A stretch of 64,000 nucleotides of DNA from Streptomyces globisporus (GTDB lineage Bacteria > Actinomycetota > Actinomycetes > Streptomycetales > Streptomycetaceae). Each line of letters begins with the position of its first letter. Positions within the stretch are counted from its first letter, which is position 1. The position numbers were made by a program, and so were the translations under genes. The notes below the pieces were generated by a model that saw only the letters and a list, made by a program, of their open reading frames with translations, did no database searches and had not been told where the DNA came from. Shown one piece after another: positions 1-64,000 of the stretch. The DNA is taken from the NCBI GenBank assembly GCA_014649555.1, contig BMTG01000001.1, positions 1,178,001 to 1,242,000 of the forward strand, written 5' to 3'.

Positions 1-269
1 TTGCGCTCCCACACGTCGTCGTCGCCGACCCGGTCCTCCGCGCCGAAGAACTCGTCCGCCTCGCGGCGCAGCAGGTCGCCGTCGACCCGGGGCAGCCGCC
101 GGTGCCGGGCCACGAGCTCCTCGGCGCTGAGCTGCCTCTTGCGACTCAGCGGACGCAGCTCGGCGACCTCTATGCCGTTCCGGGTGATATGGAAGGTCTC
201 CCCGCCCTCCACCGCGTCCATGACCTCGGCGGAGTTGTTCCGGAACTCCCGCTGCGTAATGGTCTTCAT
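1..269 (-). CDS. Phd/YefM-type antitoxin, C-terminus cut by window edge
   Basis: Reading leftward from ATG at 269, the protein begins MKTITQREFRNNSAEVMDAV and continues GGETFHITRNGIEVAELRP. That is the DNA-binding and dimerisation fold of Phd/YefM antitoxins, which repress their own operon and neutralise a partner toxin. The C-terminal part (residues 50-89) is acidic and helical, as expected for the toxin-binding tail. The gene is incomplete at position 1. A toxin gene, usually a VapC/PIN or Doc/YoeB protein, would be expected just beyond the edge but cannot be seen. Confidence 0.8.
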   Translation of the reverse strand, partial: MKTITQREFRNNSAEVMDAVEGGETFHITRNGIEVAELRPLSRKRQLSAEELVARHRRLPRVDGDLLRREADEFFGAEDRVGDDDVWER

Positions 270-321
270 CACCCCACGGTAGCGCGCCGTGTCCCACGGT
301 GCTACGTCGGAGGACCGCCCC

Positions 322-1026
322 ATGCGGTCCAATGACCCCATGACCGACGACACCGCCCAGCGCTCCTTCCGCGACCTTCTCCACGCCCAGCGCGTCTGGG
401 ACACGGAGCTGCCCGCCTTCGATCCGGAGACGGCCCCGCCCGCGCCCCTCGCCCTCTTCCACGCCTGGTTCGCCGAGGCCGTGGCGGCGGGGCAGCCCGA
501 GCCGCACGCGATGGCACTGGCCACGGCCGACGCCGAGGGGCTCCCCGACGTCCGCACGCTGCTCCTGCACGACGCGGACGAGCGGGGCTTCCACTTCGCC
601 TCCCACGCCACCAGCGCCAAGGGCCACCAGCTAGCCGCCCGCCCGCACGCCGCGCTCGGCTTCTACTGGCCCGCGCAAGGCCGGCAGGTACGGGTCCGGG
701 GCCCGGTCGTCCGCTGCACCCCGGCCGAGAGCCACGCCGACCTGCACGCCCGGTCCACCGGGGCGCTCGCCGCCGCGCTGACCGGGACGCAGAGCGAGGT
801 CGTCGGCTCGGTGGCGGAGCTGCACCGGACGGCGGACGCGGCCCGGGACCGGGCGATGGCGGAGCCGGACGCGGAGGCCCCGACCTGGACCCGGTACGTG
901 GTCGAGCCGACCGAGGTCGAGTTCTTCCAGGGCGATGCCCGGCGCCGCCACATCCGGCTGCGCTACTGCCGCGCCGAGGGCGGCGGCACGGACGGCGACT
1001 GGACGCGGGAGTTGCTCTGGCCCTGA
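322..1026 (+). CDS. PdxH-like pyridoxamine 5'-phosphate oxidase family protein
   Basis: The 234-residue protein has a split-barrel FMN-binding fold (PEPHAMALATADAEGLPDVR near residue 55) and a C-terminal segment with HIRLRYCR and WTRELLWP, resembling the PdxH C-terminal domain. It probably oxidises pyridoxamine or pyridoxine 5'-phosphate, or a related substrate. ATG 322 is chosen because GGAGG lies 8 nt upstream; a GTG at 289 and an ATG at 340 are alternatives. A second, more canonical PdxH lies at 51627-52328, so this is a divergent paralogue and need not make PLP. It is divergent from the antitoxin gene. Confidence 0.75.
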   Translation: MRSNDPMTDDTAQRSFRDLLHAQRVWDTELPAFDPETAPPAPLALFHAWFAEAVAAGQPEPHAMALATADAEGLPDVRTLLLHDADERGFHFASHATSAKGHQLAARPHAALGFYWPAQGRQVRVRGPVVRCTPAESHADLHARSTGALAAALTGTQSEVVGSVAELHRTADAARDRAMAEPDAEAPTWTRYVVEPTEVEFFQGDARRRHIRLRYCRAEGGGTDGDWTRELLWP

Positions 1027-1105
1027 CCGGTGCAGACAGCACGTTTATCCGGTTCTCACTGTTAAGGGGCACTATGGGAGACAGCTGAGCTGTTGGGAGG
1101 CATCG

Positions 1106-2014
1106 ATGCCACGGGCCCGTTCGCGCTACGCCCCCGACCGGGGTCTGACCGGTCGCATGGTCACCACCATGTTCCTGATCGGTCTGCTCTACGTCGTCTT
1201 CGTGGGCGTGCTCCTCGCGGCCCTGCGGGGCTCCTGGCCGATCATCCTGATCATCACGGGCGGCATGTTCATCGCCCAGTTCTGGTTCAGCGACCGCATC
1301 GCCGCGTACGGCATGGGCGCCCGCGAGGTCACCCCCGAGCAGGCCCCCGAACTGCACGGCACCATCGACCGGATCTGCGCGCTGGCGGACATGCCGAAGC
1401 CGAAGGTGGCGATCGCCGAGAGCGACGTACCCAATGCGTTCGCCACCGGCCGCAGTGAGAAGACGGCCCTGGTCTGCGCGACGACGGGGCTGCTACGCCG
1501 GCTGGAGCCGGAAGAGCTGGAAGGGGTCCTCGCCCACGAGATGTCGCATGTCGCGCACCGGGACGTCGCCGTCATGACGATCGCCTCGTTCCTCGGCGTT
1601 CTGGCGGGCATCATCACCCGCATCGCGCTCTGGGGCGGCTTCGCGCGCAGCCGCCCCGGCAACGACCCGGCGGGCATCCTGCTGCTTCTGATCCCACTGA
1701 TCAGCGCCGTCGTGTACGCGATCAGCTTCCTGCTCACCCGGCTGCTCTCCCGCTACCGCGAACTCTCCGCCGACCGGGCCGCCGCCCTGCTCACCGGGCG
1801 CCCCTCCGCGCTCGCCTCCGCCCTGACGAAGGTCAGCGGGCAGATGGCCCGCATCCCGACCGAGGACCTGCGCAAGGCGGAGCCGTACAACGCGTTCTAC
1901 TTCATGCCGGCCTTCTCGGCGAAGGAGTCCCTGGGCCGGCTGTTCTCCTCGCACCCGACGCTGGAACAGCGCCTGGACCAGCTGTCCCGCATCTCCACCG
2001 ACCTGTCCCGGTAA
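1106..2014 (+). CDS. htpX: Zinc metalloprotease HtpX
   Basis: 302 residues of an M48 family membrane protease that degrades damaged membrane proteins. Two transmembrane helices lie near residues 18-60 and two more hydrophobic segments near 155-210. The zinc motif HEMSH is at residues 144-148, and the third ligand is expected in the later RELSADRAA segment. GGGAGG 5 nt upstream fixes the ATG. pspAB follows after 20 bp and is probably co-transcribed. Known family context: HtpX and PspAB sit together in actinobacteria and are tied to the phage-shock envelope response. Confidence 0.93.
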   Translation: MPRARSRYAPDRGLTGRMVTTMFLIGLLYVVFVGVLLAALRGSWPIILIITGGMFIAQFWFSDRIAAYGMGAREVTPEQAPELHGTIDRICALADMPKPKVAIAESDVPNAFATGRSEKTALVCATTGLLRRLEPEELEGVLAHEMSHVAHRDVAVMTIASFLGVLAGIITRIALWGGFARSRPGNDPAGILLLLIPLISAVVYAISFLLTRLLSRYRELSADRAAALLTGRPSALASALTKVSGQMARIPTEDLRKAEPYNAFYFMPAFSAKESLGRLFSSHPTLEQRLDQLSRISTDLSR

Positions 2015-2034
2015 GTCTTCAAGGAGTTACGCCC

Positions 2035-2619
2035 GTGGGCCTGCTCGACGCGATCCTCGGCCGGAGCAAACCGGTCCGCCCCGACCTCGACCAGCTCTTC
2101 GCCGTGCCCTCCGCCGCCCTCACCCTCCAGGCCGCGACCGGCTTCACCCCGACCGGCCGGGGCTCGGTCTGCTTCGCGGGCGTGGAGGGCGGCGGCTTCG
2201 CCCGGCTCCAGGAGGACGTACGGGAGTTGCTGGACGCGGACACGGAGCGCGGCGGCATCCCGGTGGAGTTCAGCCGGGACGCGTACGGCTACACCTGGCT
2301 GCTCGCCACCCACCCGGCCGACGACACGGCGGGCCTGGTCAACGACCTGCACGCGGTGAACACGATGCTCCAGGACGGCGGCTTCGGCCCGCACCTGCTG
2401 TGCTCGCTGATCGGCTTCCGGGACGCGGAGGGACGGGCCCTGGCCCTGGTGTACCTCTACAAGCGCGGCACGTTCTACCCGTTCGCCCCGCTCCCCGGCG
2501 ACGCCGAGAAGCGGGACAACCAACTGGAGCTCCAGGTGCGCGGCGCGCTCGGCGACGACCTCCGGGTGGAGAAGGACCTGTCCCGGTGGTTCCCGGTGTG
2601 GGGCGCGCCGGGGCTGTGA
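2035..2619 (+). CDS. pspAB: PspA-associated protein PspAB
   Basis: 194 residues from a GTG start preceded by AAGGAG. The opening MGLLDAILGRSKPVRPDLD and the body, with FTPTGRGSVCFAGVEGG and YKRGTFYPFAPLPG, match the PspAB family found beside htpX in actinobacteria. It is soluble, with no signal peptide or membrane segment. The exact biochemical role is unknown; the association with PspA and envelope stress is from family knowledge. No pspA gene is in the window. The gene ends at a strong bidirectional terminator. Confidence 0.85.
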   Translation: MGLLDAILGRSKPVRPDLDQLFAVPSAALTLQAATGFTPTGRGSVCFAGVEGGGFARLQEDVRELLDADTERGGIPVEFSRDAYGYTWLLATHPADDTAGLVNDLHAVNTMLQDGGFGPHLLCSLIGFRDAEGRALALVYLYKRGTFYPFAPLPGDAEKRDNQLELQVRGALGDDLRVEKDLSRWFPVWGAPGL

Positions 2620-2657
2620 TCAGCCGTGGGCGACCGCGTGGTTCAGGAACGTGGTCC

Positions 2658-2686
2658 AGGTGGCCGGGGAGGGCCCCCGGCCACCT
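2658..2686. terminator. Bidirectional hairpin terminator between convergent genes
   Basis: A perfect 12-bp stem, AGGTGGCCGGGG at 2658-2669 paired with its complement at 2675-2686, encloses a 5-nt loop. It lies between pspAB (+) and the DUF35 gene (-), and its right arm touches the DUF35 stop codon. It should stop transcription from both sides. There is no long T-run, as is common in high-GC actinobacteria. Confidence 0.75.
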
Positions 2687-3120
2687 CAGCCTGCGGGCCG
2701 GAACACCGCCACGGCCTCCCCGCCGTCCTCTCTCGCCTCCCGGAACGTGACGGTCAGCCGCATCCCGACGCGCAGCGCCTCGTGCGCGCACTCGACGATC
2801 TCCGTCATCATCCGGGGCCCCTCGGCGAGGTCGACGACGGCCGCGACGTACGGGACGCGGGAGCCGAAGGGCGGCAGGTCGTTGCGGTGGACGACGGACC
2901 AGGTGTAGAGGGTCGCCTCCCCGCTCGCCTGCTCCCAGCCCACGTCCTCGCTCCAGCAGTACGGGCAGAACTCGCGCGGGTAGTGATGCGCCCGCCCGCA
3001 CCCGGCGCAGCGGCGGATCAGCAGCTGCCCCTCCGCCGCCGCGTCCCAGTACGGGCGGGTGAAGGCGTCCGGCTCCGGGAGGTCGAAGCGCGGGGCCGCG
3101 GCGGCTCGTCCGGCGCTCAC
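2686..3120 (-). CDS. Zn-ribbon/OB-fold DUF35 acyl-CoA-associated protein
   Basis: 144 residues with an N-terminal helix (FDLPEPDAFTRPYWDAAAEG), a rubredoxin-like zinc ribbon of pattern C-x2-C-x10-C-x2-C (CAGCG...CPYC) and an OB-fold. DUF35 proteins partner thiolases, aldolases or hydratases acting on bulky acyl-CoAs, for example in steroid side-chain degradation (family knowledge). The GTG start overlaps the DoxX stop in a GTGA junction, so the two genes are translationally coupled. No thiolase lies beside it, so its partner is unknown. It shares an upstream palindrome with the other catabolic genes. Confidence 0.85.
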   Translation of the reverse strand: MSAGRAAAAPRFDLPEPDAFTRPYWDAAAEGQLLIRRCAGCGRAHHYPREFCPYCWSEDVGWEQASGEATLYTWSVVHRNDLPPFGSRVPYVAAVVDLAEGPRMMTEIVECAHEALRVGMRLTVTFREAREDGGEAVAVFRPAG

Positions 3121-3569
3121 AGGAACAGCCCCAGCGCCGCGTCCAGCGACCAGGTCTGCCAGGCCATCGCGAACAGGGCGACGAGCGAGATCAGCGCCAT
3201 CATCGCGTTCTGCCCCTGCTCGGCCCAGTCGTGGATCATCAGGACCAGGTAGAGGAGGTTGAGGAGCAGGCCCGCCACCAGGGCCACCGGGGTCAGGAAC
3301 CCGGTCACCAACCCGAGCCCCAGGGCCAGTTCGGCATAGACGACGACGTACGCGATCAGCTTCGGGCGGGGTTCGACGACCCGGCGGAAGCCTGTGCGGA
3401 CCACCCCCCAGCGATGCTTGCCCGCGACGTCGGCCGCCCAGGCGATCCCCGTACCGCGCTCGAACCAGCCCTTACGGTCCTTGTGGCGCCAGCTCTCCAG
3501 CCACCACAGGCCGAGGCCTATGCGCAGGACGGCCAGCCATTCCGCTCCGCCGAGCCAGATCGTCTGCAT
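3117..3569 (-). CDS. DoxX-like membrane protein
   Basis: 150 residues with four hydrophobic segments, including LIAYVVVYAELALGLGLVTG and VALVAGLLLNLLYLVLMIHD, and an N-terminal LAVLRIGLGLWWLESW as in DoxX/SURF4-type proteins. These are small integral membrane proteins linked to respiration, thiosulfate oxidation or redox stress; the role here is not known. ATG 3569 has GGAGGG about 4-8 nt upstream. First gene of a two-gene operon with the DUF35 protein, behind a CTGAC-N5-GTCAG operator. Confidence 0.82.
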   Translation of the reverse strand: MQTIWLGGAEWLAVLRIGLGLWWLESWRHKDRKGWFERGTGIAWAADVAGKHRWGVVRTGFRRVVEPRPKLIAYVVVYAELALGLGLVTGFLTPVALVAGLLLNLLYLVLMIHDWAEQGQNAMMALISLVALFAMAWQTWSLDAALGLFL

Positions 3570-3590
3570 CGGCCCTCCACTCACAGTTTT

Positions 3591-3605
3591 CTGACGGTAC
3601 GTCAG
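3591..3605. promoter_or_regulatory. Regulon palindrome 1 (CTGACGGTACGTCAG)
   Basis: A perfect 15-bp palindrome 22 bp upstream of the doxX start. The same CTGAC-N5-GTCAG layout recurs at 8652, 8676, 11910, 20687, 26111 and 26201, always in front of catabolic genes. It looks like a TetR- or GntR-type operator. Confidence 0.7.
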
Positions 3606-3772
3606 TTCACCGGACGGAGGTCCCCGGCGCAAGAGGTCCGCACCGTCCTCAGCGCCGCCATCCGCGGGCACGCGCGGTCACCGCACCGCACCGCACCGCT
3701 CGTGATCAATTCGCAATCGATTTCCCTCTTGACCGAGACCCATCAACAGAGCGGACGATTACGCTCCGAACC

Positions 3773-4969
3773 ATGCCCAACAGCCCGTCCTCCGCAGCCC
3801 GTCACGACGCCGTCGCCCTCACCGACCGTACGGAGGTCCGGCCCGTGTACGTCATCGGCGGCGGCCCCGGCGGCCTCGCCACCGCGGCCGCGCTGCGCGC
3901 CCGGGGCGTACGGGCGGTGGTCCTGGAGAAGTCGGACCGGGTCGGGGCGTCCTGGCGCGGCCACTACGACCGGCTGCACCTGCACACCACCCGCCGCTGG
4001 TCGGCGCTGCCGGGGCTGAAGATGCCGCGGAAGTTCGGGCGCTGGGTGGGGCGGGACGACGTGGTGCGGTATCTGGAGAAGTACACCGAGCACCATGAGC
4101 TGGAGGTGGTGACGGGCGTCGAGGTGACCCGGGTCGACCCGGCGCCCGACGGCTCCGGCGACTGGCAGCTCACCGCGACGGGCGGGCGGGTCCTGCGGGG
4201 CCGCGCGGTCGTCGTCGCGACCGGCTTCAACCACACCCCGCGCATACCGGACTGGCCCGGCCGCGACACGTACACGGGCGAACTGCTGCACGCGGCGGCG
4301 TACCGGAACCCGGCCCCGTACGCGGAGAAGGATGTCCTGGTCGTCGGCATCGGCAACACGGGCGCGGAGATCGCGGCGGACCTGGCCGAGGGCGGGGCGT
4401 CCGCCGTGCGCATCGCGGTCCGTACGGCCCCGCACATCGTCCGCCGCTCCACCGCCGGCTGGCCGGCCCAGGCCACCGGCATCCTGGTCCGCCGGCTGCC
4501 GGTACGGCTCGTCGACCGCGCCGGGGGCGTGATGGCCAGGATCGCCGTGCCCGACCTGACCGACCGGGGCCTCCCGCGCCCCGCCACCGGCCTCTACTCC
4601 CGGGTCCGCGAGGGGGCGATCCCGGTCCAGGACGTGGGGCTCATCGACGCGGTGAAGAGCGGCCGGGTGACCCCCGTGGCCACGGTCGCCTCCTTCGACC
4701 AGGACACGGTGGTCCTGGCCGACGGCACCCGGATCACCCCGGACGCGGTCATCGCCGCCACCGGCTACCACCGGGCCCTGGAGCCGCTGCTCGGCCACCT
4801 GGACGTCCTGGACGGGCGGGGCCGCCCGGTGACCCACGGCGGCCGCTCCCCGAAGGGCGCCCCCGGGCTCTACTTCACCGGCTTCACCAACCCGATCAGC
4901 GGGATGCTCCGCGAAATGGCCCTGGACGCGCAGAAGATCGCGAAGAGGGTGGCCCGGGCACCGCGTTGA
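3773..4969 (+). CDS. Flavin-dependent monooxygenase (FMO/Baeyer-Villiger-like)
   Basis: 398 residues. An FAD-binding Rossmann motif VIGGGPGGLATAAALRARG lies near residue 24, a second dinucleotide motif VVGIGNTGAEIAADLAEGG near residue 190, and a late ATGY motif near residue 330, as in FMO-like NAD(P)H-dependent oxygenases and reductases. It probably hydroxylates or oxidises a small hydrophobic substrate. The gene stands alone on the + strand, divergent from the DoxX operon, with no strong ribosome-binding site before ATG 3773. It could take part in the neighbouring catabolic pathway, but it has no regulon palindrome directly in front beyond the one at 3591. Confidence 0.82.
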   Translation: MPNSPSSAARHDAVALTDRTEVRPVYVIGGGPGGLATAAALRARGVRAVVLEKSDRVGASWRGHYDRLHLHTTRRWSALPGLKMPRKFGRWVGRDDVVRYLEKYTEHHELEVVTGVEVTRVDPAPDGSGDWQLTATGGRVLRGRAVVVATGFNHTPRIPDWPGRDTYTGELLHAAAYRNPAPYAEKDVLVVGIGNTGAEIAADLAEGGASAVRIAVRTAPHIVRRSTAGWPAQATGILVRRLPVRLVDRAGGVMARIAVPDLTDRGLPRPATGLYSRVREGAIPVQDVGLIDAVKSGRVTPVATVASFDQDTVVLADGTRITPDAVIAATGYHRALEPLLGHLDVLDGRGRPVTHGGRSPKGAPGLYFTGFTNPISGMLREMALDAQKIAKRVARAPR

Positions 4970-5043
4970 GGAGGGGGGCTGGGGCGGGCCGGACTGTCGG
5001 TGCCGGTGATTGCTGTCAGTGTCGGTGATTAGGGTCGGGCCCC

Positions 5044-5541
5044 ATGAGCGACATCCAAGAGCTGACCCTGACGGTCGACCTGCGCGACGGGCTGCCGGAG
5101 CGGCAACTGGCCGAGCTGCGCTGGCACCTGGGGCTCGGCCCGCAGCCCGGACACCTCACCGTCGTGACCGACTTCCCGTACGTGGTGGTCGACGACGACG
5201 GGGTCCCGCGGGTCGAGAACGAGCCGCGCCCGCTGCTGGCCGGCAGCGGACCGGCGTGGCGGACGACGGGCGCGCTCTGCTCGGCGCTGGTCGCCCGCGA
5301 CGGACTCCCCGGCGGCGGCTGGGCACTGACCTCCCGCACCGAGATCCACCCGGACGAGGCGGAGGAGGTCGGGGCGCTGCTCCGCTGGCTCGCCGAGCAC
5401 GTGCACGACACCCGGCGGCAGGAGGACGGCACGGTGCGGCTGGGGTACTACCGTGCATGCGAGGACCCGGTACCGAGCGCCCTCGAAGTCCGCGACGGGC
5501 GGGTCAACCTGACGGAAAGCCATCTTCCGAGGAGCCGCTGA
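5044..5541 (+). CDS. Hypothetical protein
   Basis: 165 residues, soluble and acidic, with no signal peptide, membrane segment or motif that I recognise. It begins MSDIQELTLTVDLRDGLPER and ends SHLPRSR. The stop overlaps the start of the VOC gene by one base (TGATG), so the two are read as a coupled pair. Codon use is normal for the window. A conserved role beside glyoxalase-fold proteins is possible but not shown. Confidence 0.75.
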   Translation: MSDIQELTLTVDLRDGLPERQLAELRWHLGLGPQPGHLTVVTDFPYVVVDDDGVPRVENEPRPLLAGSGPAWRTTGALCSALVARDGLPGGGWALTSRTEIHPDEAEEVGALLRWLAEHVHDTRRQEDGTVRLGYYRACEDPVPSALEVRDGRVNLTESHLPRSR

Positions 5542-5888
5542 TGACCGTTCGCCGCGTCGTGCCCAACCTCCGGACGGAGGCGGTCGAGGAGAACCGGGAC
5601 TTCTACGGCCTGCTCGGCTTCGAGGAGGTCATGAACCTCGGTTGGATCACAACCGTCGCCTCGCCGTCCGCTCCCCAGGAGCAGGTCAGCTTCATGACCC
5701 ACGACCTGACCGGCCCGGTCGTTCCCGACCTGAGCGTCGAGGTGGACGACGTGGACGCGGTGTACGCGGCCGTACGGGCCCGGGGCGCGGAGATCGTCCA
5801 TCCGCTCCAGGACGAGGAGTGGGGCGTACGGAGGTTCTTCGTCCGGGACCCCGACGGCCGGGTGGTCAATGTGCTGAGCCACCGCTGA
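5541..5888 (+). CDS. VOC (glyoxalase/bleomycin resistance fold) protein
   Basis: 115 residues with one beta-alpha-beta-beta-beta unit on each side: RRVVPNLRTEAVEENRDFYG at the start, and EEWGVRRFFVRDPDGRVVNV near the end, the usual VOC C-terminal strand. VOC proteins bind metals or sequester drugs, or act as isomerases or dioxygenases. The usual His metal ligand near the N-terminus is not evident (Pro-Asn is there instead), so a binding rather than enzymatic role is possible. It is translationally coupled to the preceding hypothetical gene. Confidence 0.82.
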   Translation: MTVRRVVPNLRTEAVEENRDFYGLLGFEEVMNLGWITTVASPSAPQEQVSFMTHDLTGPVVPDLSVEVDDVDAVYAAVRARGAEIVHPLQDEEWGVRRFFVRDPDGRVVNVLSHR

Positions 5889-5966
5889 GCCCCGGGCCCG
5901 GCCGGCGCCCGCCCCGCTCACGATCCCCCCTCCGGAACGGGGCCGCCTCTGCCTAGGCTGGGCGTC

Positions 5967-6926
5967 ATGGACGTGTTCGACGAGCTGTTGCGGGGCGTGC
6001 GGGGCCGGGGTGCGGTGTTCGGCCGTTCGGTGCTGTGCGCACCCTGGTCGCTGCGGTTCACCGACGGGGCGTATCTGACCCTGTGCATGCCGCTGCGGGG
6101 TGCGGGGTGGATCGTGCCGGAGGGCGGCGAGCCGCTGCGGGTGGAGGCCGGCGAGGCCGCGGTCGTGCGGGGCCCGGCCCCGTTCCTCTTCACCGACGAC
6201 CCGGCGGACGGTACGGGGCCGGGGCGGACCGGCGGCGTACGGGAGGTGCGCTGGGACCAGGCCCGGGACACCGGCTCCGCGTCGGGCGGCGTCCCCGAAT
6301 TCGACTGCGCCACCGTGCTGCTGGCCGCCGCCTACGACGTACAGGAGCAGCTTCCCCAGCGGCTCCTGCGGGCGCTGCCCCCGGCCGTCGTGGTGCCCGA
6401 CGAGGAGGACTGCTCGCCGCTGCGCGACTACCTGGAGGCCCAGCTCGGCCGGGGCCGGCCGGGCGACCAGATCGTGCTCGACCGGCTGCTGGACTGGATG
6501 CTGGTGTGCACGCTGCGGGACTGGTTCGACCGGCCCGAGGCGAATCCGCCGGGGTGGTACGGGGCGCTCGGCGACGAGGTCGCCGGCCCGGCCCTGCGGG
6601 CGATGCACGAGGACCCGGCGCACCCCTGGACCACGGCGGAGCTGGCGGGCCGGGCGGGGGTGTCGCGGACGACCCTGGCGAAGCGGTTCACCGAACTCGT
6701 CGGGGACGGCCCGGTGGCGTATCTGACCGAGTGGCGGATGACGCTGGCCGCCGACCTGCTGTCCCACCCCGAGCTGACCGTGGCGGCCGTCGCCCGCCGG
6801 GTCGGCTACGCGGACGCGTTCGGGTTCAGCGCGGCGTTCAAGCGGGTGCGCGGCGAGAGCCCGAGCGCGTTCCGGCGGGAGGCGGCGGCCACCGACCCGG
6901 TGGAGACGGCCGCCCCTGCGGGGTGA
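5967..6926 (+). CDS. AraC-family regulator with cupin sensor domain
   Basis: 319 residues. An N-terminal cupin domain (about 1-170) resembles the AraC-binding 'cupin_6' type. Two helix-turn-helix motifs follow at about 215-310, with WTTAELAGRAGVSRTTLAKR and LTVAAVARRVGYADAFGFSA ending in the typical FKRVRGESPSAFRRE. TAGGCT lies 7 nt before ATG 5967 and could be a -10 element giving a leaderless mRNA; no good -35 is visible. The target may be the divergent or downstream redox gene; this is not known. Confidence 0.87.
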   Translation: MDVFDELLRGVRGRGAVFGRSVLCAPWSLRFTDGAYLTLCMPLRGAGWIVPEGGEPLRVEAGEAAVVRGPAPFLFTDDPADGTGPGRTGGVREVRWDQARDTGSASGGVPEFDCATVLLAAAYDVQEQLPQRLLRALPPAVVVPDEEDCSPLRDYLEAQLGRGRPGDQIVLDRLLDWMLVCTLRDWFDRPEANPPGWYGALGDEVAGPALRAMHEDPAHPWTTAELAGRAGVSRTTLAKRFTELVGDGPVAYLTEWRMTLAADLLSHPELTVAAVARRVGYADAFGFSAAFKRVRGESPSAFRREAAATDPVETAAPAG

Positions 6927-6998
6927 GAGGGCGGCGAACCGGCCGCTCCGGCGGGGTTCGCGGGCGTGCGGGGTACGCGGCCGGGCGGGCCGACAGCC

Positions 6999-7020
6999 GT
7001 CACGTCACGTCACGTCACGT
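6999..7020. repeat. Short tandem repeat (gtcac)n
   Basis: Four tandem copies of the 5-mer GTCAC run across the stop codon (7005-7007, - strand) of the neighbouring membrane gene. Slippage here would change the extreme C-terminus or shift the stop. It is a simple-sequence tract with no recognised function. Confidence 0.7.
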
Positions 7021-7496
7021 TGCGCCGCGCTACTCCGGCGCCGTTCGCGTCGGCGCTCCCTCCTCCGTACCCGCGCCCGCTCCCGTCGTTCCTCTCTCGC
7101 GCGGCGCTCGCGCTCGTGGCGCCTGGCCGCGCGGGCCTCATCGGTGGTGTACCGGGTCAGCCACGGGACGAGGGTGCCGAACAGCAGGAGGAGGAACGCC
7201 ACGGCCCAGTGCCCGGCGGACGTGCCCATGCCCAGGGTGACCGCCGCCCCCGGAACCGCTCCGGCCGGAAAGCTCAGGGTGAGGCGCCAGTCCCTTCGGT
7301 AGAACCCCGCCTTGGCCATGAACCCCAGCGGCCAGGGCGCGGCCATGATCGCGGCGAAGTACTTGCCGCCGCCGTCCGGGACGGCGCAGCCCCTGGCGTC
7401 CCACTCACACCCCAGGCTCACCAGCCCGGCCAGTCCCCAGCCGAACCACAGCACCAGCCCCGCCGTCAGAACGGCACCCACCCATCCGGAACGCAT
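7005..7496 (-). CDS. Small membrane protein with Arg-rich tail
   Basis: 163 residues. Hydrophobic segments lie at about residues 5-27, 48-62 and 80-115 (VTLGMGTSAGHWAVAFLLLL). The last 45 residues are a strongly basic run rich in RR and ER, likely cytoplasmic and able to touch nucleic acid or lipid head groups. The family is not recognised. ATG 7496 is chosen because it starts just before the first membrane segment; a GTG at 7556 would add 20 residues. The 3' end carries a short tandem repeat. Confidence 0.6.
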   Translation of the reverse strand: MRSGWVGAVLTAGLVLWFGWGLAGLVSLGCEWDARGCAVPDGGGKYFAAIMAAPWPLGFMAKAGFYRRDWRLTLSFPAGAVPGAAVTLGMGTSAGHWAVAFLLLLFGTLVPWLTRYTTDEARAARRHERERRAREERRERARVRRRERRRERRRSSAAQRDVT

Positions 7497-7563
7497 GTGC
7501 GAAGGGTACGGGCCAACGGTCTCCGACGCGTCCGAAGGGGAGATCGGTCCCGGCACCGGAGAC

Positions 7564-8445
7564 TCAGCCCCAGACCCCCCGCGCCGCCGCGTCCCGGACG
7601 AAGTCGGCGAAGTCGCGCGGCTCCCGGCCGAGCGCCCGGCGCACCCCGTCCAGGACGGGCGCCTCCCGGCTCGTGGTGATCGGTTCCAGCGCGTCGGTCC
7701 AGAGGCCGGCCTCCTGGTCCGTGAAGCCCTGGTCGGCGACGAGCCCGGCCCGGAAGGCGGAGGCGTCGACGGGGACGTACGCGGCGCGCCTGCCGGTCTC
7801 CTTCGCGATCTCGTCCAGCACGTCGGCGATGCCGAGGGCGCGCGGGCCCGAGAGTCCGTACTCCTCGCCCGCGTGGCCGTCCTCGGTGAGCGCGGCGACC
7901 GCCACGTCCGCGATGTCGTCGGCGTCGATGAACGCGGCCCTCCCGTCCCCGGTGGGCAGGGCCAGTTCCCCGTCGCGTACGCCGTCGAGGAAGACGCCCT
8001 CGCTGAAGTTCTGGGAGAACCAGCCGGGCCGCAGGATCGTCCAGGTCACCCCGGAGGCGCGGACGGCCCGCTCCCCCTCGCCGTGCGGTCCGCCGTCCTC
8101 GTAGGCGGGGCCGAAGTAGCCGGGCACGTCCACACCCCGGGCCGAGAGCAGCACCAGCCGCCGCACCCCGCTCGCGACGGCCTGTTCGACGAAGGCGGGG
8201 GTCGGGGAGGGCGAGGCGTCGAGCGGGGTGATGTAGACGGCGGTCACGCCGTCCAGGGCGGCCTGCCAGGTGGTGGGGTCCGCCCAGTCGAACGGGGTCT
8301 CCCCGGACCGCGAGGCCGCCCGGGTCTCCACCCCCAGCTCACGGAGGCGGGCCACCACCCGGCGGCCGGTCTTTCCGGTGCCGCCGGTCACGAGTACGGG
8401 TCCCTGCACGGAGGCCGCTGCCGCGGTCGCGTCTGTCTGAGTCAT
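7564..8445 (-). CDS. NmrA-like NAD(P)H-binding atypical SDR
   Basis: 293 residues starting MTQTDATAAAAS, with GTGAGG upstream of ATG 8445. The dinucleotide motif VLVTGGTGKTGRRVVARLRE is near residue 18, followed by YITPLD, LLSARG, ILRPGWFSQNFSEG and a C-terminal Rossmann completion, all typical of NmrA/azoreductase-type (AzoB, quinone oxidoreductase 2) SDRs. It may reduce quinones or act as a redox sensor. It is divergent from the acyl-CoA synthetase, and the two palindromes at 8652-8690 lie about 210 bp upstream. Confidence 0.85.
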   Translation of the reverse strand: MTQTDATAAAASVQGPVLVTGGTGKTGRRVVARLRELGVETRAASRSGETPFDWADPTTWQAALDGVTAVYITPLDASPSPTPAFVEQAVASGVRRLVLLSARGVDVPGYFGPAYEDGGPHGEGERAVRASGVTWTILRPGWFSQNFSEGVFLDGVRDGELALPTGDGRAAFIDADDIADVAVAALTEDGHAGEEYGLSGPRALGIADVLDEIAKETGRRAAYVPVDASAFRAGLVADQGFTDQEAGLWTDALEPITTSREAPVLDGVRRALGREPRDFADFVRDAAARGVWG

Positions 8446-8651
8446 GGCACCAGCCTCACCCGTCGGGGCGGTCCCCGCCCATGGCTCAGCGTCCGGGAGG
8501 GATGTCCGAGCGTCCGGCACCGGGCGCCGGGCGATGGGCGCCACCTCAGCCGACACCACCGCAGCCGCCGCAGCCGGCGCCGCCACCGCACGACCCCGCC
8601 CCACGGGTTCGCCCTGCGTGACCGTGTGAGCCTTTGCCTGCACACCCATTC

Positions 8652-8690
8652 CTGACGCAGCGTCAGTTCAGTAACCTGACAGCGTGTCAG
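8652..8690. promoter_or_regulatory. Two regulon palindromes in tandem (8652-8666, 8676-8690)
   Basis: CTGACGCAGCGTCAG and CTGACAGCGTGTCAG lie 24 bp apart centre to centre, about two helix turns, in front of the acyl-CoA synthetase. Both keep the CTGAC-N5-GTCAG form. Paired sites on one face of the helix suggest cooperative binding and tight repression of the synthetase-hydratase operon. Confidence 0.72.
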
Positions 8691-8749
8691 TTAATCGGCC
8701 GGCCCCGCCCGTTCCCCGGCGGGGCCATCGAGCAGGAGTGGGCGGAACG

Positions 8750-10978
8750 ATGCTTGGATCGACTCACGGCACCCTCACCACCGACTTCCGTGCCCGGGTG
8801 GTGGCCTGCGGCGAGGAGCCGCACGCCGCCGTCGTCAGCCTGCCCACCGCCACACGGCAGGGCGGCCTCGACGTCAGCGGGCGTCCGCTGCACCTGGCCG
8901 TGCCCGACCTGGACCGCTTCTTCCGGCCCCGCTCGGTGGCCGTCGTCGGGGCCTCGGACGCCGAGGGCCGCCCCAACACCGGTATCACCCGGCAGCTGAT
9001 CGCCTGGGCCGAACGGGTCGGGGCCCGGCTGCACCCCGTGCACCCGACCCGGACCACCGTGTTCGGCCGGGAGTGCGTCGCCTCGGTCGCCGAGCTGCCC
9101 GAGCCGGTCGACCTCGCGGTCCTGCTGGTGGCGGACCCGCTCCCGGTGATCGAGGAGCTGGGCGAGGCCAAGGTGCCCTTCGCCGTGGCCTTCGCCTCCG
9201 GGTTCGCCGAGACCGGGGAGGCGGGCGCGGCCGCCCAGGCCCGGCTGGCGGCGGCCGTGGAACGGTCCGGGCTGCGGCTGCTCGGACCGAACACCAACCT
9301 GAACGCCTTCGAGCGGTTCCGGGACGACCTGGAGGGCCCCGCCATCGCCCTGATCACCCAGTCCGGCCACCAGGGCCGCCCGCTGCACGCCCTCCAGGAG
9401 CTGGGCATCCGGCTCTCGCACTGGGCCCCCACGGGCAACGAGGCCGATCTGGAGACCGCCGACTTCCTGGCGTACTTCGCCCAGCTACCCGAGGTCGGGG
9501 CGATCGCCTGCTACGTCGAGGGGCTCAAGGACGGCCGCTCCTTCCTGCTCGCCGCCGACCGGGCCGCCCGCGCGAAGGTCCCGGTCGTCGCCGTGAAGGT
9601 GGGCCGCACCGAGGCCGGGACCGAGGCCGCCGCCTCGCACACCGGGAAGCTGACCGGGGCGGACCAGGTGGTGGACGCGGCGATGCGGCAGTTCGGGGTG
9701 GTCCGGGTGGACGGCCTGGACGAACTCCAGGACACCGCAGCCCTGTTGGCCCGGGCCCGCCCGCCGAAGGCCGAGGGCGTGGCCGTCTGCTCCATCTCCG
9801 GCGGCACCGGCGCGCACTTCGCGGACCTGGCGACGGCGGCGGGGCTCACCCTGCCCGTTCTGTCGCCGGAGAAGCAGGCCGAACTGCACACCTGGATACC
9901 GGAGTACCTCAACGTCGCCAACCCGGTCGACAACGGCGGCCACCCGGTCGGCGACTGGCGCGGCCGGAAGATCATCGACGCGATCCTCGCCGACCCGTCG
10001 GTCGGGGTGCTGATCTGTCCGATCACCGGCCCGTTCCCCCCGATGAGCGACCGGCTCGCCCAGGACCTGGCGGACGCGGCGGAGGCCACCGACAAACTGG
10101 TCTGCGTCGTCTGGGGCTCCCCTGTCGGCACCGAGGACGCCTACCGCACGACCCTGCTGGGCTCCTCGCGCCTCGCCACCTTCCGTACGGCACGCAACTG
10201 CGTCACCGCCGTGAAGGCCTACTTGGACCACCACCGCTTCACCGACCGCTACCGCTCCCCCTTCGAGGACGCCCCGCGCACCCCGTCGCCGTCCTTCCGC
10301 AAGGCGCAGGGCCTGCTGCGGCCGGGCCAGCAGCTCAGCGAGCACGCGGCGAAGCAGCTCCTGCGGGCGTACGGGATCCGGGTGCCGCGCGAGCAGTTGG
10401 TGACCAGCGCGGCCGGTGCCGTACGGGCCGCCGGTCCGGTCGGCTACCCAGTGGTGATGAAGGCCTCCGGGCCCCGGCTGGCCCACAAGACGGAGCTGGG
10501 CCTGGTGAAGGTCGGCCTCACCTCGGCCAGCCAGGTCCGGGACGCCTACCGCGAGCTGACCGACATCGCCCGGTACGAATCGGTGGACCTGGACGGCATC
10601 CTGGTCTGCCAGATGATCGACCGGGGCGTCGAGATGATGGTCGGGGTCACCCACGACGCCCTGTTCGGCCCGACGGTCACGGTGGGGCTCGGCGGGGTCC
10701 TGGTGGAGGTGCTGCACGACGCGGCGGTCCGGGTCCCGCCGTTCGGTGAGCGGGACGCCCGGGACATGCTCGGCGAACTGCGCGGCCGGGCGCTGCTGGA
10801 GGGGGTGCGCGGCGGAGCCCCCGTCGATGTGGACGCTCTGGTGGAAGTGGTGCTGCGGGTCCAGCGCATGGCCCTGGAGCTGGGCGACGACCTGACGGAG
10901 CTGGACATCAACCCGCTGGTGGTGCTGGGCCGGGGCCAGGGCGCGGTGGCCCTGGACGCGCTGGCGGTGTGCCGGTGA
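8750..10978 (+). CDS. Fused ADP-forming acyl-CoA synthetase (acetate-CoA ligase family)
   Basis: 742 residues. The order is CoA-binding Rossmann domain (FFRPRSVAVVGASDAEGRPN near residue 45), succinyl-CoA-ligase-like domain with the SHTGKLTG phospho-histidine loop, and a C-terminal ATP-grasp domain (VMKASGPRLAHKTELGLVKV) ending LTELDINPLVV. That is the alpha-beta fusion layout of the ACS/Pat-like ADP-forming synthetases, which make acyl-CoA from an acid, CoA and ATP. ATG 8750 is chosen with AGGAGTGG upstream. The GTGA overlap couples it to the enoyl-CoA hydratase. The CoA-binding and ligase domains are complete; the substrate is unknown. Confidence 0.85.
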   Translation: MLGSTHGTLTTDFRARVVACGEEPHAAVVSLPTATRQGGLDVSGRPLHLAVPDLDRFFRPRSVAVVGASDAEGRPNTGITRQLIAWAERVGARLHPVHPTRTTVFGRECVASVAELPEPVDLAVLLVADPLPVIEELGEAKVPFAVAFASGFAETGEAGAAAQARLAAAVERSGLRLLGPNTNLNAFERFRDDLEGPAIALITQSGHQGRPLHALQELGIRLSHWAPTGNEADLETADFLAYFAQLPEVGAIACYVEGLKDGRSFLLAADRAARAKVPVVAVKVGRTEAGTEAAASHTGKLTGADQVVDAAMRQFGVVRVDGLDELQDTAALLARARPPKAEGVAVCSISGGTGAHFADLATAAGLTLPVLSPEKQAELHTWIPEYLNVANPVDNGGHPVGDWRGRKIIDAILADPSVGVLICPITGPFPPMSDRLAQDLADAAEATDKLVCVVWGSPVGTEDAYRTTLLGSSRLATFRTARNCVTAVKAYLDHHRFTDRYRSPFEDAPRTPSPSFRKAQGLLRPGQQLSEHAAKQLLRAYGIRVPREQLVTSAAGAVRAAGPVGYPVVMKASGPRLAHKTELGLVKVGLTSASQVRDAYRELTDIARYESVDLDGILVCQMIDRGVEMMVGVTHDALFGPTVTVGLGGVLVEVLHDAAVRVPPFGERDARDMLGELRGRALLEGVRGGAPVDVDALVEVVLRVQRMALELGDDLTELDINPLVVLGRGQGAVALDALAVCR

Positions 10979-11889
10979 GCGGGGAGGCGGGTGCCGGGCC
11001 GGACGAGCACGCGCGTACGGGCGCACCGGGCGCCGGACCGGAGGCGGCGGGTCCGGAGACGGCCGCCCCGGGTCCGGAGACGGCGGACCCAGCCCCGGCA
11101 GCGGCCACCGTCCTGCACACCCTCGACGGCGGCGTCTCGTGGATCACCCTCAACCGTCCCGAGGCCATGAACGCCGTGACCCGGGACCAGCGGGAGCGGG
11201 TCATCGCCCTGCTGGCCGAGGCCTCCGCCGATCCCGCCGTACGGGCCGTCGTGCTCACCGCCACCGGCCGGGGCTTCTGCGCGGGCGCCGATCTGCGGGG
11301 CACCCCGGGTCCGGCCCGCGAACGGGTGCCCGGGGACGTCGCCCGGACGATCCGGCTGGGTGCGCAGCGGCTGATCGCGGCCGTCCTGGACTGCGAGAAG
11401 CCGGTGATCGCCGCCGTGAACGGCACGGCCGCAGGGATCGGCGCGCATCTGGCGTTCGCCTGCGATCTGGTCCTGGCGGCCGACACGGCGACGTTCATCG
11501 AGGTCTTCGTACGCCGGGGGCTCGTCCCGGACGGCGGCGGCGCGTATCTGCTGCCCCGGCTGGTGGGCCCGCAGCGCGCCAAGGAGCTGATGTTCTTCGG
11601 GGACGCGCTGTCGGCGGCGGACGCGGAGCGGCTGGGCCTGGTCAACCGTACGGTCCCGGCGGCGGAGTTGGAGGCCCTGGCCAAGGAGTGGGCGGGCCGG
11701 CTGGCGGCGGGGCCCACCCGGGCCCTCGCCCTGACCAAGCAGCTGGTGAACGCCTCGCTGGACGGCGACCGGGGCACGGCGTTCGCGGCCGAGGCGGCGG
11801 CCCAGGAGATCAACATGACCACGCGGGACGCCAACGAGGGCGTGGCGTCCTTCGTCGAGCGCCGGCCGCCGAAGTACGAGGGCCGCTGA
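10975..11889 (+). CDS. Enoyl-CoA hydratase/isomerase family protein
   Basis: 304 residues. After an unusual Ala/Pro/Gly-rich N-terminal stretch of about 45 residues (repeated GPET units), the crotonase fold begins at VSWITLNRPEAMNAVTRDQR. The oxyanion loop GRGFCAGADLRG and the AAVNGTAAGIGAHLAFACD and RRGLVPDGGGAYLLPRL segments carry the usual catalytic Asp/Glu positions. It should hydrate or isomerise an enoyl-CoA in the regulon's pathway. The start overlaps the synthetase stop as GTGA, so translation is coupled; a GTG six bases upstream is an alternative. Confidence 0.88.
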   Translation: MSGEAGAGPDEHARTGAPGAGPEAAGPETAAPGPETADPAPAAATVLHTLDGGVSWITLNRPEAMNAVTRDQRERVIALLAEASADPAVRAVVLTATGRGFCAGADLRGTPGPARERVPGDVARTIRLGAQRLIAAVLDCEKPVIAAVNGTAAGIGAHLAFACDLVLAADTATFIEVFVRRGLVPDGGGAYLLPRLVGPQRAKELMFFGDALSAADAERLGLVNRTVPAAELEALAKEWAGRLAAGPTRALALTKQLVNASLDGDRGTAFAAEAAAQEINMTTRDANEGVASFVERRPPKYEGR

Positions 11890-11909
11890 AGTCCCCGGCG
11901 CCTTCACAT

Positions 11910-11924
11910 CTGACGATCCGTCAG
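11910..11924. promoter_or_regulatory. Regulon palindrome 4 (CTGACGATCCGTCAG)
   Basis: A 15-bp CTGAC-N5-GTCAG site 17 bp before the flavin reductase ATG and 8 bp before its GGAGG. It is placed to block initiation or elongation of a short-leader transcript. It lies just after the hydratase stop, so the reductase can be controlled separately from the synthetase operon. Confidence 0.7.
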
Positions 11925-11941
11925 CTCTAATGGAGGACGTG

Positions 11942-12556
11942 ATGGGACACGCAGGCATGGCCGCCACCGCCGTCCGGTACCTCAGGTCCGTCGGCGCCGC
12001 CACGACAGCCGCGCCGGGGACACCCCCGGAGGCGCTGCCCCGACCGGACCTGAGAGCGGTCCGGGACGACGAGCGGCTGCCGATCGCGCCGGCCGATTTC
12101 CGGCGCGTGCTGGGCCACTTCGCCAGCGGCGTCACCGTGGTCACCGCCCGCGACGCGGACGGGCCGACGGGCTTCGCCTGCCAGTCCTTCGCCTCGCTCT
12201 CGCTGGACCCGCCACTGGTGACCTTCATGGTCGCCCGTACGTCGACGACCTGGCCGCGCATCGCCCGCGCCGGGGTGTTCTGCGTGAACATCCTGGGAGC
12301 CGAGCAGGGCGCGCTGTGCCGGGGGTTCGCGGTGAGCGGAGCGGACAAGTTCGCGGGCGTGGCGTACGGGGAAGCCCCCGCGACCGGGTCACCGCTGCTG
12401 GACTCCGTGCCCGCCTGGATCGACTGCCGCGTCCACGCCGTCCACACCGGCGGCGACCACCTCATCGTGGTCGGCCGGGTGGAGGCGCTGGGCGCGGAGG
12501 AGCAGGGCGAGCCGCTGCTGTTCCACCGGGGGGCGTTCGGGCGGCTCAGCCGCTGA
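11942..12556 (+). CDS. Flavin reductase (FMN-binding split barrel)
   Basis: 204 residues. The flavin_reductase-like domain starts near residue 42 with FRRVLGHFASGVTVVTARDA and includes GFACQSFASLSLDPPLVTFM and the VNILGAEQGALCRGFAV helix, as in HpaC/NtaB-type NAD(P)H:flavin reductases that feed a partner monooxygenase. GGAGG with a 5-nt spacer marks ATG 11942; ATG 11930 would lie on the ribosome-binding site itself. No two-component monooxygenase is adjacent, so its partner may be the flavoprotein at 3773-4969 or elsewhere. Its 3' end overlaps the MFS gene tail to tail by 11 bp. Confidence 0.87.
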   Translation: MGHAGMAATAVRYLRSVGAATTAAPGTPPEALPRPDLRAVRDDERLPIAPADFRRVLGHFASGVTVVTARDADGPTGFACQSFASLSLDPPLVTFMVARTSTTWPRIARAGVFCVNILGAEQGALCRGFAVSGADKFAGVAYGEAPATGSPLLDSVPAWIDCRVHAVHTGGDHLIVVGRVEALGAEEQGEPLLFHRGAFGRLSR

Positions 12557-13868
12557 CGACGGGCTCCTTCGGAGCCGGGACGCGACGGATCACCAGCGAC
12601 ATCAGCGCCGCCGTCGCGCACAGCGCCCCGGCCGCGTACCAGACCACGTCGTAGCTGCCGAACACGTCCCGCGCGACACCGCCGAGGAACGCGACCACCG
12701 CCGCGCCCACCTGGTGCGAGGCCAGCACCCAGCCGAAGACGATCGCGCTGTCGTCGCCGTACTGCTCCCGGCAGAGCGCCAGCGTCGGCGGGACGGTGGC
12801 GACCCAGTCGAGACCGTAGAACACGATGAAGAAGACCATCGGCGGCCGGACGTCGGGGGCCATGAGCACCGGCAGGAACAGCAGCGAGATCCCGCGCAGC
12901 GCGTAGTAGACGGCGAGCAGCCTGCGGGCGTCGAAGCGGTCGGTGAGCCAGCCGGAGAAGATCGTGCCGATGACGTCGAAGACCCCGATCACGGCGAGCA
13001 GCGAGGCCGCGACGGTGATGGGCATGTGGTGGTCGTGGGCGGAGGGTACGAAGTGGGTGCGGATCAGGCCGTTGGTGGAGGCCCCGCAGATCGCGAAGGC
13101 GCCCGCGAGCAGCCAGAACGGGCCGGTGCGGGCCGCGTCGAACAGCACGCGCAGCGTCCGGCGCGCGGCGCCCCGGGCGGGGGCGGGCTTCGCCACGTAC
13201 GTACCGCCGTAGGGGGCGAGCCCCACGTCGGCCGGGTGGTCGCGCATCAGGAGGCAGACGAAGGGGACGACGACGAGGGCCGCCAGGCCGACGGTGACCG
13301 ACGCGGGCTCCCAGCCGTGCTCGTCGATGATCCAGGCGCAGAGCGGTAGGAAGACCAACTGCCCGGAGGCGCCGGCGGCGGTGAGGATGCCGGTGACGAG
13401 GCCCCGGCGGGCGACGAACCAGCGGTTGGTGACGGTCGCGGCGAACGCCATCGCCATGGCCCCGGTGCCGAGGCCGACCAACAGGCCCCAGTAGATCATC
13501 AGTTGCCAGGACGCGGTCATCCAGACACTGGCGATCGCCCCGGCCGCCACCATGGTGAGCGCGCTCGCCACGACCCGCCGGATGCCGAAGCGGTCCATGA
13601 GCGCGGCGGCGAACGGTGCGGTCAGCCCGTACAGCGCCATGTCGATGGAGACCGCGAGCCCGATCTCCCCGCGCGACCAGCCGAATTCGCGGTGGAGCGG
13701 GTCGATGAGCAGACCGGGCAGGGAGTTGAAGGCCGCGCCGCCGATGATCGTCACGAAGGTGACGGCGGCGACGAGCCACGCCCGGTGGATACGGAGGCGG
13801 GGGCGGCGGCGCTCCTCGCGGGGCGGACGCCGGTCGTCCCGGGCCGCGCTGTCGATGGTCTCGGTCAC
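12546..13868 (-). CDS. MFS transporter (oxalate/formate- or MCT-type)
   Basis: 440 residues with 12 predicted membrane segments, a basic N-terminal tail (REERRRPRLRIHRAW) and the inter-helix motifs AALMDRFGIRRVVA and GWLTDRFDARRLLA between helices 2-3 and 8-9. The MFS family signature and length suit a monocarboxylate or organic-anion transporter, which fits uptake of the acid that the acyl-CoA synthetase activates. The start is GTG 13868. No operator is evident just upstream, so control by the regulon is not supported. Confidence 0.85.
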   Translation of the reverse strand: MTETIDSAARDDRRPPREERRRPRLRIHRAWLVAAVTFVTIIGGAAFNSLPGLLIDPLHREFGWSRGEIGLAVSIDMALYGLTAPFAAALMDRFGIRRVVASALTMVAAGAIASVWMTASWQLMIYWGLLVGLGTGAMAMAFAATVTNRWFVARRGLVTGILTAAGASGQLVFLPLCAWIIDEHGWEPASVTVGLAALVVVPFVCLLMRDHPADVGLAPYGGTYVAKPAPARGAARRTLRVLFDAARTGPFWLLAGAFAICGASTNGLIRTHFVPSAHDHHMPITVAASLLAVIGVFDVIGTIFSGWLTDRFDARRLLAVYYALRGISLLFLPVLMAPDVRPPMVFFIVFYGLDWVATVPPTLALCREQYGDDSAIVFGWVLASHQVGAAVVAFLGGVARDVFGSYDVVWYAAGALCATAALMSLVIRRVPAPKEPVVSG

Positions 13869-14047
13869 ATGAACCAGCTTCCTGGCCTGCGACTTCCTCT
13901 ACGAGTGGCCTGAAGGACATGGTTCGCAGGAATCGGGCCAGCACGGCTGGCCCCGGGCGGGCGCGGTCACGGGCACTGCGTACGATCGCCGTCCGAACGC
14001 GAGAGGTTGCCCGCCGGAACCCGGCACGACACGACACGAGGAGCGAC

Positions 14048-14431
14048 ATGCACTGGGCCGTCCGCCAGGACTTCGACCGCCGAGCCGGGGCCCGCGTGGC
14101 CTGGGGAGTGGGCCTGTCCGCCGTGGCAGCCGGGCTACTGCTCTGGCTCGGCTACCTGCTGCTGGCTCCGTACACCGTCGCGTCCTCCCCCAGCCGCGAC
14201 CTGGAGTGCGAGTCCCCGCTCGCGTACGGCCGTTCGCACACCAGCCCTTCCCTGTGCGCCGGGGAGCGCGACTGGCCCGAACTCGTCGGCATCCTGGCCC
14301 TGTCCGTCCCCACGGCCGTGGCGGGCGCGGCGCTCGTCGTCAGCGGCACCTCCCGGCGGCGCACCAGCGCCCATGTCTTCGCGATACTGGAGATGCAGGC
14401 GAGCGAGGAACGGGTCCGCGGCAAGAAGTGA
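14048..14431 (+). CDS. Small two-helix membrane protein
   Basis: 127 residues with two clear transmembrane segments (about 17-40, VGLSAVAAGLLLWLGYLLLA, and 75-97, LVGILALSVPTAVAGAALVV) joined by an extracytoplasmic loop holding two Cys (LECESPL and SLCAGERDW) that could form a disulfide. GAGGAG lies 4-9 nt before ATG 14048. No family is recognised. It faces a DUF2809 gene across 15 bp. Confidence 0.7.
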   Translation: MHWAVRQDFDRRAGARVAWGVGLSAVAAGLLLWLGYLLLAPYTVASSPSRDLECESPLAYGRSHTSPSLCAGERDWPELVGILALSVPTAVAGAALVVSGTSRRRTSAHVFAILEMQASEERVRGKK

Positions 14432-14446
14432 GGGCCCGGGTCCGGG

Positions 14447-14878
14447 TCAGTTGCGGGCCCGGGCCGCCGCGCGGAGCACCGCCCACGCACCCGCTGCGCC
14501 CACCGCGTACCAGAACAGGTCCGGCGCGTTGAAGGTCGAGCCGAGGACCAGCCGGGCCGCCGTGCTGTGCGCCGACAGCTCCGCCGGTACGCCGGTGAGC
14601 TGGGCGAACTCCACCGCCCAGCTCAGGCCCAGCGCCGTGGCGGCCACCACGAGGGGCCGTGCGCGGGCTGCGCAGAAGGCGACGAGCGCGCAGAGCAGCA
14701 CCGTGTAGAGCGCACTCCCGGCGTACTTGGCGAAGGCCCCGTCCGCTCCGGCGCGCACGGCGAGACCCGCGCCGACGGTGCCTGCGGCCGCCACCGCCGC
14801 GACCGCGCGGGCCATGAACCTACGGCTGTCACGATCCGCGCCGGGAATGGACGCGGGCTCTGTCGGCTTCTCCCTCAC
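14447..14878 (-). CDS. DUF2809 membrane protein
   Basis: 143 residues with four hydrophobic helices and the signatures KYAGSALYTVLLCALVAF and LGLSWAVEFAQLTGVP, which match DUF2809, an uncharacterised membrane family also seen as VanZ-like. A GTG start at 14878 with AGG upstream is chosen; an in-frame GTG at 14926 would add 16 residues, and the first helix starts well inside either version. The function is unknown. It is divergent from the GlxA-type regulator. Confidence 0.75.
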   Translation of the reverse strand: MREKPTEPASIPGADRDSRRFMARAVAAVAAAGTVGAGLAVRAGADGAFAKYAGSALYTVLLCALVAFCAARARPLVVAATALGLSWAVEFAQLTGVPAELSAHSTAARLVLGSTFNAPDLFWYAVGAAGAWAVLRAAARARN

Positions 14879-14898
14879 ATCGCTAACCTGTATCAGCT

Positions 14899-14914
14899 CG
14901 TGGTCTATACCAGC
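14899..14914. promoter_or_regulatory. DasR/GntR-type palindrome (TGGTCTATACCA)
   Basis: TGGTCTATACCA at 14901-14912 is a near-perfect palindrome matching 12 of 16 positions of the dre consensus ACTGGTCTAGACCAGT bound by DasR in Streptomyces. It lies between the divergent DUF2809 and GlxA-type genes and could serve either. A related GntR-family regulator could use it instead. Confidence 0.5.
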
Positions 14915-14949
14915 TACCCGCTCCACCGGGGATCTCCGAGGAGGCCGTC

Positions 14950-15942
14950 ATGCCGCACCGCGTCGTCGTCCTGGCTCTCGACGGAGCGCTCCCCTTCGAA
15001 CTGGGCATCCCCCAGCGGATCTTCGGCCGCTCCCTCGGTACCGAGTCGGGCGGCCCGGGCAGGAAGCTGTACGAGGTGGTGACCTGCTCGATCCGCCCTC
15101 CGGGACCGGTCCGGACCGACGCGGACTTCGCCGTCCTCGTGGAGCACGGCCCGGAGGCGCTCGCCACCGCCGACACCGTGGTCGTCCCCGCCTCCTACGA
15201 GCTGGGCCCGGTCTTCGAGGAGGGCCGGCTCACCGAGGAGCTGGCCGCCGCGCTCGCCCTGGTCCGGCCCGGCACCCGGATGGTCTCCATCTGCACCGGC
15301 AGCTACGTCCTGGCGGCGGCCGGATACCTCGACGGCCGCCCCGCCACCACGCACTGGTCGTCCGCCGACCACTTCCAGCGGATCTTCCCGCAGGTCCGCG
15401 TCGACCCGGACGTCCTGTTCATCGACGACGGCGACGTCCTCACCTCCGCCGGGGTGGCCGCCGGGATCGACCTCTGCCTGCACCTGGTGCGGCGCGACCA
15501 CGGGGCGGCCGTCGCGAACGAGATCGCCCGCCGCACGGTCGTACCCCCGCACCGGGACGGCGGGCAGGCCCAGTACATCCACCGCCCGCTCCCCGACCCG
15601 CAGTTCGCGACGACGACGGCCGCCCGGGCCTGGGCGCTGGCCCGTCTCGAGCGGCCGATCCTGCTGCGGGACATGGCGGAGCAGGAGGCCATGAGCGTAC
15701 GGACGTTCACACGCCGCTTCCGCGAGGAGGTCGGGATCAGCCCCGGCCAGTGGCTCACCCAGCAGCGGGTGGAGCGGGCCCGCCATCTGCTGGAGTCGAC
15801 GGACCTGTCCATCGACCAGGTGGCCCGGGACGCGGGCTTCGGCACGGCGACCTCGCTGCGCCAGCACCTCCAGGCGGTCCTGGGCGTGCCGCCCACGGTC
15901 TACCGGCGTACGTTCCGGTCCTCGGCGGACGCCTCGCACTGA
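14950..15942 (+). CDS. GlxA-family transcriptional regulator
   Basis: 330 residues. The N-terminal DJ-1/PfpI-like domain (1-185) runs from VVVLALDGALPFELGIPQRI to MVSICTGSYVLAAAGYLDGR; its CTG elbow carries the class I amidotransferase-like Cys. A C-terminal AraC HTH pair (about 225-315) includes SVRTFTRRFREEVGISPGQW and IDQVARDAGFGTATSLRQHL. GGAGG is 5 nt upstream. Such proteins act as activators, some with ligand-binding cores and no enzyme activity. It ends 19 bp from the convergent TetR gene. Confidence 0.88.
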   Translation: MPHRVVVLALDGALPFELGIPQRIFGRSLGTESGGPGRKLYEVVTCSIRPPGPVRTDADFAVLVEHGPEALATADTVVVPASYELGPVFEEGRLTEELAAALALVRPGTRMVSICTGSYVLAAAGYLDGRPATTHWSSADHFQRIFPQVRVDPDVLFIDDGDVLTSAGVAAGIDLCLHLVRRDHGAAVANEIARRTVVPPHRDGGQAQYIHRPLPDPQFATTTAARAWALARLERPILLRDMAEQEAMSVRTFTRRFREEVGISPGQWLTQQRVERARHLLESTDLSIDQVARDAGFGTATSLRQHLQAVLGVPPTVYRRTFRSSADASH

Positions 15943-15961
15943 GCTGTCCGGCCCGACCGGC

Positions 15962-16615
15962 TCAGCCCTCGCACCCCACCAGGCCGTCCAGCTCTGCCTG
16001 GAACAGCAGGGCCGGGTCGAAGCCCATACCGGTGAAGTGGCCGGCCAGCTCCAGGGACAGCACCCCGTGCAGCCGGGTCCAGAACGCGAGGGCCCGCCGC
16101 AGCACCCCGGGCGGGGCCGGGTGGTCCCCGGCCCAGTCGCGGTGGTCCGCCAGGTGGGCGGCGAACGGCGAGGCGGGCGCGTCGGGTTCGAAGGCCGTCC
16201 AGGCGGTCAGCAGGTCGGCCATGATCTCCTGCGAGATGCCGGTGATCTCGTCGGGCGCGTGATAGCCGGGGACGGGGGTGCCGTAGATCAGGAAGTACCG
16301 GTGGGGGTCCGCCAGCGCCCAGTCGCGCAGGACGTGCGCGAGGGCGGCCGGGTCGGCGCCGGTGACGGCCGCCGCGTGGACGGCGTCGGCGAGGCTGCGG
16401 TACGCGTCCCGGATGAGCTCGGTGATCAGCTCGTCCCGGCCGGCGAAGTAGCGGTAGAGCGCGGGCCCGCTGACGCCCATCCGCTTGGCGATCGCGTTGA
16501 GGGAGAGCGCGGAGGCCCCGGCCGTGGCGATCTGCTCCCAGGCATGCTGCTTGATCTCGGCGCGGACCTGGGCGCGATAGCGCTCCCGGGGGGTCGCGGC
16601 GTCGGACTTCGCCAT
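15962..16615 (-). CDS. TetR/AcrR-family repressor
   Basis: 217 residues. An N-terminal HTH at about 25-70 (LSLNAIAKRMGVSGPALYRY, followed by FAGRDELITELIRDA) and an all-helical C-terminal domain with TRLHGVLSLELAGHF as in TetR_C_33 proteins. It is divergent from a secreted SRPBCC protein; the 20-bp imperfect palindrome at 16647-16666 between them is its likely operator. It could also govern other genes nearby. Whether it reads the CTGAC-N5-GTCAG sites is open: its own promoter has the half-sites CTGAC and GTTAG, but with a 10-bp gap. Confidence 0.88.
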   Translation of the reverse strand: MAKSDAATPRERYRAQVRAEIKQHAWEQIATAGASALSLNAIAKRMGVSGPALYRYFAGRDELITELIRDAYRSLADAVHAAAVTGADPAALAHVLRDWALADPHRYFLIYGTPVPGYHAPDEITGISQEIMADLLTAWTAFEPDAPASPFAAHLADHRDWAGDHPAPPGVLRRALAFWTRLHGVLSLELAGHFTGMGFDPALLFQAELDGLVGCEG

Positions 16616-16646
16616 GGGGTGCCGCCTTCCGTCACCACGCCAGCTA

Positions 16647-16666
16647 CTGACTCAAATTTCCGTTAG
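16647..16666. promoter_or_regulatory. Candidate operator between TetR and SRPBCC genes
   Basis: CTGACTCAAATTTCCGTTAG is an imperfect palindrome centred on AAATTT with arms CTnAC and GTnAG. It lies 31 bp upstream of the TetR start. The A/T-rich centre is unusual in this sequence. Confidence 0.5.
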
Positions 16667-16756
16667 AAGATATCACGGAGCCTCTTGACCCCTCGACGCA
16701 CGAGGAGTTACAACTTCTCACGAATGCATCAGCCACTAGCAGAGGACGAGACCCCG

Positions 16757-17374
16757 ATGTTCCGGACCCGCACCGCCGCCGCCCTGCTCACCCTCCCGCT
16801 CGCCGCAGCCACGCTCCTCGCCACCGCCGCCACACCCGCCGGGGCCGCCACCGCGCGCCCGGCCCCGTCCCTCACCTGCCAGGGCAAGGGCGTCGACGCC
16901 GAGGCCCTGGTCCGCGCCCGCACCGAGACCGTCATCGACGCGCCGCTGAGCACCGTCTGGAAGCTCCAGACCGACGTGGAGCGCTGGCCGGACTGGCAGA
17001 CCCACGTGACGAGCATGGACCGCCTCGACCACGGCCCCTTCCGCCCCGGTTCGGCGTTCCGCTGGACCACCCCGGTCCCGCCCAACCCGGCGACCCCCGC
17101 CACCAGCCTGGACATCACGTCCACCGTCCGGCAGACCGAGCGCGGCTCCTGCATCCGGTGGACCGGGCCCGCCGTCGGCGAGGGGCTGCACATCGACGGC
17201 GTCCACGTGTGGACCTTCCAGAAGGTCCGGGGCGGCGTCCTCGTCCGTACCGAGGAGACCCACACCGGCGAGCAGGTCGAGGCGAACGTCCCCTACGCCA
17301 CCGAGATCCTGGAGCAGGGCCTCGAAGCCTGGCTCGGCGAGCTGAAGACCGCCGCCGAGGCCCGGTCCTGCTGA
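16757..17374 (+). CDS. Secreted SRPBCC (START-like) protein
   Basis: 205 residues. An N-terminal Sec signal (MFRTRTAAALLTLPLAAATL, cleavage near the AGAATA site around residue 30) is followed by a polyketide_cyc2-like SRPBCC fold: ETVIDAPLSTVWKLQTDVER, WPDWQTHVTSMDRLDH, then the ligand-cavity strands and the C-terminal helix LEQGLEAWLGELKTAAE. SRPBCC domains bind hydrophobic ligands; a secreted one is uncommon. It is divergent from, and probably repressed by, the TetR gene. It ends 13 bp before the convergent alcohol dehydrogenase. Confidence 0.85.
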   Translation: MFRTRTAAALLTLPLAAATLLATAATPAGAATARPAPSLTCQGKGVDAEALVRARTETVIDAPLSTVWKLQTDVERWPDWQTHVTSMDRLDHGPFRPGSAFRWTTPVPPNPATPATSLDITSTVRQTERGSCIRWTGPAVGEGLHIDGVHVWTFQKVRGGVLVRTEETHTGEQVEANVPYATEILEQGLEAWLGELKTAAEARSC

Positions 17375-17387
17375 GCCCGAGGCCGGG

Positions 17388-18437
17388 TCAGAAGACCAGC
17401 ACCCCCCGGGCCACCCGGCCGTGGTGCGCGTCGTCGGCCGCCTTGGCGAAGTCCTCCACCGGGTACGTCTCCGTCACCAGTTCGTCCAGGAGCAGCCGGC
17501 CCTCCCGGTAGAGGTCCGCGTACAGGGCGATGTCGCGCTGCGGCCGCGAGGAACCGTAGCGGCAGCCCAGGATCGACTTGTCCAGGTACATCGACGAGAC
17601 CAGGAACGACGCCTCGGCACTCGCCGCCGGGACGCCCAGCAGGATCGCCTGGCCGTGGCGGTCCAGGAGGTCGATCGCCTGGCGGATCAGCTCGGTGCGG
17701 CCGACGCACTCGAAGGCGTGGTCGGCCCCGTCGGGCAGGACGTCGCGCACACCGTCGGCCGCGGTCAGGAAGTGCGTGGCGCCGAACTGCCGGGCCACCG
17801 CCTCCTTCGCCGGGTTGCTGTCCACGGCGACGACGGTCCGCGCACCGGCCAGCCGGGCCCCCTGGAGCACGTTGAGGCCGATACCGCCGGTGCCGATGAC
17901 CACGACGCTGTCGCCGAGGCCGACCTTCGCCCGGTTCAGCACGGCCCCGACGCCGGTCAGCACCCCGCAGCCGATCAGGGCGGCGGAGGTGAGGGGCAGG
18001 TCGGCCGGGATCCTCACGGCCTGGACGGCGCGCACCACCGTACGTTCCGCGAAGGCGGAGTTGGAGGCGAACTGGAACACCGGCTCCCCGCCCCGCGAGA
18101 ACGGCCGCCCGGGCCGTCCGATCGCCTTGCGGCACATGGTGGGCCTGCCCCGGTCGCACTGGGCGCAGGCCCCGCAGTTGGCGAGGGTGGACAGGGCGAC
18201 GTGGTCCCCGGGCCGTACGTGGACGACGCCGGGCCCGACCGCCTGCACCACACCCGCGCCCTCGTGGCCCAGCACGACGGGGGCCGGGAAGGGGATCGTG
18301 CCGTCGATCACCGACAGGTCGCTGTGGCAGAGCCCGGCGGCGGCGATCGCCACGAGCACCTCGCCGGGGCCCGGGTCGCGTATCTCCAGGTCGTCGACGA
18401 CCTCGGTCCGTGTGCCGTCGAAGACGACGCCTCTCAT
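17388..18437 (-). CDS. Zinc-dependent alcohol dehydrogenase
   Basis: 349 residues of class III-like MDR dehydrogenase. The catalytic zinc ligands are in GLCHSD and GHEGAG; the structural zinc lobe has pattern C-x2-C-x2-C-x7-C (CGACAQCDRGRPTMC); the NAD motif is VVVIGTGGIGLNVLQGA near residue 178. It probably oxidises an alcohol intermediate to an aldehyde or ketone. The start overlaps the acyl-CoA dehydrogenase stop by ATGA, so it is translationally coupled and last in its operon. Confidence 0.9.
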   Translation of the reverse strand: MRGVVFDGTRTEVVDDLEIRDPGPGEVLVAIAAAGLCHSDLSVIDGTIPFPAPVVLGHEGAGVVQAVGPGVVHVRPGDHVALSTLANCGACAQCDRGRPTMCRKAIGRPGRPFSRGGEPVFQFASNSAFAERTVVRAVQAVRIPADLPLTSAALIGCGVLTGVGAVLNRAKVGLGDSVVVIGTGGIGLNVLQGARLAGARTVVAVDSNPAKEAVARQFGATHFLTAADGVRDVLPDGADHAFECVGRTELIRQAIDLLDRHGQAILLGVPAASAEASFLVSSMYLDKSILGCRYGSSRPQRDIALYADLYREGRLLLDELVTETYPVEDFAKAADDAHHGRVARGVLVF

Positions 18438-19555
18438 CTCGGCTCCCTCGGTAGGCCGAGCACCCGCTCGGCGATGATGTTCCGCTGGATCTCGTCGGAG
18501 CCGCCGTAGATGGTGTCGGCCCGGCTGAAGAGGAACAGGTGCTGTGCGTCGTCGAGTTCGTACGGCCGGTCCGCCGTCCACGGCTCCGGTCCGACCACCC
18601 CCGCCTCGCCCGCGACCTCCACCGCCAGCTCCCCCAGCCGCTGGTGCCAGCCGCCCCACAGCAGCTTCGCCACACTGGGCGCGCCCGGGTCGCCGGTGGT
18701 GCCGAGGGTGCGCAGGGCGTGGCGGCGCATGGTGTCCAGCTCGGCCCACTGGCGGACGAGCCGGGCCCTGATGACCGGGTCATCGGCGGCCCCGCTCGCC
18801 ACGGCGGCGGCGACGACCCGGCCCAGCTCCTCGGCGAACCCGATCTGCTGGGCGAGGGTGGACACCCCGCGCTCCCGGGCGAGCAGGCCCATGGCGACCT
18901 GCCAGCCGTTGCCCTCCCCGCCGACGGTCTCGGTGGCGCGGGCCCCGTCGAAGAACACCTCGTTGAACTCGCTGGTCCCGGTCAGCTGTCGGATCGGCCG
19001 CACCTCGATCCGGCCCGGCTGGTCCATCTCCAGCAGCAGGAACGACAGCCCGTGGTGACGGGTGGAGCCGGGGTCGGTGCGGGCGAGGACGAAGCAGAAG
19101 TCGGCGTCCAGGGCGAGCGAGGTCCAGATCTTCTGCCCGGTCACGGCGTAGCCGCCGGTGCCGTCCGGGGTGGCGGTGGTCCGTATCCCGGCGAGGTCGG
19201 AGCCCGCGCCGGGTTCGCTGTACCCCTGGCACCAGAGCGTCTCGCCGCGGGCGACAGGGGGCAGATGGCGACGCTTCTGTTCCTCGGTGCCGTAGGTGAC
19301 GAGGGTCGGGGCGAGGAGGTTCTCCCCGATGTGGCCCATCCGGGCGGGGGCGGCGGAACGGGCGTACTCCTCGGCCCAGACGACCTGCTCGGGGAGGGTG
19401 GCGCGGCGGTTGCCGTACGTCTCGCCGTCGCCGGGCCAGCCGATGCCGATCCAGCCGGCCTTGCCCAACTCGCGTTCCCACGCGCGGGGGTGGGGGGTGG
19501 GGGTGTCGGTGAGATGGTCAGCCAGCCAGGCGCGCACCTCGGTACGGAAGTCCAT
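18434..19555 (-). CDS. Acyl-CoA dehydrogenase
   Basis: 373 residues beginning [20 protein letters not shown], with CAGGAGGA upstream of ATG 19555. Family landmarks are [40 protein letters not shown] and the C-terminal [19 protein letters not shown]. It introduces an alpha,beta double bond using FAD and passes electrons to ETF. It precedes the alcohol dehydrogenase in a coupled pair and lies downstream of the SDR gene across a large inverted repeat, so a single transcript from the palindrome at 20687 is possible. Confidence 0.9.
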
Positions 19556-19571
19556 GGTTCCTCCTGTTCCT

Positions 19572-19738
19572 GGGGGCTCCGCCCCCAGACCCCCGCTCCT
19601 CAATCGCCGGAGGGGCTGAGTGTGCGGACCGGTCCGCATCTCCAGCCCGTCCCGCGATTGAGGACCGGGGTCCGGGGCAGCGCCCCGTAGAGAGCCCCTC
19701 CGGCGATTGAGGAGCGGGGGTTCGGGGGCCGAGCCCCC
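19572..19738. repeat. Large inverted repeat between acyl-CoA dehydrogenase and SDR genes
   Basis: Two nearly identical arms of about 46 bp (19572-19617 and 19693-19738, inverted) flank a 75-bp centre that itself contains a third partial copy of the core (GCGATTGAGGA). The core CTCCTCAATCGCCGGAGGGG and the outer GGGGGCTCCGCCCCC can each form a hairpin. From memory such elements are dispersed in Streptomyces intergenic regions. It could terminate or stabilise the SDR transcript. Confidence 0.75.
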
Positions 19739-19746
19739 GAAGGCGG

Positions 19747-20664
19747 TCACCGGTTCGGGCGGTCGCCCGACCTCGCCGCCGCCGCCATCTCCGCCACCCG
19801 CGCCAGCATCGGCATCGGATCCACCCCCACCGTCCCCGGCAGGAACTCCGCGATCCGTTCCGGCGTCCAGGGCGCCCCCTCCGCGTACCCCGCCCGCAAC
19901 TCCCTCGGCTGGGCCCAGACCGCGATCTTCGGGCCCGCGATCGTGTACACCTGGCCGGTGATCCCCTCCGCCCGCGCCCGCTCGCTCAGCAGGTAGACGA
20001 CCAGCGCCGCCACATCCTCCGGCTCCCCGATCTCCTTCAGCTCCATCGGGACCCCGGCCGACATCCGGGTCCGCGCGACGGGCGCGACCGCGTTCGCCGT
20101 GACCCCGTACCGGTGCAGGCCCAGCGCCGCGCTGCGGACCAGCGAGATGATCCCGCCCTTCGCCGCGCTGTAGTTGGCCTGCGAGACGCTGCCCTGGTGG
20201 TTGCCGCTGGTGAAGCCGATCAGCGTGCCCCCGCCCTCCTGCTTCCGCATCACCGCCGACGCGGCGCGGAAGACGGTGAAGGTGCCTTTCAGGTGGGTCG
20301 CGAGGACCGGGTCCCACTCCTCCTCGGACATGTTGAACAGCATCCGCTCGCGCAGGATCCCGGCCACGCAGACCACCCCGTCGAGCCGGCCGTACTCCGC
20401 CAGCGCCGTGTCCACGATCCGCTGCCCGCCCGACATCGTGGAGATGTCGTCCCCGACCGCGACCGCCGTGCCGCCCGCCGCCCCGATCTCCTTGACGACG
20501 GCCCTGGCGACCTCGCTGGTCGGCTCGGCGCCCTCGACGGAGACGCCGTAGTCGTTGACGACGACCCGCGCCCCCTCCGCCGCCGCGGCGAGCGCGACCG
20601 CCCGGCCGATGCCCCGGCCGGCCCCCGTCACGGCGACCACCCTGCCTGCCAAGAAGTTCCCCAT
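19747..20664 (-). CDS. Short-chain dehydrogenase (3-hydroxyacyl-CoA dehydrogenase-like)
   Basis: 305 residues. The cofactor motif AVTGAGRGIGRAVALAAAAE is near residue 11 and the active-site segment IGFTSGNHQGSVSQANYSAAK holds the Tyr-x3-Lys. The extra C-terminal region (about 260-305) is longer than in simple FabG-like SDRs and resembles the type found in steroid or multifunctional hydroxyacyl-CoA dehydrogenases. First gene of the - strand unit behind the palindrome at 20687, divergent from the cyclase-family gene. Confidence 0.88.
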   Translation of the reverse strand: MGNFLAGRVVAVTGAGRGIGRAVALAAAAEGARVVVNDYGVSVEGAEPTSEVARAVVKEIGAAGGTAVAVGDDISTMSGGQRIVDTALAEYGRLDGVVCVAGILRERMLFNMSEEEWDPVLATHLKGTFTVFRAASAVMRKQEGGGTLIGFTSGNHQGSVSQANYSAAKGGIISLVRSAALGLHRYGVTANAVAPVARTRMSAGVPMELKEIGEPEDVAALVVYLLSERARAEGITGQVYTIAGPKIAVWAQPRELRAGYAEGAPWTPERIAEFLPGTVGVDPMPMLARVAEMAAAARSGDRPNR

Positions 20665-20686
20665 GCCCGGCCCCTTCCCGCGGTTT

Positions 20687-20701
20687 CTGACGGACCGTTA
20701 G
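20687..20701. promoter_or_regulatory. Regulon palindrome 5 (CTGACGGACCGTTAG)
   Basis: A CTGAC-N5-GTTAG site, one change from the others, in the 84-bp divergent promoter of the SDR and cyclase genes. A single site could control both directions. TTT precedes it, as at 3591 and 26111. Confidence 0.68.
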
Positions 20702-20748
20702 ATTTTACGGGCAGTCAGATACTCCGGCACAAGACCCAGGAGGTCCCC

Positions 20749-21675
20749 ATGTCCCTGCCGGCCGAGTTCCACGAGATCGCCAAGCGCGTGAACAACTGGG
20801 GCCGCTGGGGAGAGGCCGACGAACTCGGAACCCTCAACCTGATCACCGACGGCGTCGTACGGGAGGCCGTCGCGACCGTCCGCACCGGCCACCGGATACC
20901 GCTCGCGCTGCCGCTCCGGCAGGACGGCGTGCAGAGCGGGCTCATCCCGGGCCGGATCAATCCGCTGCACACCATGGTCCAGATCAACCAGGAGATCTTC
21001 GGAGCCGGCACGGTCGCCACCAGCGACGACGCCGTCACGATGGGCCTCCAGGCGGCCACCCACTGGGACGCCCTGCCCCATGTCTCGCACAGCGGGAAGA
21101 TCTACAACGGCCGCCCGGCGGACACCATCACGGCGCACGCCGGAGCGCGGTTCTCCTCCATCGCCGCCGTGGAGCACCTCGTCTCGCGCGGCGTTCTGCT
21201 GGATGTGGCCCGCGCCCGGGGCGTGGACCGGCTGCCCGGTGATCACGCCGTCACCCCGGAGGACCTGGCGGCGGCGGAGGAGTTCGGGGGCGTACGCGTA
21301 CGGGCCGGGGACATCGTGCTCGTACGGACCGGGCAGATGCGCCTCGCGCTGGCCGGGGACCGGGACGCGTACGGCTATCCGTCACCCGGTCTCTCCGTGC
21401 GCACACCCGAATGGTTCCACGCCCGGGACGTCGCGGCCGTCGCCAACGACACCCTGACCTTCGAGATCTTCCCGCCGGAGATCGCGGACCTGTGGCTGCC
21501 CGTGCACGCCCTGCACCTGGTCGAGATGGGGCTGCTCCAGGGCCAGAACTGGAACCTGGAGGCGCTGTCCACTGCCTGTGCGGAGGAGCGCAGGTACGCC
21601 TTTCTGCTCACCGCCGCGCCGGAGCCGTTCGCCGGGGCCACCGGGTCGCCGGTCGCCCCGGTAGCCGTCCTGTAG
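20749..21675 (+). CDS. Cyclase-family (kynurenine formamidase-like) hydrolase
   Basis: 308 residues of the PF04199 cyclase family. The metal-binding core is seen as AATHWDALPHVSHSGKIYNG, with H-x-D and downstream His, close to the HxGTHxDxxxH signature of the family but with Ala-Ala in place of the usual glycine position. Members hydrolyse cyclic amides or lactones or formyl groups. A role in ring opening of a catabolic intermediate is an inference. AGG lies upstream of ATG 20749 and the palindrome at 20687 controls the promoter. Confidence 0.82.
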   Translation: MSLPAEFHEIAKRVNNWGRWGEADELGTLNLITDGVVREAVATVRTGHRIPLALPLRQDGVQSGLIPGRINPLHTMVQINQEIFGAGTVATSDDAVTMGLQAATHWDALPHVSHSGKIYNGRPADTITAHAGARFSSIAAVEHLVSRGVLLDVARARGVDRLPGDHAVTPEDLAAAEEFGGVRVRAGDIVLVRTGQMRLALAGDRDAYGYPSPGLSVRTPEWFHARDVAAVANDTLTFEIFPPEIADLWLPVHALHLVEMGLLQGQNWNLEALSTACAEERRYAFLLTAAPEPFAGATGSPVAPVAVL

Positions 21676-21697
21676 AGCGGTTCAGGTCAGGTGGGTT

Positions 21698-22204
21698 TCA
21701 GGCCAGGTTGTCGGTGAAGACGCAGGAGGGCGGTTCGCACACCTCACCGGCGCCGCCCTGAACCACCACCGTGGGCAGCTCCGCGGCCCGCACCGGCCCG
21801 CTCCGGTCGACCTCGCACCAGATCTGCTTCCCCGCGCCCTCCGGCTGCCAGCCCCAGCGGTCGGCGAGCCCGTCCACCAGCTCCAGGCCCCGGCCGCCCG
21901 TGTCCTCGCCCGCCGCGTGCCGCTGGAGCGGCGGGCAGTCGCTGGCGTCCGCGACCTCGACCCGGACGGTCCCGGCCGCGCCGGAGGCCCCGCCCCCGCC
22001 GAAGAGCATCCGCAGCACAGCGGGACATCCCGTGTGGACGACGGCGTTGGTGACCAGCTCCGAGATCAGCAGGATGAGCGTCTCGGCGAGCGGTTCGTCA
22101 TCCCCTATCCCGGATCCGACCAGGCGCGACCGCGCCCACCTACGGGCCCGCCCCACCTCTGCGGGATCCGGACCGACCTCCAGCTGAACCTGAAGCACCT
22201 GCAC
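21698..22204 (-). CDS. RsbW-like anti-sigma serine kinase (HATPase)
   Basis: 168 residues with a GHKL fold: N box SELVTNAVVHTGCPAVLRM near residue 48 and G1 motif GGRGLELVDGLADRWGW. That is the HATPase_c_2 type that Streptomyces encodes in dozens of copies beside regulators. It may phosphorylate a STAS partner such as that at 28472. The GTG start has GGAAGG upstream. Its own cognate regulator is not adjacent. Confidence 0.85.
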   Translation of the reverse strand: MQVLQVQLEVGPDPAEVGRARRWARSRLVGSGIGDDEPLAETLILLISELVTNAVVHTGCPAVLRMLFGGGGASGAAGTVRVEVADASDCPPLQRHAAGEDTGGRGLELVDGLADRWGWQPEGAGKQIWCEVDRSGPVRAAELPTVVVQGGAGEVCEPPSCVFTDNLA

Positions 22205-22611
22205 CGCTCACACCTTCCGAACCGGCGGACACATCGCCTCGCGCCTCCTCAGGGTCACGGAACGTGATTCCCTTACGCGACAGCATGGTTGACGTACAGT
22301 CACCGCAACAAGCGCTTCGGGCATATTCCAGCGCGAAGGAGTACGCGTGGTGCATACTGTGCGACGCACGCTGCGGGGAGTCGAACAGGAGCGCGCAGAG
22401 ACTGCGAGAAACGCTCTTCGGGCAGGCCCGGCACATCTCCGGCGAGAGCCCTCGCTCCGGACCGGAGCCGCCGCACAGGCCGCCCCCGGATCGCCCGGTT
22501 CCAGAACCACTCGCATCCCACGGAGCGTACCCGAGCCGCGCGCCGACTCCACCCGGTGACGAATCACGCAAAGGACACAACCCGGTATCGGCACCCGGTG
22601 GATGCGCTGCG
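22205..22611. other. Intergenic stretch with a weak small-ORF candidate
   Basis: 407 bp with no confident gene. A 70-codon + frame from GTG 22347 to 22559 has an excellent AAGGAG 5 nt upstream, but its third-position GC is low for this genome and its product (MVHTVRRTLRGVEQ...) is only a basic peptide. A TGAC-N5-GTCA match at 22290-22302 lacks the outer C and G of the regulon palindrome and may be a -35 element instead. Confidence 0.35.
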
Positions 22612-23673
22612 TCACCCTCCGCCCCCTGCTTCCGGGACCGGCCGCCCGTACGCCGCCGAACTGCGCGGAAGCCGCCCCGCCGCCCCCAGATCGGCGGCGA
22701 GCAGCTCCTCGGCCCGGGCCACGGTGAGCCAGGAGGCGGCCCGGAGCCAGGCCCGTTTCAGGTGGAGGTGAACATCTGCCTCCCAGGTGAAACCCATCCC
22801 GCCGTGGATCTGGAGGCAGTCACGGGCGTTGCGTACGGCCGCCTCGTCGGCGAGGAGTTTGGCCGCCGCGATCTCCGCCGGGTCGCCGGTCACGGCGGCC
22901 GCGTACACGGCGGCGCGGGCCGGTTCGGTGCGGGCAAGCATGTCGGCGCAGAGATGTTTGACCGCCTGGAACGATCCGATGGGCGATCCGAACTGATGGC
23001 GTTCCCCGGCGTGTTGGACGGCCGCCTCGGTGGTCCGTGCGGCGCTGCCGAGCTGCTCGGCGGCGGTGAGCAGCGCGGCCTCGTAGTGGAGTGCGCCGGA
23101 GTACGCCTGCGGGGCCCCCGTGGGCACCGCACGCCCCGCCAACCGGTGGAGCGGGGTGAGCGGGTCCACCGACCGTACGGGCCGGGCGGCGGCCACGAAG
23201 GCACCCAGCGCCTCCCCGGAGAGCACCTCAGCGCCCGACACGTCCCCGGAGAGCACATCCCCGGGGAGCCCCGGCGGCGCCTGCCCATCCACGACCAGCA
23301 CCGCGTCCGCCTCCGCCAGGTGTGCCGCCGGCAGGTCCGCCGCCACGGCCGTCACCACAGCCTCGCCCTCGGCGGCCCCCTTCACCAGGCCCGCCGCCAG
23401 GTGCGTGGCGACCAGCGGGCCCGGCAGCAGCGCCCGGCCCGCCTCCTCGAAGAGCAGCACCGCCTCGGGCAGCCCGAGGCCCACCCCGCCCGCCTCCTCC
23501 GGCAGCCGCAGCGCGAAGAACCCGGCCGCGCCCAGCTCCCGCCACAGCGACCGGTCCAGGGCCCCGTCCCGCTCCACCGCCGCCCGCAGCCGGCCCCGGT
23601 CGAACACCGCGCCGAGCAGGTCGCGCATACCGGACCGCAGGGCCCGCTGGTCGTCCGAGAGCTGGAAGTCCAC
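22612..23673 (-). CDS. Acyl-CoA dehydrogenase, short partner subunit
   Basis: 353 residues, somewhat shorter than usual. N-terminal DFQLSDDQRALRSGMRDLLG, mid-region EEAGGVGLGLPEAVLLFEEA and C-terminal ARDCLQIHGGMGFTWEADVH with LKRAW. The central region is degenerate (long Ala/Gly run at 110-150) compared with the 384-residue dehydrogenase directly upstream. Paired unequal ACADs form alpha2-beta2 enzymes for bulky side chains in actinobacteria (family knowledge). A GTG start with GAGG 5 nt upstream sits 7 bp after the neighbour's stop. Last gene of its operon. Confidence 0.85.
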   Translation of the reverse strand: MDFQLSDDQRALRSGMRDLLGAVFDRGRLRAAVERDGALDRSLWRELGAAGFFALRLPEEAGGVGLGLPEAVLLFEEAGRALLPGPLVATHLAAGLVKGAAEGEAVVTAVAADLPAAHLAEADAVLVVDGQAPPGLPGDVLSGDVSGAEVLSGEALGAFVAAARPVRSVDPLTPLHRLAGRAVPTGAPQAYSGALHYEAALLTAAEQLGSAARTTEAAVQHAGERHQFGSPIGSFQAVKHLCADMLARTEPARAAVYAAAVTGDPAEIAAAKLLADEAAVRNARDCLQIHGGMGFTWEADVHLHLKRAWLRAASWLTVARAEELLAADLGAAGRLPRSSAAYGRPVPEAGGGG

Positions 23674-23680
23674 GGTGGCC

Positions 23681-24835
23681 TCAGCGCCCCTTCGGCAGGC
23701 CGAGGATGCGCTCGGCGACGATGTTGCGCTGGATCTGCGAGGTGCCCGCGGCGATGGTGTACGAGAGGGAGGACAGCCGGTCCAGCACCCATTCCCGGTC
23801 GACGTCGAAGGCGTCCCCGCCCAGCACCTCCGCCGCCGCCTCGTACAGCTCCTGGCGGACCCCGGAGTAGCGCAGTTTGAAGACCGAGCCGCCGACGCCG
23901 GGGACCCCGCCCGTGCGCTCCGACTCGCTCACGTTCGCCTGCGTGAGCCGCCACAGGGCCCGGAACTCGGCGTTCAGCCGCCCGAGCCGCCGCCGCAGCA
24001 CCGGGTCGTCCCAGCGCCCGGTGCGCCGGGCCTCGTCGGCGAGCGCGTCCAGGGTGCGGCGGCAGGCGACGACCTCGCCGACGAAGGCGGTGCCGCGTTC
24101 GAAGGAGAGGGTGACCATGGTGACCCGCCAGCCGTCGTTCTCGGCCCCGACCCGGTTGCGTACCGGAACGCGGACCTCGTCGAGGAAGACCTCGGCGAAC
24201 TCCGTCGACCCGGCGAGCGTGCGCAGCGGCCGGACCGTGATGCCGGGGGCGTCCATCGGCATCGCGAGCCAGCTGATCCCGCGGTGCTTCGGCGCGGCCG
24301 GGTCGGTCCGCACGAGCAGTTCGCACCAGTCGGCGACCTCGGCGTGCGAGGTCCAGATCTTCTGCCCGGTGACCACGTAGTCGTCCCCGTCGCGCACCGC
24401 CCGCGTCCGCAGCGCGGCCAGGTCGGAGCCCGCGTCCGGCTCGCTGAACCCCTGGCACCAGATCTGGTCGCCGCGCAGCACCGGGGGCAGCCAGCGGGCC
24501 CGCTGTCCGGCCGTGCCCTCGGCGGCGATCGTCGGCCCGGCGTGCAGCAGGCCGACGAAGTTCGCCCCGACGTAGGGGGCCCCGGCCTTCTCGGTCTCCT
24601 CCAGGAAGATCAGGTGCTGGGTCGGGGTGGCCCCCTGCCCGCCCGCGTCGGCCGGCCAGTGCAGGCCCGCGTACCCGGCGTCGTACAGCATCCGCTGCCA
24701 GGCCGTGTCGTACGCCCGGCGCGCGGGCCAGTCGTCCGGCGAGGGCTTGGCGGGCAGGCCGGGGAGGGCGGCGGCCAGCCACTCCCGCAGCCGGCCCCGG
24801 AACTCCTCCTCGGCCTCCGTGTACGCGAGATCCAC
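23681..24835 (-). CDS. Acyl-CoA dehydrogenase, large subunit
   Basis: 384 residues. Landmarks are [40 protein letters not shown], and C-terminal AGTSQIQRNIVAERILGLPK. FAD-dependent desaturation of an acyl-CoA; with the smaller downstream protein it is likely a heteromeric enzyme. A GTG start (24835) follows the amidohydrolase TAG by 12 bp. Central gene of the amidohydrolase-ACAD-ACAD operon. Confidence 0.88.
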   Translation of the reverse strand: MDLAYTEAEEEFRGRLREWLAAALPGLPAKPSPDDWPARRAYDTAWQRMLYDAGYAGLHWPADAGGQGATPTQHLIFLEETEKAGAPYVGANFVGLLHAGPTIAAEGTAGQRARWLPPVLRGDQIWCQGFSEPDAGSDLAALRTRAVRDGDDYVVTGQKIWTSHAEVADWCELLVRTDPAAPKHRGISWLAMPMDAPGITVRPLRTLAGSTEFAEVFLDEVRVPVRNRVGAENDGWRVTMVTLSFERGTAFVGEVVACRRTLDALADEARRTGRWDDPVLRRRLGRLNAEFRALWRLTQANVSESERTGGVPGVGGSVFKLRYSGVRQELYEAAAEVLGGDAFDVDREWVLDRLSSLSYTIAAGTSQIQRNIVAERILGLPKGR

Positions 24836-24847
24836 CGCCGCCCCCGC

Positions 24848-26047
24848 CTACTTGTCCAGGTCCAGGCCGAGCATCCGGATCGCGTTTCCGCGCATCAGTT
24901 TGTAGACGGTCTCCTCGTCCAGTCCCTTGACGTGATCGAGGGCGACCTCCTTGGTGTGCGGGAAGGTCGAGTCCACGTGCGGGTAGTCGGTCTCGAAGGT
25001 GGCGTTGTCGCGGCCGACGACGTCGAGCGCGGAGATGCCGTGCTTGTCGCGGAAGAAGCAGCAGAACATCTGCCGGTAGTAGTACGTGGAGGGCGGTTCG
25101 GGGATCAGATCGCGCACCCCGCCCCAGGCCCGGTGCTCCTCCCACACGTCGTCGGCGCGCTCCAGGGCGTACGGGATCCACCCCATCTGCCCCTCGCTGT
25201 ACGCGAGTTTCAGCGTCGGGAACTTCACCAGCACCCCGCTGAAGAGGAAGTCCATCATCGAGGCCATCGCGTTGTTGAAGGAGAGCGAGGCCTGCACGGC
25301 GGGCGGGGCGTCGGGGGACGCGGCGGGCATCTGGGAGCTGGACCCGATGTGCATGTTGACGACGGTGCCGGTCTCCTGGCAGACGGCGAAGAACGGGTCC
25401 CAGTAGCCGGTGTGGATGGAGGGGAGCCCGAGATAGGTGGGAATCTCGGAGAAGGTGACCGCGCGGACGCCCCTGGCCGCGTTCCGCTTGATCTCCGCGA
25501 CCGCCAGGTCGATGTCCCAGAGCGGGATGATGCAGAGCGGGATCAGCCGGCCCCCGCTGTCGCCGCACCACTCCTCGACCATCCAGTCGTTGTAGGCGCG
25601 CACACAGGCGAGGGCGACCTCCTTGTCGTGCGCCTCGGCAAAGGTCTGCCCGCAGAAACGCGGGAAGGTGGGGAAGCAGAGGGAGGCCTCGACGTGGTTG
25701 AGGTCCATGTCCTTGAGACGCTCGGCCGGGTCCCAGCAGCCGGGGCGCATCTCGGCCCGGGTGATGCCCTCCAGGGTCATGTCGTCGCGGTCGAAGCCGA
25801 CGGCGGCGATGTTCCTTTTGTACGGGAACTTCAGGTCCTCGTAGATCCACCAGTCGGTGGGCGGCCCGTCCGGGTCCATCGTGATGACGTACTTCCCACC
25901 CGTGTACGCCAGCTCCCCGATGCCCGCAGTGAGCGGCTGGGGGCCGCGCTCGCGGTACTTGGCGGGGAGCCAGGTGGAGAAGAGGTGCGCGGGCTCGATC
26001 ACATGGTCGTCGACGCTGACGATCCGAGGCAGTTCCGTGTCCGTCAT
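24848..26047 (-). CDS. Amidohydrolase-family (ACMSD-like) metal hydrolase
   Basis: 399 residues of the amidohydrolase_2 family. Metal-binding positions are suggested by ISVDDHVIEP-type SVDDHVIEPAHLF near residue 10, a later VVNMHIGSSSQ and the terminal ATFETDYPHVDSTFPHTKEV with ETDYPH, as in members from catabolic clusters. Some members decarboxylate or hydrolyse ring-cleaved acids. First gene of the operon, 12 bp before the large ACAD, behind the palindrome at 26111. ATG 26047 is the natural start. Confidence 0.87.
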   Translation of the reverse strand: MTDTELPRIVSVDDHVIEPAHLFSTWLPAKYRERGPQPLTAGIGELAYTGGKYVITMDPDGPPTDWWIYEDLKFPYKRNIAAVGFDRDDMTLEGITRAEMRPGCWDPAERLKDMDLNHVEASLCFPTFPRFCGQTFAEAHDKEVALACVRAYNDWMVEEWCGDSGGRLIPLCIIPLWDIDLAVAEIKRNAARGVRAVTFSEIPTYLGLPSIHTGYWDPFFAVCQETGTVVNMHIGSSSQMPAASPDAPPAVQASLSFNNAMASMMDFLFSGVLVKFPTLKLAYSEGQMGWIPYALERADDVWEEHRAWGGVRDLIPEPPSTYYYRQMFCCFFRDKHGISALDVVGRDNATFETDYPHVDSTFPHTKEVALDHVKGLDEETVYKLMRGNAIRMLGLDLDK

Positions 26048-26110
26048 GGTGTGTGCCGTCCCCTCCGCGCACCCGGGAGCACCTCGCCGACTCCAGGCCC
26101 CAGACGCTTT

Positions 26111-26125
26111 CTGATGGTCCGTCAG
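26111..26125. promoter_or_regulatory. Regulon palindrome 6 (CTGATGGTCCGTCAG)
   Basis: A CTGAT-N5-GTCAG site 64 bp upstream of the amidohydrolase start (- strand). It lies in the 183-bp divergent region shared with the AMP-dependent ligase, which carries its own copy at 26201. Confidence 0.68.
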
Positions 26126-26200
26126 ATGTGATTGCGGAACTCAGGCTAGCCCCGCACCCCTGGACCGACAAGGCGCGGAGCCCTACGCTCTGCGCAATAT

Positions 26201-26215
26201 CTGACTGGCCGTCAG
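26201..26215. promoter_or_regulatory. Regulon palindrome 7 (CTGACTGGCCGTCAG)
   Basis: A CTGAC-N5-GTCAG copy ending 4 bp before GGAGGG of the ligase and 15 bp before its GTG. Its place right at the start of the gene fits direct occlusion by a repressor. Confidence 0.7.
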
Positions 26216-26230
26216 TTCGGAGGGATCCCT

Positions 26231-27802
26231 GTGACCGCCGTGAACGACGTGACCGCGCTCGCCCGCACTCTGGGCGCCTCCCGCACCTTCTGGGAACTGA
26301 TCGAGGCCCGCGCCGCCCTCACCCCCGACCGCCCGGTACTGCTCCAGGAGGACAGGACCCTGACCTTCGGCGAGCTGCGGGACCGCGCGGAGCGGGTCGC
26401 GGCCGGGCTGTACGGGATGGGCGTCCGGGCGGGGACCGTCGTCGCCTGGCAGCTGCCGACCCGGCTGGAGACGGCCCTGCTCTCCTTCGCGCTGACCCGG
26501 CTCGGGGCCGTGCAGAGTCCGGTCATCCCGTTCTACCGCGACCGCGAAGTGCGTTTCGCGCTCAGGGAGTCGGGGGCGGCGTTCTTCGCCGTGCCGGGCG
26601 TGTGGCGGGGCTTCGACCACACCGCGATGGCCGAGCGGATCGCCGGCGAACTCCCGGACCCGCCGCACGTCTTCGAGGCGTACGACGCCCTCCCCGACGG
26701 CGACCCGGCGCTCCTGCCGCCCCCGCCGGAACCGGCCTCCGGCGAGGATGTCCGCTGGATCTACTGGACCTCGGGCACCACGTCCGACCCCAAGGGCGTC
26801 CTGCACACCGACCGCTCCCTGATCGCGGGCGGCTCCTGCCTCGCGCACGCGTTGACGTTGTCGGCGGACGACGTGGGCTCGATGGCGTTCCCGTACGCCC
26901 ATGTCGCCGGGCCCGACTACACGGTGATGCTGCTGCTCTACGGCTTCCCGGCGGTGATGTTCGAGCAGTTCGCGCTGCCGGACGCGCTGGCGGAGTACCG
27001 GCTCCACGGGGTGACCGTGGCGGGCGGGTCGACGGCGTTCTACGCGATGTTCCTGGCCGAGCAGCGCAAGGCCCCGGGCCGCCCGCTCATCCCGTCCCTC
27101 CGGCTCCTCGCGGGCGGCGGGGCGCCCAAGCCGCCGGAGGTCTACCACGCGGTGGTGCGGGAGATGGGGGTCCAGCTCACCCACGGGTACGGCATGACCG
27201 AGGTCCCGATGATCACCATGGGCGCCCCGGACGACACGACGGAGAACCTCGCCACGACGGAGGGCCGGCCACCCGCGGGCATGGAGATCCGGATCACCGA
27301 CGAGCACGGCAAGCCGCTCCCGTACGGGGTGGAGGGCGAGGTACGGCTGCGCGGGGAGGCGGTCTGCCGGGGTTATCTGGACAGCGGGGCGACGGCGGCG
27401 GCGTTCGACGCGGAGGGGTTCCTGATCACCGGGGACCTGGGCCGGCTGCGGGAGAGCGGACACCTCACGCTCACCGGCCGGCTGAAGGACATCATCATCC
27501 GCAAGGGCGAGAACATCTCCGCCAAGGAGATCGAGGACCTGCTCCACACGCACCCGGGCGTGTCCGACGCGGCGGTGATCGGCCTGCCCGACCCGGAGCG
27601 CGGCGAACGGGTCTGCGCGGTGATCGAACAACCCGACGGCGCCCGGCCGTTGACGTCGGCCGAGCTCACGGCCCACCTGCGGGAGGCGGGCCTGTCCGTC
27701 CACAAGGTGCCGGAGCAGTGGGAGGTGCTGGACGCCCTGCCCCGCAACGAGACCCTGCGCAAGGTGCTCAAGTACCGGCTGCGGGAGCGGTTCGGCGGGT
27801 GA
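26231..27802 (+). CDS. AMP-dependent acyl-CoA synthetase/ligase
   Basis: 523 residues of the ANL superfamily. The P-loop-like WIYWTSGTTSDPKGVLHTDR is near residue 180, the A5 motif GYGMTEVPMITMGAP follows, and A8 appears as ITGDLGRLRESGHLTLTGRL with RLKDIIIRKGENISAKEIE. The C-terminal Lys used for adenylation is in RNETLRKVLKYRLRE. It likely makes the CoA thioester of an aromatic, steroid or terpenoid acid. GTG start with GGAGGG 6 nt upstream. A strong terminator follows. Confidence 0.9.
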   Translation: MTAVNDVTALARTLGASRTFWELIEARAALTPDRPVLLQEDRTLTFGELRDRAERVAAGLYGMGVRAGTVVAWQLPTRLETALLSFALTRLGAVQSPVIPFYRDREVRFALRESGAAFFAVPGVWRGFDHTAMAERIAGELPDPPHVFEAYDALPDGDPALLPPPPEPASGEDVRWIYWTSGTTSDPKGVLHTDRSLIAGGSCLAHALTLSADDVGSMAFPYAHVAGPDYTVMLLLYGFPAVMFEQFALPDALAEYRLHGVTVAGGSTAFYAMFLAEQRKAPGRPLIPSLRLLAGGGAPKPPEVYHAVVREMGVQLTHGYGMTEVPMITMGAPDDTTENLATTEGRPPAGMEIRITDEHGKPLPYGVEGEVRLRGEAVCRGYLDSGATAAAFDAEGFLITGDLGRLRESGHLTLTGRLKDIIIRKGENISAKEIEDLLHTHPGVSDAAVIGLPDPERGERVCAVIEQPDGARPLTSAELTAHLREAGLSVHKVPEQWEVLDALPRNETLRKVLKYRLRERFGG

Positions 27803-27820
27803 GGGCGGGCCGTACGGGAG

Positions 27821-27855
27821 GCGTTACGGGGGCGGGTGCGCCGTCCCCGTAACGC
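27821..27855. terminator. Strong hairpin terminator
   Basis: GCGTTACGGGG at 27821-27831 pairs perfectly with its complement at 27845-27855 over a 13-nt loop. It lies between the ligase (+) and the convergent EF-hand gene (-) and should stop both. Confidence 0.8.
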
Positions 27856-27864
27856 GGGGAACAC

Positions 27865-28386
27865 CTACGCGTCGGGCTCGATCACCGTGAAGTACACGGC
27901 GAGCGCCGACACCACATCGCTCTCCGCGACCTTCCCGTCCCGGTCGGTGTCCAGGCTCTGGGCGGCGACGCCCGCGATCTCGGCGCTGGCCCCGAGGACC
28001 CGGAGCGCCCGCTCCACGTCCGCGACCGACGCTCTGCCGTCGTTCCCGCCGTCCGCGACGGCGATGACCGCCCGCAGGAACGGCCGGGCGATCTCGGCGA
28101 ACCGCTCAGGATTGTCCCGGAGCCGCTTCACCGCCCCGCCGACGAACTCCTCCCGGGTGACCCGCTGGTCCCCGTCCACATCGGCGATCCCCGCCATGCC
28201 CTGCCAGAAGGCCTCGGCCCCGGTGTAGAGGGCCTGCCCCTTGTCGCAGCGGGCCGTCGTACCGAACTCGGTGAGCAGACGGGCGGCTGCGGCGTTGAAA
28301 TCGGCGCGATCGATGTAGCCGTTGCCGTCCTGGTCGAAGGCGGCGAAGCGGTGCGCGATCTTTCGCTCGTACTCTGCGCTGTCCAT
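27865..28386 (-). CDS. EF-hand calcium-binding protein (calerythrin-like)
   Basis: 173 residues. EF-hand loops read DQDGNGYIDRADF (about 18-30), DVDGDQRVTREEF (about 69-81), a degenerate DGGNDGRASVADV (about 112) and DTDRDGKVAESDV (about 145). Loops 1, 2 and 4 keep the acidic x, y and z ligands; loop 3 has an insertion and lost spacing. That four-hand layout matches calerythrin and related sarcoplasmic-type bacterial proteins. No signal peptide, so it is a cytoplasmic calcium buffer or sensor. Single gene. Confidence 0.9.
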   Translation of the reverse strand: MDSAEYERKIAHRFAAFDQDGNGYIDRADFNAAAARLLTEFGTTARCDKGQALYTGAEAFWQGMAGIADVDGDQRVTREEFVGGAVKRLRDNPERFAEIARPFLRAVIAVADGGNDGRASVADVERALRVLGASAEIAGVAAQSLDTDRDGKVAESDVVSALAVYFTVIEPDA

Positions 28387-28471
28387 GCGGGGAGCGTACG
28401 TCGCCGGGAGGGCTCAGGTGTCACCAAGAAGCTGTTCCTGTGTGACAACCTCGCATCGGGCGGGCGCCGCT

Positions 28472-28846
28472 TCAGGCGCTCAGCGGCCTGCACTCCTCGT
28501 CGGTGGCCGACAGCGCGTCGGGGTAGACGTCGAAGAGCCGGCGCACACCGAGTGCGCCGAGCACCTTGTTGACGTGCGAGCCGTCCTCCGCACCCCGGGC
28601 CGGGAGGATCAGCCGCAGGCGGCCGCCGCAGGACTTCATCAGGCGGCGTGAGGCGATCAGCACACCGACGCCGCTGGAGTCGCAGAAGAAGACGTCGGAC
28701 AGGTCGAGCACCACATCGTGCTGCCCCTCCGCGACCGCCTCGTGGACGGACTGGCGCACCACGGGCGAGGTCACCAGATCGAGTTCACCGCTTATGCGCA
28801 GCACGGCCCAGGAGTTCTGCTCCGCCTCGTCCACTTTGAGCGTCAC
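28472..28846 (-). CDS. STAS-domain anti-anti-sigma factor
   Basis: 124 residues. The fold runs from WAVLRISGELDLVTSPVVRQ to DLSDVFFCDSSGVGVLIASR; the Ser of DSSG is the phosphorylation position of SpoIIAA/RsbV proteins. GTG 28846 has AGAGGTCC upstream. Divergent from an ECF sigma gene. RsbW-type kinases phosphorylate it to block partner exchange; one candidate is at 21698. Confidence 0.9.
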   Translation of the reverse strand: MTLKVDEAEQNSWAVLRISGELDLVTSPVVRQSVHEAVAEGQHDVVLDLSDVFFCDSSGVGVLIASRRLMKSCGGRLRLILPARGAEDGSHVNKVLGALGVRRLFDVYPDALSATDEECRPLSA

Positions 28847-29175
28847 GACTGGACCTCTCGTTCCGGGGCTCCCGGCAATCCGGAAGTTTCCGTTCCTCCT
28901 CGCGGCTGCCCAACCGCACCCCCATGAAACACCGAAGTACCCGACAAGGCCCAGGAGGTTTCCGGCGTAAAGGCGCGGTTCGGCCCGTTTCCGCTGATCA
29001 GAGCGGCCGGGGAGGCATCGCGGCCGAAAATCGACTACCGTCGTCGGCCACGCGCCTCGGGGAGAGAGTTGCCTCAAAGGGGCGTGCACCGCACACCCGG
29101 CGGACTACATTCGGTCCTCACGGGCACAGGGGCATCACGGAGCTGAGCACGACGGAGCCGGGGGCTGGGGGGTTC
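28847..29175. other. Divergent promoter region of STAS and ECF sigma genes
   Basis: 329 bp between the STAS gene (-) and the sigma factor (+). It holds GGAGG-like purine tracts but no coding frame with Streptomyces codon bias, and no strong palindrome that I can see. Both genes probably use promoters here. Confidence 0.5.
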
Positions 29176-29769
29176 ATGGCGAAGGACACGGCGCCCCGCT
29201 GGGACCGCAGGATGCAGCAGAGGCTGGCCCGCGGCGAGGCGGCGGCGCTCGGCGAGCTCTACGACCGGTTCGCGGCCCTCGTCCACAGCCAGGCCCACCG
29301 GATGCTCGACGACGAGGACGCCGCCGACCTGGTGACCCGCGAGGTCTTCGCCCAGGTCTGGGAGAACCCCGAGGCGTACGACCCGAAGCAGGGCTCGATG
29401 CGCTCCTGGGTGGCCCGCCTCACCCACCGCCGGTCCGTCCAGCGGCTGCGCAGCGCGGCGGCCTCCTCGTACGCGGCGGAGCACGGCGAGGGCGCGGTGC
29501 CCGACCCGGAGGAGCTGGAGCGGCGGGTGCGCAGCGCCACGGCCGCCGCCCGCGCCGACTACATCGTCTCCTCGATGCCCGTACCGCTGCGGGAGGCCCT
29601 GGAGCTGGCCTACATCCACCGGCGGGACTACCGGCAGACCGCAGCCGATCTCGGGGTCACCGAGGACGAGGCGCGCCGCCGGCTCCGGCTGGGGCTCCAG
29701 CTGCTCTCCACGGCGAACGCCCGCCCGCTCGAAGGGGCCGCGCCACCCGGTTACGGACGGGTCCGGTGA
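29176..29769 (+). CDS. ECF-family RNA polymerase sigma factor
   Basis: 197 residues. Region 2 (LYDRFAALVHSQAHRMLDDE, LVTREVFAQVWENPEAYDP, SWVARLTHRRSVQRLRSA) and region 4 (PLREALELAYIHRRDYRQTA, then ADLGVTEDEARRRLRLGLQL) are both complete. It directs RNA polymerase to a stress-type promoter. The GTGA overlap with the next gene strongly suggests that the latter is its anti-sigma factor. ATG 29176 has a G-rich tract upstream. Confidence 0.9.
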   Translation: MAKDTAPRWDRRMQQRLARGEAAALGELYDRFAALVHSQAHRMLDDEDAADLVTREVFAQVWENPEAYDPKQGSMRSWVARLTHRRSVQRLRSAAASSYAAEHGEGAVPDPEELERRVRSATAAARADYIVSSMPVPLREALELAYIHRRDYRQTAADLGVTEDEARRRLRLGLQLLSTANARPLEGAAPPGYGRVR

Positions 29770-31334
29770 CCGGCGGCGGACGCGAGAGCGAGGGCGGCGA
29801 GGAGGAGGTGCGCGGCGCCCGGCGGATACCTGGCCCGCGCGGGGCGGCGGACGACCTCGACCTGGCGTCCGTCCCGCTGCCGCCCCTGCCGCCGCCCGGC
29901 GGGAGCGCCCCGGACGAGGCCGTACCGGAACAGTCGCAGCCCGCGTCCGCGTCCGCGTCGGGCGACGCGCCGGAGAGCGATGCCGGGGAGCCCGAGCCGG
30001 ATCTTGGGCCCGGCCCGGCGGCGGAAGCCTGGCCCGAGCCAGGTCCCTGTCCCGAGCCGGAACCCGGGCCCGAACCGGAACCGGCCGACGGCCACCCGCA
30101 CCCGGCTGCCCCGGAACCGGAACCGGCCGCCCCGGCGGCGGAAGCCTGGCCCGAGCCGGGTCCCGGGCCCGAACCGGCCGACGGCACCCCGGAGCCGCCC
30201 GCCCCGGACCCCCTCGTGAGCTCCGCCCCCGTCGTCCTCCCCCACCAGGTCCTCAAGGCCCTTCTCGGCGCCTGGGCGCTGTCCGCCTGCTCGGCGGAGG
30301 AGACAGCCGCCGTGGAGGACCACCTCACCGGGTGCGCCCCGTGCGCCGACGAGGCGCTGCGGCTGCGGGACGCGGTCGGCCTGCTGCACACCGACGGCTC
30401 CCTGGACCTCGACCCGACGCTCCGCACCCGGGTGCTGGACGGCTGCTTCGGCCGCCGCCCGGCCCGGATCCCGGTGCCGGAGTGGGCCGCCCCGTACGAC
30501 GCCGAGACCGCCCGGCTCGACGCGCTGCTCCGCGACATCGGGGACTCCGAATGGCACGCCCCGGTGCGGCTCCAGTGGTTCGAGGAGGAGCGCCGGGTCA
30601 GCCGCCGGACCACGGTCGCCGGGGTGATCGGGCATCTGATGGCCGTCGACGGGCTGCTGTCCGCCGCGCTCGGGCTCGACGACCCGCTCGACGGCGGCAA
30701 GGCGCCGCTGGACCCCACCGAGCGCACCGAGACGTACTGGTCGGCGACGCGCCGGCCGCCCACCCGGGCCGTCCGTGAACCCTGGCGGGCCCAGAGCCAC
30801 GAGCTGATCCGTACGGCGTCCTTCGCCGGGCGGAACGTCGCCGAGACGTCCGTCTCCTACGGCGCCTTCGCCCTGCCGCTCCAGGACGCCGCCCTGGACC
30901 GGGCGTTCGAGTGCTGGGTCCACGGCGGGGACATCGCCGACGCCGTCGACTACCCCTACCCGGCCCCGTCCGCCGCCCATCTGCACCGGATGATCGACCT
31001 GGCGGCCCGGATGCTTCCGGCCGCCCTCGCGGGCCGTCGCAGCGCCGGACTGGCCGGACCGGCGAAGGACCTCGTCGCAGCGGGCGCGCCGGGCCGCTCG
31101 CTCCATCTGGAGATCGAGGGGCACGGCGGAGGCGACTGGTACATCGCGCTGGACTCCCCGGCCGCCGTCGGCGCGCCCGAGCGCGCGGTGGCGCAGGTCG
31201 CGCTGGACGGGGTCGAGTTCTGCCGGCTCGTCGCGGGCCACATCTCGCCGGTCGAAGCGGCGGCGGGCCAGGAGGGCGACCGCGAGGCCATCCGCGACGT
31301 GCTGTTCGCGGCGGCCTCGCTCAGCCGGCTCTGA
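29766..31334 (+). CDS. Zinc-finger anti-sigma-like protein fused to MDMPI-type domain
   Basis: 522 residues. A 150-residue Pro/Glu/Ala low-complexity N-terminus is followed by a ZAS-like motif H186-x3-C190-x2-C193 (DHLTGCAPCADEAL), usual for anti-sigma factors that release sigma on redox change. A maleylpyruvate-isomerase-type (DinB-like) metal-binding fold then runs over about 235-520 (HLMAVDGLLSAALG, FECWVHGGDIADAV). There is no membrane segment, so it is cytoplasmic. The gene overlaps the ECF sigma gene by GTGA. The linker holds a 40-residue duplication. Confidence 0.85.
   Translation: MTGGGRESEGGEEEVRGARRIPGPRGAADDLDLASVPLPPLPPPGGSAPDEAVPEQSQPASASASGDAPESDAGEPEPDLGPGPAAEAWPEPGPCPEPEPGPEPEPADGHPHPAAPEPEPAAPAAEAWPEPGPGPEPADGTPEPPAPDPLVSSAPVVLPHQVLKALLGAWALSACSAEETAAVEDHLTGCAPCADEALRLRDAVGLLHTDGSLDLDPTLRTRVLDGCFGRRPARIPVPEWAAPYDAETARLDALLRDIGDSEWHAPVRLQWFEEERRVSRRTTVAGVIGHLMAVDGLLSAALGLDDPLDGGKAPLDPTERTETYWSATRRPPTRAVREPWRAQSHELIRTASFAGRNVAETSVSYGAFALPLQDAALDRAFECWVHGGDIADAVDYPYPAPSAAHLHRMIDLAARMLPAALAGRRSAGLAGPAKDLVAAGAPGRSLHLEIEGHGGGDWYIALDSPAAVGAPERAVAQVALDGVEFCRLVAGHISPVEAAAGQEGDREAIRDVLFAAASLSRL
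30014..30157. repeat. Direct repeat inside anti-sigma gene linker
   Basis: A 27-bp stretch starting CCCGGCGGCGGAAGCCTGGC is identical at 30014-30040 and 30131-30157, 117 bp apart. It encodes the repeated AAEAWPEPGP units of the linker. Unequal recombination would change linker length in frame. Confidence 0.8.
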
Positions 31335-31382
31335 AGCCGGGCCGGACGTCCCGGCCGGCTGTGAACCCGCCGGGCCGAACCG

Positions 31383-32279
31383 CTACGCGAAGATCACCGT
31401 ACGGCGGCCGTTGAGCAGGATGCGCCGCTCCGCGTGCCACTTCACCGCCCGCGCCAGCGCCTGGCACTCGACGTCCCGGCCGATGGCGACCAACTGGTCG
31501 GGGGTGACGTCGTGGCCGACGCGCTCGACCTCCTGCTCGATGATCGGGCCCTCGTCGAGGTCGGCGGTGACGTAGTGCGCGGTCGCGCCGATCAGCTTCA
31601 CGCCCCGGGCGTGCGCCTGGTGGTAGGGCTTGGCGCCCTTGAAGCTCGGCAGGAACGAGTGGTGGATGTTGATGATCCGGCCGCTGAGCTGCTTGCACAG
31701 ATCGTCGGAGAGGACCTGCATGTAGCGGGCGAGGACCACCAGCTCGACGTCCTCCTCGCGGACCAGCTCCAGCAGCGCCGCCTCCGCCTCCGGCTTGTTG
31801 TCCTTGGTCACCGGAAGGTGCCGGAAGGGGACGCCGTACGAGGCGACGAGCTCGGCGAAGTCCGTGTGGTTGGAGACGACGGCCGCGATCTCGACCGGCA
31901 GCGCGCCGGTACGGGAGCGGAACAGCAGGTCGTTGAGGCAGTGGCCGAACTTGCTGACCATCAGCACGATCCGCATCTTCTCGTCCGACCGGTGGATCTG
32001 CCACTCCATCCGGAAGGCCTCGCCGATCGCCGCGAAGCTGGCGCGCAGCTTGTCCACGGTCACGGTGGCGTCCGCCGAGAAGTGGACGCGCATGAAGAAC
32101 AGGCCCGTGTCGTGGTCCCCGAACTGCTGGCTGTCCTCGATGTTGCAGCCGGTCATGAAGAGATAGCTCGACACGGCGTGCACGATGCCCTGTTTGTCGG
32201 GGCAGGAGAGCGTGAGGACGTACTGCTCGGTCGCGGCGGCGTCCGGGATGGCGGCGGAGGCGGGCTGTGGCGCGGTCAT
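31383..32279 (-). CDS. purU: Formyltetrahydrofolate deformylase
   Basis: 298 residues. An ACT-like N-terminal domain (VLTLSCPDKQGIVHAVSSYL, residues 19-95) and a formyltransferase-type hydrolase domain with INIHHSFLPSFKGAKPY and ATAHYVTADLDEGPIIEQEV carry the Asn-His-Asp triad. It releases formate from 10-formyl-THF and so tunes one-carbon and purine supply. ATG 32279 is the start; a conserved small hypothetical gene lies 28 bp upstream on the same strand and may be co-transcribed. Convergent with the anti-sigma gene. Confidence 0.93.
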   Translation of the reverse strand: MTAPQPASAAIPDAAATEQYVLTLSCPDKQGIVHAVSSYLFMTGCNIEDSQQFGDHDTGLFFMRVHFSADATVTVDKLRASFAAIGEAFRMEWQIHRSDEKMRIVLMVSKFGHCLNDLLFRSRTGALPVEIAAVVSNHTDFAELVASYGVPFRHLPVTKDNKPEAEAALLELVREEDVELVVLARYMQVLSDDLCKQLSGRIINIHHSFLPSFKGAKPYHQAHARGVKLIGATAHYVTADLDEGPIIEQEVERVGHDVTPDQLVAIGRDVECQALARAVKWHAERRILLNGRRTVIFA

Positions 32280-32307
32280 CCTCGTAGCGTGCCACACCCG
32301 GCCGGTG

Positions 32308-32805
32308 CTAGGCGGCCCTGGTCATGATGCGGATGACATCCAGCGAGCGGGGCGGTATGTCCGGATCCTCCGCGTCGTTGGTGGCGAGCATCACATGGGC
32401 CTCGCGGGCCGCCTGGACGGCCTCGGGCCAGCCGTGGTGCTCCAGATAGGCGGAGACGGGGGCGTCCGCGCCGACCTGGTGCATGATCCGCAGCACCCGG
32501 AGGGCGGCGGCGTCCACGGCGGCGGCCTCGGCGGAGTCCCTGAATATGGTGCCGACGTACTTCTCGGCGGACCAGTTGTCGAGCCAGGTGTCCTCGACCA
32601 GGCGGTACACGGCGTCGGTGACGTCCCCGTACCCTTCCCGGCCGGCGAGCCAGCACTCGTGGTGGAAGACGGGGTCGGAGAGCATGTGCAGCGCCGAGCG
32701 CACGTTGGTGCGCCAGCGCCACCACGGCATGTCAGTGAGCGGCATGCCGCCCATGGTGGAGGAGCGACGGCCGCGACGGGAAGAGTTCTCCGAACCTTGC
32801 TGCAC
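32308..32805 (-). CDS. Conserved hypothetical protein upstream of purU
   Basis: 165 residues from GTG 32805. It begins MQQGSENSSRRGRRSSTMGG and continues PLTDMPWWRWRTNVRSALHM; the rest is helical and acidic with AEAAAVDAAALRVLRIMHQV. No domain that I recognise and no membrane segment. Starts at ATG 32754 or 32745 are possible, but neither has a clear ribosome-binding site. Probable operon with purU. Confidence 0.7.
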   Translation of the reverse strand: MQQGSENSSRRGRRSSTMGGMPLTDMPWWRWRTNVRSALHMLSDPVFHHECWLAGREGYGDVTDAVYRLVEDTWLDNWSAEKYVGTIFRDSAEAAAVDAAALRVLRIMHQVGADAPVSAYLEHHGWPEAVQAAREAHVMLATNDAEDPDIPPRSLDVIRIMTRAA

Positions 32806-32928
32806 GGTGCTCGATCGTACGTTCCTTCACCGCGCCTCCGCACGGGCCCCCGCAATTCACCTGGGCGTCACCGAGCGTTGAGCACGGCACACCGCGCCGT
32901 TACCCCGGGCCCGGAAAAGTCCCTTTCC

Positions 32929-34200
32929 ATGACCGGACGGCGACGCCCCACCTTTCCCCGCCCCTTCCCGGGCGTCATCAGCGCGGCGGTGGCGGGGGCG
33001 CTCCTGCTGTCCGGCTGCGGCGGGCTCCCTGGGGCCACGGGGGGATCCAGGGAGCCCGTCACGGTGATGACCTGGGCCCCCGACCGGTCCGAGGACATCA
33101 ACGCGGTGAAGATGGCCGGGGTGCCCGCGATGGCGCAGACGTACGCCCGCTGGGTCAACGACACCGGGGGCATCGACGGGCGCGAGCTGCGGGTGATCGT
33201 CTGCGACGAGGGCGACACCACGATCGGCGCCGAGCGGTGCGCGCGGGAGGCCGTCACCAAGAAGGTCGCCGCCGTCGTCGGTTCGTACAGCAGCCACGGC
33301 CAGAGCTTCATGCCCGCACTGGAGGCGGGCGGCGTCCCGTACATCGGCGGTTACGGCGCCTCCACCGAGGAGTTCAGCAGCTACCTCTCCTACCCGGTCA
33401 ACGGCGGCCAGTCGGCCCTGCTGGCGGGCCACGGAAGGCAGTTGGGCGGCAGCTGCACCCGGGTCTCGCTGGTGCGGCCCGACTCGATCGGCGGCGACGG
33501 CATGCCGCCGCTCCTCAACAACGGGCTGGTGGCCGCGGACCGGCCCGCCTCCACCGACATCCTGGCCCCGCTGGACGCCACGTCCTACGACGAGCAGGCC
33601 GAGCAGGCGCTGGAGCGGTCCGACGGCGGCTGTGTGACGGCGGTGCTCGGCGGCCGTACGGAGACGTTCTTCGACTCCTTCCGCCGACTGGAGCCGGACG
33701 GCGAGCAGGTCAGGATCTCCTCCGTTCTGGGCAGCGTCAGCCAGCCGCTCATCAACCGCACGGGCGGCCGGAACAGCCCCTTCGAGGGCGCCTACGTCAC
33801 CGGCTGGTACCCGGACGCGAAGAACGCGCGCTGGCAGCCGATGCGCGACGTGATCCAGAAGTACGCCTTCGGGGACAACCGCATCGACCCGGACGACACC
33901 GCCGTACAGACGACGTGGATCGCGTACACCGCGCTGCGGGCGGCCGTCCGGGCGGTCGGCGACGACAACGTCACCCCGGGCCGGGTCGTGGCCGCGCTCA
34001 ACGGGGGCGTCGAGGTCGACACCGGCGGCCTGACCCCGACGCTCCGCTGGCGCTTCAAGGACCTCGTCGGCACGTTGGGCTACCCGCGCATCGTCAACAC
34101 GAAGGTGACGTTCCAGGTGGTCCGCGAGGGCCGCCTCACCGCCCAGAAGAAGGGCTTCGTGGACGTCGCGGACGCCCTGACGGACGCCCCGCGCAGTTAG
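32929..34200 (+). CDS. Lipoprotein amino-acid-type ABC receptor (PBP1)
   Basis: 423 residues. The lipobox LLLSGC places the lipid-anchored Cys at residue 30. The mature part reads as a Leu/Ile/Val-binding type PBP1 fold (AVKMAGVPAMAQTYARWVND, KKVAAVVGSYSSHGQSFMPA, FEGAYVTGWYPDAKNARWQP). No permease or ATPase is adjacent, so it may serve a remote transporter or act as a sensor. Divergent from the purU operon. Confidence 0.85.
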   Translation: MTGRRRPTFPRPFPGVISAAVAGALLLSGCGGLPGATGGSREPVTVMTWAPDRSEDINAVKMAGVPAMAQTYARWVNDTGGIDGRELRVIVCDEGDTTIGAERCAREAVTKKVAAVVGSYSSHGQSFMPALEAGGVPYIGGYGASTEEFSSYLSYPVNGGQSALLAGHGRQLGGSCTRVSLVRPDSIGGDGMPPLLNNGLVAADRPASTDILAPLDATSYDEQAEQALERSDGGCVTAVLGGRTETFFDSFRRLEPDGEQVRISSVLGSVSQPLINRTGGRNSPFEGAYVTGWYPDAKNARWQPMRDVIQKYAFGDNRIDPDDTAVQTTWIAYTALRAAVRAVGDDNVTPGRVVAALNGGVEVDTGGLTPTLRWRFKDLVGTLGYPRIVNTKVTFQVVREGRLTAQKKGFVDVADALTDAPRS

Positions 34201-34236
34201 CCGCCCGCCCTGGGGGGCCGTCGGCGCTCCGTCGCC

Positions 34237-35814
34237 TCAGAGCTCGGTGGGCGTGTGCTTGGTCAGGGCGTACTTGCCCGCGATCGCGTTCCAGAGGGTG
34301 GACGCCTCGCGCTTGGCCTGGGTGGCGACCCCGCTCTGCTGGTTGGCCTTGGCCGTCTCGTTCGTCGACCGGGCCTGGCCGCCCTTGCAGACGGACTTGT
34401 TCTTCTTGGCCTGCCGCGCCCAGGTCGCGTAGTGGTCGTCGGCCGCCGCCGATGCCTTCCACGCCCGGTTCAGCGCGGCCGTGAGCTTCGCGCTCTGCGG
34501 GAGCTTGTCGACGGTCAGTCCTTCGAGCCTGGTCACCAGGTCGCGGCGCTGCTGGGCGGCGCCCCTGAGGTCGGCGTCCGCCCGGTCCAGGTCCTTGCAG
34601 GACTTGATCTTCTCGACCGCGCTGATCACCGCGGCGCGGCTGTTGTTGCTGTCGGCCAGCAGCTTGTCCAGCGCCTCGGCCTGCGGCTTCGCCGGGTCGG
34701 CCGCCGCCTTGGTGGTGGGCTCCGCCTCGGACGGTGAACTCTGCGCGGCGACCGGCTGCTTGTCGTCCTTGCCGGAGTCGTCGCCGCCGCTCATCAGCGC
34801 GCCCGCGCCGAGTCCGATGACCGCGCAGCCGACGACGACCGCGGCGATCAGCGGAATGTGCGCGGACCGCCGGCGCGGGGACTCGCCGCTCTGCTGCGGG
34901 ACCGGCCCGTCCTCCTCCGCGCGGCCCTGGAAGCCCTGGAGGCCCGACTGATAGCCGCCGGGCGCCTGCGGCGGCAACGCGCCGCCCTGGGGCGGGTGCT
35001 GGGGCTGATAGCCCTGCTGCTGGTACGGGGGCGGGGGCTGCTGCCCCGCGTCGAACTGCGGCATCTGCTGGGTGGCGCCCGCCGGCTCCTCGCTGCGGAA
35101 CAGGTTGTCGAACTCCGCGGGCGGCTGCCGGTCTCCCGGCGCACCCGGCCTGATCCCGTACGGGGCTCCGCCCGGCACCGGGGGTATGTACTGGGTCGCG
35201 TCCGCGTCACCGCCGTCCGGCTGCGGCCCCACGGGCCCGGGGCCGCCCGGGACGGGCGCGATGTACTGCGTGGCGTCCGCGTCCCCGCCCGGAGCCCCCT
35301 GGCCGCCCTGCCCGGCCTCCGGCGGCAGCGGCTGCGCGTACGGGAGCGGCTGGGACGAGGACGGGGGCTGCTGCCGCTGGTCGTGCTGAGGCTGGTGCTG
35401 CTGGTACTGCGGCTGGTACGCCCCGGGCTGCTGCGGCTGCTGATAGGAGCCGGGCTGCTGGTACGCCCCGGGCTGCTGGTACGACTCCGGGCCCGGCGTC
35501 TGCTGCGCGGGCGGCAGGGGCTGGGCGGGCGGATATCCGTAGGACGCCTGTCCCTGGGCCTGCGGGTAGCCGTAGCCCCCCGGCGCCTGCTGGTCCGGCT
35601 GCGGCGCCCCGGCGGTCTGCGAACCCCAGGCCTGGCCCCACGGCTCACCGCCCGCGGGAGCGCCCTGCCCGCCCTGCCCGCCCGCGGTTTCCCCCGGGGT
35701 CCAGGGGGCGCTGCCGTCGGCGGGCAGCACGACACCCTCGTGCGCGGGTCGTGCGGCGGGGAGCTGATGCTCGCCGCCCTGTCCGCCCTGCCCGCCCTGT
35801 CCGCTCTGCGTCAC
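34237..35814 (-). CDS. Pro/Gln/Gly-rich single-pass membrane protein
   Basis: 525 residues. The first ~330 residues are low complexity (YQQPGAYQQPG-type repeats) with two near-identical units GGDADATQYIAPVPGG and GGDADATQYIPPVPGG, plus GATQQMPQF. One transmembrane helix (about 332-356, IPLIAAVVVGCAVIGLGAGA) is followed by an extracytoplasmic helical domain of 140 residues with two Cys (KSCKDL, KSVCKGG). The topology suggests a cytoplasmic disordered arm and an outer sensor domain. Function unknown. GTG start. Confidence 0.75.
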   Translation of the reverse strand: MTQSGQGGQGGQGGEHQLPAARPAHEGVVLPADGSAPWTPGETAGGQGGQGAPAGGEPWGQAWGSQTAGAPQPDQQAPGGYGYPQAQGQASYGYPPAQPLPPAQQTPGPESYQQPGAYQQPGSYQQPQQPGAYQPQYQQHQPQHDQRQQPPSSSQPLPYAQPLPPEAGQGGQGAPGGDADATQYIAPVPGGPGPVGPQPDGGDADATQYIPPVPGGAPYGIRPGAPGDRQPPAEFDNLFRSEEPAGATQQMPQFDAGQQPPPPYQQQGYQPQHPPQGGALPPQAPGGYQSGLQGFQGRAEEDGPVPQQSGESPRRRSAHIPLIAAVVVGCAVIGLGAGALMSGGDDSGKDDKQPVAAQSSPSEAEPTTKAAADPAKPQAEALDKLLADSNNSRAAVISAVEKIKSCKDLDRADADLRGAAQQRRDLVTRLEGLTVDKLPQSAKLTAALNRAWKASAAADDHYATWARQAKKNKSVCKGGQARSTNETAKANQQSGVATQAKREASTLWNAIAGKYALTKHTPTEL

Positions 35815-36013
35815 CGGGACTCCTACGTCTGAACCTACGGAATCGTCGGCTCACGCTATCGGGTGGTCGCCCGCCTCCGCCAAGCGCGTGGTGCCCCTCA
35901 CCACCCCTTCACAGGGCGGGTAACATCCCGCGGCCCGACGACGCTGGTATAGGGCCGGACCGCCGCGCCGGGCTCCCGGGCGGCCCGGACCGCCCCGGAC
36001 GACCACCCCTTCC

Positions 36014-37396
36014 TCACGCCGCCTGGAGCTCCAGCCGCTCGCCGAACTCCCGTACCGCGGGCTCCTCCCCGAAGGGCGTGAGCCGCTGCTGGAGGTCGTC
36101 GAGATATTCGGCGCCCCGGCTGGAGCGCACCGTCGACAGCAGCTCCATCGCCCGGGTCCCCGTGTGGCAGGCCCGCTCGACCTCCCGCTGCTGCACCTGC
36201 GCCGAGGCCAGCAGCACCAGCGCGATGCCCCGGCGCCGGGCCCGGGTCTCCGGCAGCGCGGCCAGCGCCTCCTTGGCGCGCCGGGCCGCCTCGTGCGGCT
36301 GCCCCAGATCCCGGTGGCAGTGGGCCAGTTCGTCCGCGAGATAGCCGGTGTCGAAGTGCCGGATCCAGACCGGGTCGTCGCCGGTGTCCGGATCGGCCTG
36401 CTCCAGCGCGGCGACGGCCCGCCCCGCCACCGCGTGGCAGGTCCGGGCATCCCCGAGGAGCGCGTGGCCCCGGGCCTCCGCCGCGTAGAACATGGCCTGG
36501 GCGCGGGGGGTGACCTGGCCCCGGGCCCCTTCCTGGGCGGCGCGGGCGAGTTGGGCGATCTCGCGGGGGTTGCCGAGCTGGGCGGCGAGATGGCTCATCG
36601 AGGCGGCCAGCACATAGCCGCCGTACGCCCGGTCGCCCGCCGCCTGCGCGAGCCGCAGCGCCTGGATGTAGTAGCGCTGGGCGAGTCCGGGCTGGCCGGT
36701 GTCGACCGCCATGTAGCCGCCGAGCTCGGTGAGCCGGGCCACCGCCGCGAACAGCTCGCGCCCCACCCGTTCGCGGTACGCCCCCGAAAGCAGCCCGGAG
36801 ACCACGCTGTTGAGGTAGTGCACGAGTACCGGCCGGACATGGCCGCTGCCGAACCGGTGGTCGAGGTCGGTGAGCGCGGTGGTCATCGCCCGCACCGCCT
36901 CCACGTCGGACATCCCGACCCGGGCCCCCGCCGTCCGCTCGACCTGGGCGTCGGGGCCCGAGATCAGCCAGTCCCGGCTGGGCTCGACGAGCGCGGACGC
37001 GGCGACCGACGACCCGGTGAGCAGATCCCGGCGGCCCACGTCGCCGCGCCACAGCTCGCAGACCTGCTCGACGGCCCCGGCGACGGTCGGCGCGTACTGG
37101 AGGCCGACGCCCGAGGAGAGGTTCTTGCCGTTGGCCATGCCGATCTCGTCGATCGTGACCGTACGGCCCAGCTTGCGGCCCAGCGCCTCGGCGATGATCC
37201 CCGGAGCCCGGCCCCGGGGCTGCTGTCCCCGCAGCCAACGGGCCACGGAGGTCTTGTCGTAGCGCAGATCGAGCCCCCGCTCGGCGCCGACCATGTTCAC
37301 CCGGCGCGCGAGGCCCGCGTTGGAGCAGGCCGCCTCCTGGATGAGCGTCTGGAGCCGTTCGTTGGGCTGGCGGGCTACGAGAGGCCTTGCAGCCAT
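36014..37396 (-). CDS. XRE-HTH/TPR regulator (NsdA-like)
   Basis: 460 residues. An N-terminal HTH-like region (RVNMVGAERGLDLRYDKTSV, ARWLRGQQPRGRAPGIIAEA) precedes TPR-like helices throughout (YYIQALRLAQAAGDRAYGGY, AAQEGARGQVTPRAQAMFYA, YLADELAHCHRDLGQPHEAA). This matches the large Streptomyces group of TPR regulators related to NsdA, which affect development and antibiotic production (family knowledge). AGGGGGA lies upstream of ATG 37396. Which genes it controls cannot be seen. Confidence 0.85.
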   Translation of the reverse strand: MAARPLVARQPNERLQTLIQEAACSNAGLARRVNMVGAERGLDLRYDKTSVARWLRGQQPRGRAPGIIAEALGRKLGRTVTIDEIGMANGKNLSSGVGLQYAPTVAGAVEQVCELWRGDVGRRDLLTGSSVAASALVEPSRDWLISGPDAQVERTAGARVGMSDVEAVRAMTTALTDLDHRFGSGHVRPVLVHYLNSVVSGLLSGAYRERVGRELFAAVARLTELGGYMAVDTGQPGLAQRYYIQALRLAQAAGDRAYGGYVLAASMSHLAAQLGNPREIAQLARAAQEGARGQVTPRAQAMFYAAEARGHALLGDARTCHAVAGRAVAALEQADPDTGDDPVWIRHFDTGYLADELAHCHRDLGQPHEAARRAKEALAALPETRARRRGIALVLLASAQVQQREVERACHTGTRAMELLSTVRSSRGAEYLDDLQQRLTPFGEEPAVREFGERLELQAA

Positions 37397-37694
37397 ATGT
37401 CCCCCTGAAACATCGGTTATGTGCAGTGATCGGTGGAAGGATCACTGCCCGGCACATACACAAGAAATGCGCATATTCCATCGGCATTCGGTACGGACAT
37501 GGCGCGTCGCACCGTCGCGGCGGGCCGGGTGCGGTCCTGGGCGGCGGTCCTGGAGGTGGTTACCCGCCCTTCGGTGCGACACCTCACGCGCGCCCCCGCC
37601 CATGCACCGATGCGCCCCGCGTGCAGGATCGATGCGCCGGGCCCCGGTTCAGGGGAGGCCGTAACCCCAGGTGACGAAGGGAGTTGTGCTGGGC
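37397..37694. other. Intergenic region with hairpin, divergent promoters
   Basis: 298 bp between the TPR regulator (-) and the prim-pol gene (+). GCAGTGATC at 37423-37431 pairs with GATCACTGC at 37440-37448 over an 8-nt loop; it lies in the leader of the regulator gene, so it may be an operator or an mRNA element. Confidence 0.55.
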
Positions 37695-38372
37695 GTGGAG
37701 AAGCCCATCGGAGTCACGGAAGCCGCACAGGTCCCCCATCAGCGGAGCGAGCTGCTGCTCGACGCCGCGGTGCGGTATGCGGAAGAGCGTCACTGGGACG
37801 TGTTCCCCGGCACCTGGCTGGAGGCGGTGGGCGGCGGGGAGCGGTGCTCCTGCGGCGACGCCGGCTGCGTCCTGCCCGGGGCCCACGCGGACCGGCCGGA
37901 CTGGGCGGGCCAGGCGACCGGCAGCGGGGCCGCGGCCCGGCGCATGTGGACCCGGCAGCCCCGCGCCTCGGTGCTCCTGCCGACCGGCCGCGCCTTCGAC
38001 GCGCTGGAGGTCCCCGAGGCGGCGGGCTTCCTGGCGCTGGCCCGGATGGAGCGGATGGACCTGACGCTGGGCCCCGTCACCTGCACACCCGACCGCCGGA
38101 TGCTGTTCTTCGTGCTGCCGGGCGGCGCCGCCAAGGCTGCCGAGCTCGTGCGCGCGCTCGGCTGGAACGCCGAGGCGATCGATCTGACCGGCCGCGGCGA
38201 GGGCCACTACATCGCCGCCCCGCCCACCCGGGTCGGCGGCCGGGGCGGTGTGCAGTGGGCCTGCGGTCCCACCAACGCCAACCGGTGGCTGCCCGATGTG
38301 GACGAGCTGATCAGCCCGCTGGCGTACGCCTGCGCCCGGGAGGCGGCCGCCGCCCGCGCCCGGGCCTCGTAA
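37695..38372 (+). CDS. Bifunctional DNA primase/polymerase N-terminal domain protein
   Basis: 225 residues. The prim-pol-type fold is seen as LLDAAVRYAEERHWDVFPGT, a zinc-like CSCGDAGCVLPGAHADRPDW, and GHYIAAPPTRVGGRGGVQWA. That is the N-terminal module of phage or plasmid primase-polymerases, which in Streptomyces is also found as stand-alone chromosomal proteins of unknown role. The C-terminal helicase is missing. GTG 37695 is used; GTG 37671 would add 8 residues. Not obviously linked to the next ABC operon. Confidence 0.75.
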   Translation: MEKPIGVTEAAQVPHQRSELLLDAAVRYAEERHWDVFPGTWLEAVGGGERCSCGDAGCVLPGAHADRPDWAGQATGSGAAARRMWTRQPRASVLLPTGRAFDALEVPEAAGFLALARMERMDLTLGPVTCTPDRRMLFFVLPGGAAKAAELVRALGWNAEAIDLTGRGEGHYIAAPPTRVGGRGGVQWACGPTNANRWLPDVDELISPLAYACAREAAAARARAS

Positions 38373-38431
38373 CGGACCGGGGGCCTTTCGTAGGGTGTCC
38401 TCACCACGTGGGGATATCGAGAGGCTGTGCC

Positions 38432-39271
38432 ATGCCGGACCGGGCAGATGCGCGTACGGAGACAGAAGCGGCGACGGACGCGGCGACAGGCGGGGCGCAC
38501 GAGGTGCGGCCCGCCGTCCGTGTGCAGGGGCTGTGGAAGCGGTTCGGGGAGCAGGTCGCCGTCGCGGGGATCGATCTGGAGCTGCCCGCGGGCAAGTTCA
38601 TCGGCCTGGTGGGGCCCAACGGGGCGGGCAAGACGACGACGCTCTCGATGGTCACCGGGCTGCTGCGGCCCGACCTGGGGAAGATCGAGGTCGCGGGCCA
38701 CGACGTGTGGACGGACCCGGTCGAGGTGAAGTCCCGGATCGGGGTGCTGCCGGAGGGGCTCCGGCTGTTCGAGCGGCTGTCGGGCCGTGAACTGCTGGCG
38801 TACAACGGCCGGTTGCGGGGGCTGCCGGGCGACGAGGTGGACAAGCGGGCCACGCAGTTGCTGGATGTGCTGGATCTCGCCGGCTCGCAGCACAAGCTGG
38901 TCGTCGACTACTCCACCGGCATGCGGAAGAAGATCGGGCTCGCCGCCGCTCTGCTCCACAACCCCGAAGTGCTGTTTCTGGACGAGCCGTTCGAGGGCGT
39001 CGACCCGGTGTCGGCGCAGACCATCCGGGGGGTGCTGGAGCGCTACACCCGGTCCGGGGCGACCGTGGTCTTCTCCAGCCATGTGATGGAGCTGGTCGAG
39101 TCGCTGTGCGACTGGGTCGCCGTGATGGCGGCGGGCCGGATCAAGGCACAGGGCACGCTGGCCGAGGTGCGCGGCGACGCGCCCTCGCTGCAGAACGCCT
39201 TCCTCGAACTGGTCGGCGCGGGCGGCCGGGACAACGGCGACTCCCTCGACTGGCTGGGCGGAACCCGATGA
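38432..39271 (+). CDS. ABC transporter ATP-binding protein
   Basis: 279 residues. Walker A GPNGAGKTTT, signature-like VVDYSTGMRKKIGLAAALLH, Walker B EVLFLDEPFEGVD and switch His (FSSHVMELVESLC). The signature reads YSTGMRKK, typical of Ccm/Nat-type exporters. N-terminal 20 residues are an Ala/Thr-rich extension. It is coupled to the permease by an ATGA overlap, so it energises that protein. Confidence 0.92.
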   Translation: MPDRADARTETEAATDAATGGAHEVRPAVRVQGLWKRFGEQVAVAGIDLELPAGKFIGLVGPNGAGKTTTLSMVTGLLRPDLGKIEVAGHDVWTDPVEVKSRIGVLPEGLRLFERLSGRELLAYNGRLRGLPGDEVDKRATQLLDVLDLAGSQHKLVVDYSTGMRKKIGLAAALLHNPEVLFLDEPFEGVDPVSAQTIRGVLERYTRSGATVVFSSHVMELVESLCDWVAVMAAGRIKAQGTLAEVRGDAPSLQNAFLELVGAGGRDNGDSLDWLGGTR

Positions 39272-40908
39272 GCGTGCTGGACGCCCCGGTCTCCGCGGCC
39301 GCCCCCGTCGCGCCGACGACGGGCCTGACCCCGGTCTTCGTCCGCCTCAAGCTGGCGCTGCTGCGCAACGGGCTGCGCCAGTCGACCGGGCGGAAGGCGG
39401 CGTTCATCGCCTCCCTCGTGGTCAGCCTGCTGCTCGCCGCGGGCCAGGTGCTCGGCCTGGTCCTGCTGCGCGGCAACGAGCACGCGGGCACCGTCGTGGT
39501 GCTGCTCACGGGGGTCGTGGCGCTCGGCTGGGCGGTGCTGCCGCTGTTCTTCCCGAGCGGTGACGACACGCTCGACCCGACCCGGCTGGTGATGCTGCCG
39601 CTGCGGCCCGAGCCGCTGATCCGGGCCCTGCTGGTGTCCTCGATGATCGGCATCGGCCCGCTGTTCACCCTGTGCCTGGTGGTCGGCTCGGCGATCGCGC
39701 TGGCGCACGGGGCGGCGGGCGTGGTGTTCGGGGTGCTCGCGGTCCCGCTGACGATGCTGCTCTGCGTGGCGCTGTCGAGGGCGGTGGCCACGGCCAACGT
39801 ACGGCTGCTGAACTCCCGCAAGGGCCGCGACCTCGCGGTGCTCAGCGGGCTGGTGATCGCGGTGGGCATCCAGTTCGTCAACTTCGGCGCGCAGCGGCTC
39901 GGCCAGGCGGGCGGGCTCTCCACCCTGGACCCCGCGGCGAGCGTGGTGCGCTGGCTGCCCGGCGCCTCCGCCGTGGCGTCGGTGGACGCGGCGTCGGACG
40001 GGGCGTACGGGGCCGCCGTCGCCCAGCTGCTGATCACGGTCGGCGCCCTGGTGGCGCTGATGTGGATGTGGCAGCGGAGTCTGGTGAAGCTGATGACCGC
40101 GCCGGACGGTTCGACGCTGGCGGCGGCGGAGCCGACCCGGGAGAAGGCGTCCGGCCGGGGCGGGCTCTCGGCGCTGCTGCCGGAGGGCCGTACGGCGACG
40201 GTGATGCAGCGCAGCCTGCGGTATGTGGCCCGGGACCCGAAGACCAAGGCGGCCTGGGTGACGGCGCTGGCGGTCGGGGCGATCGTGCCGCTGCTCAACG
40301 CCCTCCAGGGCACCGGCTCGGTCTACTTCGCGTGCTTCGCCGCCGGGATGCTCGGCATGCAGATGTACAACCAGTTCGGCCAGGACACCTCGGCGTTCTG
40401 GATGGTGGCGCTGACGATCTCCTCGCCCAGGGACGCGTACGTCGAACTGCGGGCGCGGGCGTTGGTCCTGCTGCTGCTCACCCTGCCGTTCACGCTGCTG
40501 GTGTGCGGGGTGACGGCGGCGATGATCGGTGACTGGCGGTCGCTGCCGGGGGCGCTCGGCCTGTCCTTCGCACTGCTGGGCTCCATGCTGGCGACGGGTG
40601 CGGTGGCCTCGGCGCTGTTCCCGTACTCGATTCCGCAGGAGGGCGCGTTCAAGAACGTGGTGCCCGGGCAGGGCGGTCTGGCCTGGATCTCGATCTTCGG
40701 CGGCATGCTGGCCGCCGGGCTGCTGTCCGCGCCGGTGATCGTGCCGGTGATCTGGATGCATGTCACGGACCATCACGACGCGCTGTGGCTGATGGTGCCG
40801 GGCGGGCTCGTGTACGGGGCGTTGATCGGGTGGGCGGGGCTGCGGATCGCTGCCGGGCGCACGGCGAACCGGCTGCCGGAGATCCTGGCGGCGGTCAGCA
40901 AGGGCTGA
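39268..40908 (+). CDS. ABC transporter permease
   Basis: 546 residues with about twelve hydrophobic segments (AAFIASLVVSLLLAAGQVLG, VVVLLTGVVALGWAVLPLFF, ALVLLLLTLPFTLLVCGVTA, IFGGMLAAGLLSAPVIVPVI). It matches the large Streptomyces-type permease (fused-domain ABC-2) found with ATPases such as the preceding one. The substrate is unknown. It ends at a bidirectional terminator shared with the convergent alpha/beta-hydrolase. Confidence 0.87.
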   Translation: MSVLDAPVSAAAPVAPTTGLTPVFVRLKLALLRNGLRQSTGRKAAFIASLVVSLLLAAGQVLGLVLLRGNEHAGTVVVLLTGVVALGWAVLPLFFPSGDDTLDPTRLVMLPLRPEPLIRALLVSSMIGIGPLFTLCLVVGSAIALAHGAAGVVFGVLAVPLTMLLCVALSRAVATANVRLLNSRKGRDLAVLSGLVIAVGIQFVNFGAQRLGQAGGLSTLDPAASVVRWLPGASAVASVDAASDGAYGAAVAQLLITVGALVALMWMWQRSLVKLMTAPDGSTLAAAEPTREKASGRGGLSALLPEGRTATVMQRSLRYVARDPKTKAAWVTALAVGAIVPLLNALQGTGSVYFACFAAGMLGMQMYNQFGQDTSAFWMVALTISSPRDAYVELRARALVLLLLTLPFTLLVCGVTAAMIGDWRSLPGALGLSFALLGSMLATGAVASALFPYSIPQEGAFKNVVPGQGGLAWISIFGGMLAAGLLSAPVIVPVIWMHVTDHHDALWLMVPGGLVYGALIGWAGLRIAAGRTANRLPEILAAVSKG

Positions 40909-40914
40909 GCCGCC

Positions 40915-40945
40915 GCCCTCGGCCGGGGGGACGGAAGCCGAGGGC
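40915..40945. terminator. Bidirectional hairpin terminator
   Basis: GCCCTCGGC (40915-40923) pairs with GCCGAGGGC (40937-40945) over a 13-nt loop, between the ABC permease (+) and the hydrolase (-) whose stop is at 40956. Confidence 0.7.
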
Positions 40946-40955
40946 TGGACACCCC

Positions 40956-41849
40956 CTAGGGAGCGACCGGTTCGCGGTCGTCGCGGTTGTCCTCGGCCAG
41001 CTGTTCCAGGAAGGGTTCGACCGCGGCCCGCCAGCCCTCCGGCTGGTCGTAGTGGACGAGGTGGCCGGCGTCGGCCACCTCCGCGTACTGGCCGCGGGGC
41101 AGGACCCGGACCATCTCCTGGGCCTCGGCGCGGCCCAGCTCCCCGTCGAGGCCGCGCAGCACCAGGGCGGGGCACCGGACCTGCGCCAGCTCCTCCCAGT
41201 GGGCGTCGAAGACCCAGGTGGCGCGGGAACGGAGCATCTGGCGGCGGGAGAAGACGGGGCGCCAGCCGTCCTCGCCCTCGGCCATCACCTCGGCGTAGAA
41301 CTCGCCGCGCGCGGGGCTCGGCCGCTCCACCCAGGGGTCGTCCTCGCCGAACCACTTCCGTACGTCGGCGAGGGTGGCGAAGGGCAGCGGCCAGGAGTCG
41401 AACCAGTCGCTCCACTCGCGCTGGGAGGCGGCCCCGAGGGCGGAGGCCCGCATGTCGCAGATGACGACGGCGCGGACGAGGTCGGGGCGCTTGGCAGCGA
41501 GCTGCCAGCCGGTGAGCGCTCCCATGGCGTGGCCGACAACGGTGACCGGCCCGAGGTCGAGCTGTTCGATCGCGGCCTCGGCGTCGGAGACGTAGGCGTC
41601 GCGGGTGTACGGGCCGTCGGCGGGCTTGTCGCTGCGGCCGTGGCCGCGCTGGTCGAGGCCGACCGCGCGGTGCCGTTCGGCGAGCCAGCGGGCGGTCGGG
41701 GCCCAGTGCGAGGCCCGGCCCATCAGCCCGTGCAGCAGTAACACCCCGGGAGCGCCGGCCGCTTCCGCGCGCTCCTTGGGCGGGTCGGCGAACTCCCATG
41801 CCGCGAGGCGTACGCCGTCGGTTCCGGTTACGTCGATGCGCCGCACCAT
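40956..41849 (-). CDS. Alpha/beta-hydrolase fold protein with Ala at nucleophile
   Basis: 297 residues. Oxyanion-hole motif LLLHGLMGRASHW is at about 37-49; the nucleophile elbow reads VVGHAMGAL, so residue 108 is Ala instead of the Ser (or Asp) of active enzymes. The late His (ADAGHLVHYDQPEG) and acidic residue (LRGLDGEL) are kept. It may be a non-catalytic binding protein or use another residue. ATG 41849 is preceded by a purine-rich AGAAGGGGG 11 nt upstream. An SOS-like site lies 56-71 bp before the start. Confidence 0.88.
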   Translation of the reverse strand: MVRRIDVTGTDGVRLAAWEFADPPKERAEAAGAPGVLLLHGLMGRASHWAPTARWLAERHRAVGLDQRGHGRSDKPADGPYTRDAYVSDAEAAIEQLDLGPVTVVGHAMGALTGWQLAAKRPDLVRAVVICDMRASALGAASQREWSDWFDSWPLPFATLADVRKWFGEDDPWVERPSPARGEFYAEVMAEGEDGWRPVFSRRQMLRSRATWVFDAHWEELAQVRCPALVLRGLDGELGRAEAQEMVRVLPRGQYAEVADAGHLVHYDQPEGWRAAVEPFLEQLAEDNRDDREPVAP

Positions 41850-41904
41850 AGTCCTGGCACCCCCTTCTGGTCCTCGATCACCGTGTGGTCGCGCCGCCAG
41901 GCTA

Positions 41905-41920
41905 TCGAACTCATATTCGA
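41905..41920. promoter_or_regulatory. SOS (LexA)-like palindrome
   Basis: TCGAACTCATATTCGA matches the actinobacterial LexA consensus TCGAAC-N4-GTTCGA with one change, and lies 56-71 bp upstream of the hydrolase start. It is also the most AT-rich stretch nearby and may just be part of a promoter. Confidence 0.45.
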
Positions 41921-42022
41921 AAATAGGGTTCCGCCACCCAACACCCCACGTTCGAGTGACACCGGTCAAGGATTGATGCCGACCGGCCTGGGGAGATCTT
42001 CAGCGGGAGGCGGGCCGCTCGG

Positions 42023-42125
42023 GGACAGGGGCCCGCGGGACCTGACCTTGAGAGCTCGGGGCTCCGGGTCAGCACAGGGGAGGAACGGCCCCGGCGTCTT
42101 CGGACGCCGGGGTCGCCCCCTGTCC
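42023..42125. ncRNA. Candidate structured RNA (three-way junction)
   Basis: Outer stem GGACAGGGG (42023-42031) with CCCCTGTCC (42117-42125); second stem CTGACC (42042-42047) with GGTCAG (42067-42072), extended by GAGC/GCTC; third stem CCCCGGCGTC (42089-42098) closed by TTCG and GACGCCGGGG (42103-42112). On the + strand the last loop is the extra-stable cUUCGg. The 525-bp region between the iron regulator and the hydrolase (41850-42374) holds no confident gene. Promoter and strand are not established. Confidence 0.35.
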
Positions 42126-42374
42126 GGGGGCGGCCGTCGGCGGGCTCGACAACGATGGCAACCGCGCGGTGCGCGTGACGCTGCGACGGGCGCATTCCCT
42201 GCTCCCTCCCCGACCGTGCCGACCTGAGCCGGCCGACACCCTCAGGTCCTCTGCCTGGCATCAGCCTGGCATGTGACGCGTCCGGGCGCTGCCGTTCCGG
42301 ACGGGAAATCGGCGACCGCACATCACGGTTGTGTTGCCGCGCGACAGCAGTGCCGCCACCGGGCGGCGGCGCGG

Positions 42375-43067
42375 TCAGCGCTTGGCGACGAAAACGTGCG
42401 AGGCGACCTCGGTGTCCAGCTCGGCCGCCTCCCCGCTGGAGCCGACCAGCACCCCGCCGGGCGACTCGGTGACGCTCACGACGGACCCGGGCTGCACCCC
42501 GGCCCTGCGCAGCGTGTACATCAGCTGGGCGTCGGTCTGGATCGGCTCCCCGATCCGCCGCACCACCACGGTCTTCCCCTCCGCGCCCGGGTCCAGTTCG
42601 GCCAGGCTCACCATGGAGGCGTCCAGGAACGACTCGGCCCCGGCCTTCTCGCCCAGCTCCTCCAGGCCCGGGATGGGGTTCCCGTACGGCGACTCCGTCG
42701 GGTGACGCAGCAGCTCCAGCACCCGCCGCTCCACCGCCTCGCTCATCACGTGCTCCCAGCGACAGGCCTCGGCGTGGACCTGCTCCCACTCCAGGCCGAT
42801 CACGTCCACGAGCAGACACTCGGCGAGCCGGTGCTTGCGCATGACGCGGGTGGCGAGGCGGCGGCCCTCCTCGGTCAGCTCCAGATGGCGGTCCCCCGCG
42901 ACCTGGACCAGTCCGTCGCGCTCCATACGGGCCACCGTCTGACTGACGGTCGGACCGCTCTGGTCCAACCTTTCAGCGATACGGGCGCGCATGGGGACGA
43001 CGCCTTCCTCTTCCAGTTCGAGGATGGTGCGGAGATACATCTCCGTGGTGTCGATCAGTCCGGACAT
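42375..43067 (-). CDS. dmdR1: DtxR/IdeR-family iron-dependent regulator DmdR1
   Basis: 230 residues. Winged HTH (TTEMYLRTILELEEEGVVPM, IAERLDQSGPTVSQTVARME) with metal ligand Met10, the dimer domain with C-x2-E-H (ACRWEHVMSEAVE), and a C-terminal SH3-like FeoA-type domain (VQPGSVVSVTESPGGVLVGS). It binds Fe2+ and represses siderophore and iron-uptake genes. The sequence fits DmdR1 of Streptomyces, where an antisense gene (adm) is reported. It is divergent from a SIS gene with a DasR-type site between them. Confidence 0.92.
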   Translation of the reverse strand: MSGLIDTTEMYLRTILELEEEGVVPMRARIAERLDQSGPTVSQTVARMERDGLVQVAGDRHLELTEEGRRLATRVMRKHRLAECLLVDVIGLEWEQVHAEACRWEHVMSEAVERRVLELLRHPTESPYGNPIPGLEELGEKAGAESFLDASMVSLAELDPGAEGKTVVVRRIGEPIQTDAQLMYTLRRAGVQPGSVVSVTESPGGVLVGSSGEAAELDTEVASHVFVAKR

Positions 43068-43201
43068 ACGTGCCCCTCGATGCAGTGACTAGAGAACGTC
43101 GTGCGATGGCCCTGCACCAATTCTGACGCATGGCGCCGACAACCGTGCCGCCCCCGTGGAAGACCGGTGGAAGTGGGTGCGGGCGCGGACGCAGGGCGGT
43201 A

Positions 43202-43227
43202 TTGACAGTCCACTGGTCCAGACCGCA
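43202..43227. promoter_or_regulatory. Promoter with DasR-responsive element (ACTGGTCCAGACC)
   Basis: TTGACA (43202-43207) is followed by ACTGGTCCAGACCGCA (43212-43227), which matches 12 of 16 positions of the dre consensus ACTGGTCTAGACCAGT. The element lies 74 bp upstream of the SIS gene and 145 bp upstream of dmdR1, so it can tie N-acetylglucosamine sensing to both. Confidence 0.65.
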
Positions 43228-43300
43228 ACGTGATCGGCGGCACAGGCATTCCCGGGCCGCCGAACGCCCATCCCACACCCCTTCGAAAGGGCTCTCCTCC

Positions 43301-44056
43301 ATGAGCGACAGCAAGCTGGCCGGTCAGTTCTTCGATGCGGCGATCGGCCTGCTGACGCGGGTACGGGACGAGGAGGCGGAGAGCATCGCCGCCGCGGGCG
43401 CGGCCGTCGCGGACACCGTCGAGTCGGGCGGCCGGCTCTTCGCCTTCGGCGCGGGGCACTCCTCGCTGGCCGCCCAGGACGTCGTCTACCGCGCGGGCGG
43501 CCTCGCCCTGATGAACCTGCTCACCGTGCCCGGCGTGGTCGGCGTGGACGTCATGCCCGCCCCGCTCGGCTCGGCGCTGGAGCGGGTCGACGGACTCGCC
43601 TCGGCCGTCCTGGACTCCAGCCCCGCCACCGCCGGCGACCTCCTGGTGATCGTCTCGCTGTCCGGGCGCAACGCCCTGCCGGTCGAGATGGCGCAGAACG
43701 CCCGCGCCCTCGGGCTGAAGGTCATCGGCGTCACCTCGGTCGCGTACGCGGAGAACACCCGCTCCCGGCACGCCTCGGGCGGTTTCCTGCGGGACCACTG
43801 CGACATCGTCCTGGACAGCAAGATCGCGATCGGGGACGCGGAGCTGACGGTCCCCGGCGTCGACGCCCCCTTCGCCCCCGCATCGACGGTGGTGACCAGC
43901 GCGATCATGCAGTCGATGCTGGCGGCCGCCGTGGAGCAGCTGGTGGCCCGGGGGGTCGAGCCGCCGATGCTGCGCTCGGGGAACGTCGACGGCGGCCACG
44001 AGTGGAACGGCCGGGTCATGACGGAGAACCGGGACCGGATCTTCTACCGTCACTGA
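43301..44056 (+). CDS. SIS-domain (phosphosugar-binding) protein
   Basis: 251 residues of the UPF0309 type. SIS core: AVADTVESGGRLFAFGAGHS, LAAQDVVYRAGGLALMNLL, SGRNALPVEMAQNARALGLK, with C-terminal RNRDRIF-like ENRDRIFYRH. Such proteins bind or isomerise phosphosugars such as glucosamine phosphates; that matches the DasR-type site upstream. GCTCTCCTCC lies before ATG 43301, an inverted-looking tract with no classical GGAGG. A hairpin follows. Confidence 0.88.
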   Translation: MSDSKLAGQFFDAAIGLLTRVRDEEAESIAAAGAAVADTVESGGRLFAFGAGHSSLAAQDVVYRAGGLALMNLLTVPGVVGVDVMPAPLGSALERVDGLASAVLDSSPATAGDLLVIVSLSGRNALPVEMAQNARALGLKVIGVTSVAYAENTRSRHASGGFLRDHCDIVLDSKIAIGDAELTVPGVDAPFAPASTVVTSAIMQSMLAAAVEQLVARGVEPPMLRSGNVDGGHEWNGRVMTENRDRIFYRH

Positions 44057-44063
44057 GCGAACA

Positions 44064-44095
44064 CGCCCGGCGGCCGCGGCTGACGTCACCGGGCG
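44064..44095. terminator. Possible terminator after SIS gene
   Basis: CGCCCGG (44064-44070) pairs with CCGGGCG (44089-44095) over an 18-nt region that can itself fold. It is in the 100-bp convergent gap between the SIS and histidine kinase genes. Confidence 0.45.
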
Positions 44096-44156
44096 GGCAC
44101 ACGGGGCAGCCACGGCCACCGTCACCGAGCGGGCACCTCCGGCGGCCCCGGCCGCC

Positions 44157-45344
44157 TCACTGAGCCCGCGCCGCCGGGAGGCGCGTGGGCAGGGTGACCC
44201 GGGCCGTCAGCCCGCCGCCCGGGTTGGTCCGCGCGCCGACGTCCCCGCCGTGCGCCCGCGCCACCGACGCCACGATGGAGAGCCCGAGGCCCGCGCCCTC
44301 ACCGGGTGCGTGGCGGCGGGCCCGGGCCCGGCGGAACGGTTCGAACAGCAGCGGCAGGGCCGCCGGATCCACCCGGGGCCCGGTGTTGGCGACCTCCAGG
44401 CCGTCCGGGCCGACCCGGACGGTCACGGTCCCGCCGGGGTGGTTGTGGCGCAGCGCGTTGGCGACCAGGTTGTGCACGAGGTGGCCGAGGAGGACCGCGT
44501 CGCCCTCGACCGTCACCGGCCGGGCCGCCACCTCGACGGTGATGTCCCGCTCCTTCGCCTCGGCGGCCAGCGCATCGGTGACCGTGGTGACGGTCTCGTC
44601 CAGGGCGACCCGCTCCCGCCGCCGCAGCCCCTCGTCGGAGACCGCGAGGAGCAGCAGCCCCTCGATGAGCCGCTCGCTGTTGTCCGCCGTGTCGATGAGC
44701 TTGTCCCGGATCCAGGCGACCTTCTCGGGCGGCGGGTCGTCGGCGAGCCCGATCTCGGCGGCGGCCCGCTGCACCGCGAGCGGGGTGCGGAGTTCGTGGG
44801 CGGCGTTGGCGGCGAACCGCTGCCGGGCGGCGACCAGCTGCTGGATCCGGTCGAGCATCCCGTCGAAGGTGTCGGCCAGCTCCTTCAGCTCACCGGGAGG
44901 GGCCTTCAGCGCGATCCGTTCGTGCAGGTTGGAGCCGGAGAGCCGGCGGGCGCGGGCGGTGATGACGCCGACCGGCCGCAGCACCCGGCCGGCCATCCAC
45001 CAGGCGAGGGCCACGGAGAGCGCGGAGTAGACGGCGAGGGAGACCCCGGAGACGGTCAGCAGCTGGCTGAGGGCCGCATCGCCCGCCGCGGTGCTGACCT
45101 TCTGCGCGACCGCGTACTGCCCGGGTTCGATGACGGCGGTCTGCGCCCACTCCGAGGTGGGCAGGGCGGGGGCGGCCGTCCCCGCGTCCAGCCGGGCGGC
45201 GGGGACGGCCGGCGCGACGGCCGTGACGATCCCGGCGTACACGTTCTCGCTGACCAGCAGGTAGACGATGGCCAGGAGCAGGACGCCGGCCATGACCAGC
45301 AGTCCGCCGTACAGCGCGGCGAGACGGGTGCGCTCACTGTTCAC
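44157..45344 (-). CDS. Sensor histidine kinase
   Basis: 395 residues. Membrane helices at about 8-32 (GLLVMAGVLLLAIVYLLVSE) and 98-118 enclose a ~60-residue extracytoplasmic loop; then HAMP, the H box (RFAANAAHELRTPLAVQRAA), N box (HNLVANALRHNHPGG) and G box (GEGAGLGLSIVASVARAHGG). It senses an envelope signal and phosphorylates the adjacent regulator. A GTGA overlap joins it to the regulator gene. Confidence 0.92.
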   Translation of the reverse strand: MNSERTRLAALYGGLLVMAGVLLLAIVYLLVSENVYAGIVTAVAPAVPAARLDAGTAAPALPTSEWAQTAVIEPGQYAVAQKVSTAAGDAALSQLLTVSGVSLAVYSALSVALAWWMAGRVLRPVGVITARARRLSGSNLHERIALKAPPGELKELADTFDGMLDRIQQLVAARQRFAANAAHELRTPLAVQRAAAEIGLADDPPPEKVAWIRDKLIDTADNSERLIEGLLLLAVSDEGLRRRERVALDETVTTVTDALAAEAKERDITVEVAARPVTVEGDAVLLGHLVHNLVANALRHNHPGGTVTVRVGPDGLEVANTGPRVDPAALPLLFEPFRRARARRHAPGEGAGLGLSIVASVARAHGGDVGARTNPGGGLTARVTLPTRLPAARAQ

Positions 45345-46048
45345 GGGGTGCCGCTCCCGGTCGCGGGGCTGTCTTCGGGGGCCGGCCCGCCGTCCCCGAT
45401 GCGGTATCCGGCGCCGGGCACGGTCTCGATCACGGGCGGCGCCCCCAGTTTCGTACGGAGTTTGGAAAGGGTGACGCGGACCGCGTTGGTGCGGTAGCTG
45501 GTGTCCGCCTCCCACACCTCCTCGATCAGGTCCTCGCCGCTGACGACCGCGCCCTCGGCCCGCAGCAGGGTCTCCAGCACGGCGAACTCCTTGCGGGACA
45601 GGGAGAGGAAGCGGCCGTCGCGGCAGACCTGGCGGCGGGCGGTGTCGAGCGTCAGCCCGGCCCGCTCCAGGACGGGCGGCAGGGCGGGGCGGGCGCGGCG
45701 GCCCAGCGCGAGGACCCGGGCGAGGAGTTCGTCGTACGCGAACGGCTTGGTCAGGTAGTCGTCGGCGCCGAGCCCGAGGCCGGCCACCCGGTCCCGTACG
45801 GTCCCCGCGGCGGTGAGCATCAGGATCCGGGTCAGCAGGCGCAGGGCGACCACGCGGCGGCACACCTCGTCGCCGTGCAGCCCCGGCAGATCGCGGTCCA
45901 GGATCATCACGTCGTAGGCGCCGAACCGCAGCCGCTCCAGCGCCGCCCGGCCGTCGGGCGCGATGTCCACGGCGACGGCGTCACGGCGCAGCCCCTCGGC
46001 GATCATCTCCGCCAGGAATTCCTCGTCCTCCACCACCAGCACGCGCAT
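45341..46048 (-). CDS. OmpR-family response regulator
   Basis: 235 residues. Receiver with DE at residues 8-9, phospho-acceptor Asp51 (VMILDRDLPG), Thr and Lys of LTKPFAYDELLAR, and an OmpR-type winged HTH (LSLSRKEFAVLETLLRAEGA, YRTNAVRVTLSKLRTKLGAP). ATG 46048 opposes the exporter operon across 130 bp. It likely activates that operon in response to its kinase. Confidence 0.93.
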   Translation of the reverse strand: MRVLVVEDEEFLAEMIAEGLRRDAVAVDIAPDGRAALERLRFGAYDVMILDRDLPGLHGDEVCRRVVALRLLTRILMLTAAGTVRDRVAGLGLGADDYLTKPFAYDELLARVLALGRRARPALPPVLERAGLTLDTARRQVCRDGRFLSLSRKEFAVLETLLRAEGAVVSGEDLIEEVWEADTSYRTNAVRVTLSKLRTKLGAPPVIETVPGAGYRIGDGGPAPEDSPATGSGTP

Positions 46049-46178
46049 GGGCCCTGTGTACCCGAAAGCGATGTTTCGCCGGTGTAAGCATCGGGGCTGA
46101 GAGAAACGAAACAGCGTCCTCGCGCACGCTCGGGCCGACGTACCCGGTGTGTCTGTCAGCAACCGACGAGGAGCCCCC

Positions 46179-46703
46179 ATGAACCCGACCCTTTCCCGCC
46201 GGACCGCCTCCCGCGCACGGGGGCGGTCCCTCGCCGCCGCCTGTGCGCTGGCCGCCGCCCTCGCCCTGACGGCCACCGCGTGCTCGGGCGACGGCGGCGG
46301 CACGAAGGGCGGCGGATCGGCGTCCGACAGCAAGAAGACGAAGGAGGACCAGGCGCTGGAGCACCGCAAGTGTCTCCGGGAACAGGGCCTGGACATCCCC
46401 GAGCCGAAGCCGGGCGAGAACGGCATGGGCGTGACCATCGACGGCGGCTCGATGGGCAAGGAGAAGATGGAGAAGGCGTTCAAGGCCTGCGAGGACAAGG
46501 CGGTCGGCGGCGGGCCCAAGGAGATGACGCAGGCGGAGAAGGACAAGGCGGTCGCCTACGCCCGGTGCATGCGCCAGAACGGCTTCGACATGCCCGACCC
46601 GAAGTTCGACGGCGGGGCGATGCAGGCGGCTCCCGCGCTGAAGTCGAAGGACATGAAGAAGTTCGAGAAGGCCAACAAGGCGTGCGAAAGCGCCGGCCGA
46701 TGA
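46179..46703 (+). CDS. Secreted lipoprotein (exporter accessory)
   Basis: 174 residues. Signal peptide with lipobox-like LTATAC near residue 34, a Gly/Ser linker, then Lys/Glu-rich helices with two near-identical units containing CLREQGLDIPEPKPGENG and CMRQNGFDMPDPKFDGGAMQ. Each unit has a pair of conserved Cys, so the fold may be disulfide-bonded. Cell-surface location. ATGA overlap with the next gene shows membership in the exporter operon; GAGGAG upstream of ATG 46179. Function unknown. Confidence 0.78.
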   Translation: MNPTLSRRTASRARGRSLAAACALAAALALTATACSGDGGGTKGGGSASDSKKTKEDQALEHRKCLREQGLDIPEPKPGENGMGVTIDGGSMGKEKMEKAFKACEDKAVGGGPKEMTQAEKDKAVAYARCMRQNGFDMPDPKFDGGAMQAAPALKSKDMKKFEKANKACESAGR

Positions 46704-47764
46704 AGCGGGGACGGGCCGTGACGGCGGCGGTGGCGGTGGCCGTGCTCGCGGTGACGGCCGGCTCGGTCGCCCTCACCCAGTTCGGCGGCGAGAAGGAGGC
46801 CGGCGCGGCGAAGAACACCGGGCTGCCCCCGGCCACCGCCGCCGTCGAGCGCGGGGACCTGCGCGACAGCGCCCAGGCCGACGGGACCCTCGGCTACGAC
46901 AAGGAGCGCAAGGTCAACGCGGGCGCGGCGGGCACGATCACGTGGACACCGCGCACCGGCTCGACCGTGGAGCGGAACGAGCGGCTGTACGAGATCGACG
47001 GGCGGCCTGTCCGGCTGATGTACGGCTCCGGGCCCATGTACCGGACGCTGAAGCCGGGCGACAAGGGCCGGGACGTGGAGCAGCTGGAACGCAATCTCGC
47101 GGAGCTGGGCTACACGGGCTTCACCCCGGACCAGGAGTACACGGAGCTGACGGCGGCGGCCGTCAAGCACTGGCAGAAGTCCCACGACGCGAAGCAGACA
47201 GGGAAGGTCGGGCCGGAGGACGTCACGTTCGCCCCGGGGAAGGTCCGGATCAAGAGCGTCGGGGCGGGCGTGGGCGAGCAGGCGCAGCCGGGCGCCCCGG
47301 TCCTGGTCACGACGGGCTCCGAGCGCATCGTCACCTTCGAACTCGATGTGGCGGAGAGCCAGTTGGCGAAGGCGGGCACGAAGGTGAGCGTGGAGCTGCC
47401 GGACGGCACGACCGCGCCCGGGAAGGTCTCGTCGGTGGGCCGGACCGCGAAGCCAGGCGACGACCCGGCGGACGACAGTCCCAAGGTCACGCTGACCGTC
47501 TCCTTCGACGACCCGGACGAGGTCGGCGGCTTCGACCAGTCGCCGGTCACGGTGAACCTGACGGGCGAGACCCGCAAGGGCGTCCTGACCGTGCCGGTGA
47601 ACGCGCTGCTCGCCCTGCCCGGCGGCGGCTTCGGCCTCCAGGTCGTCCGGGGCGGCACGACCCGTGAGGTGAAGGTCGAGCTGGGCATGTTCGCGGAGGG
47701 CCGGGTCGAGGTGTCCGGCGGCGGTCTGCGCGAGGGCATGAAGGTCGGGGTGCCGAAGATATGA
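46700..47764 (+). CDS. Membrane-fusion/HlyD-like protein with peptidoglycan-binding domain
   Basis: 354 residues. N-terminal membrane anchor (AVTAAVAVAVLAVTAGSVAL), PG_binding_1-like segment (RDVEQLERNLAELGYTGFTP, TAAAVKHWQKSHDAKQTGKV), then HlyD-type beta-barrel (SERIVTFELDVAESQLAKAG, VTVNLTGETRKGVLTVPVNA). In Gram-positive bacteria such proteins couple a MacB-type ABC permease to the wall. ATGA overlaps join it to the lipoprotein and the ATPase. Confidence 0.87.
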   Translation: MKRGRAVTAAVAVAVLAVTAGSVALTQFGGEKEAGAAKNTGLPPATAAVERGDLRDSAQADGTLGYDKERKVNAGAAGTITWTPRTGSTVERNERLYEIDGRPVRLMYGSGPMYRTLKPGDKGRDVEQLERNLAELGYTGFTPDQEYTELTAAAVKHWQKSHDAKQTGKVGPEDVTFAPGKVRIKSVGAGVGEQAQPGAPVLVTTGSERIVTFELDVAESQLAKAGTKVSVELPDGTTAPGKVSSVGRTAKPGDDPADDSPKVTLTVSFDDPDEVGGFDQSPVTVNLTGETRKGVLTVPVNALLALPGGGFGLQVVRGGTTREVKVELGMFAEGRVEVSGGGLREGMKVGVPKI

Positions 47765-48501
47765 GCACCAACGCCGCCGCGGACCCGGTGCCCCCCACCC
47801 GTACGGTCGTCGCCCTCTCCGGCGTCACCAAGGAGTACCCGGGCCCGGTCGCCGCGCTGCGCGGGGTGGACCTCACCGTGGAGGAGGGCGAACTCCTCGG
47901 CATCGTGGGCCCGTCGGGCTCCGGCAAGTCCACCCTGCTGCACATCATCGGCACCCTGGACCGCCCCACCGCGGGCTCCGTCCACATCGCGGGCCACGAT
48001 GTGGCGGCGCTCCCCGACCGCAGGCTCTCCGCGCTGCGGGCCCAGCACGTGGGCTTCGTCTTCCAGGCGTTCCACCTGGTGCCGGGCGTCAGCGCCCGCG
48101 ACAACGTGGCGGAGGGTCTGCTCTACTCGGGCCTCTCCCGCTCGGTGCGCCGCCGCCGGGCGGCCGACGCGCTGGCCCGGGTCGGCCTGGCGGACCGCCT
48201 CGACCACAAGCCGCACCAGCTGTCCGGCGGCCAGAAGCAGCGGGTCGCGATCGCCCGGGCGGTGGTCGGCGAGCCCGCGCTGCTGCTGGCGGACGAGCCG
48301 ACCGGGGCGCTCGATTCGGCGTCGGGGGCGGCGGTGATGGAGCTGCTGCGCGACCTGAACCGGGAAGGGTCCACGATCGCCGTGATCACGCATGACACGG
48401 AGATCGCGGCGCAGTTGCCGCGTGAGGTACGGATCCGGGACGGCCAGGTGGTCGCGGACGTGGCCCACGGGCTCGCGGCGACGGCGGGAGCGGAGCTGTG
48501 A
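47761..48501 (+). CDS. MacB-type ABC transporter ATPase
   Basis: 246 residues. Walker A GPSGSGKSTL near residue 48, signature LSGGQKQRVAIARAVV, Walker B ALLLADEPTGALD, switch VITHDTEIAAQLPREVRIRD. LolD/MacB-type ATPases power export of peptides, antibiotics or lipids. It overlaps the permease by GTGA. Confidence 0.94.
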   Translation: MSTNAAADPVPPTRTVVALSGVTKEYPGPVAALRGVDLTVEEGELLGIVGPSGSGKSTLLHIIGTLDRPTAGSVHIAGHDVAALPDRRLSALRAQHVGFVFQAFHLVPGVSARDNVAEGLLYSGLSRSVRRRRAADALARVGLADRLDHKPHQLSGGQKQRVAIARAVVGEPALLLADEPTGALDSASGAAVMELLRDLNREGSTIAVITHDTEIAAQLPREVRIRDGQVVADVAHGLAATAGAEL

Positions 48502-49715
48502 GCGCCACGCGAGGCCGTGGGGGAAACCGGCTGAAGGCGGCCCGGCTGAGCCCCCGGGACGTGGCGCACGTCGGTTCGTCCGGACTGCGCAGCCGCCCGA
48601 TGCGGGTGGTGCTCTCGGCCCTGGGCATCGCCATCGGTATCGCCACGATGATCTCGGTGGTCGGCATCTCCGCCTCCAGCCAGGCCCAACTTCTGCGCGA
48701 ACTGGATAAGTTGGGGACCAATCTCCTCGTCGCCTCGCCCGGCGAGTCGATGTTCGCCGGGGAGGAGGTGAAGCTGCCCGAGGAGTCGGTCGGGATGGTG
48801 GGCCGGATCGAGGGCGTTCAGGACGTGGGCGCGACGGCCGATCTGGACGCGACCGTACGCCGCACCGAGAAGGTCGACGAGGACGACACCGGCGGGATCG
48901 CGGTGAAGGCGACGACCGCCGACCTGCTGCGCGTCCTGCGCGGCGAGGTCGGCAGCGGCGGCTGGCTGAACGCGGCGACCGGACGCTACCCCTCGGTCGT
49001 GCTGGGCCATGTCGCGGCGGAGCGCCTGGGCATCACGGAACCGGGCCGCCAGGTCTGGCTGGGCGACCGCTACTTCACGGTCGTCGGCATCCTCGATCCG
49101 CTCCCCCTCGCCCCGGAGATCGAACGTTCCGCCCTGGTCGGCTGGGAGGGCGCGAAGCGCCTGCTGGACTTCGACGGCCACCCGACATCGGTGTACGAGC
49201 GCTCGGCGGACGCGGCGGTCGAGGACGTACGCAAGGTGATGGCGGCGACGGTCGACCCGCAGAACCCGCAGAACGTGAAGGTCACCGACCCGTCGTCGGC
49301 GCTCCGCGCGAAGGCTGCGACGGAGGGGGCGTTCAGCAGTCTGCTGCTGGGCCTGGGCGGCATCGCTCTGCTGGTCGGCGGGGTCGGGGTGGCCAACACC
49401 ATGATCATCTCCGTCCTGGAGCGGCGGTACGAGATCGGCCTGCGCCGCTCGCTGGGCGCGACGCGGGGCCAGATCCGGATCCAGTTCGTCACGGAGTCGC
49501 TGATGCTGTCGGGCCTGGGCGGCCTGGCGGGCGTGGCACTGGGCGCGGCGGCGACGGGGGTGTACGCGCAGTCCGGCGGGCTGCCGTGGGTGGTCCCGCT
49601 CTGGGCGGTCGGCGGCGGCTTCGGCGCGACGCTGGTGATCGGCACGGTGGCGGGCCTGTACCCGGCGGTGCGGGCGTCCCGCCTCTCCCCGACGCTGGCG
49701 CTGCACGCGGCGTAG
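48498..49715 (+). CDS. MacB-type ABC permease (FtsX-like)
   Basis: 405 residues. Four transmembrane helices: one at about 35-58 (RVVLSALGIAIGIATMISVV), then a large extracytoplasmic domain (60-280), and three at about 285-305, 335-358 and 370-395. The C-terminal FtsX-type region includes IISVLERRYEIGLRRSLGAT and GGLAGVALGAAATGVYAQSG. Together with the ATPase and MFP it forms a MacAB-like exporter. Last gene of the operon. Confidence 0.92.
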   Translation: MSATRGRGGNRLKAARLSPRDVAHVGSSGLRSRPMRVVLSALGIAIGIATMISVVGISASSQAQLLRELDKLGTNLLVASPGESMFAGEEVKLPEESVGMVGRIEGVQDVGATADLDATVRRTEKVDEDDTGGIAVKATTADLLRVLRGEVGSGGWLNAATGRYPSVVLGHVAAERLGITEPGRQVWLGDRYFTVVGILDPLPLAPEIERSALVGWEGAKRLLDFDGHPTSVYERSADAAVEDVRKVMAATVDPQNPQNVKVTDPSSALRAKAATEGAFSSLLLGLGGIALLVGGVGVANTMIISVLERRYEIGLRRSLGATRGQIRIQFVTESLMLSGLGGLAGVALGAAATGVYAQSGGLPWVVPLWAVGGGFGATLVIGTVAGLYPAVRASRLSPTLALHAA

Positions 49716-49796
49716 GGGGCGGGGCCCCTGGGAGTGTCCACCGCGCGGACGCGGCCGGGCGGGCGAGGCCGGGCGGGCGAGGCCGGGCGGGGGCTC

Positions 49797-51224
49797 CTAG
49801 GGGGTGCCCGCCGCCCCGCTCGTCACCTGCGCCAGGTCCACCGCTCCCGCGACCCGGGCCGCGACTGTCTCCGCGTACGCCGCGTCGGTACGTTCGAAGG
49901 CGGCACGGTTCGCCGCGCGGAGAAACGTCAGCACGCCCAGCGTCCGGCCCCGGCTCCGGAGCACCGCGCAGAGCGCGTGCGCCGCGTCCCGGGGCCAGCG
50001 GCGCTCCACGGCCCAGGCCGTCGACGCGGCGGCCCCGGCCCCCGCGCTCGTCCGCACGGTGCCGATGCGCTCGACGGACTGGAGGGCCGGGTGGCCGGGG
50101 GCGTACCGGGCCGGGATGGAGCCCCCGGCGACCAGCAGGCACGGGCCGGGCGCGTCGAACGGTGTGGCGGCCGTCCGGACCAGGCGCTCGCCCGCCACCA
50201 GATCGACCAGGACGTGATCGGCGAATCCGGCGAGTGCGAAGTCCAGCAGGGAGGTCGCCGCCTCCATCGGGTCCTCGCACTCGCAGGCCGTACGGGCGGC
50301 CCGGTGCAGCTGGCTCGTCCGGAACCGCAGCCGGTCGGCCTCCTGCTCCGCGAGCTTGGCCGCGGTGATGTCCTGGAACAGCCACCCCACCCCGAGCGGA
50401 ACCGGCTCCTCCGCCAGCGGTGAGGCGAGCCGCAGGAATCCGCTGCGCCAGCACCGCCGCCGCTCGCCCTCGGCCGTCCGCAGCGTCACCCACAGCTCGG
50501 CCGGGGCGCTCGGGGCCCCTTCGGCGAGCACATGGTGCAGGGCGGCCTCCAGCTCCTCGACGCCCTGGACCACCAGCTCGCCGAGCGGGCGGCCGAGGAG
50601 GGAGGTGCGGCTTCCGCCGAGCGCTCGGGAGGCGTGCGCGTTGACGACCGTGGGCCGCAGGTCGACATCGACGAGGACCACGCCCCAGGACGCGTCCTCC
50701 AGCAGCGCCTCGCTCAGCGCGATGGCCCGCTCCAGGTCGATCTGGGCGTGCACCTCGCTGAACGCGCAGTAGACCCCGGCCGGCTTCCCGTCGGCGCCGC
50801 GCACCCCGGCGGACTGGGTCCGCACCAGCACCCGGCCGCCGTCCTTGCGCAGCAGCGCGAACTCGTGCACCTGCCGCCCCGGCGCGTCCATCGCCGCCAT
50901 CAGCCGCGCCCGCACCTCGTCCGCGTCGGCCCGTCGCACCGCCCAGCCCGCGAAGCCGCTGCGGCCGACGGCCTCGTCCGCCGACCAGCCGAGGACACGT
51001 TCGGCCTCGCGGTTCCAGTGGGTGACCGTGCCGGCCGCGTCGAACGCGCAGAGCGCGGCGTCCATGCCGTCGAGCAGCGCCGCCAGCAGCCGGGACCCGT
51101 CGGGCGCACCGGGGATCGCGGCGGCCCGGCCTCCGGGATCCGTGGAGCGCCCCGCCGGCCCGCCGCCGGAATCCTCGTCCGGTCCGAGCTCGTCGGTGGC
51201 CCCCCTGCTCCTGGGAACACCCAC
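49797..51224 (-). CDS. PAS-PAS-GAF sensor protein
   Basis: 475 residues. Two PAS domains (DAALCAFDAAGTVTHWNREA, and DASWGVVLVDVDLRPTVVNA) precede a GAF-like domain at about 320-460 (SLLDFALAGFADHVLVDLVA, RSRGRTLGVLTFLRAANRAA). No PP2C or kinase output is visible, so it may signal by binding a partner. GTG 51224 with AGGGGG upstream is preferred; a GTG at 51269 adds 15 residues. It is divergent from the small RNA at 51.4 kb. Confidence 0.8.
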   Translation of the reverse strand: MGVPRSRGATDELGPDEDSGGGPAGRSTDPGGRAAAIPGAPDGSRLLAALLDGMDAALCAFDAAGTVTHWNREAERVLGWSADEAVGRSGFAGWAVRRADADEVRARLMAAMDAPGRQVHEFALLRKDGGRVLVRTQSAGVRGADGKPAGVYCAFSEVHAQIDLERAIALSEALLEDASWGVVLVDVDLRPTVVNAHASRALGGSRTSLLGRPLGELVVQGVEELEAALHHVLAEGAPSAPAELWVTLRTAEGERRRCWRSGFLRLASPLAEEPVPLGVGWLFQDITAAKLAEQEADRLRFRTSQLHRAARTACECEDPMEAATSLLDFALAGFADHVLVDLVAGERLVRTAATPFDAPGPCLLVAGGSIPARYAPGHPALQSVERIGTVRTSAGAGAAASTAWAVERRWPRDAAHALCAVLRSRGRTLGVLTFLRAANRAAFERTDAAYAETVAARVAGAVDLAQVTSGAAGTP

Positions 51225-51367
51225 TCCGCACCCCCTGCAGAACGTGTCGGCCGTTCTCCCACGCGTCACCGCGTGTATCGCTGCACGTCAGACCATTCAA
51301 CTCGAACGTGACCCAGCGCACATCCACTTCGCCCAAATCTTCTGGCCCGGTCCGGCGAATTAATCGG

Positions 51368-51397
51368 TTGTACGGCGGTGCGGGCCGCTCCTAGGCT
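51368..51397 (+). promoter_or_regulatory. Promoter of the 51.4-kb structured RNA
   Basis: TTGTAC (51368-51373) and TAGGCT (51392-51397) are separated by 18 bp, the normal spacing for the vegetative sigma factor. The predicted start is near 51403. No + strand gene follows for 1.1 kb, so the product is an RNA or a tiny peptide. Confidence 0.55.
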
Positions 51398-51429
51398 GTG
51401 GAGCACACAGGAAAGGAGGTGTTCCGGAA

Positions 51430-51468
51430 GTGATTTCTCTTCGGACTCGTGAGGTGGCTGCGGGCTGA
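51430..51468 (+). CDS. 12-residue leader-type peptide MISLRTREVAAG
   Basis: GTG ATT TCT ... GGC TGA encodes MISLRTREVAAG. AAAGGAGGTG, almost identical to the anti-Shine-Dalgarno complement, lies about 10 nt upstream, stronger than for most genes here. No run of one amino acid is present, so a simple amino-acid attenuator is not indicated; arginines at 5 and 7 are the only repeat. Seen in sequence; function unknown. Confidence 0.5.
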   Translation: MISLRTREVAAG

Positions 51469-51531
51469 CGCCCGTCGTCGCACTCTTTTGCAGTGCCAGG
51501 CCGGTCGCCGGCCAATCCCCAGCAGTCACCG

Positions 51532-51600
51532 ACCCGCAGGCTCGCCGGTAAGTCCGGCCGGCTCCTCTGTGCACGGAGGAACCAGAGCCTGCGGGTTTCT
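51532..51600 (+). terminator. 12-bp perfect-stem terminator
   Basis: ACCCGCAGGCTC (51532-51543) pairs with GAGCCTGCGGGT (51585-51596), followed by TTCT. Two small hairpins sit inside the loop. It ends the RNA and may also serve convergent pdxH. Confidence 0.65.
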
Positions 51601-51626
51601 GCGTTGCGCGCCCCAGTCGAAAGGCC

Positions 51627-52328
51627 TTAGGGGCAGAGCCGCTCCACCCGCCACCGGCCGCCCGGCTCACCGCCCTCCCTGACGTACCGCAGCCGGTCGT
51701 GCAGCCGGTTCTCGTGCCCCTGCCAGAACTCGATCGTCTCGGGCACCACCCGGAAACCGCCCCAGTGCGGCGGGGCCGGGACCTTCTCGCCCTCGGGGTA
51801 GCGGGCGGCCAGCTCCTCGTACCGGGCGATCAGCTCCTCGCGGGAGCCGACGACGGTGGACTGGGCGCTGGCCCACGCGCCGAGCTGGGAGCCGTGCGGG
51901 CGGGTGCGGAAGTAGCCGACGGTCTCCTCGCGGGAGGTGCGGGAGGCGGTGCCGGTGACGATGACCTGGCGGGCCATCGGGTGCCAGGGGAAGAGCAGGG
52001 AGACATACGGGTTCGCGGTCAGCTCGCGGCCCTTGCGGGAGTCGTAGTTGGTGAAGAAGACGAAGCCCCGGTCGTCGTACTGCTTGAGCAGCACCGTGCG
52101 CGAGGACGGGCGGCCGTCCGGGCCGGCGGTGGAGACGATCATCGCGTTGGGCTCGTGCAGTACGCCGCCGACGGCGACCTGGCGGAACCAACGGGCGAAC
52201 TGCGCCATCGGGTCGGGGGCGAGGTCGCGCTCGACGAAGTCCTCCGAGCGGTACTGCTCGCGCATGGCCGCGGGATCGGTGCTGGAATCGTCCGGGAGAG
52301 GACCCGGGGAACCTTCTGGTGTGGGCAC
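51627..52328 (-). CDS. pdxH: Pyridoxamine 5'-phosphate oxidase
   Basis: 233 residues. FMN-binding segments [20 protein letters not shown] and [20 protein letters not shown], active-site tail [20 protein letters not shown] ending WRVERLCP. It makes pyridoxal 5'-phosphate from pyridoxamine or pyridoxine phosphate with O2. GTG 52328 with AGGAT upstream starts just before PTPEGSPG. The canonical copy; a divergent paralogue is at 322. Convergent with the structured RNA and divergent from citrate synthase. Confidence 0.93.
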
Positions 52329-52531
52329 AGGCCCATCCTGCCGCAGGGGCCGAGTGTGCCCGGCGCCGAGGGGCCGTAACCGCGCCCCGGCGAAAGGGGG
52401 CCCTGTGCCGGATGTCACGCTTCCCCGCATCGGAGGAACCCGCCAATATCTTGGGGCAGGCCGCTGTGGCTTCCGCACAGCCCAGCACGCCGCGCACCGC
52501 CCGTCGCCCGCCGAACTGAGGGAGCCGCCTG

Positions 52532-53635
52532 ATGTCCGACTTCGTACCCGGTCTTGAGGGAGTCGTCGCGTTCGAAACGGAGATCGCCGAACCGGACAAG
52601 GAAGGCGGTTCGCTCCGTTATCGCGGGGTCGACATCGAGGATCTGGTCGGTCACGTCTCCTTCGGCAATGTGTGGGGCCTGCTGGTGGACGGGGCGTTCA
52701 ACCCCGGCCTGCCGCCCGCCGAGCCGTTCCCGATCCCCGTGCACTCGGGTGACATCCGGGTCGACGTCCAGTCCGCGCTGGCGATGCTCGCCCCCGTCTG
52801 GGGCCTGAAGCCGCTGCTGGACATCGACGAGGCGACCGCCCGCGACGACCTGGCGCGGGCCGCGGTGATGGCCCTGTCGTACGTCGCCCAGTCGGCGCGC
52901 GGCCAGGGGCTGCCGATGGTGCCGCAGAACGAGATCGACAAGGCGCACTCGGTGGTCGAACGCTTCATGATCCGCTGGCGCGGGGAGCCGGACCCGAAAC
53001 ACGTGAAGGCGGTCGACGCGTACTGGACGTCGGCGGCGGAGCACGGCATGAACGCCTCGACGTTCACGGCCCGGGTCATCGCCTCGACGGGCGCGGACGT
53101 CGCGGCCGCCCTGTCCGGAGCGGTGGGCGCGATGTCGGGCCCGCTGCACGGCGGCGCCCCGTCCCGGGTCCTCGGCATGATCGAGGAGATCGAGCGGACG
53201 GGCGACGCGACCGCGTACGTGAAGCAGGCCCTGGACCGGGGCGAGCGCCTGATGGGCTTCGGCCACCGCGTCTACCGCGCCGAGGACCCGCGCGCCCGCG
53301 TCCTGCGCCGCACGGCCCGCGAGCTGGCCGCCCCGCGCTTCGAGGTGGCCGAGGCGCTGGAGAAGGCGGCCCTGGAGGAGCTGCACAACCGCCGCCCGGA
53401 CCGGGTCCTGGCGACGAACGTGGAGTTCTGGGCGGCGATCGTGCTGGACTTCGCGGAGGTCCCGGCGCACATGTTCACGTCGATGTTCACGTGTGCCCGC
53501 ACGGCGGGCTGGTCGGCGCACATCCTGGAGCAGAAGCGCACGGGCCGCCTGGTCCGCCCGTCGGCGACGTACGTGGGCCCGGGCACGCGGAACCCGCGCG
53601 AGATCGGCGGGTACGAGGACATCGTCGCGGGCTGA
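52532..53635 (+). CDS. Citrate synthase
   Basis: 367 residues. Catalytic His in [14 protein letters not shown] and [16 protein letters not shown], with the later Arg/Asp region [20 protein letters not shown]. This is the shorter bacterial type that can include 2-methylcitrate synthases. It condenses oxaloacetate with acetyl-CoA (or propionyl-CoA). GAGGGAGCC precedes ATG 52532. Streptomyces genomes often hold two citrate synthases and the position beside pdxH suits the second one; that is family knowledge, so no symbol is given. Confidence 0.92.
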
Positions 53636-53676
53636 GCCGGGGGGCGGGGTGTTCCCGGGGCGTTCCCGGGGCGGTG

Positions 53677-53711
53677 AACGTGCCGGTGCGGGGTAGGCGT
53701 ACCGGCACGTT
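53677..53711 (+). terminator. Strong hairpin terminator after citrate synthase
   Basis: AACGTGCCGGT (53677-53687) and ACCGGCACGTT (53701-53711) form an 11-bp perfect stem with a 13-nt loop, followed by T-rich sequence. Confidence 0.8.
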
Positions 53712-53743
53712 TCCGGCGCATTCCCGGCCCGAGGAGGCAGACC

Positions 53744-54295
53744 ATGAGCACGCCCCGTCCGTCCCTGACCCTGTCCTGTACGGTCCTCGACGCCCCGGAC
53801 GCGGAGGAGTTGGCGGACTTCTACCGCCGCCTCCTGGGGTGGGAGACCGTGCAGGAGGAACCGGGCTGGGTACAGATCGGCCCACCCGGCGGGGGTTCCG
53901 GTCTGGGCTTCCAGCTGGAGAAGGCGTACGTGCCTCCGGTCTGGCCGGCTCCGGCCGCCGCCCCCGGTGACCAGCTGATGATGCTGCACCTGGACTTCGA
54001 GGTGGAGGACCTGGAGGCGGGCGTGGCCCACGCGGTGGCAGAGGGCGCGACACCGGCGGAGTTCCAGCCCCAGCACGACGTACGGGTGCTGTTCGACCCG
54101 GTGGGCCACCCGTTCTGCCTCGTCGTGAGCGGGAAGGTCCCGGGCCCGCCCCCGGCGATCAGCCCCGAGTGGGTGGCGGAGCAGACCCGGGAGATCGCCG
54201 AGCAGGACCGGCTGACGGTCCAGGACGCGGTGGCCCCGGACCCGTCGGCCCCGCCGGCTCCGGCACGGCAGGTGGAGCCGGACACGCTGACGTGA
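53744..54295 (+). CDS. VOC-family protein
   Basis: 183 residues. Glyoxalase-like TLSCTVLDAPDAEELADFYR, LLGWETVQEEPGWVQIGPPG, MLHLDFEVEDLEAGVAHAVA and HDVRVLFDPVGHPFCLVVSG, the usual two-module VOC fold (18-kDa class), plus a 45-residue Pro/Ala-rich tail. It may bind or detoxify a small molecule. GAGGAGGC lies upstream of ATG 53744. Confidence 0.85.
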   Translation: MSTPRPSLTLSCTVLDAPDAEELADFYRRLLGWETVQEEPGWVQIGPPGGGSGLGFQLEKAYVPPVWPAPAAAPGDQLMMLHLDFEVEDLEAGVAHAVAEGATPAEFQPQHDVRVLFDPVGHPFCLVVSGKVPGPPPAISPEWVAEQTREIAEQDRLTVQDAVAPDPSAPPAPARQVEPDTLT

Positions 54296-54360
54296 CGCGC
54301 CCCCGGCGGCCCTCGCGGACGACGTGACCCGGGGCCGTAGCAGACCTCGGCCGACGTGCC

Positions 54361-55029
54361 TCAGGCCTCGCGGACCCGGCGGACGGCGATGACGTTGTCG
54401 GTCACGGTCGCGGTCTCGCCGCCGGGCCCGGTGGCGGTCCGCTCCGGCGCGTGGCAGCGCTCGGTGCGCCATCCGTCGCCGAGCCGCAGGGACGCGAGGA
54501 CGTCGTCGGGGCTGGGGAACGTCACGTCTTCGTGGCCGTCCCGCCAGGACCAGGGGGCGAGCGAGGCGTGCTCGACCAGGACGAGAAGACCGCCGGGGGC
54601 GACGGCTTCGGCGGCACGCCGGAGGACCTGTTCGCGGGGGATCTCCACAGGGGTGTGGAAGTAGCTGGCGGTGACGAGCTCGAAGGCCCCGTCGGGAAAG
54701 GACCGGGCGAGGTCGTGCCGACTCGGTTGGACGCGGTCGGTCAACCCGGCCGCGGCGGCCCCGGCGGCGACCCGTTCCAGGGCGGTGGCCGAGACGTCGA
54801 CGGCGGTGACGTCCCAGCCGAGCGAGGCGAACCACAGAGCGTCGCCGCCGTGCCCACAGCCGAGGTCGAGCGCACGGCCGCCGTCTCCGGAGCCCGGCTC
54901 GGGGGCCAGGGCGGTGACGACCTCGGCGAGGACGGCGTTGGGCCGGGTGCCCCACTGCGGGTCGATACCGGCGTAGTGGTTCTCCCAGAACGCGGCGGAG
55001 TCGGTGGCCTTGGTGGTGTCGCTGCTCAT
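54361..55029 (-). CDS. SAM-dependent methyltransferase
   Basis: 222 residues. Class I Rossmann core: ALDLGCGHGGDALWFASLGW near residue 54, VTAVDVSATALERVAAGAAA and ELVTASYFHTPVEIPREQVL. The 'tellurite/TehB' or Methyltransf_25 type. AAAGGAA before ATG 55029. Divergent from the XRE-cupin regulator, which may control it. The substrate is unknown. Confidence 0.88.
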   Translation of the reverse strand: MSSDTTKATDSAAFWENHYAGIDPQWGTRPNAVLAEVVTALAPEPGSGDGGRALDLGCGHGGDALWFASLGWDVTAVDVSATALERVAAGAAAAGLTDRVQPSRHDLARSFPDGAFELVTASYFHTPVEIPREQVLRRAAEAVAPGGLLVLVEHASLAPWSWRDGHEDVTFPSPDDVLASLRLGDGWRTERCHAPERTATGPGGETATVTDNVIAVRRVREA

Positions 55030-55126
55030 GCCTGATTCCTTTCGTCTCGCTGCTTCCTGATGAGGACGGTGCGCCGCGGCCTGCCGCACTTGCAAGCTCC
55101 CATGCCGTTTCGGCAACCTGGGGCTC

Positions 55127-55768
55127 ATGGGAGACACAGCAGAACAGCCACCATCGGCTCCGGGCGCCGGGGACCGGGACGGCGTCCTGGCGGCGGTGGG
55201 CCCCCGCCTGCGCGAGCTGCGACGCCGGCACGGCATGACGCTGGCCGAGCTGGCGGAGCGGACCGGGATCAACGAGAGCACCCTGTCCCGCCTGGAGGGC
55301 GGCACGCGCAAGCCGACGCTGGAGATGCTGCTTCCGCTGGCGGAGGTCCACGCGGTCCCGCTGGACGAACTGGTCGGCGCACCCCGCACGGGCGACCCGC
55401 GCATCCACCTCCGCCCGGTCACCCGGGACGGCCTCACGTACGTACCGCTGAGCCGCCCGGGCGGGGTCCAGGCCCACAAGCTGCTGATCCGCCCGAGCCC
55501 GGCGGGCACGGACCCGACGTTGCGGACCCACGAGGGCTTCGAGTGGCTGTACGTCCTGGCCGGCCGCCTCCGCCTGATCCTGGGCGAGCGAGCGCTCGTC
55601 CTGAAGCCCGGCGAGGCGGCCGAGTTCGACACGCATGTCCCGCACTGGCTCGGCCCCGACGACGACCGCACCGTGGAACTGCTCGTCCTCTTCGGCCACC
55701 AGGGCGAACGGGCCCACCTGAGGGCTCGCCAGGAGCCTTTGCGAGGATCTGCGGATGGAGCCCCGTGA
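55127..55768 (+). CDS. XRE-cupin transcriptional regulator
   Basis: 213 residues. HTH at about 30-80 (GMTLAELAERTGINESTLSR, LEGGTRKPTLEMLLPLAEVH) and a cupin_2 core at 120-195 (THEGFEWLYVLAGRLRLILG, EAAEFDTHVPHWLGPDDDRT). Small-molecule-responsive repressor, divergent from the methyltransferase gene. Its last 14 bp overlap the next gene, so the two are coupled. Confidence 0.9.
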   Translation: MGDTAEQPPSAPGAGDRDGVLAAVGPRLRELRRRHGMTLAELAERTGINESTLSRLEGGTRKPTLEMLLPLAEVHAVPLDELVGAPRTGDPRIHLRPVTRDGLTYVPLSRPGGVQAHKLLIRPSPAGTDPTLRTHEGFEWLYVLAGRLRLILGERALVLKPGEAAEFDTHVPHWLGPDDDRTVELLVLFGHQGERAHLRARQEPLRGSADGAP

Positions 55769-56483
55769 ACCCGCAGCCGTCAGCCACTCGCCCTCGACCT
55801 GGCAACAGCCGCACCCCGCACCGGCGTCGGCCGAGCGCAGCGCGCTGACGGAGGCCGTCGCGGAACGCATCCGGGGCCGGGGGACGGGCCGGCTCCTCGT
55901 CGGCATCGACGGCTTCACGGCGGCGGGGAAGACGAGCTTCGGACACGAACTGGCCGCGCAGATAGCGGAGTCGGGACGCCCGGCACTCCGGGCCACGCTG
56001 GACGACTTCAAGAACCCGTGGAAGGACCGGCACCTGTACGACCGGGAGTCGGGCGAGGGCTACTACCGCAACGCGTACGACTACGACGCGGCCAAGCGCC
56101 TCCTCCTGGACCCGGCCCGCACCCCGGAGACGACGTCCTGCGCCCTGTGCTCGATCGACCCGCTGACGCAGGAGAGCCACGCGGCCGACACGGTCCCGCT
56201 CGCCCCGGACTCGGTGCTGATCGTGGACGGCGTCTTCGCGTTCCGGCCGGAGATCGACGCGTACTGGGACTTCCGGATCTGGCTGGACGTGGACGCCGAA
56301 CTCTCCGTACGACGAGGCGCGGAACGCGACCAGGACTGGGCGGGCTCGGACGCGGAGGCGATCCACCGAAACCGGTACCTGGTGGCGGAGCGTCTCTACC
56401 TCGACGAGGTGGACCCGCTGCCGAGGATGGACGTGATCGTCGACAACGCGGACTTCGCGAGGCCGAGGCTGATCCAGGGCTGA
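55755..56483 (+). CDS. P-loop nucleoside-type kinase (uridine kinase-like)
   Basis: 242 residues. P-loop GIDGFTAAGKTSFGHELAAQ near residue 50, LRATLDDFKNPWKDRHLYDR, ESGEGYYRNAYDYDAAKRLL and VLIVDGVFAFRPEIDAYWDF. These match uridine/cytidine kinases or phosphoribulokinase relatives, which phosphorylate a small molecule with ATP or GTP. The Glu/Asp near PLTQESHA fits. It overlaps the regulator gene by 14 bp. Confidence 0.85.
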   Translation: MEPREPAAVSHSPSTWQQPHPAPASAERSALTEAVAERIRGRGTGRLLVGIDGFTAAGKTSFGHELAAQIAESGRPALRATLDDFKNPWKDRHLYDRESGEGYYRNAYDYDAAKRLLLDPARTPETTSCALCSIDPLTQESHAADTVPLAPDSVLIVDGVFAFRPEIDAYWDFRIWLDVDAELSVRRGAERDQDWAGSDAEAIHRNRYLVAERLYLDEVDPLPRMDVIVDNADFARPRLIQG

Positions 56484-56577
56484 CACCGCTGTCGCCTTCG
56501 TGGGGGCTCCTCCGCAGGCGCACAGGGTCGCGAGAATTCACATGCTTCGTCGGACAGGCCGCGTTATCGTCGTCCGT

Positions 56578-56646
56578 ATGAACGTCACCGGCCGAAGCAC
56601 CACCGCGACCGCGCGAGCGACCAGCTCGCCGGTTGCCGCCGCCTGA
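56578..56646 (+). CDS. Possible leaderless leader peptide, Ala/Thr rich
   Basis: ATG 56578 starts 7 nt after TATCGT (56565-56570), placed so that a transcript would begin at the ATG. The 22-residue product MNVTGRSTTATARATSSPVA ends in A-A-A and holds 6 Ala and 5 Thr. A hairpin GCGAGC/GCTCGC (56613-56629) lies in the ORF and another, GACCG-GAAA-CGGTC (56665-56678), just after it. The next gene is an AlaRS paralogue. Could be chance. Confidence 0.4.
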   Translation: MNVTGRSTTATARATSSPVAAA

Positions 56647-56774
56647 CGTCATCTTCCCCCCGGCGACCGGAAACGGTCCGTCGGTAGTGCCGCGGAGCCT
56701 CTGGCCCCGGCCGGGTGACTGAACGGTCCCGTTCTCCGGTGCCTCCCCCGCTGCTACGCGAAGGAGCCACCCCC

Positions 56775-57971
56775 ATGCGTACGGACCAGCTCATCAGGAC
56801 GTTCGTCGAGTACTACGAAGAACGGGGCCACCGCCGGATCACCGGCTCGACCCTGCTGCCGCCCCCCGGCGACCCGGTCCTCTTCACGACCTCCGGCATG
56901 CACCCGCTCACCCCGTACCTGGAGGGCCGGCCTCACCCCCTGGGCAAGCGCCTGGTCAACGTGCAGCGCTGTCTGCGCACCACGGACCTGGACGAGGTCG
57001 GGGACGCCACGCACCTGACGGTCTTCGAGATGCTGGGCACCTGGTCGCTCGGCGACTACGGGGGCCCGTGCAGCCTCGACTGGGGGTACGGGCTGCTCAC
57101 CGAGGGCCTGGGGATCGACCCCGGCCTGCTGCACGCCACGGTCTACGCCGGCGACGACCGGACAGGGACGGGGCCGGACACCGATTCCCTCGAACTGTGG
57201 CAGGGCCTCGGCGTCCCCGTGGAGCTCACGGTGGAGGACAACTGGTGGCCGAAGAGCGTGGACGACGACGGGGGTGACGGACCCGTCGGCCCGTGCGGCC
57301 CCGACTCGGAGATCTTCTTCTGGAGCGGCGACGGCCCGCCGCAGTCGACGCCCACCCGCGACGACCGCTGGGTGGAGGTGTGGAACCACGTGACGATGAC
57401 CCACCGCCGACACGGAGACGGCTCCCTGGTGCCGCTCCCCCAGCGCAACGTCGACACCGGCCTCGGCCTGGAGCGCCTGGCCGCCCTGCTCCAGGGCAAG
57501 CCGTCCGTCTTCGAGTGCGACGTCTTCGACCCCTGGCGCCGCCTCGTACCACCCCTGTGGCCGCTGGAAGAGCCCGGACTCCGCCTGGTCAGCGACCATC
57601 TGCGCTCGGCCGTCGTGGTGCTCGGCGACGGCGTGCGCCCCTCCAATACGGGCCGGGGTTACGTGCTGCGCCGCCTGGTCCGCCGGGTGCTCACGGTGCT
57701 GTGGCGGCAGGACGCCTCACGCAGCCTCGGGGACCTGCCGGAGGACCTGGTCCGGCACACCATGGACCACTTCCGCCAGGACGTCAGCCCGGCCGAGGTA
57801 CTCCGGACCCTGCTCGACGAGGAGCACCGATTCGCCCGCCTCCTGGAACGCGGCCGCACCGTACTCACCCGCCCCCGCTTCCAGGGCCCACTGTCCGAGG
57901 AGGACTTCCACTACCTGCACGACACGCATGGACTGCCCCGCGACCTGGTGACGAGCCTGCGTGAGGAGTAA
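56775..57971 (+). CDS. Alanyl-tRNA synthetase-like protein, catalytic region only
   Basis: 398 residues against about 870-890 in full AlaRS. The catalytic core is complete: VNVQRCLRTTDLDEVGDATH, FEMLGTWSLGDYGGPCSLDW, the GPCGPDSEIFF glycine-rich loop, VEVWNHVTMTHRRHGDGSLV, NVDTGLGLERLAALLQGKPS and SDHLRSAVVVLGDGVRPSNT with GRGYVLRRLVRR. The editing domain, including HxxxH, and the C-Ala domain are missing. It might aminoacylate a tRNA or another acceptor, or act as a decoy. AAGGAG 8 nt before ATG 56775. Confidence 0.88.
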   Translation: MRTDQLIRTFVEYYEERGHRRITGSTLLPPPGDPVLFTTSGMHPLTPYLEGRPHPLGKRLVNVQRCLRTTDLDEVGDATHLTVFEMLGTWSLGDYGGPCSLDWGYGLLTEGLGIDPGLLHATVYAGDDRTGTGPDTDSLELWQGLGVPVELTVEDNWWPKSVDDDGGDGPVGPCGPDSEIFFWSGDGPPQSTPTRDDRWVEVWNHVTMTHRRHGDGSLVPLPQRNVDTGLGLERLAALLQGKPSVFECDVFDPWRRLVPPLWPLEEPGLRLVSDHLRSAVVVLGDGVRPSNTGRGYVLRRLVRRVLTVLWRQDASRSLGDLPEDLVRHTMDHFRQDVSPAEVLRTLLDEEHRFARLLERGRTVLTRPRFQGPLSEEDFHYLHDTHGLPRDLVTSLREE

Positions 57972-58237
57972 GGGCGAGCAGAGCTGATGTCGTGAACCCC
58001 GAGACGACCCGCCAACTGGGCCGGCGGGTCGCTTCGGACAGTGGCACCCAAGACCTGTCCCGTAATGATCGAACGGCTGAGTCGGGTGTCTGCGTCGAGG
58101 ACGACTTGGTGGTTACGGCGTCGTCCCGAACGGATGGGACGCCGAGATCACACCAGCCACGCGACAGATCATTTTCAGTTGCTGATCTTCCTCCGCCCAG
58201 GCGAGCATGGGTGCCGACGAGGCAAGGGGGACGATGG
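57972..58237. other. Lower-GC intergenic stretch with terminator
   Basis: 266 bp. CGACCCGCC (58005-58013) pairs with GGCGGGTCG (58023-58031), a terminator for the AlaRS-like gene. The rest is lower in GC than the surroundings and has no frame with genus codon bias; ACCTGTCCCGTAATGATCGA near 58058 suggests debris of an IS-type element, but this cannot be proved here. Confidence 0.45.
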
Positions 58238-58618
58238 ATGGGACTCATGCTCTGCGCTGCAGACGACGATGTGGCCGGCCCGGACATCTCGTGGTCGCAC
58301 TACGGGTTCAATCTGTTCAGGGAATGGCTGGCCCACATCGAGGGATTCAGCCTTCCCGGGATGGTCGGCTTCGGTGGGAAGCGCCCGTGGAACAGCGTCA
58401 CCACGACGCTGGCGCCCTTGCTCGGCCATCCGGACGACGACGGCGACCTTGCTCCCGCCCAGTGCGCGGCCATGCTGCCACGGCTGGAAGCGATCGTCGG
58501 TGAGTGGCCACAAGTCGCCGACGATCCCGTTCTCCAACGGCGCATCGACGACACCCGCCGGCTGATCGCTGTCTTGAAGGACTGCGTGGACAAAGGTGTT
58601 CCACTCGACTTCTGCTGA
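58238..58618 (+). CDS. Hypothetical protein in low-GC stretch
   Basis: 126 residues starting MGLMLCAADDDVAGPDISWS, then HYGFNLFREWLAHIEGFSLP and a helical C-terminus DDTRRLIAVLKDCVDKGVPL. AGGGGG is about 8 nt upstream of ATG 58238. Codon bias is weaker than in the flanks. It recalls small proteins of immunity or toxin-related clusters, but I cannot name a family. Followed by a decayed stretch. Confidence 0.6.
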   Translation: MGLMLCAADDDVAGPDISWSHYGFNLFREWLAHIEGFSLPGMVGFGGKRPWNSVTTTLAPLLGHPDDDGDLAPAQCAAMLPRLEAIVGEWPQVADDPVLQRRIDDTRRLIAVLKDCVDKGVPLDFC

Positions 58619-58671
58619 ACTACCGGACCAGCAGTTCCCGCTCCGGTCGGCCGGTAGCTACGGAAAAACTC

Positions 58672-58917
58672 TCAGCCAACCACCTCGGAGCTCAGTTCCA
58701 CCGCGAAAGCCCCTGGAATGTCCAGCGCTACGATCACCTGCTCCGCTGCCTCTGCGGAGAAGAATCCCTGGGTCGCGCTGAGAAGGAATCCGGGTGCAGG
58801 TGGATGGTAAGCCTCGCGCTGCAGGGCAAACTTCTCCCCGTGGGGCAACGCAAACGCGAAGCCGGCCGAGGAGGGCAAGCCGGAGGGGTGCCTCACCGGA
58901 CCCACCAGTGCCCACAT
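58672..58917 (-). pseudogene. Probable gene remnant
   Basis: 81 codons from ATG 58917, directly after an in-frame TGA, with product ending FFSAEAAEQVIVALDIPGAF. A protein-like piece, AYGWEFTQLSLWA, is in another frame upstream (about 58933-58971), so a frameshift or truncation is likely. No ribosome-binding site. Weak codon bias. Either a remnant or a short hypothetical gene convergent with the one at 58238. Confidence 0.4.
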
Positions 58918-59171
58918 CTGTCAGCGCGTGCTCTACGCCCACAAGCTCAGCTGGGTGAACTCCCAGCCGTAGGCGCGTACTGCCGCAGGCGCTGGCCGCC
59001 GGAAGAACCCACGAACGGCCCCGGGGGAGCACCCGCTCCGGCGGGGCCGTTCCCGTGCAGCTCCGAACGAGTGGACTTGGTGGGACGCGGCAGGGACGCG
59101 GCGCGTGGTGCGGTGGCCGGATGGTGTCGTTGCCGTCCGCTCCCCTCCCCCGCCCGGAAAGGCCTTCCGCC

Positions 59172-60404
59172 ATGCGACGCCGCTCCCCCACCCGACGCCT
59201 CCTCGCCGCGACGCTGCTCGCGGCGTCCGTCCTGGCCCCCATGGCGGTGGCACCCGCCCCGGCGGTGCACGCCGCAGGCTTCGACCAGCACGGACAGCAC
59301 GGACAGCACGGCGAGGACGACTGTCCGTCGGGCGGCCTCGATCCCGCGCTGACCGCCGAGCTGGACCGGACCATCGACGACGTCCGCGAGCAGGCCGGTA
59401 TCCCCGGTGCCGTCGTCGGGCTGTGGATGCCGGGGAAGGGGAGCTACGTCCATGCGAGCGGCGTCGCCAACACGGTCACCCGCGAGCCGATGTCGGCCGG
59501 CACCCGGGTCAGGATCGGCAGTGAGACGAAGACCTTCACGGTCACCGCGCTCCTCCAACTCGTCGACGAGAAGCGGGTCAAGCTGGACGACCCGATCTCC
59601 GCCTACGTTCCCGGCGTACGCAACGGCGACCGGATCACGTTGCGCCAGCTCGCCGGGATGCGCAGCGGTCTGTTCCCGTACACCTCCGACCCGGGGTTCG
59701 TGAACGACCTCCTGAGCGACCCGTACCGCTCCTTCACCCCGCGGGAAGTGCTCGCGTACGGCATGAAGCACAAGAACACCTTCGAGCCGGATGCGCAGTT
59801 CCAGTACTCCAACTCCAACCTCGTCCTGCTCGGGCTGGTGATCGAGAAGGTCACCGGTCAGCGCCTCGACCGCGTCATCCACGAACGGGTGCTCCGCCCC
59901 GCCCGTCTCCACAACACGCTCTTCCCGACCGGAGCCGAGTTCCCCGAGCCGCACGCGCACGGCTACACCGACCAGACGCTCAGCGGCGAAACCGAGGACT
60001 CCACGGACTGGAACCCCAGCTGGGCCTGGGCCGCCGGCGCGATGATCTCCGACCTGCACGATCTGCGCCGCTGGGCCAAGGTCGTCGCCACCGGGGAGCT
60101 GCTGAGCCCTCAGACCCAGGCACAGCGGCTCATGACCCGGCCGACCGGATTCCCGGGGCTCAGCTACGGCCTCGGCATCTTCGAGACCGGCGGGTGGATC
60201 GGGCACAACGGGTCCCTGCCGGGGTACGAGACCGTCACCGTCTACCTGCCCGCGCAGAAGGCCACTCTGGTCATCATGATCAACACCGACTCGCTCAGCG
60301 GGGGCCAGGAGCCGTCCACGCTGCTCGCCCGAGCGGTTACTCGGATCGCCACGCCGGACCACGTCTACGACGGCAGCGCATCGCAGGGGCGTAACACCCC
60401 CTGA
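59172..60404 (+). CDS. Secreted serine hydrolase (beta-lactamase/DD-peptidase family)
   Basis: 410 residues. Signal peptide (RRLLAATLLAASVLAPMAVA), a HGQHGQHG tract, then a class C/S12 fold with SETK (Ser117, Lys120), YSN (Tyr212-Asn214) and HNG (His346-Gly348). These are the three conserved elements of the serine beta-lactamase/DD-carboxypeptidase family. The mature enzyme is secreted. It may be a D-alanyl-D-alanine carboxypeptidase, esterase or aminopeptidase. Possible spread with neighbouring hypotheticals. Confidence 0.9.
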   Translation: MRRRSPTRRLLAATLLAASVLAPMAVAPAPAVHAAGFDQHGQHGQHGEDDCPSGGLDPALTAELDRTIDDVREQAGIPGAVVGLWMPGKGSYVHASGVANTVTREPMSAGTRVRIGSETKTFTVTALLQLVDEKRVKLDDPISAYVPGVRNGDRITLRQLAGMRSGLFPYTSDPGFVNDLLSDPYRSFTPREVLAYGMKHKNTFEPDAQFQYSNSNLVLLGLVIEKVTGQRLDRVIHERVLRPARLHNTLFPTGAEFPEPHAHGYTDQTLSGETEDSTDWNPSWAWAAGAMISDLHDLRRWAKVVATGELLSPQTQAQRLMTRPTGFPGLSYGLGIFETGGWIGHNGSLPGYETVTVYLPAQKATLVIMINTDSLSGGQEPSTLLARAVTRIATPDHVYDGSASQGRNTP

Positions 60405-60421
60405 TTTCACGCACCCGAGGC

Positions 60422-60770
60422 GTGACCACCGACTATCTGATCGCTGCCCTCACCGCAGGACTCCCCGCCCAGGTCGACTGCCCACCCCGCTTCGTCCGCC
60501 GCCGCCTCCCGGACAAGATCCCGCCTCGCCTTCCGGGCGGGCCCGAGTCGCCCAGCACCGGCACCCCGGCCCCGCCCCCAGCCCGCCACCTCCTCATGGA
60601 GTGCACCGACTGCGGCCGCCCCGGGCCAACCCGAAGCCCTCCCCGACGGCCTCTGCCGCCCCTGCCGCGCCACCCACTCCGCAGGCGGCCGACCCTCCCC
60701 CGACCCCGCCGAAATCGCCGCCGTCAAAGCCCACATGGCCAACCTCCGCGACCTGCTCAAGGCCCCCTAG
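60422..60770 (+). pseudogene. Frameshifted zinc-finger protein gene
   Basis: From GTG 60422 the frame runs to CTDCGRPG at 60602-60625; there the coding sense moves to the +1 frame and reads GQPEALPDGLCRPCRATH and so on to TAG 60768-60770, ending VKAHMANLRDLLKAP. A C-x2-C plus C-x2-C zinc motif is split by the shift. One extra base in the CCCCGGG tract near 60619-60625 explains it. It may be a true pseudogene or a sequencing error. Confidence 0.55.
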
Positions 60771-60832
60771 ATGCGAGCGGCCCCGGAGCATATGGGCGTG
60801 CGCTCCTCCGGCCCCTCCGCGATCATGACCCG

Positions 60833-61237
60833 ATGAGCCCGATCAGCCAGGAAAACACCGACGTAAACGCAGCCATCGACGCCGAGCTCCAGCTGATGGA
60901 CCCCGCCGTGCGCGCGTCACGTTCGCTCGCCGCGCGCCTCCTCGACCCGGAGTTCGTCGAGGTCGGGGCCTCGGGGCGGCGGTGGACGTACGAGGAGATG
61001 ATCGCCGCTCTCCCCGAGCTGGACGGCGGGGGCGGAGAGGGTGACGGGGACGGGTCCCGGTTCGAGCCCTCCGGAATGGGCGGGGCCGTCCTGGCCCCCG
61101 GGATCGTGCATCTCACGTACGAGACCGTCTTCGACGGCCGCCGGGCCCGCCGCAGTTCCCTGTGGCGCAGGCGGAGCAACGAGACGTCATGGCGGATGTA
61201 CTACCACCAGGCCACACCCGTCCCGGCCGGCGAGTGA
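60833..61237 (+). CDS. NTF2-like/DUF4440 protein
   Basis: 134 residues. SnoaL/DUF4440-like start VNAAIDAELQLMDPAVRASR, then LLDPEFVEVGASGRRWTYEE and ARRSSLWRRRSNETSWRMYY, the usual last strand WRMYYHQAT. A Gly/Glu/Asp-rich insert lies at about 64-75. NTF2-like folds bind small molecules or act as enzymes; here the role is unknown. Convergent with the TetR gene. Confidence 0.82.
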   Translation: MSPISQENTDVNAAIDAELQLMDPAVRASRSLAARLLDPEFVEVGASGRRWTYEEMIAALPELDGGGGEGDGDGSRFEPSGMGGAVLAPGIVHLTYETVFDGRRARRSSLWRRRSNETSWRMYYHQATPVPAGE

Positions 61238-61257
61238 CCTGAGGCCGCCGCGAACCC

Positions 61258-61857
61258 TCACCCCAGCCCCTCCTCCACCAGCGCCGCCCACTGCGCCACC
61301 ACCCGCTCCCGGCGGACCGTGTCGTCGGTGAGGAGGTTGGCGAGGCCCAGGCCGCGGGCCATGTCCAGGAGGCCCTGGACCGTTTCCCGGGTGCCGGGGC
61401 GGGACTCGTCCGCGCCGAGGAGTTCGACCGCGATGCGGTGGGTCTCGCGGCCCACCCGCGCCTCCAGTTCCGTGACGCGCGGCCGGAGTTGGGCCTCGTT
61501 GGAGGCGGCCACCCAGAGCTGGAGTGCCGCCCGGAACAGCGGGCCCGTATAGAGGTCCACCAGGGCCGCGACCACCTCGGCGCGGCCCTGGACGGGGAGC
61601 GCACGCAGGGCGGCGGAGCGTTCCTCGGCGACGTACTCCACCGCGCCGGTGAACAGGTCCTCGCGGGTCGGGAAGTGGTGCTGGGCCGCGCCGCGCGAGA
61701 CGCCGGCCCGTTCGGCGACGACGGAGACGGTGGAGCCCGCCCAGCCGTGTTCGGCCAGGCAGGCCACCGCCGCCTCCAGGAGCCGTTGCCGCGTCGCCCG
61801 GCTGCGGTCCTGCTTGGGCGCGTGAGCAGCCCGGGGAGCAGAGGAGGAAGAGGTCAC
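61258..61857 (-). CDS. TetR-family regulator
   Basis: 199 residues. HTH at about 15-60 (RQRLLEAAVACLAEHGWAGS, VVAERAGVSRGAAQHHFPTR), helical ligand domain with VELLGADESRPGTRETVQGL. GTG 61857 makes a GTGA overlap with the hydratase stop (61854-61857); an ATG at 61866 is an alternative. Last gene of the ligase-hydratase-TetR operon, so it may sense the acyl-CoA and regulate the operon. Confidence 0.88.
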   Translation of the reverse strand: MTSSSSAPRAAHAPKQDRSRATRQRLLEAAVACLAEHGWAGSTVSVVAERAGVSRGAAQHHFPTREDLFTGAVEYVAEERSAALRALPVQGRAEVVAALVDLYTGPLFRAALQLWVAASNEAQLRPRVTELEARVGRETHRIAVELLGADESRPGTRETVQGLLDMARGLGLANLLTDDTVRRERVVAQWAALVEEGLG

Positions 61858-62588
61858 CGCACCCATGCCGGGTCCCGTCGTTCGAGGAAGGCCGTCATCC
61901 CCTCCCTCGCCTCGTCGGAGGCGAACAACGCGGCGGAGCGGGCGATGAGGTCTTCGGCGTACTGGTCGAAGCTCCTCAGCACCGTAGCCGTGACCAGCTC
62001 CTTCGATGCGGCCAGCCCCTGGGGCGAGGCCCGGCGCAGACCGTCCAGGACCGGGGCAAGCCCCTTCTCCACGTCCTCGGCAGCCACCGTGACCAGGCCG
62101 ATCCTCGCCGCCTCCGCCGCGTCGAACCGCTCCCCGGTGAGGTAGTAGCGGTTCGCCGCCGTGCGGTCCACGCGCGGGAGCAGGGTGAGGGAGATGACGG
62201 CCGGGGCCAGGCCAAGGCGGGACTCGGTGAGGGCGAAGGACGATCCCTCGCCCGCCACCGCGATGTCGCACGCCGCCAGCAGGCCCAGGCCGCCCGCCCG
62301 GACATGGCCGGTCACCCGGGCCACCACCGGCTTCGGCAGCGCCACGATCTCCCGCATCAGACCCACGAACGCCTCCGGGTCCGGCGGAGCCTTCAGATCC
62401 GCCCCGGCGCAGAACGTCGTCCCCGTGTGGGCCAGCACCACCGCCCGTACGGTGTCGTCGCCCGCACAGTCCGCCAGGGCGTCGCGCAATTCCCCCACCA
62501 GCGCCGCCGACAGCGCGTTGCGGTTGGCCGGGGAGTCCAGCGTCAGCGTCGCGATGCCCCGCTCCCCCGTCCGTACGATCAGGGTCAC
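61854..62588 (-). CDS. Enoyl-CoA hydratase/isomerase family protein
   Basis: 244 residues. Crotonase fold: LTLDSPANRNALSAALVGEL, oxyanion loop GTTFCAGADLKAPPDPE, GHVRAGGLGLLAACDIAVAG, ALTESRLGLAPAVISLTLLP. The catalytic Glu of the second helix appears as ESRLGLAP. GTG start (62588) in a GTGA overlap with the ligase stop. Middle gene of the operon. Confidence 0.9.
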   Translation of the reverse strand: MTLIVRTGERGIATLTLDSPANRNALSAALVGELRDALADCAGDDTVRAVVLAHTGTTFCAGADLKAPPDPEAFVGLMREIVALPKPVVARVTGHVRAGGLGLLAACDIAVAGEGSSFALTESRLGLAPAVISLTLLPRVDRTAANRYYLTGERFDAAEAARIGLVTVAAEDVEKGLAPVLDGLRRASPQGLAASKELVTATVLRSFDQYAEDLIARSAALFASDEAREGMTAFLERRDPAWVR

Positions 62589-64000
62589 GTCCCGTCCGTC
62601 CTCTCCGTCTTCTCGGTCTTCTCGGTCTTCTCGGTCTTCTCGCGGTCGCGCAGCTCGCGCCGGAGGATCTTGCCCGAGGCCGCCCGGGGTACCGCCTGGA
62701 TGAACTCGGCCCGCCGCACCTTCTTGTACGGGGAGACGCGCTCGGCGACGTACGCCATCACCTCGTCCTCCGTCAGGCCGTCCGCCCCCGGTCCCCGGAC
62801 CAGGAACGCCTTCGGGACCTCGTTGCCCTCCGCGTCGTACACCCCGATCACCGCCGCGTCCGCGACCTCCTCGTGGGTGAGGAGCAGCGCCTCCAGTTCG
62901 GCGGGGGCCACCTGGTAACCCTTGTACTTGATCAGCTCCTTCACCCGGTCGACGACGTACAGCCAGCCGTCCTCGTCCACCCGGCCGACATCGCCCGTGT
63001 GCACCCAGCCGTCCTCGTCGATCATCGCGGCCGTGGCGTCCGCGCGGCCCAGGTAGCCCTTCATCACCTGCGGGCCCCGGATCAGGATCTCGCCGTCGAC
63101 TCCCGGCTCCGCGTCCTTCGCCGGGTCCTCCAGCGACACGATCCGCATCTCGGTGTTCGGCAGCAGCTTGCCGACCGTGCCCGGCGGCGGCTGCTCGACG
63201 GAGAGCGGCACCACGTGCGTACCGGGCGACAGCTCCGTCATCCCGTACGCCTGCCGCACCGGCGGCACCCCCAGCCGGGCCGAACACGCCTCCGCCAGCT
63301 CGGCGTCCAGCGGGGCGGCGGCGCTGACGATGTACTGGAGCGAGGAGAGGTCGTACTCCCCGACCAGCGGGTGCTTCGCCAGCGCCAGCACGATCGGCGG
63401 AGCCACGTACAGGCCGGAGATGCGGTGCGTCTGGATGGCCTCCAGGAACTGCGCCAGATCGAAGCGGGGCAGCACGACGACCGTCGAGCCGCAGCGCAGC
63501 GGGACGTTCATCAGCGCCGTGAGGCCGTAGATGTGAAAGAACGGCAGCACCGCCAGGATGCGGTCGCCCTCGCCCATGGGGATGAACGGTCTCAGCTGCT
63601 CCAGGTTGGTCACGATCGACCGGTGCGTCAGCATCACGCCCTTCGGCGTGCCCGTCGTGCCGGAGCTGTACGGGAGGGCCGCCACGTCCTCACCGGGGTC
63701 GATCGCGATCTCCGGCTCGGGAGCCGTGGAGGACAGCATGTCCAGGATGGAGGTGTGGCCCTCCGCATGGTCGCAGACGTAGATTTCCCTTACCCCGCCC
63801 GTCAGTTCGGCCGCCCGGCGGGCCGTGGCCAGGAGCGGGGAGACTGTCACGATCCACTTCGCCCCGCTGTCCGCGAGCTGCTTGGCGAACTCCTCGGGCG
63901 TGGCCAGCGGGTGGACCGTGGTGACCGAGGCTCCGGCCCGGGTGGCCCCGTAGAAGACGGCGGGGTAGGCGATGGTGTTCGGGCTGTGCAGGGCGAGGAC
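62585..64000 (-). CDS. 4-coumarate-CoA ligase-like acyl-CoA synthetase, N-terminus cut by window
   Basis: At least 471 residues are visible; the start is beyond 64000. ANL motifs: ALPYSSGTTGTPKGVMLTHR, QAYGMTELSPGTHVVPLSVE, HTGDVGRVDEDGWLYVVDRV, with VKELIKYKGYQVAPAELEAL and C-terminal Lys region AVPRAASGKILRRELRDREK. Likely a 4CL-type or long-chain ligase for an acid degraded by the coupled hydratase. The C-terminus ends in an (EKT)n tract encoded by a 9-bp repeat. Confidence 0.9.
   Translation of the reverse strand, partial: VLALHSPNTIAYPAVFYGATRAGASVTTVHPLATPEEFAKQLADSGAKWIVTVSPLLATARRAAELTGGVREIYVCDHAEGHTSILDMLSSTAPEPEIAIDPGEDVAALPYSSGTTGTPKGVMLTHRSIVTNLEQLRPFIPMGEGDRILAVLPFFHIYGLTALMNVPLRCGSTVVVLPRFDLAQFLEAIQTHRISGLYVAPPIVLALAKHPLVGEYDLSSLQYIVSAAAPLDAELAEACSARLGVPPVRQAYGMTELSPGTHVVPLSVEQPPPGTVGKLLPNTEMRIVSLEDPAKDAEPGVDGEILIRGPQVMKGYLGRADATAAMIDEDGWVHTGDVGRVDEDGWLYVVDRVKELIKYKGYQVAPAELEALLLTHEEVADAAVIGVYDAEGNEVPKAFLVRGPGADGLTEDEVMAYVAERVSPYKKVRRAEFIQAVPRAASGKILRRELRDREKTEKTEKTEKTERTDGT
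62607..62642. repeat. 9-bp tandem repeat at 3' end of ligase gene
   Basis: GTCTTCTCG occurs four times in a row (62607-62642), encoding EKT repeats at the ligase C-terminus, 18 bp before the coupled hydratase start. Copy-number change stays in frame. Confidence 0.85.

Follow-up and report, generated by a model that had tools for sequence, protein, structure and literature searches.

The seven CTGAC-N5-GTCAG palindromes in the window, i.e., the whole 64,000-nucleotide stretch analysed here from Streptomyces globisporus, a member of the S. anulatus/griseus group, probably act as operators of a genome-wide acyl-CoA catabolism regulon of about two dozen promoters, whose regulator is most likely a TetR protein of the PF19352 type, hereafter B. 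The sites, their placement, their conservation and their co-occurrence with B are computational observations. The gene for B (L019:15802-16449, about G000:C1:1173801-1174448) ends 3.6 kb left of the window.

All seven sites lie where the initial annotation had placed them, five as exact copies and two with one mismatch (Table 1). The window contains eight matches with at most one mismatch, a number that no sequence in 100 shuffles attains (2.69 ± 1.50 matches per shuffle); the eighth match, at 42939, falls within a called gene and was excluded from the set. The seven sites are all outside called genes and 16–84 bp from the nearest called start, within the 15–110 bp that had been proposed; the genes were called with our own script, and start positions are approximate. 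Conservation extends into the flanks (consensus approximately WTCTGACGNNNCGTCAGAW), in which the strongest signal is an A/T lying two bases beyond either end of the core, giving a palindrome of 15–19 bp. A weak second motif copy (score 17.0) begins at 20704, beside the 20687 site. The gene names given initially hold overall, except that the DoxX match is weak and the product of gene 8750 looks ADP-forming, similar to succinyl-CoA ligase. The hydratase gene likely belongs to the same operon as gene 8750.

Table 1. Palindromic sites and neighbouring genes in the window, ordered by position.
Feature	Position	Strand	Remark
ChsH2-type zinc-ribbon/OB (DUF35) protein	2686..3120	-	
DoxX-like protein, 150 aa	3117..3569	-	weak DoxX match, E 0.002, 19.1 bits vs cut-off 23.6
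Palindrome CTGACGGTACGTCAG	3591..3605		exact; operator-like; 22 bp before DoxX-like gene (minus strand)
FMO-like flavin oxidoreductase	3845..4969	+	divergent, 240 bp from 3591 site; uncertain regulon member
Palindrome, first of tandem pair	8652..8666		exact; 84 bp before gene 8750
Palindrome, second of tandem pair	8676..8690		exact; 60 bp before gene 8750
Acyl-CoA synthetase, ADP-forming type	8750..10978	+	Succ_CoA_lig + ATP-grasp_5
Enoyl-CoA hydratase/isomerase	10969..11889	+	overlaps synthetase gene
Palindrome	11910..11924		exact; 18 bp before gene 11942
Flavin reductase	11942..12556	+	
TetR (TetR_C_33)	15962..16615	-	regulator put forward earlier; unlikely one
Zinc alcohol dehydrogenase	17388..18437	-	same strand as 19747..20664
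Acyl-CoA dehydrogenase	18434..19555	-	downstream of 19747..20664, same strand
Short-chain dehydrogenase	19747..20664	-	20687 site 23 bp before start
Palindrome, one mismatch	20687..20701		between two divergent genes; 23 bp before 19747..20664 start
Putative cyclase (PF04199)	20749..21675	+	20687 site 48 bp before start
Acyl-CoA dehydrogenase partner	22612..23673	-	nearest solved structure Tcur3481, E 1.9e-22
Acyl-CoA dehydrogenase	23681..24835	-	nearest solved structures 4x28_A and Tcur3483
Amidohydrolase (PF04909)	24848..26047	-	
Palindrome, one mismatch	26111..26125		64 bp before amidohydrolase gene
Palindrome	26201..26215		exact; 16 bp before AMP ligase gene
AMP-forming acyl-CoA ligase	26231..27802	+	

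The genome contains 36 exact CTGAC-N5-GTCAG sites, compared with three for the reversed pattern; spacings from N0 to N11 together yield 120 exact matches, of which the 11 spacings other than N5 average 7.6 each. Twenty-six of the 36 are intergenic (binomial p 5e-16, with the coding fraction taken from stretches chosen around sites). Exact sites and near-matches together mark 24 promoter regions, 21 of which adjoin acyl-CoA enzymes or oxidoreductases in our own sorting, made without a background rate for such genes. This bias, the outcome of the genome-wide search suggested with the initial annotation, and the gene content support the acyl-CoA regulon of a dimeric repressor that had been postulated; its extent was underestimated, since it reaches far beyond the window. 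Thirteen exact sites were set aside: ten in coding sequence, two low-scoring intergenic ones (L016 and L033) and one intergenic site more than 400 bp from any start (L041). The 28 retained sites, for which a start within 400 bp was required, are 5–270 bp upstream of the closest start, often in divergent promoters. Training of the weight matrix used 25 sites of this genome, including the two one-mismatch sites of the window, whose scores are therefore circular; L019:18287, L019:18391, L029:7925 and all sites of other genomes are outside the training set. An afsR-like gene and an amidohydrolase gene have one site between them, 342 bp ahead of the afsR-like gene. Among the open-access titles and abstract openings listed, none names the motif or these targets, and a motif with unspecified bases is unsearchable by letters.

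The sites are retained in relatives. Among the 80 closest named Streptomyces loci carrying B, a site scoring at least 18 precedes the orthologues of six regulon genes in 12/12, 9/9, 18/18, 18/18, 60/60 and 63/63 cases; with two divergent pairs among them, the six genes represent four promoters, and the first two counts refer to the DoxX-like gene (orthologues with enough upstream DNA) and gene 8750. As a background for these counts, such a site lies within 300 bp of 212 of the 1074 genes called at these loci, a total that includes the regulon genes. All 180 matches scoring above 18 at these loci are intergenic.

B combines an N-terminal TetR_N helix-turn-helix (HTH) domain (26.9 bits against a cut-off of 24) with a C-terminal TetR_C_38 domain (PF19352, 242.6 bits). 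Dimers of the TetR family bind palindromes of 15–20 bp. The best of five structural models, built from a shallow alignment of 18 Streptomyces orthologues, has a pLDDT of 83.3 (others 52–76), and the best 50 structure matches listed by Foldseek are all TetR-type regulators. The closest fold is EthR of Mycobacterium tuberculosis (E 8e-7, TM 0.77/0.86), which shares only 17–18% identity with B and whose operators are described as larger and more complex (PMC4482099), unlike the 15-bp motif described here. The recognition helix is nearly invariant: among 15 B proteins from eight families that are 42–73% identical to B, the stretch TSxATFYQYF of the HTH differs at the x position alone.

The assignment of B as regulator draws on its co-occurrence with the motif. 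At least six refined-motif sites are present in 33 of 246 genomes of the class, and 32 of these 33 carry B, with kinship between genomes uncorrected; among the 200 genomes without B, a side tallied by eye, the single one with at least six sites is G200, which is 68% complete. In family f15, represented by one genome (G135), 33 of 40 sampled sites overlap coding sequence; the correlation with B in this family may therefore have another cause, and f15 was dropped from a second statistic, in which 27 of 28 site-rich genomes carry B. Within family f16, genomes with B have 8–16 sites and those without it 0, 1, 1, 2 and 12, the last being G200; within f20, genomes with a close B have 4–11 sites and the other 14 have 0–4. 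The only three refined-motif sites of genome G062 are all within 6 kb of B. Eight of 22 genus members possess B and yet only 1–6 refined sites; thus, carrying B is no guarantee of a large regulon.

An imperfect motif copy overlaps the start of B in 80/80 named Streptomyces loci and in 22/22 sampled genomes of the order. It scores 14–15 in Streptomyces, where none of the 80 reaches 18, and 13.4–16.0 across the order; genera g4 and g5 have a second mismatch in its right half. A better copy (scores 17–21) is found at the B start in 7/7 loci of families f14 and f16. Sites with scores of 13–21 lie 200–400 bp upstream at five f20 loci (L151, L160, L161, L163 and L164), and the B-bearing stretches L162, L165 and L166 contain no site scoring above 13. 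Conservation of a -10 box and of the start codon may account in part for the copy at the B start. In the mechanism that we propose, a B dimer would contact both half-sites, which lie ten base pairs apart on the same face of the helix, with one HTH each, and the bound protein over or near the core promoter would block transcription. An acyl-CoA intermediate of the pathway would then bind to the C-terminal domain and release B from the DNA, and B would probably repress itself weakly through the imperfect copy across its own start codon.

It is unlikely that the regulon is real and bound by another factor, such as the TetR protein encoded at 15962, KstR or a further regulator. The 15962 gene, proposed initially, is inside the cluster, KstR (C4:566717) is encoded between motif sites, and the co-occurrence analysis covered B and these two, i.e., three of the genome's 107 proteins matching TetR_N. 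However, the 15962 protein is an improbable regulator because five site-rich members of the genus (G013, G151, G223, G232 and G275, with 14–21 refined sites) have only paralogues of it that are 40–48% identical. KstR is the TetR repressor of steroid-type acyl-CoA genes over many operons and recognises operators of the TAGAAC-N2-GTTCTA type. It was favoured at first, being without a match in G010, whose 9 sites are the lowest count in the genus sample, and was then dropped: at 11 loci in 10 genomes, the DNA upstream of KstR orthologues contains a KstR box of their own but not a CTGAC site, and the genomes G045 and G047, with 92 and 95 sites, yield no KstR match. KstR of mycobacteria and rhodococci also carries TetR_C_20, where B has PF19352 instead, and its operator type differs from CTGAC-N5-GTCAG. 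TAGAAC-type boxes are seen here separately: the pattern has eight matches in the fetched stretches of this genome, three coding and five intergenic (two before the KstR orthologue, two at L023 and a weaker one at L027). Mce3R-like regulation was likewise dropped, since the Mce3R operator is not a palindrome (PMC11667970). That the palindromes are instead a structural or terminator-like element is highly improbable. In f15, 12 of the 40 sampled sites do run across a stop codon, since CTGAC itself contains TGA, and three of these are at points where two convergent genes both end. In this Streptomyces, however, the retained sites all precede starts at the short distances given above and none is between convergent genes, and the fixed spacing around a variable centre is something that a hairpin loop would not need.

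If B is the regulator, the nature of the pathway has to be considered. The resemblance to steroid side-chain degradation suggested by the initial annotation is supported by the Tcur3481- and Tcur3483-like acyl-CoA dehydrogenases (ACADs) of the window and by an igr-type operon elsewhere in the genome (L025:6195-10905). This operon has the complete set of two ACADs, two MaoC/DUF35 hydratases and an Ltp2 aldolase of predicted activity, in the order ACAD, MaoC-DUF35 fusion, ACAD (Tcur3481, E 8.5e-62), MaoC and Ltp2 (6ok1, E 5e-168). It is possible, if somewhat doubtful, that B runs a strictly steroid-degrading regulon like that of mycobacterial KstR2, with HIP-CoA or a related ring fragment as its ligand. 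The KstR2 regulon comprises the C/D-ring genes fadD3, ipdAB, ipdC and echA20. Besides the igr-like layout at L025, a similar neighbourhood surrounds B in f14 and f16: an SDR gene lies next to it, and opposite are genes for an enoyl-CoA hydratase (PRK07938, which we take to be EchA20), ipdA (6co6, E 3e-95) and genes in the ipdB and ipdC positions, the latter FabK-like; a CTGAC site is present in this divergent ipdA-type promoter at 6/6 loci examined. A FadD3-family ligase passes its cut-off (835 vs 657), and two promoters carry a KstR box beside a CTGAC site. On the other hand, ipdB and ipdC were labelled by their position and size, with a FabK match below cut-off (247 vs 453), and the fetched stretches, which cover part of this genome, contain no relatives of IpdA, IpdB or IpdC. 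The KstR2 operator is unrelated to the CTGAC motif, and B does not retrieve KstR2 by sequence; no KstR2 chain is among its 23 solved-structure matches (E ≤ 0.01), whereas a KstR query does find KstR2. In a 2016 survey, 55 of 57 Streptomyces genomes were without the steroid pathway (PMC4810484). The present genome (G000) has no match to KshA_C (PF19298), the domain of the 3-ketosteroid 9-alpha-hydroxylase KshA; the candidate substrates are steroid-like or branched acids.

By synteny, B is the orthologue of SCO4421 of S. coelicolor. Going by gene number, SAV3818, a TetR protein of S. avermitilis, may be the same orthologue. SCO4421 is close to afsK (PMC3878966), and B is similarly one gene from an afsK-like kinase gene with PQQ repeats. 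SCO4421 is expressed in spores, its expression is lower in a whiA mutant and its deletion gives no phenotype; neither targets nor a motif are given in the accessible part of that source (PMC3878966). SAV3818 has been described as a positive regulator of avermectin production (PMC3742746).

We tentatively propose, as a reading that may well prove too broad, that SCO4421-type proteins constitute a third TetR master regulator of the steroid type, separate from both KstR and KstR2. This regulator would hold the C/D-ring genes of certain actinobacterial families and, in a Streptomyces without KshA, would control the side-chain operon along with about two dozen acyl-CoA promoters. It may also tie catabolism to development and antibiotic control, since B is one gene from the afsK-like gene, SCO4421 is reported to be expressed in spores and one site precedes the afsR-like gene. 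A conserved, developmentally expressed regulator without a visible deletion phenotype gains a likely function and a list of targets, which predicts the conditions under which a phenotype of SCO4421 should appear. Placing a steroid-type side-chain operon under the regulator that it shares with other promoters, in a Streptomyces that lacks KshA, suggests a natural substrate yet to be recognised. A 15-bp operator of defined sequence, together with the repressor that matches it, would also be of practical use in Streptomyces work.

The CTGAC-N5-GTCAG regulon is real, conserved and reaches well past the window. The seven palindromes listed in the initial annotation are present at their coordinates, five of them exact and the other two one mismatch off; all are intergenic by our own gene calls and lie 16–84 bp from the nearest called start. 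With at most one mismatch allowed, the window holds eight matches against 2.69 expected (0 of 100 shuffles reach eight), and the palindrome continues beyond its core, approximately as WTCTGACGNNNCGTCAGAW. The genome (8.25 Mb, 58 contigs) yields 36 matches to the exact N5 pattern and 3 to its reversed control; spacings N0–N11 sum to 120 matches, the eleven other than N5 averaging 7.6. The genome-wide check suggested in the initial annotation was run with surroundings fetched for sites beyond the window, and it revealed a bias to intergenic DNA, with 26 of the 36 exact sites outside called genes (452 kb, 87.1% coding; binomial p 5e-16). Scores refer to a weight matrix trained on 25 own-genome sites, for which a first-order Markov control yields one match at threshold 17 in 1.28 Mb. 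Twenty-three exact sites score at least 19 with a start within 400 bp; with five near-matches added, these become 28 sites in 24 promoter regions.

Acyl-CoA enzymes or oxidoreductases adjoin 21 of the 24 promoter regions, according to Pfam scans of the neighbours and our own sorting; oxidoreductases are common in Streptomyces, and the regions L032, L035 and L036 may be chance matches. By Pfam, the site neighbours comprise AMP-forming and ADP-forming-type acyl-CoA ligases, lipid-transfer-type thiolases, acyl-CoA, short-chain and zinc dehydrogenases with one aldehyde dehydrogenase, ChsH2/DUF35 proteins, MaoC proteins, enoyl-CoA hydratases, luciferase-like monooxygenases, amidohydrolases, ferredoxin and flavin reductases, and a 2-oxoacid:ferredoxin oxidoreductase.

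Coordinates of sites and genes (bare coordinates in the window; L, fetched DNA stretches)
Feature	Stretch	Position	Description
Palindromes	window	3591, 8652, 8676, 11910, 20687, 26111, 26201	
Weak second motif copy	window	20704	score 17.0, directly adjoining the 20687 site
Synthetase gene	window	8750	
Gene couple	window	29176-31334	ECF-type Sigma-70 region 2/4 gene overlapping a gene with a zinc-finger (zf-HC2) match; likely sigma/anti-sigma pair
CTGAC site	L019	1664-1678	between an amidohydrolase gene (22 bp upstream of its start) and an afsR-like regulator gene (342 bp)
Gene of B	L019	15802-16449	TetR protein with PF19352
ACAD gene	L019	17042	
Divergent thiolase gene	L019	18410	
KstR-type boxes	L023	6930; 12189	60 and 16 bp from the CTGAC site, start to start
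Fused dehydrogenase	L023	9790-12147	785 aa, two acyl-CoA dehydrogenase units in a single chain
Operon	L025	6195-10905	ACAD, MaoC-DUF35 fusion, ACAD, MaoC, thiolase

Conservation was assessed in named Streptomyces loci, the best 80 of 581 relatives by the TetR protein B, as a site scoring at least 18 before the orthologue; the window sites at 11910, 20687, 26111 and 26201 lie outside these loci. Such a site precedes the DoxX-like gene in 12/12 orthologues, the window synthetase gene in 9/9, the FadD3-type ligase and its divergent thiolase, which have one common promoter, in 18/18 each, and the ACAD and divergent thiolase genes of L019 in 60/60 and 63/63, respectively; for the DUF35 gene, which comes second in its operon, the count is 9/22. 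As background, such a site accompanies 212 of the 1074 called genes in these loci, regulon genes included, and all 180 matches above 18 in the 80 loci are intergenic.

The probable regulator of these genes can now be named and tested, namely B, which carries a TetR_C_38 domain (PF19352) and is 99–100% identical to its counterparts in S. anulatus, S. californicus and S. griseus. Co-occurrence was tested for three of the 107 TetR_N matches in the genome. KstR was rejected since its own upstream region has KstR boxes and no CTGAC site, and the TetR protein at 15962, the candidate of the initial annotation, was dropped because five genomes of the genus holding 14–21 refined sites lack a close orthologue. 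Among 246 genomes of the class, B is present in 32 of the 33 with at least six refined sites, and only 1 of 200 genomes without B, itself 68% complete, has that many. The association remains strong without family f15 (p 2e-24, a statistic that ignores kinship), and the contrast in site number recurs inside families f16 and f20. In one genome (G062), the only three refined sites all lie within 6 kb of B, whose HTH stretch is nearly invariant across 15 proteins from eight families. Eight of 22 genus members have B with only 1–6 refined sites, so regulon size varies. Four genomes of two genera (g4 and g5) contain 58–95 exact sites each, with B present and a close KstR absent.

The motif is very abundant in f15, at 48–222 refined sites per genome in the five genomes counted. 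Of 40 sites in the sole f15 genome sampled (G135, L250–L269), 33 lie partly or wholly in coding sequence; 12 overlap a stop codon, and three of these 12 are situated between convergent genes. This abundance appears to be a distinct phenomenon, linked to gene ends or repeats.

All 80 named Streptomyces loci have an imperfect motif copy across the start of B, always scoring below 18, and such a copy is also present in 22/22 sampled genomes of the order; a better copy occurs in 7/7 f14/f16 loci, and the B stretches L162, L165 and L166 hold no copy scoring above 13. The predicted fold of B, from a model built on a shallow alignment, is EthR-like, with further matches to DesT-palmitoyl-CoA and FadR structures. 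We infer that B would act as a repressor near promoters by binding half-sites spaced ten base pairs apart, that a ligand, putatively an acyl-CoA, would release it, and that B probably regulates its own gene; the half-site spacing, promoter placement, EthR-like fold and probable self-regulation fit such a ligand-released repressor.

A Ser/Thr kinase with PQQ repeats lies one gene away from B and a BTAD/NB-ARC/TPR regulator gene about 11 kb from it, the layout of afsK and afsR. SCO4421 is reported to be a TetR gene close to afsK whose expression is spore-specific and lowered in a whiA mutant, and whose deletion gave no phenotype (PMC3878966). Because an afsK-type kinase lies one gene from B and SCO4421 is placed close to afsK, B is, by gene position, the putative SCO4421 orthologue.

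With moderate confidence, the likely substrate class is steroid-like or branched polycyclic acids. The top-scoring site (34.6) stands before the L025 operon, whose gene order is that of a steroid side-chain operon; its thiolase matches Ltp2 of 6ok1 (E 5e-168), its MaoC-DUF35 fusion ChsH2 and one ACAD Tcur3481 (E 8.5e-62). For the two ACADs of the window, the nearest structures are of this kind too, though the matches are more distant. In families f14/f16, the gene preceding B encodes a short-chain dehydrogenase of the PRK07856 group, and opposite B lie an enoyl-CoA hydratase gene (PRK07938, presumably EchA20), ipdA (6co6, E 3e-95) and two further genes, one at the ipdB position and one, FabK-like, at the ipdC position; the promoter common to both sides has a site scoring 22–29 in 6/6 loci. 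Among the f20 neighbours of B (L151, L160) are an aldehyde dehydrogenase and a luciferase-like protein, which share 57–59% identity with two own-genome proteins encoded by genes that likewise have sites. Furthermore, the KstR-type boxes at two L023 promoters suggest that a MaoC operon and the fused dehydrogenase gene are each under double control. A full steroid pathway is counted against by the lack of a KshA_C match in the own genome and by a 2016 survey in which 55 of 57 Streptomyces genomes lacked one (PMC4810484).

The regulon thus described belongs to the known TetR control of acyl-CoA catabolism, and its interest lies in its orphan regulator and its substrate.
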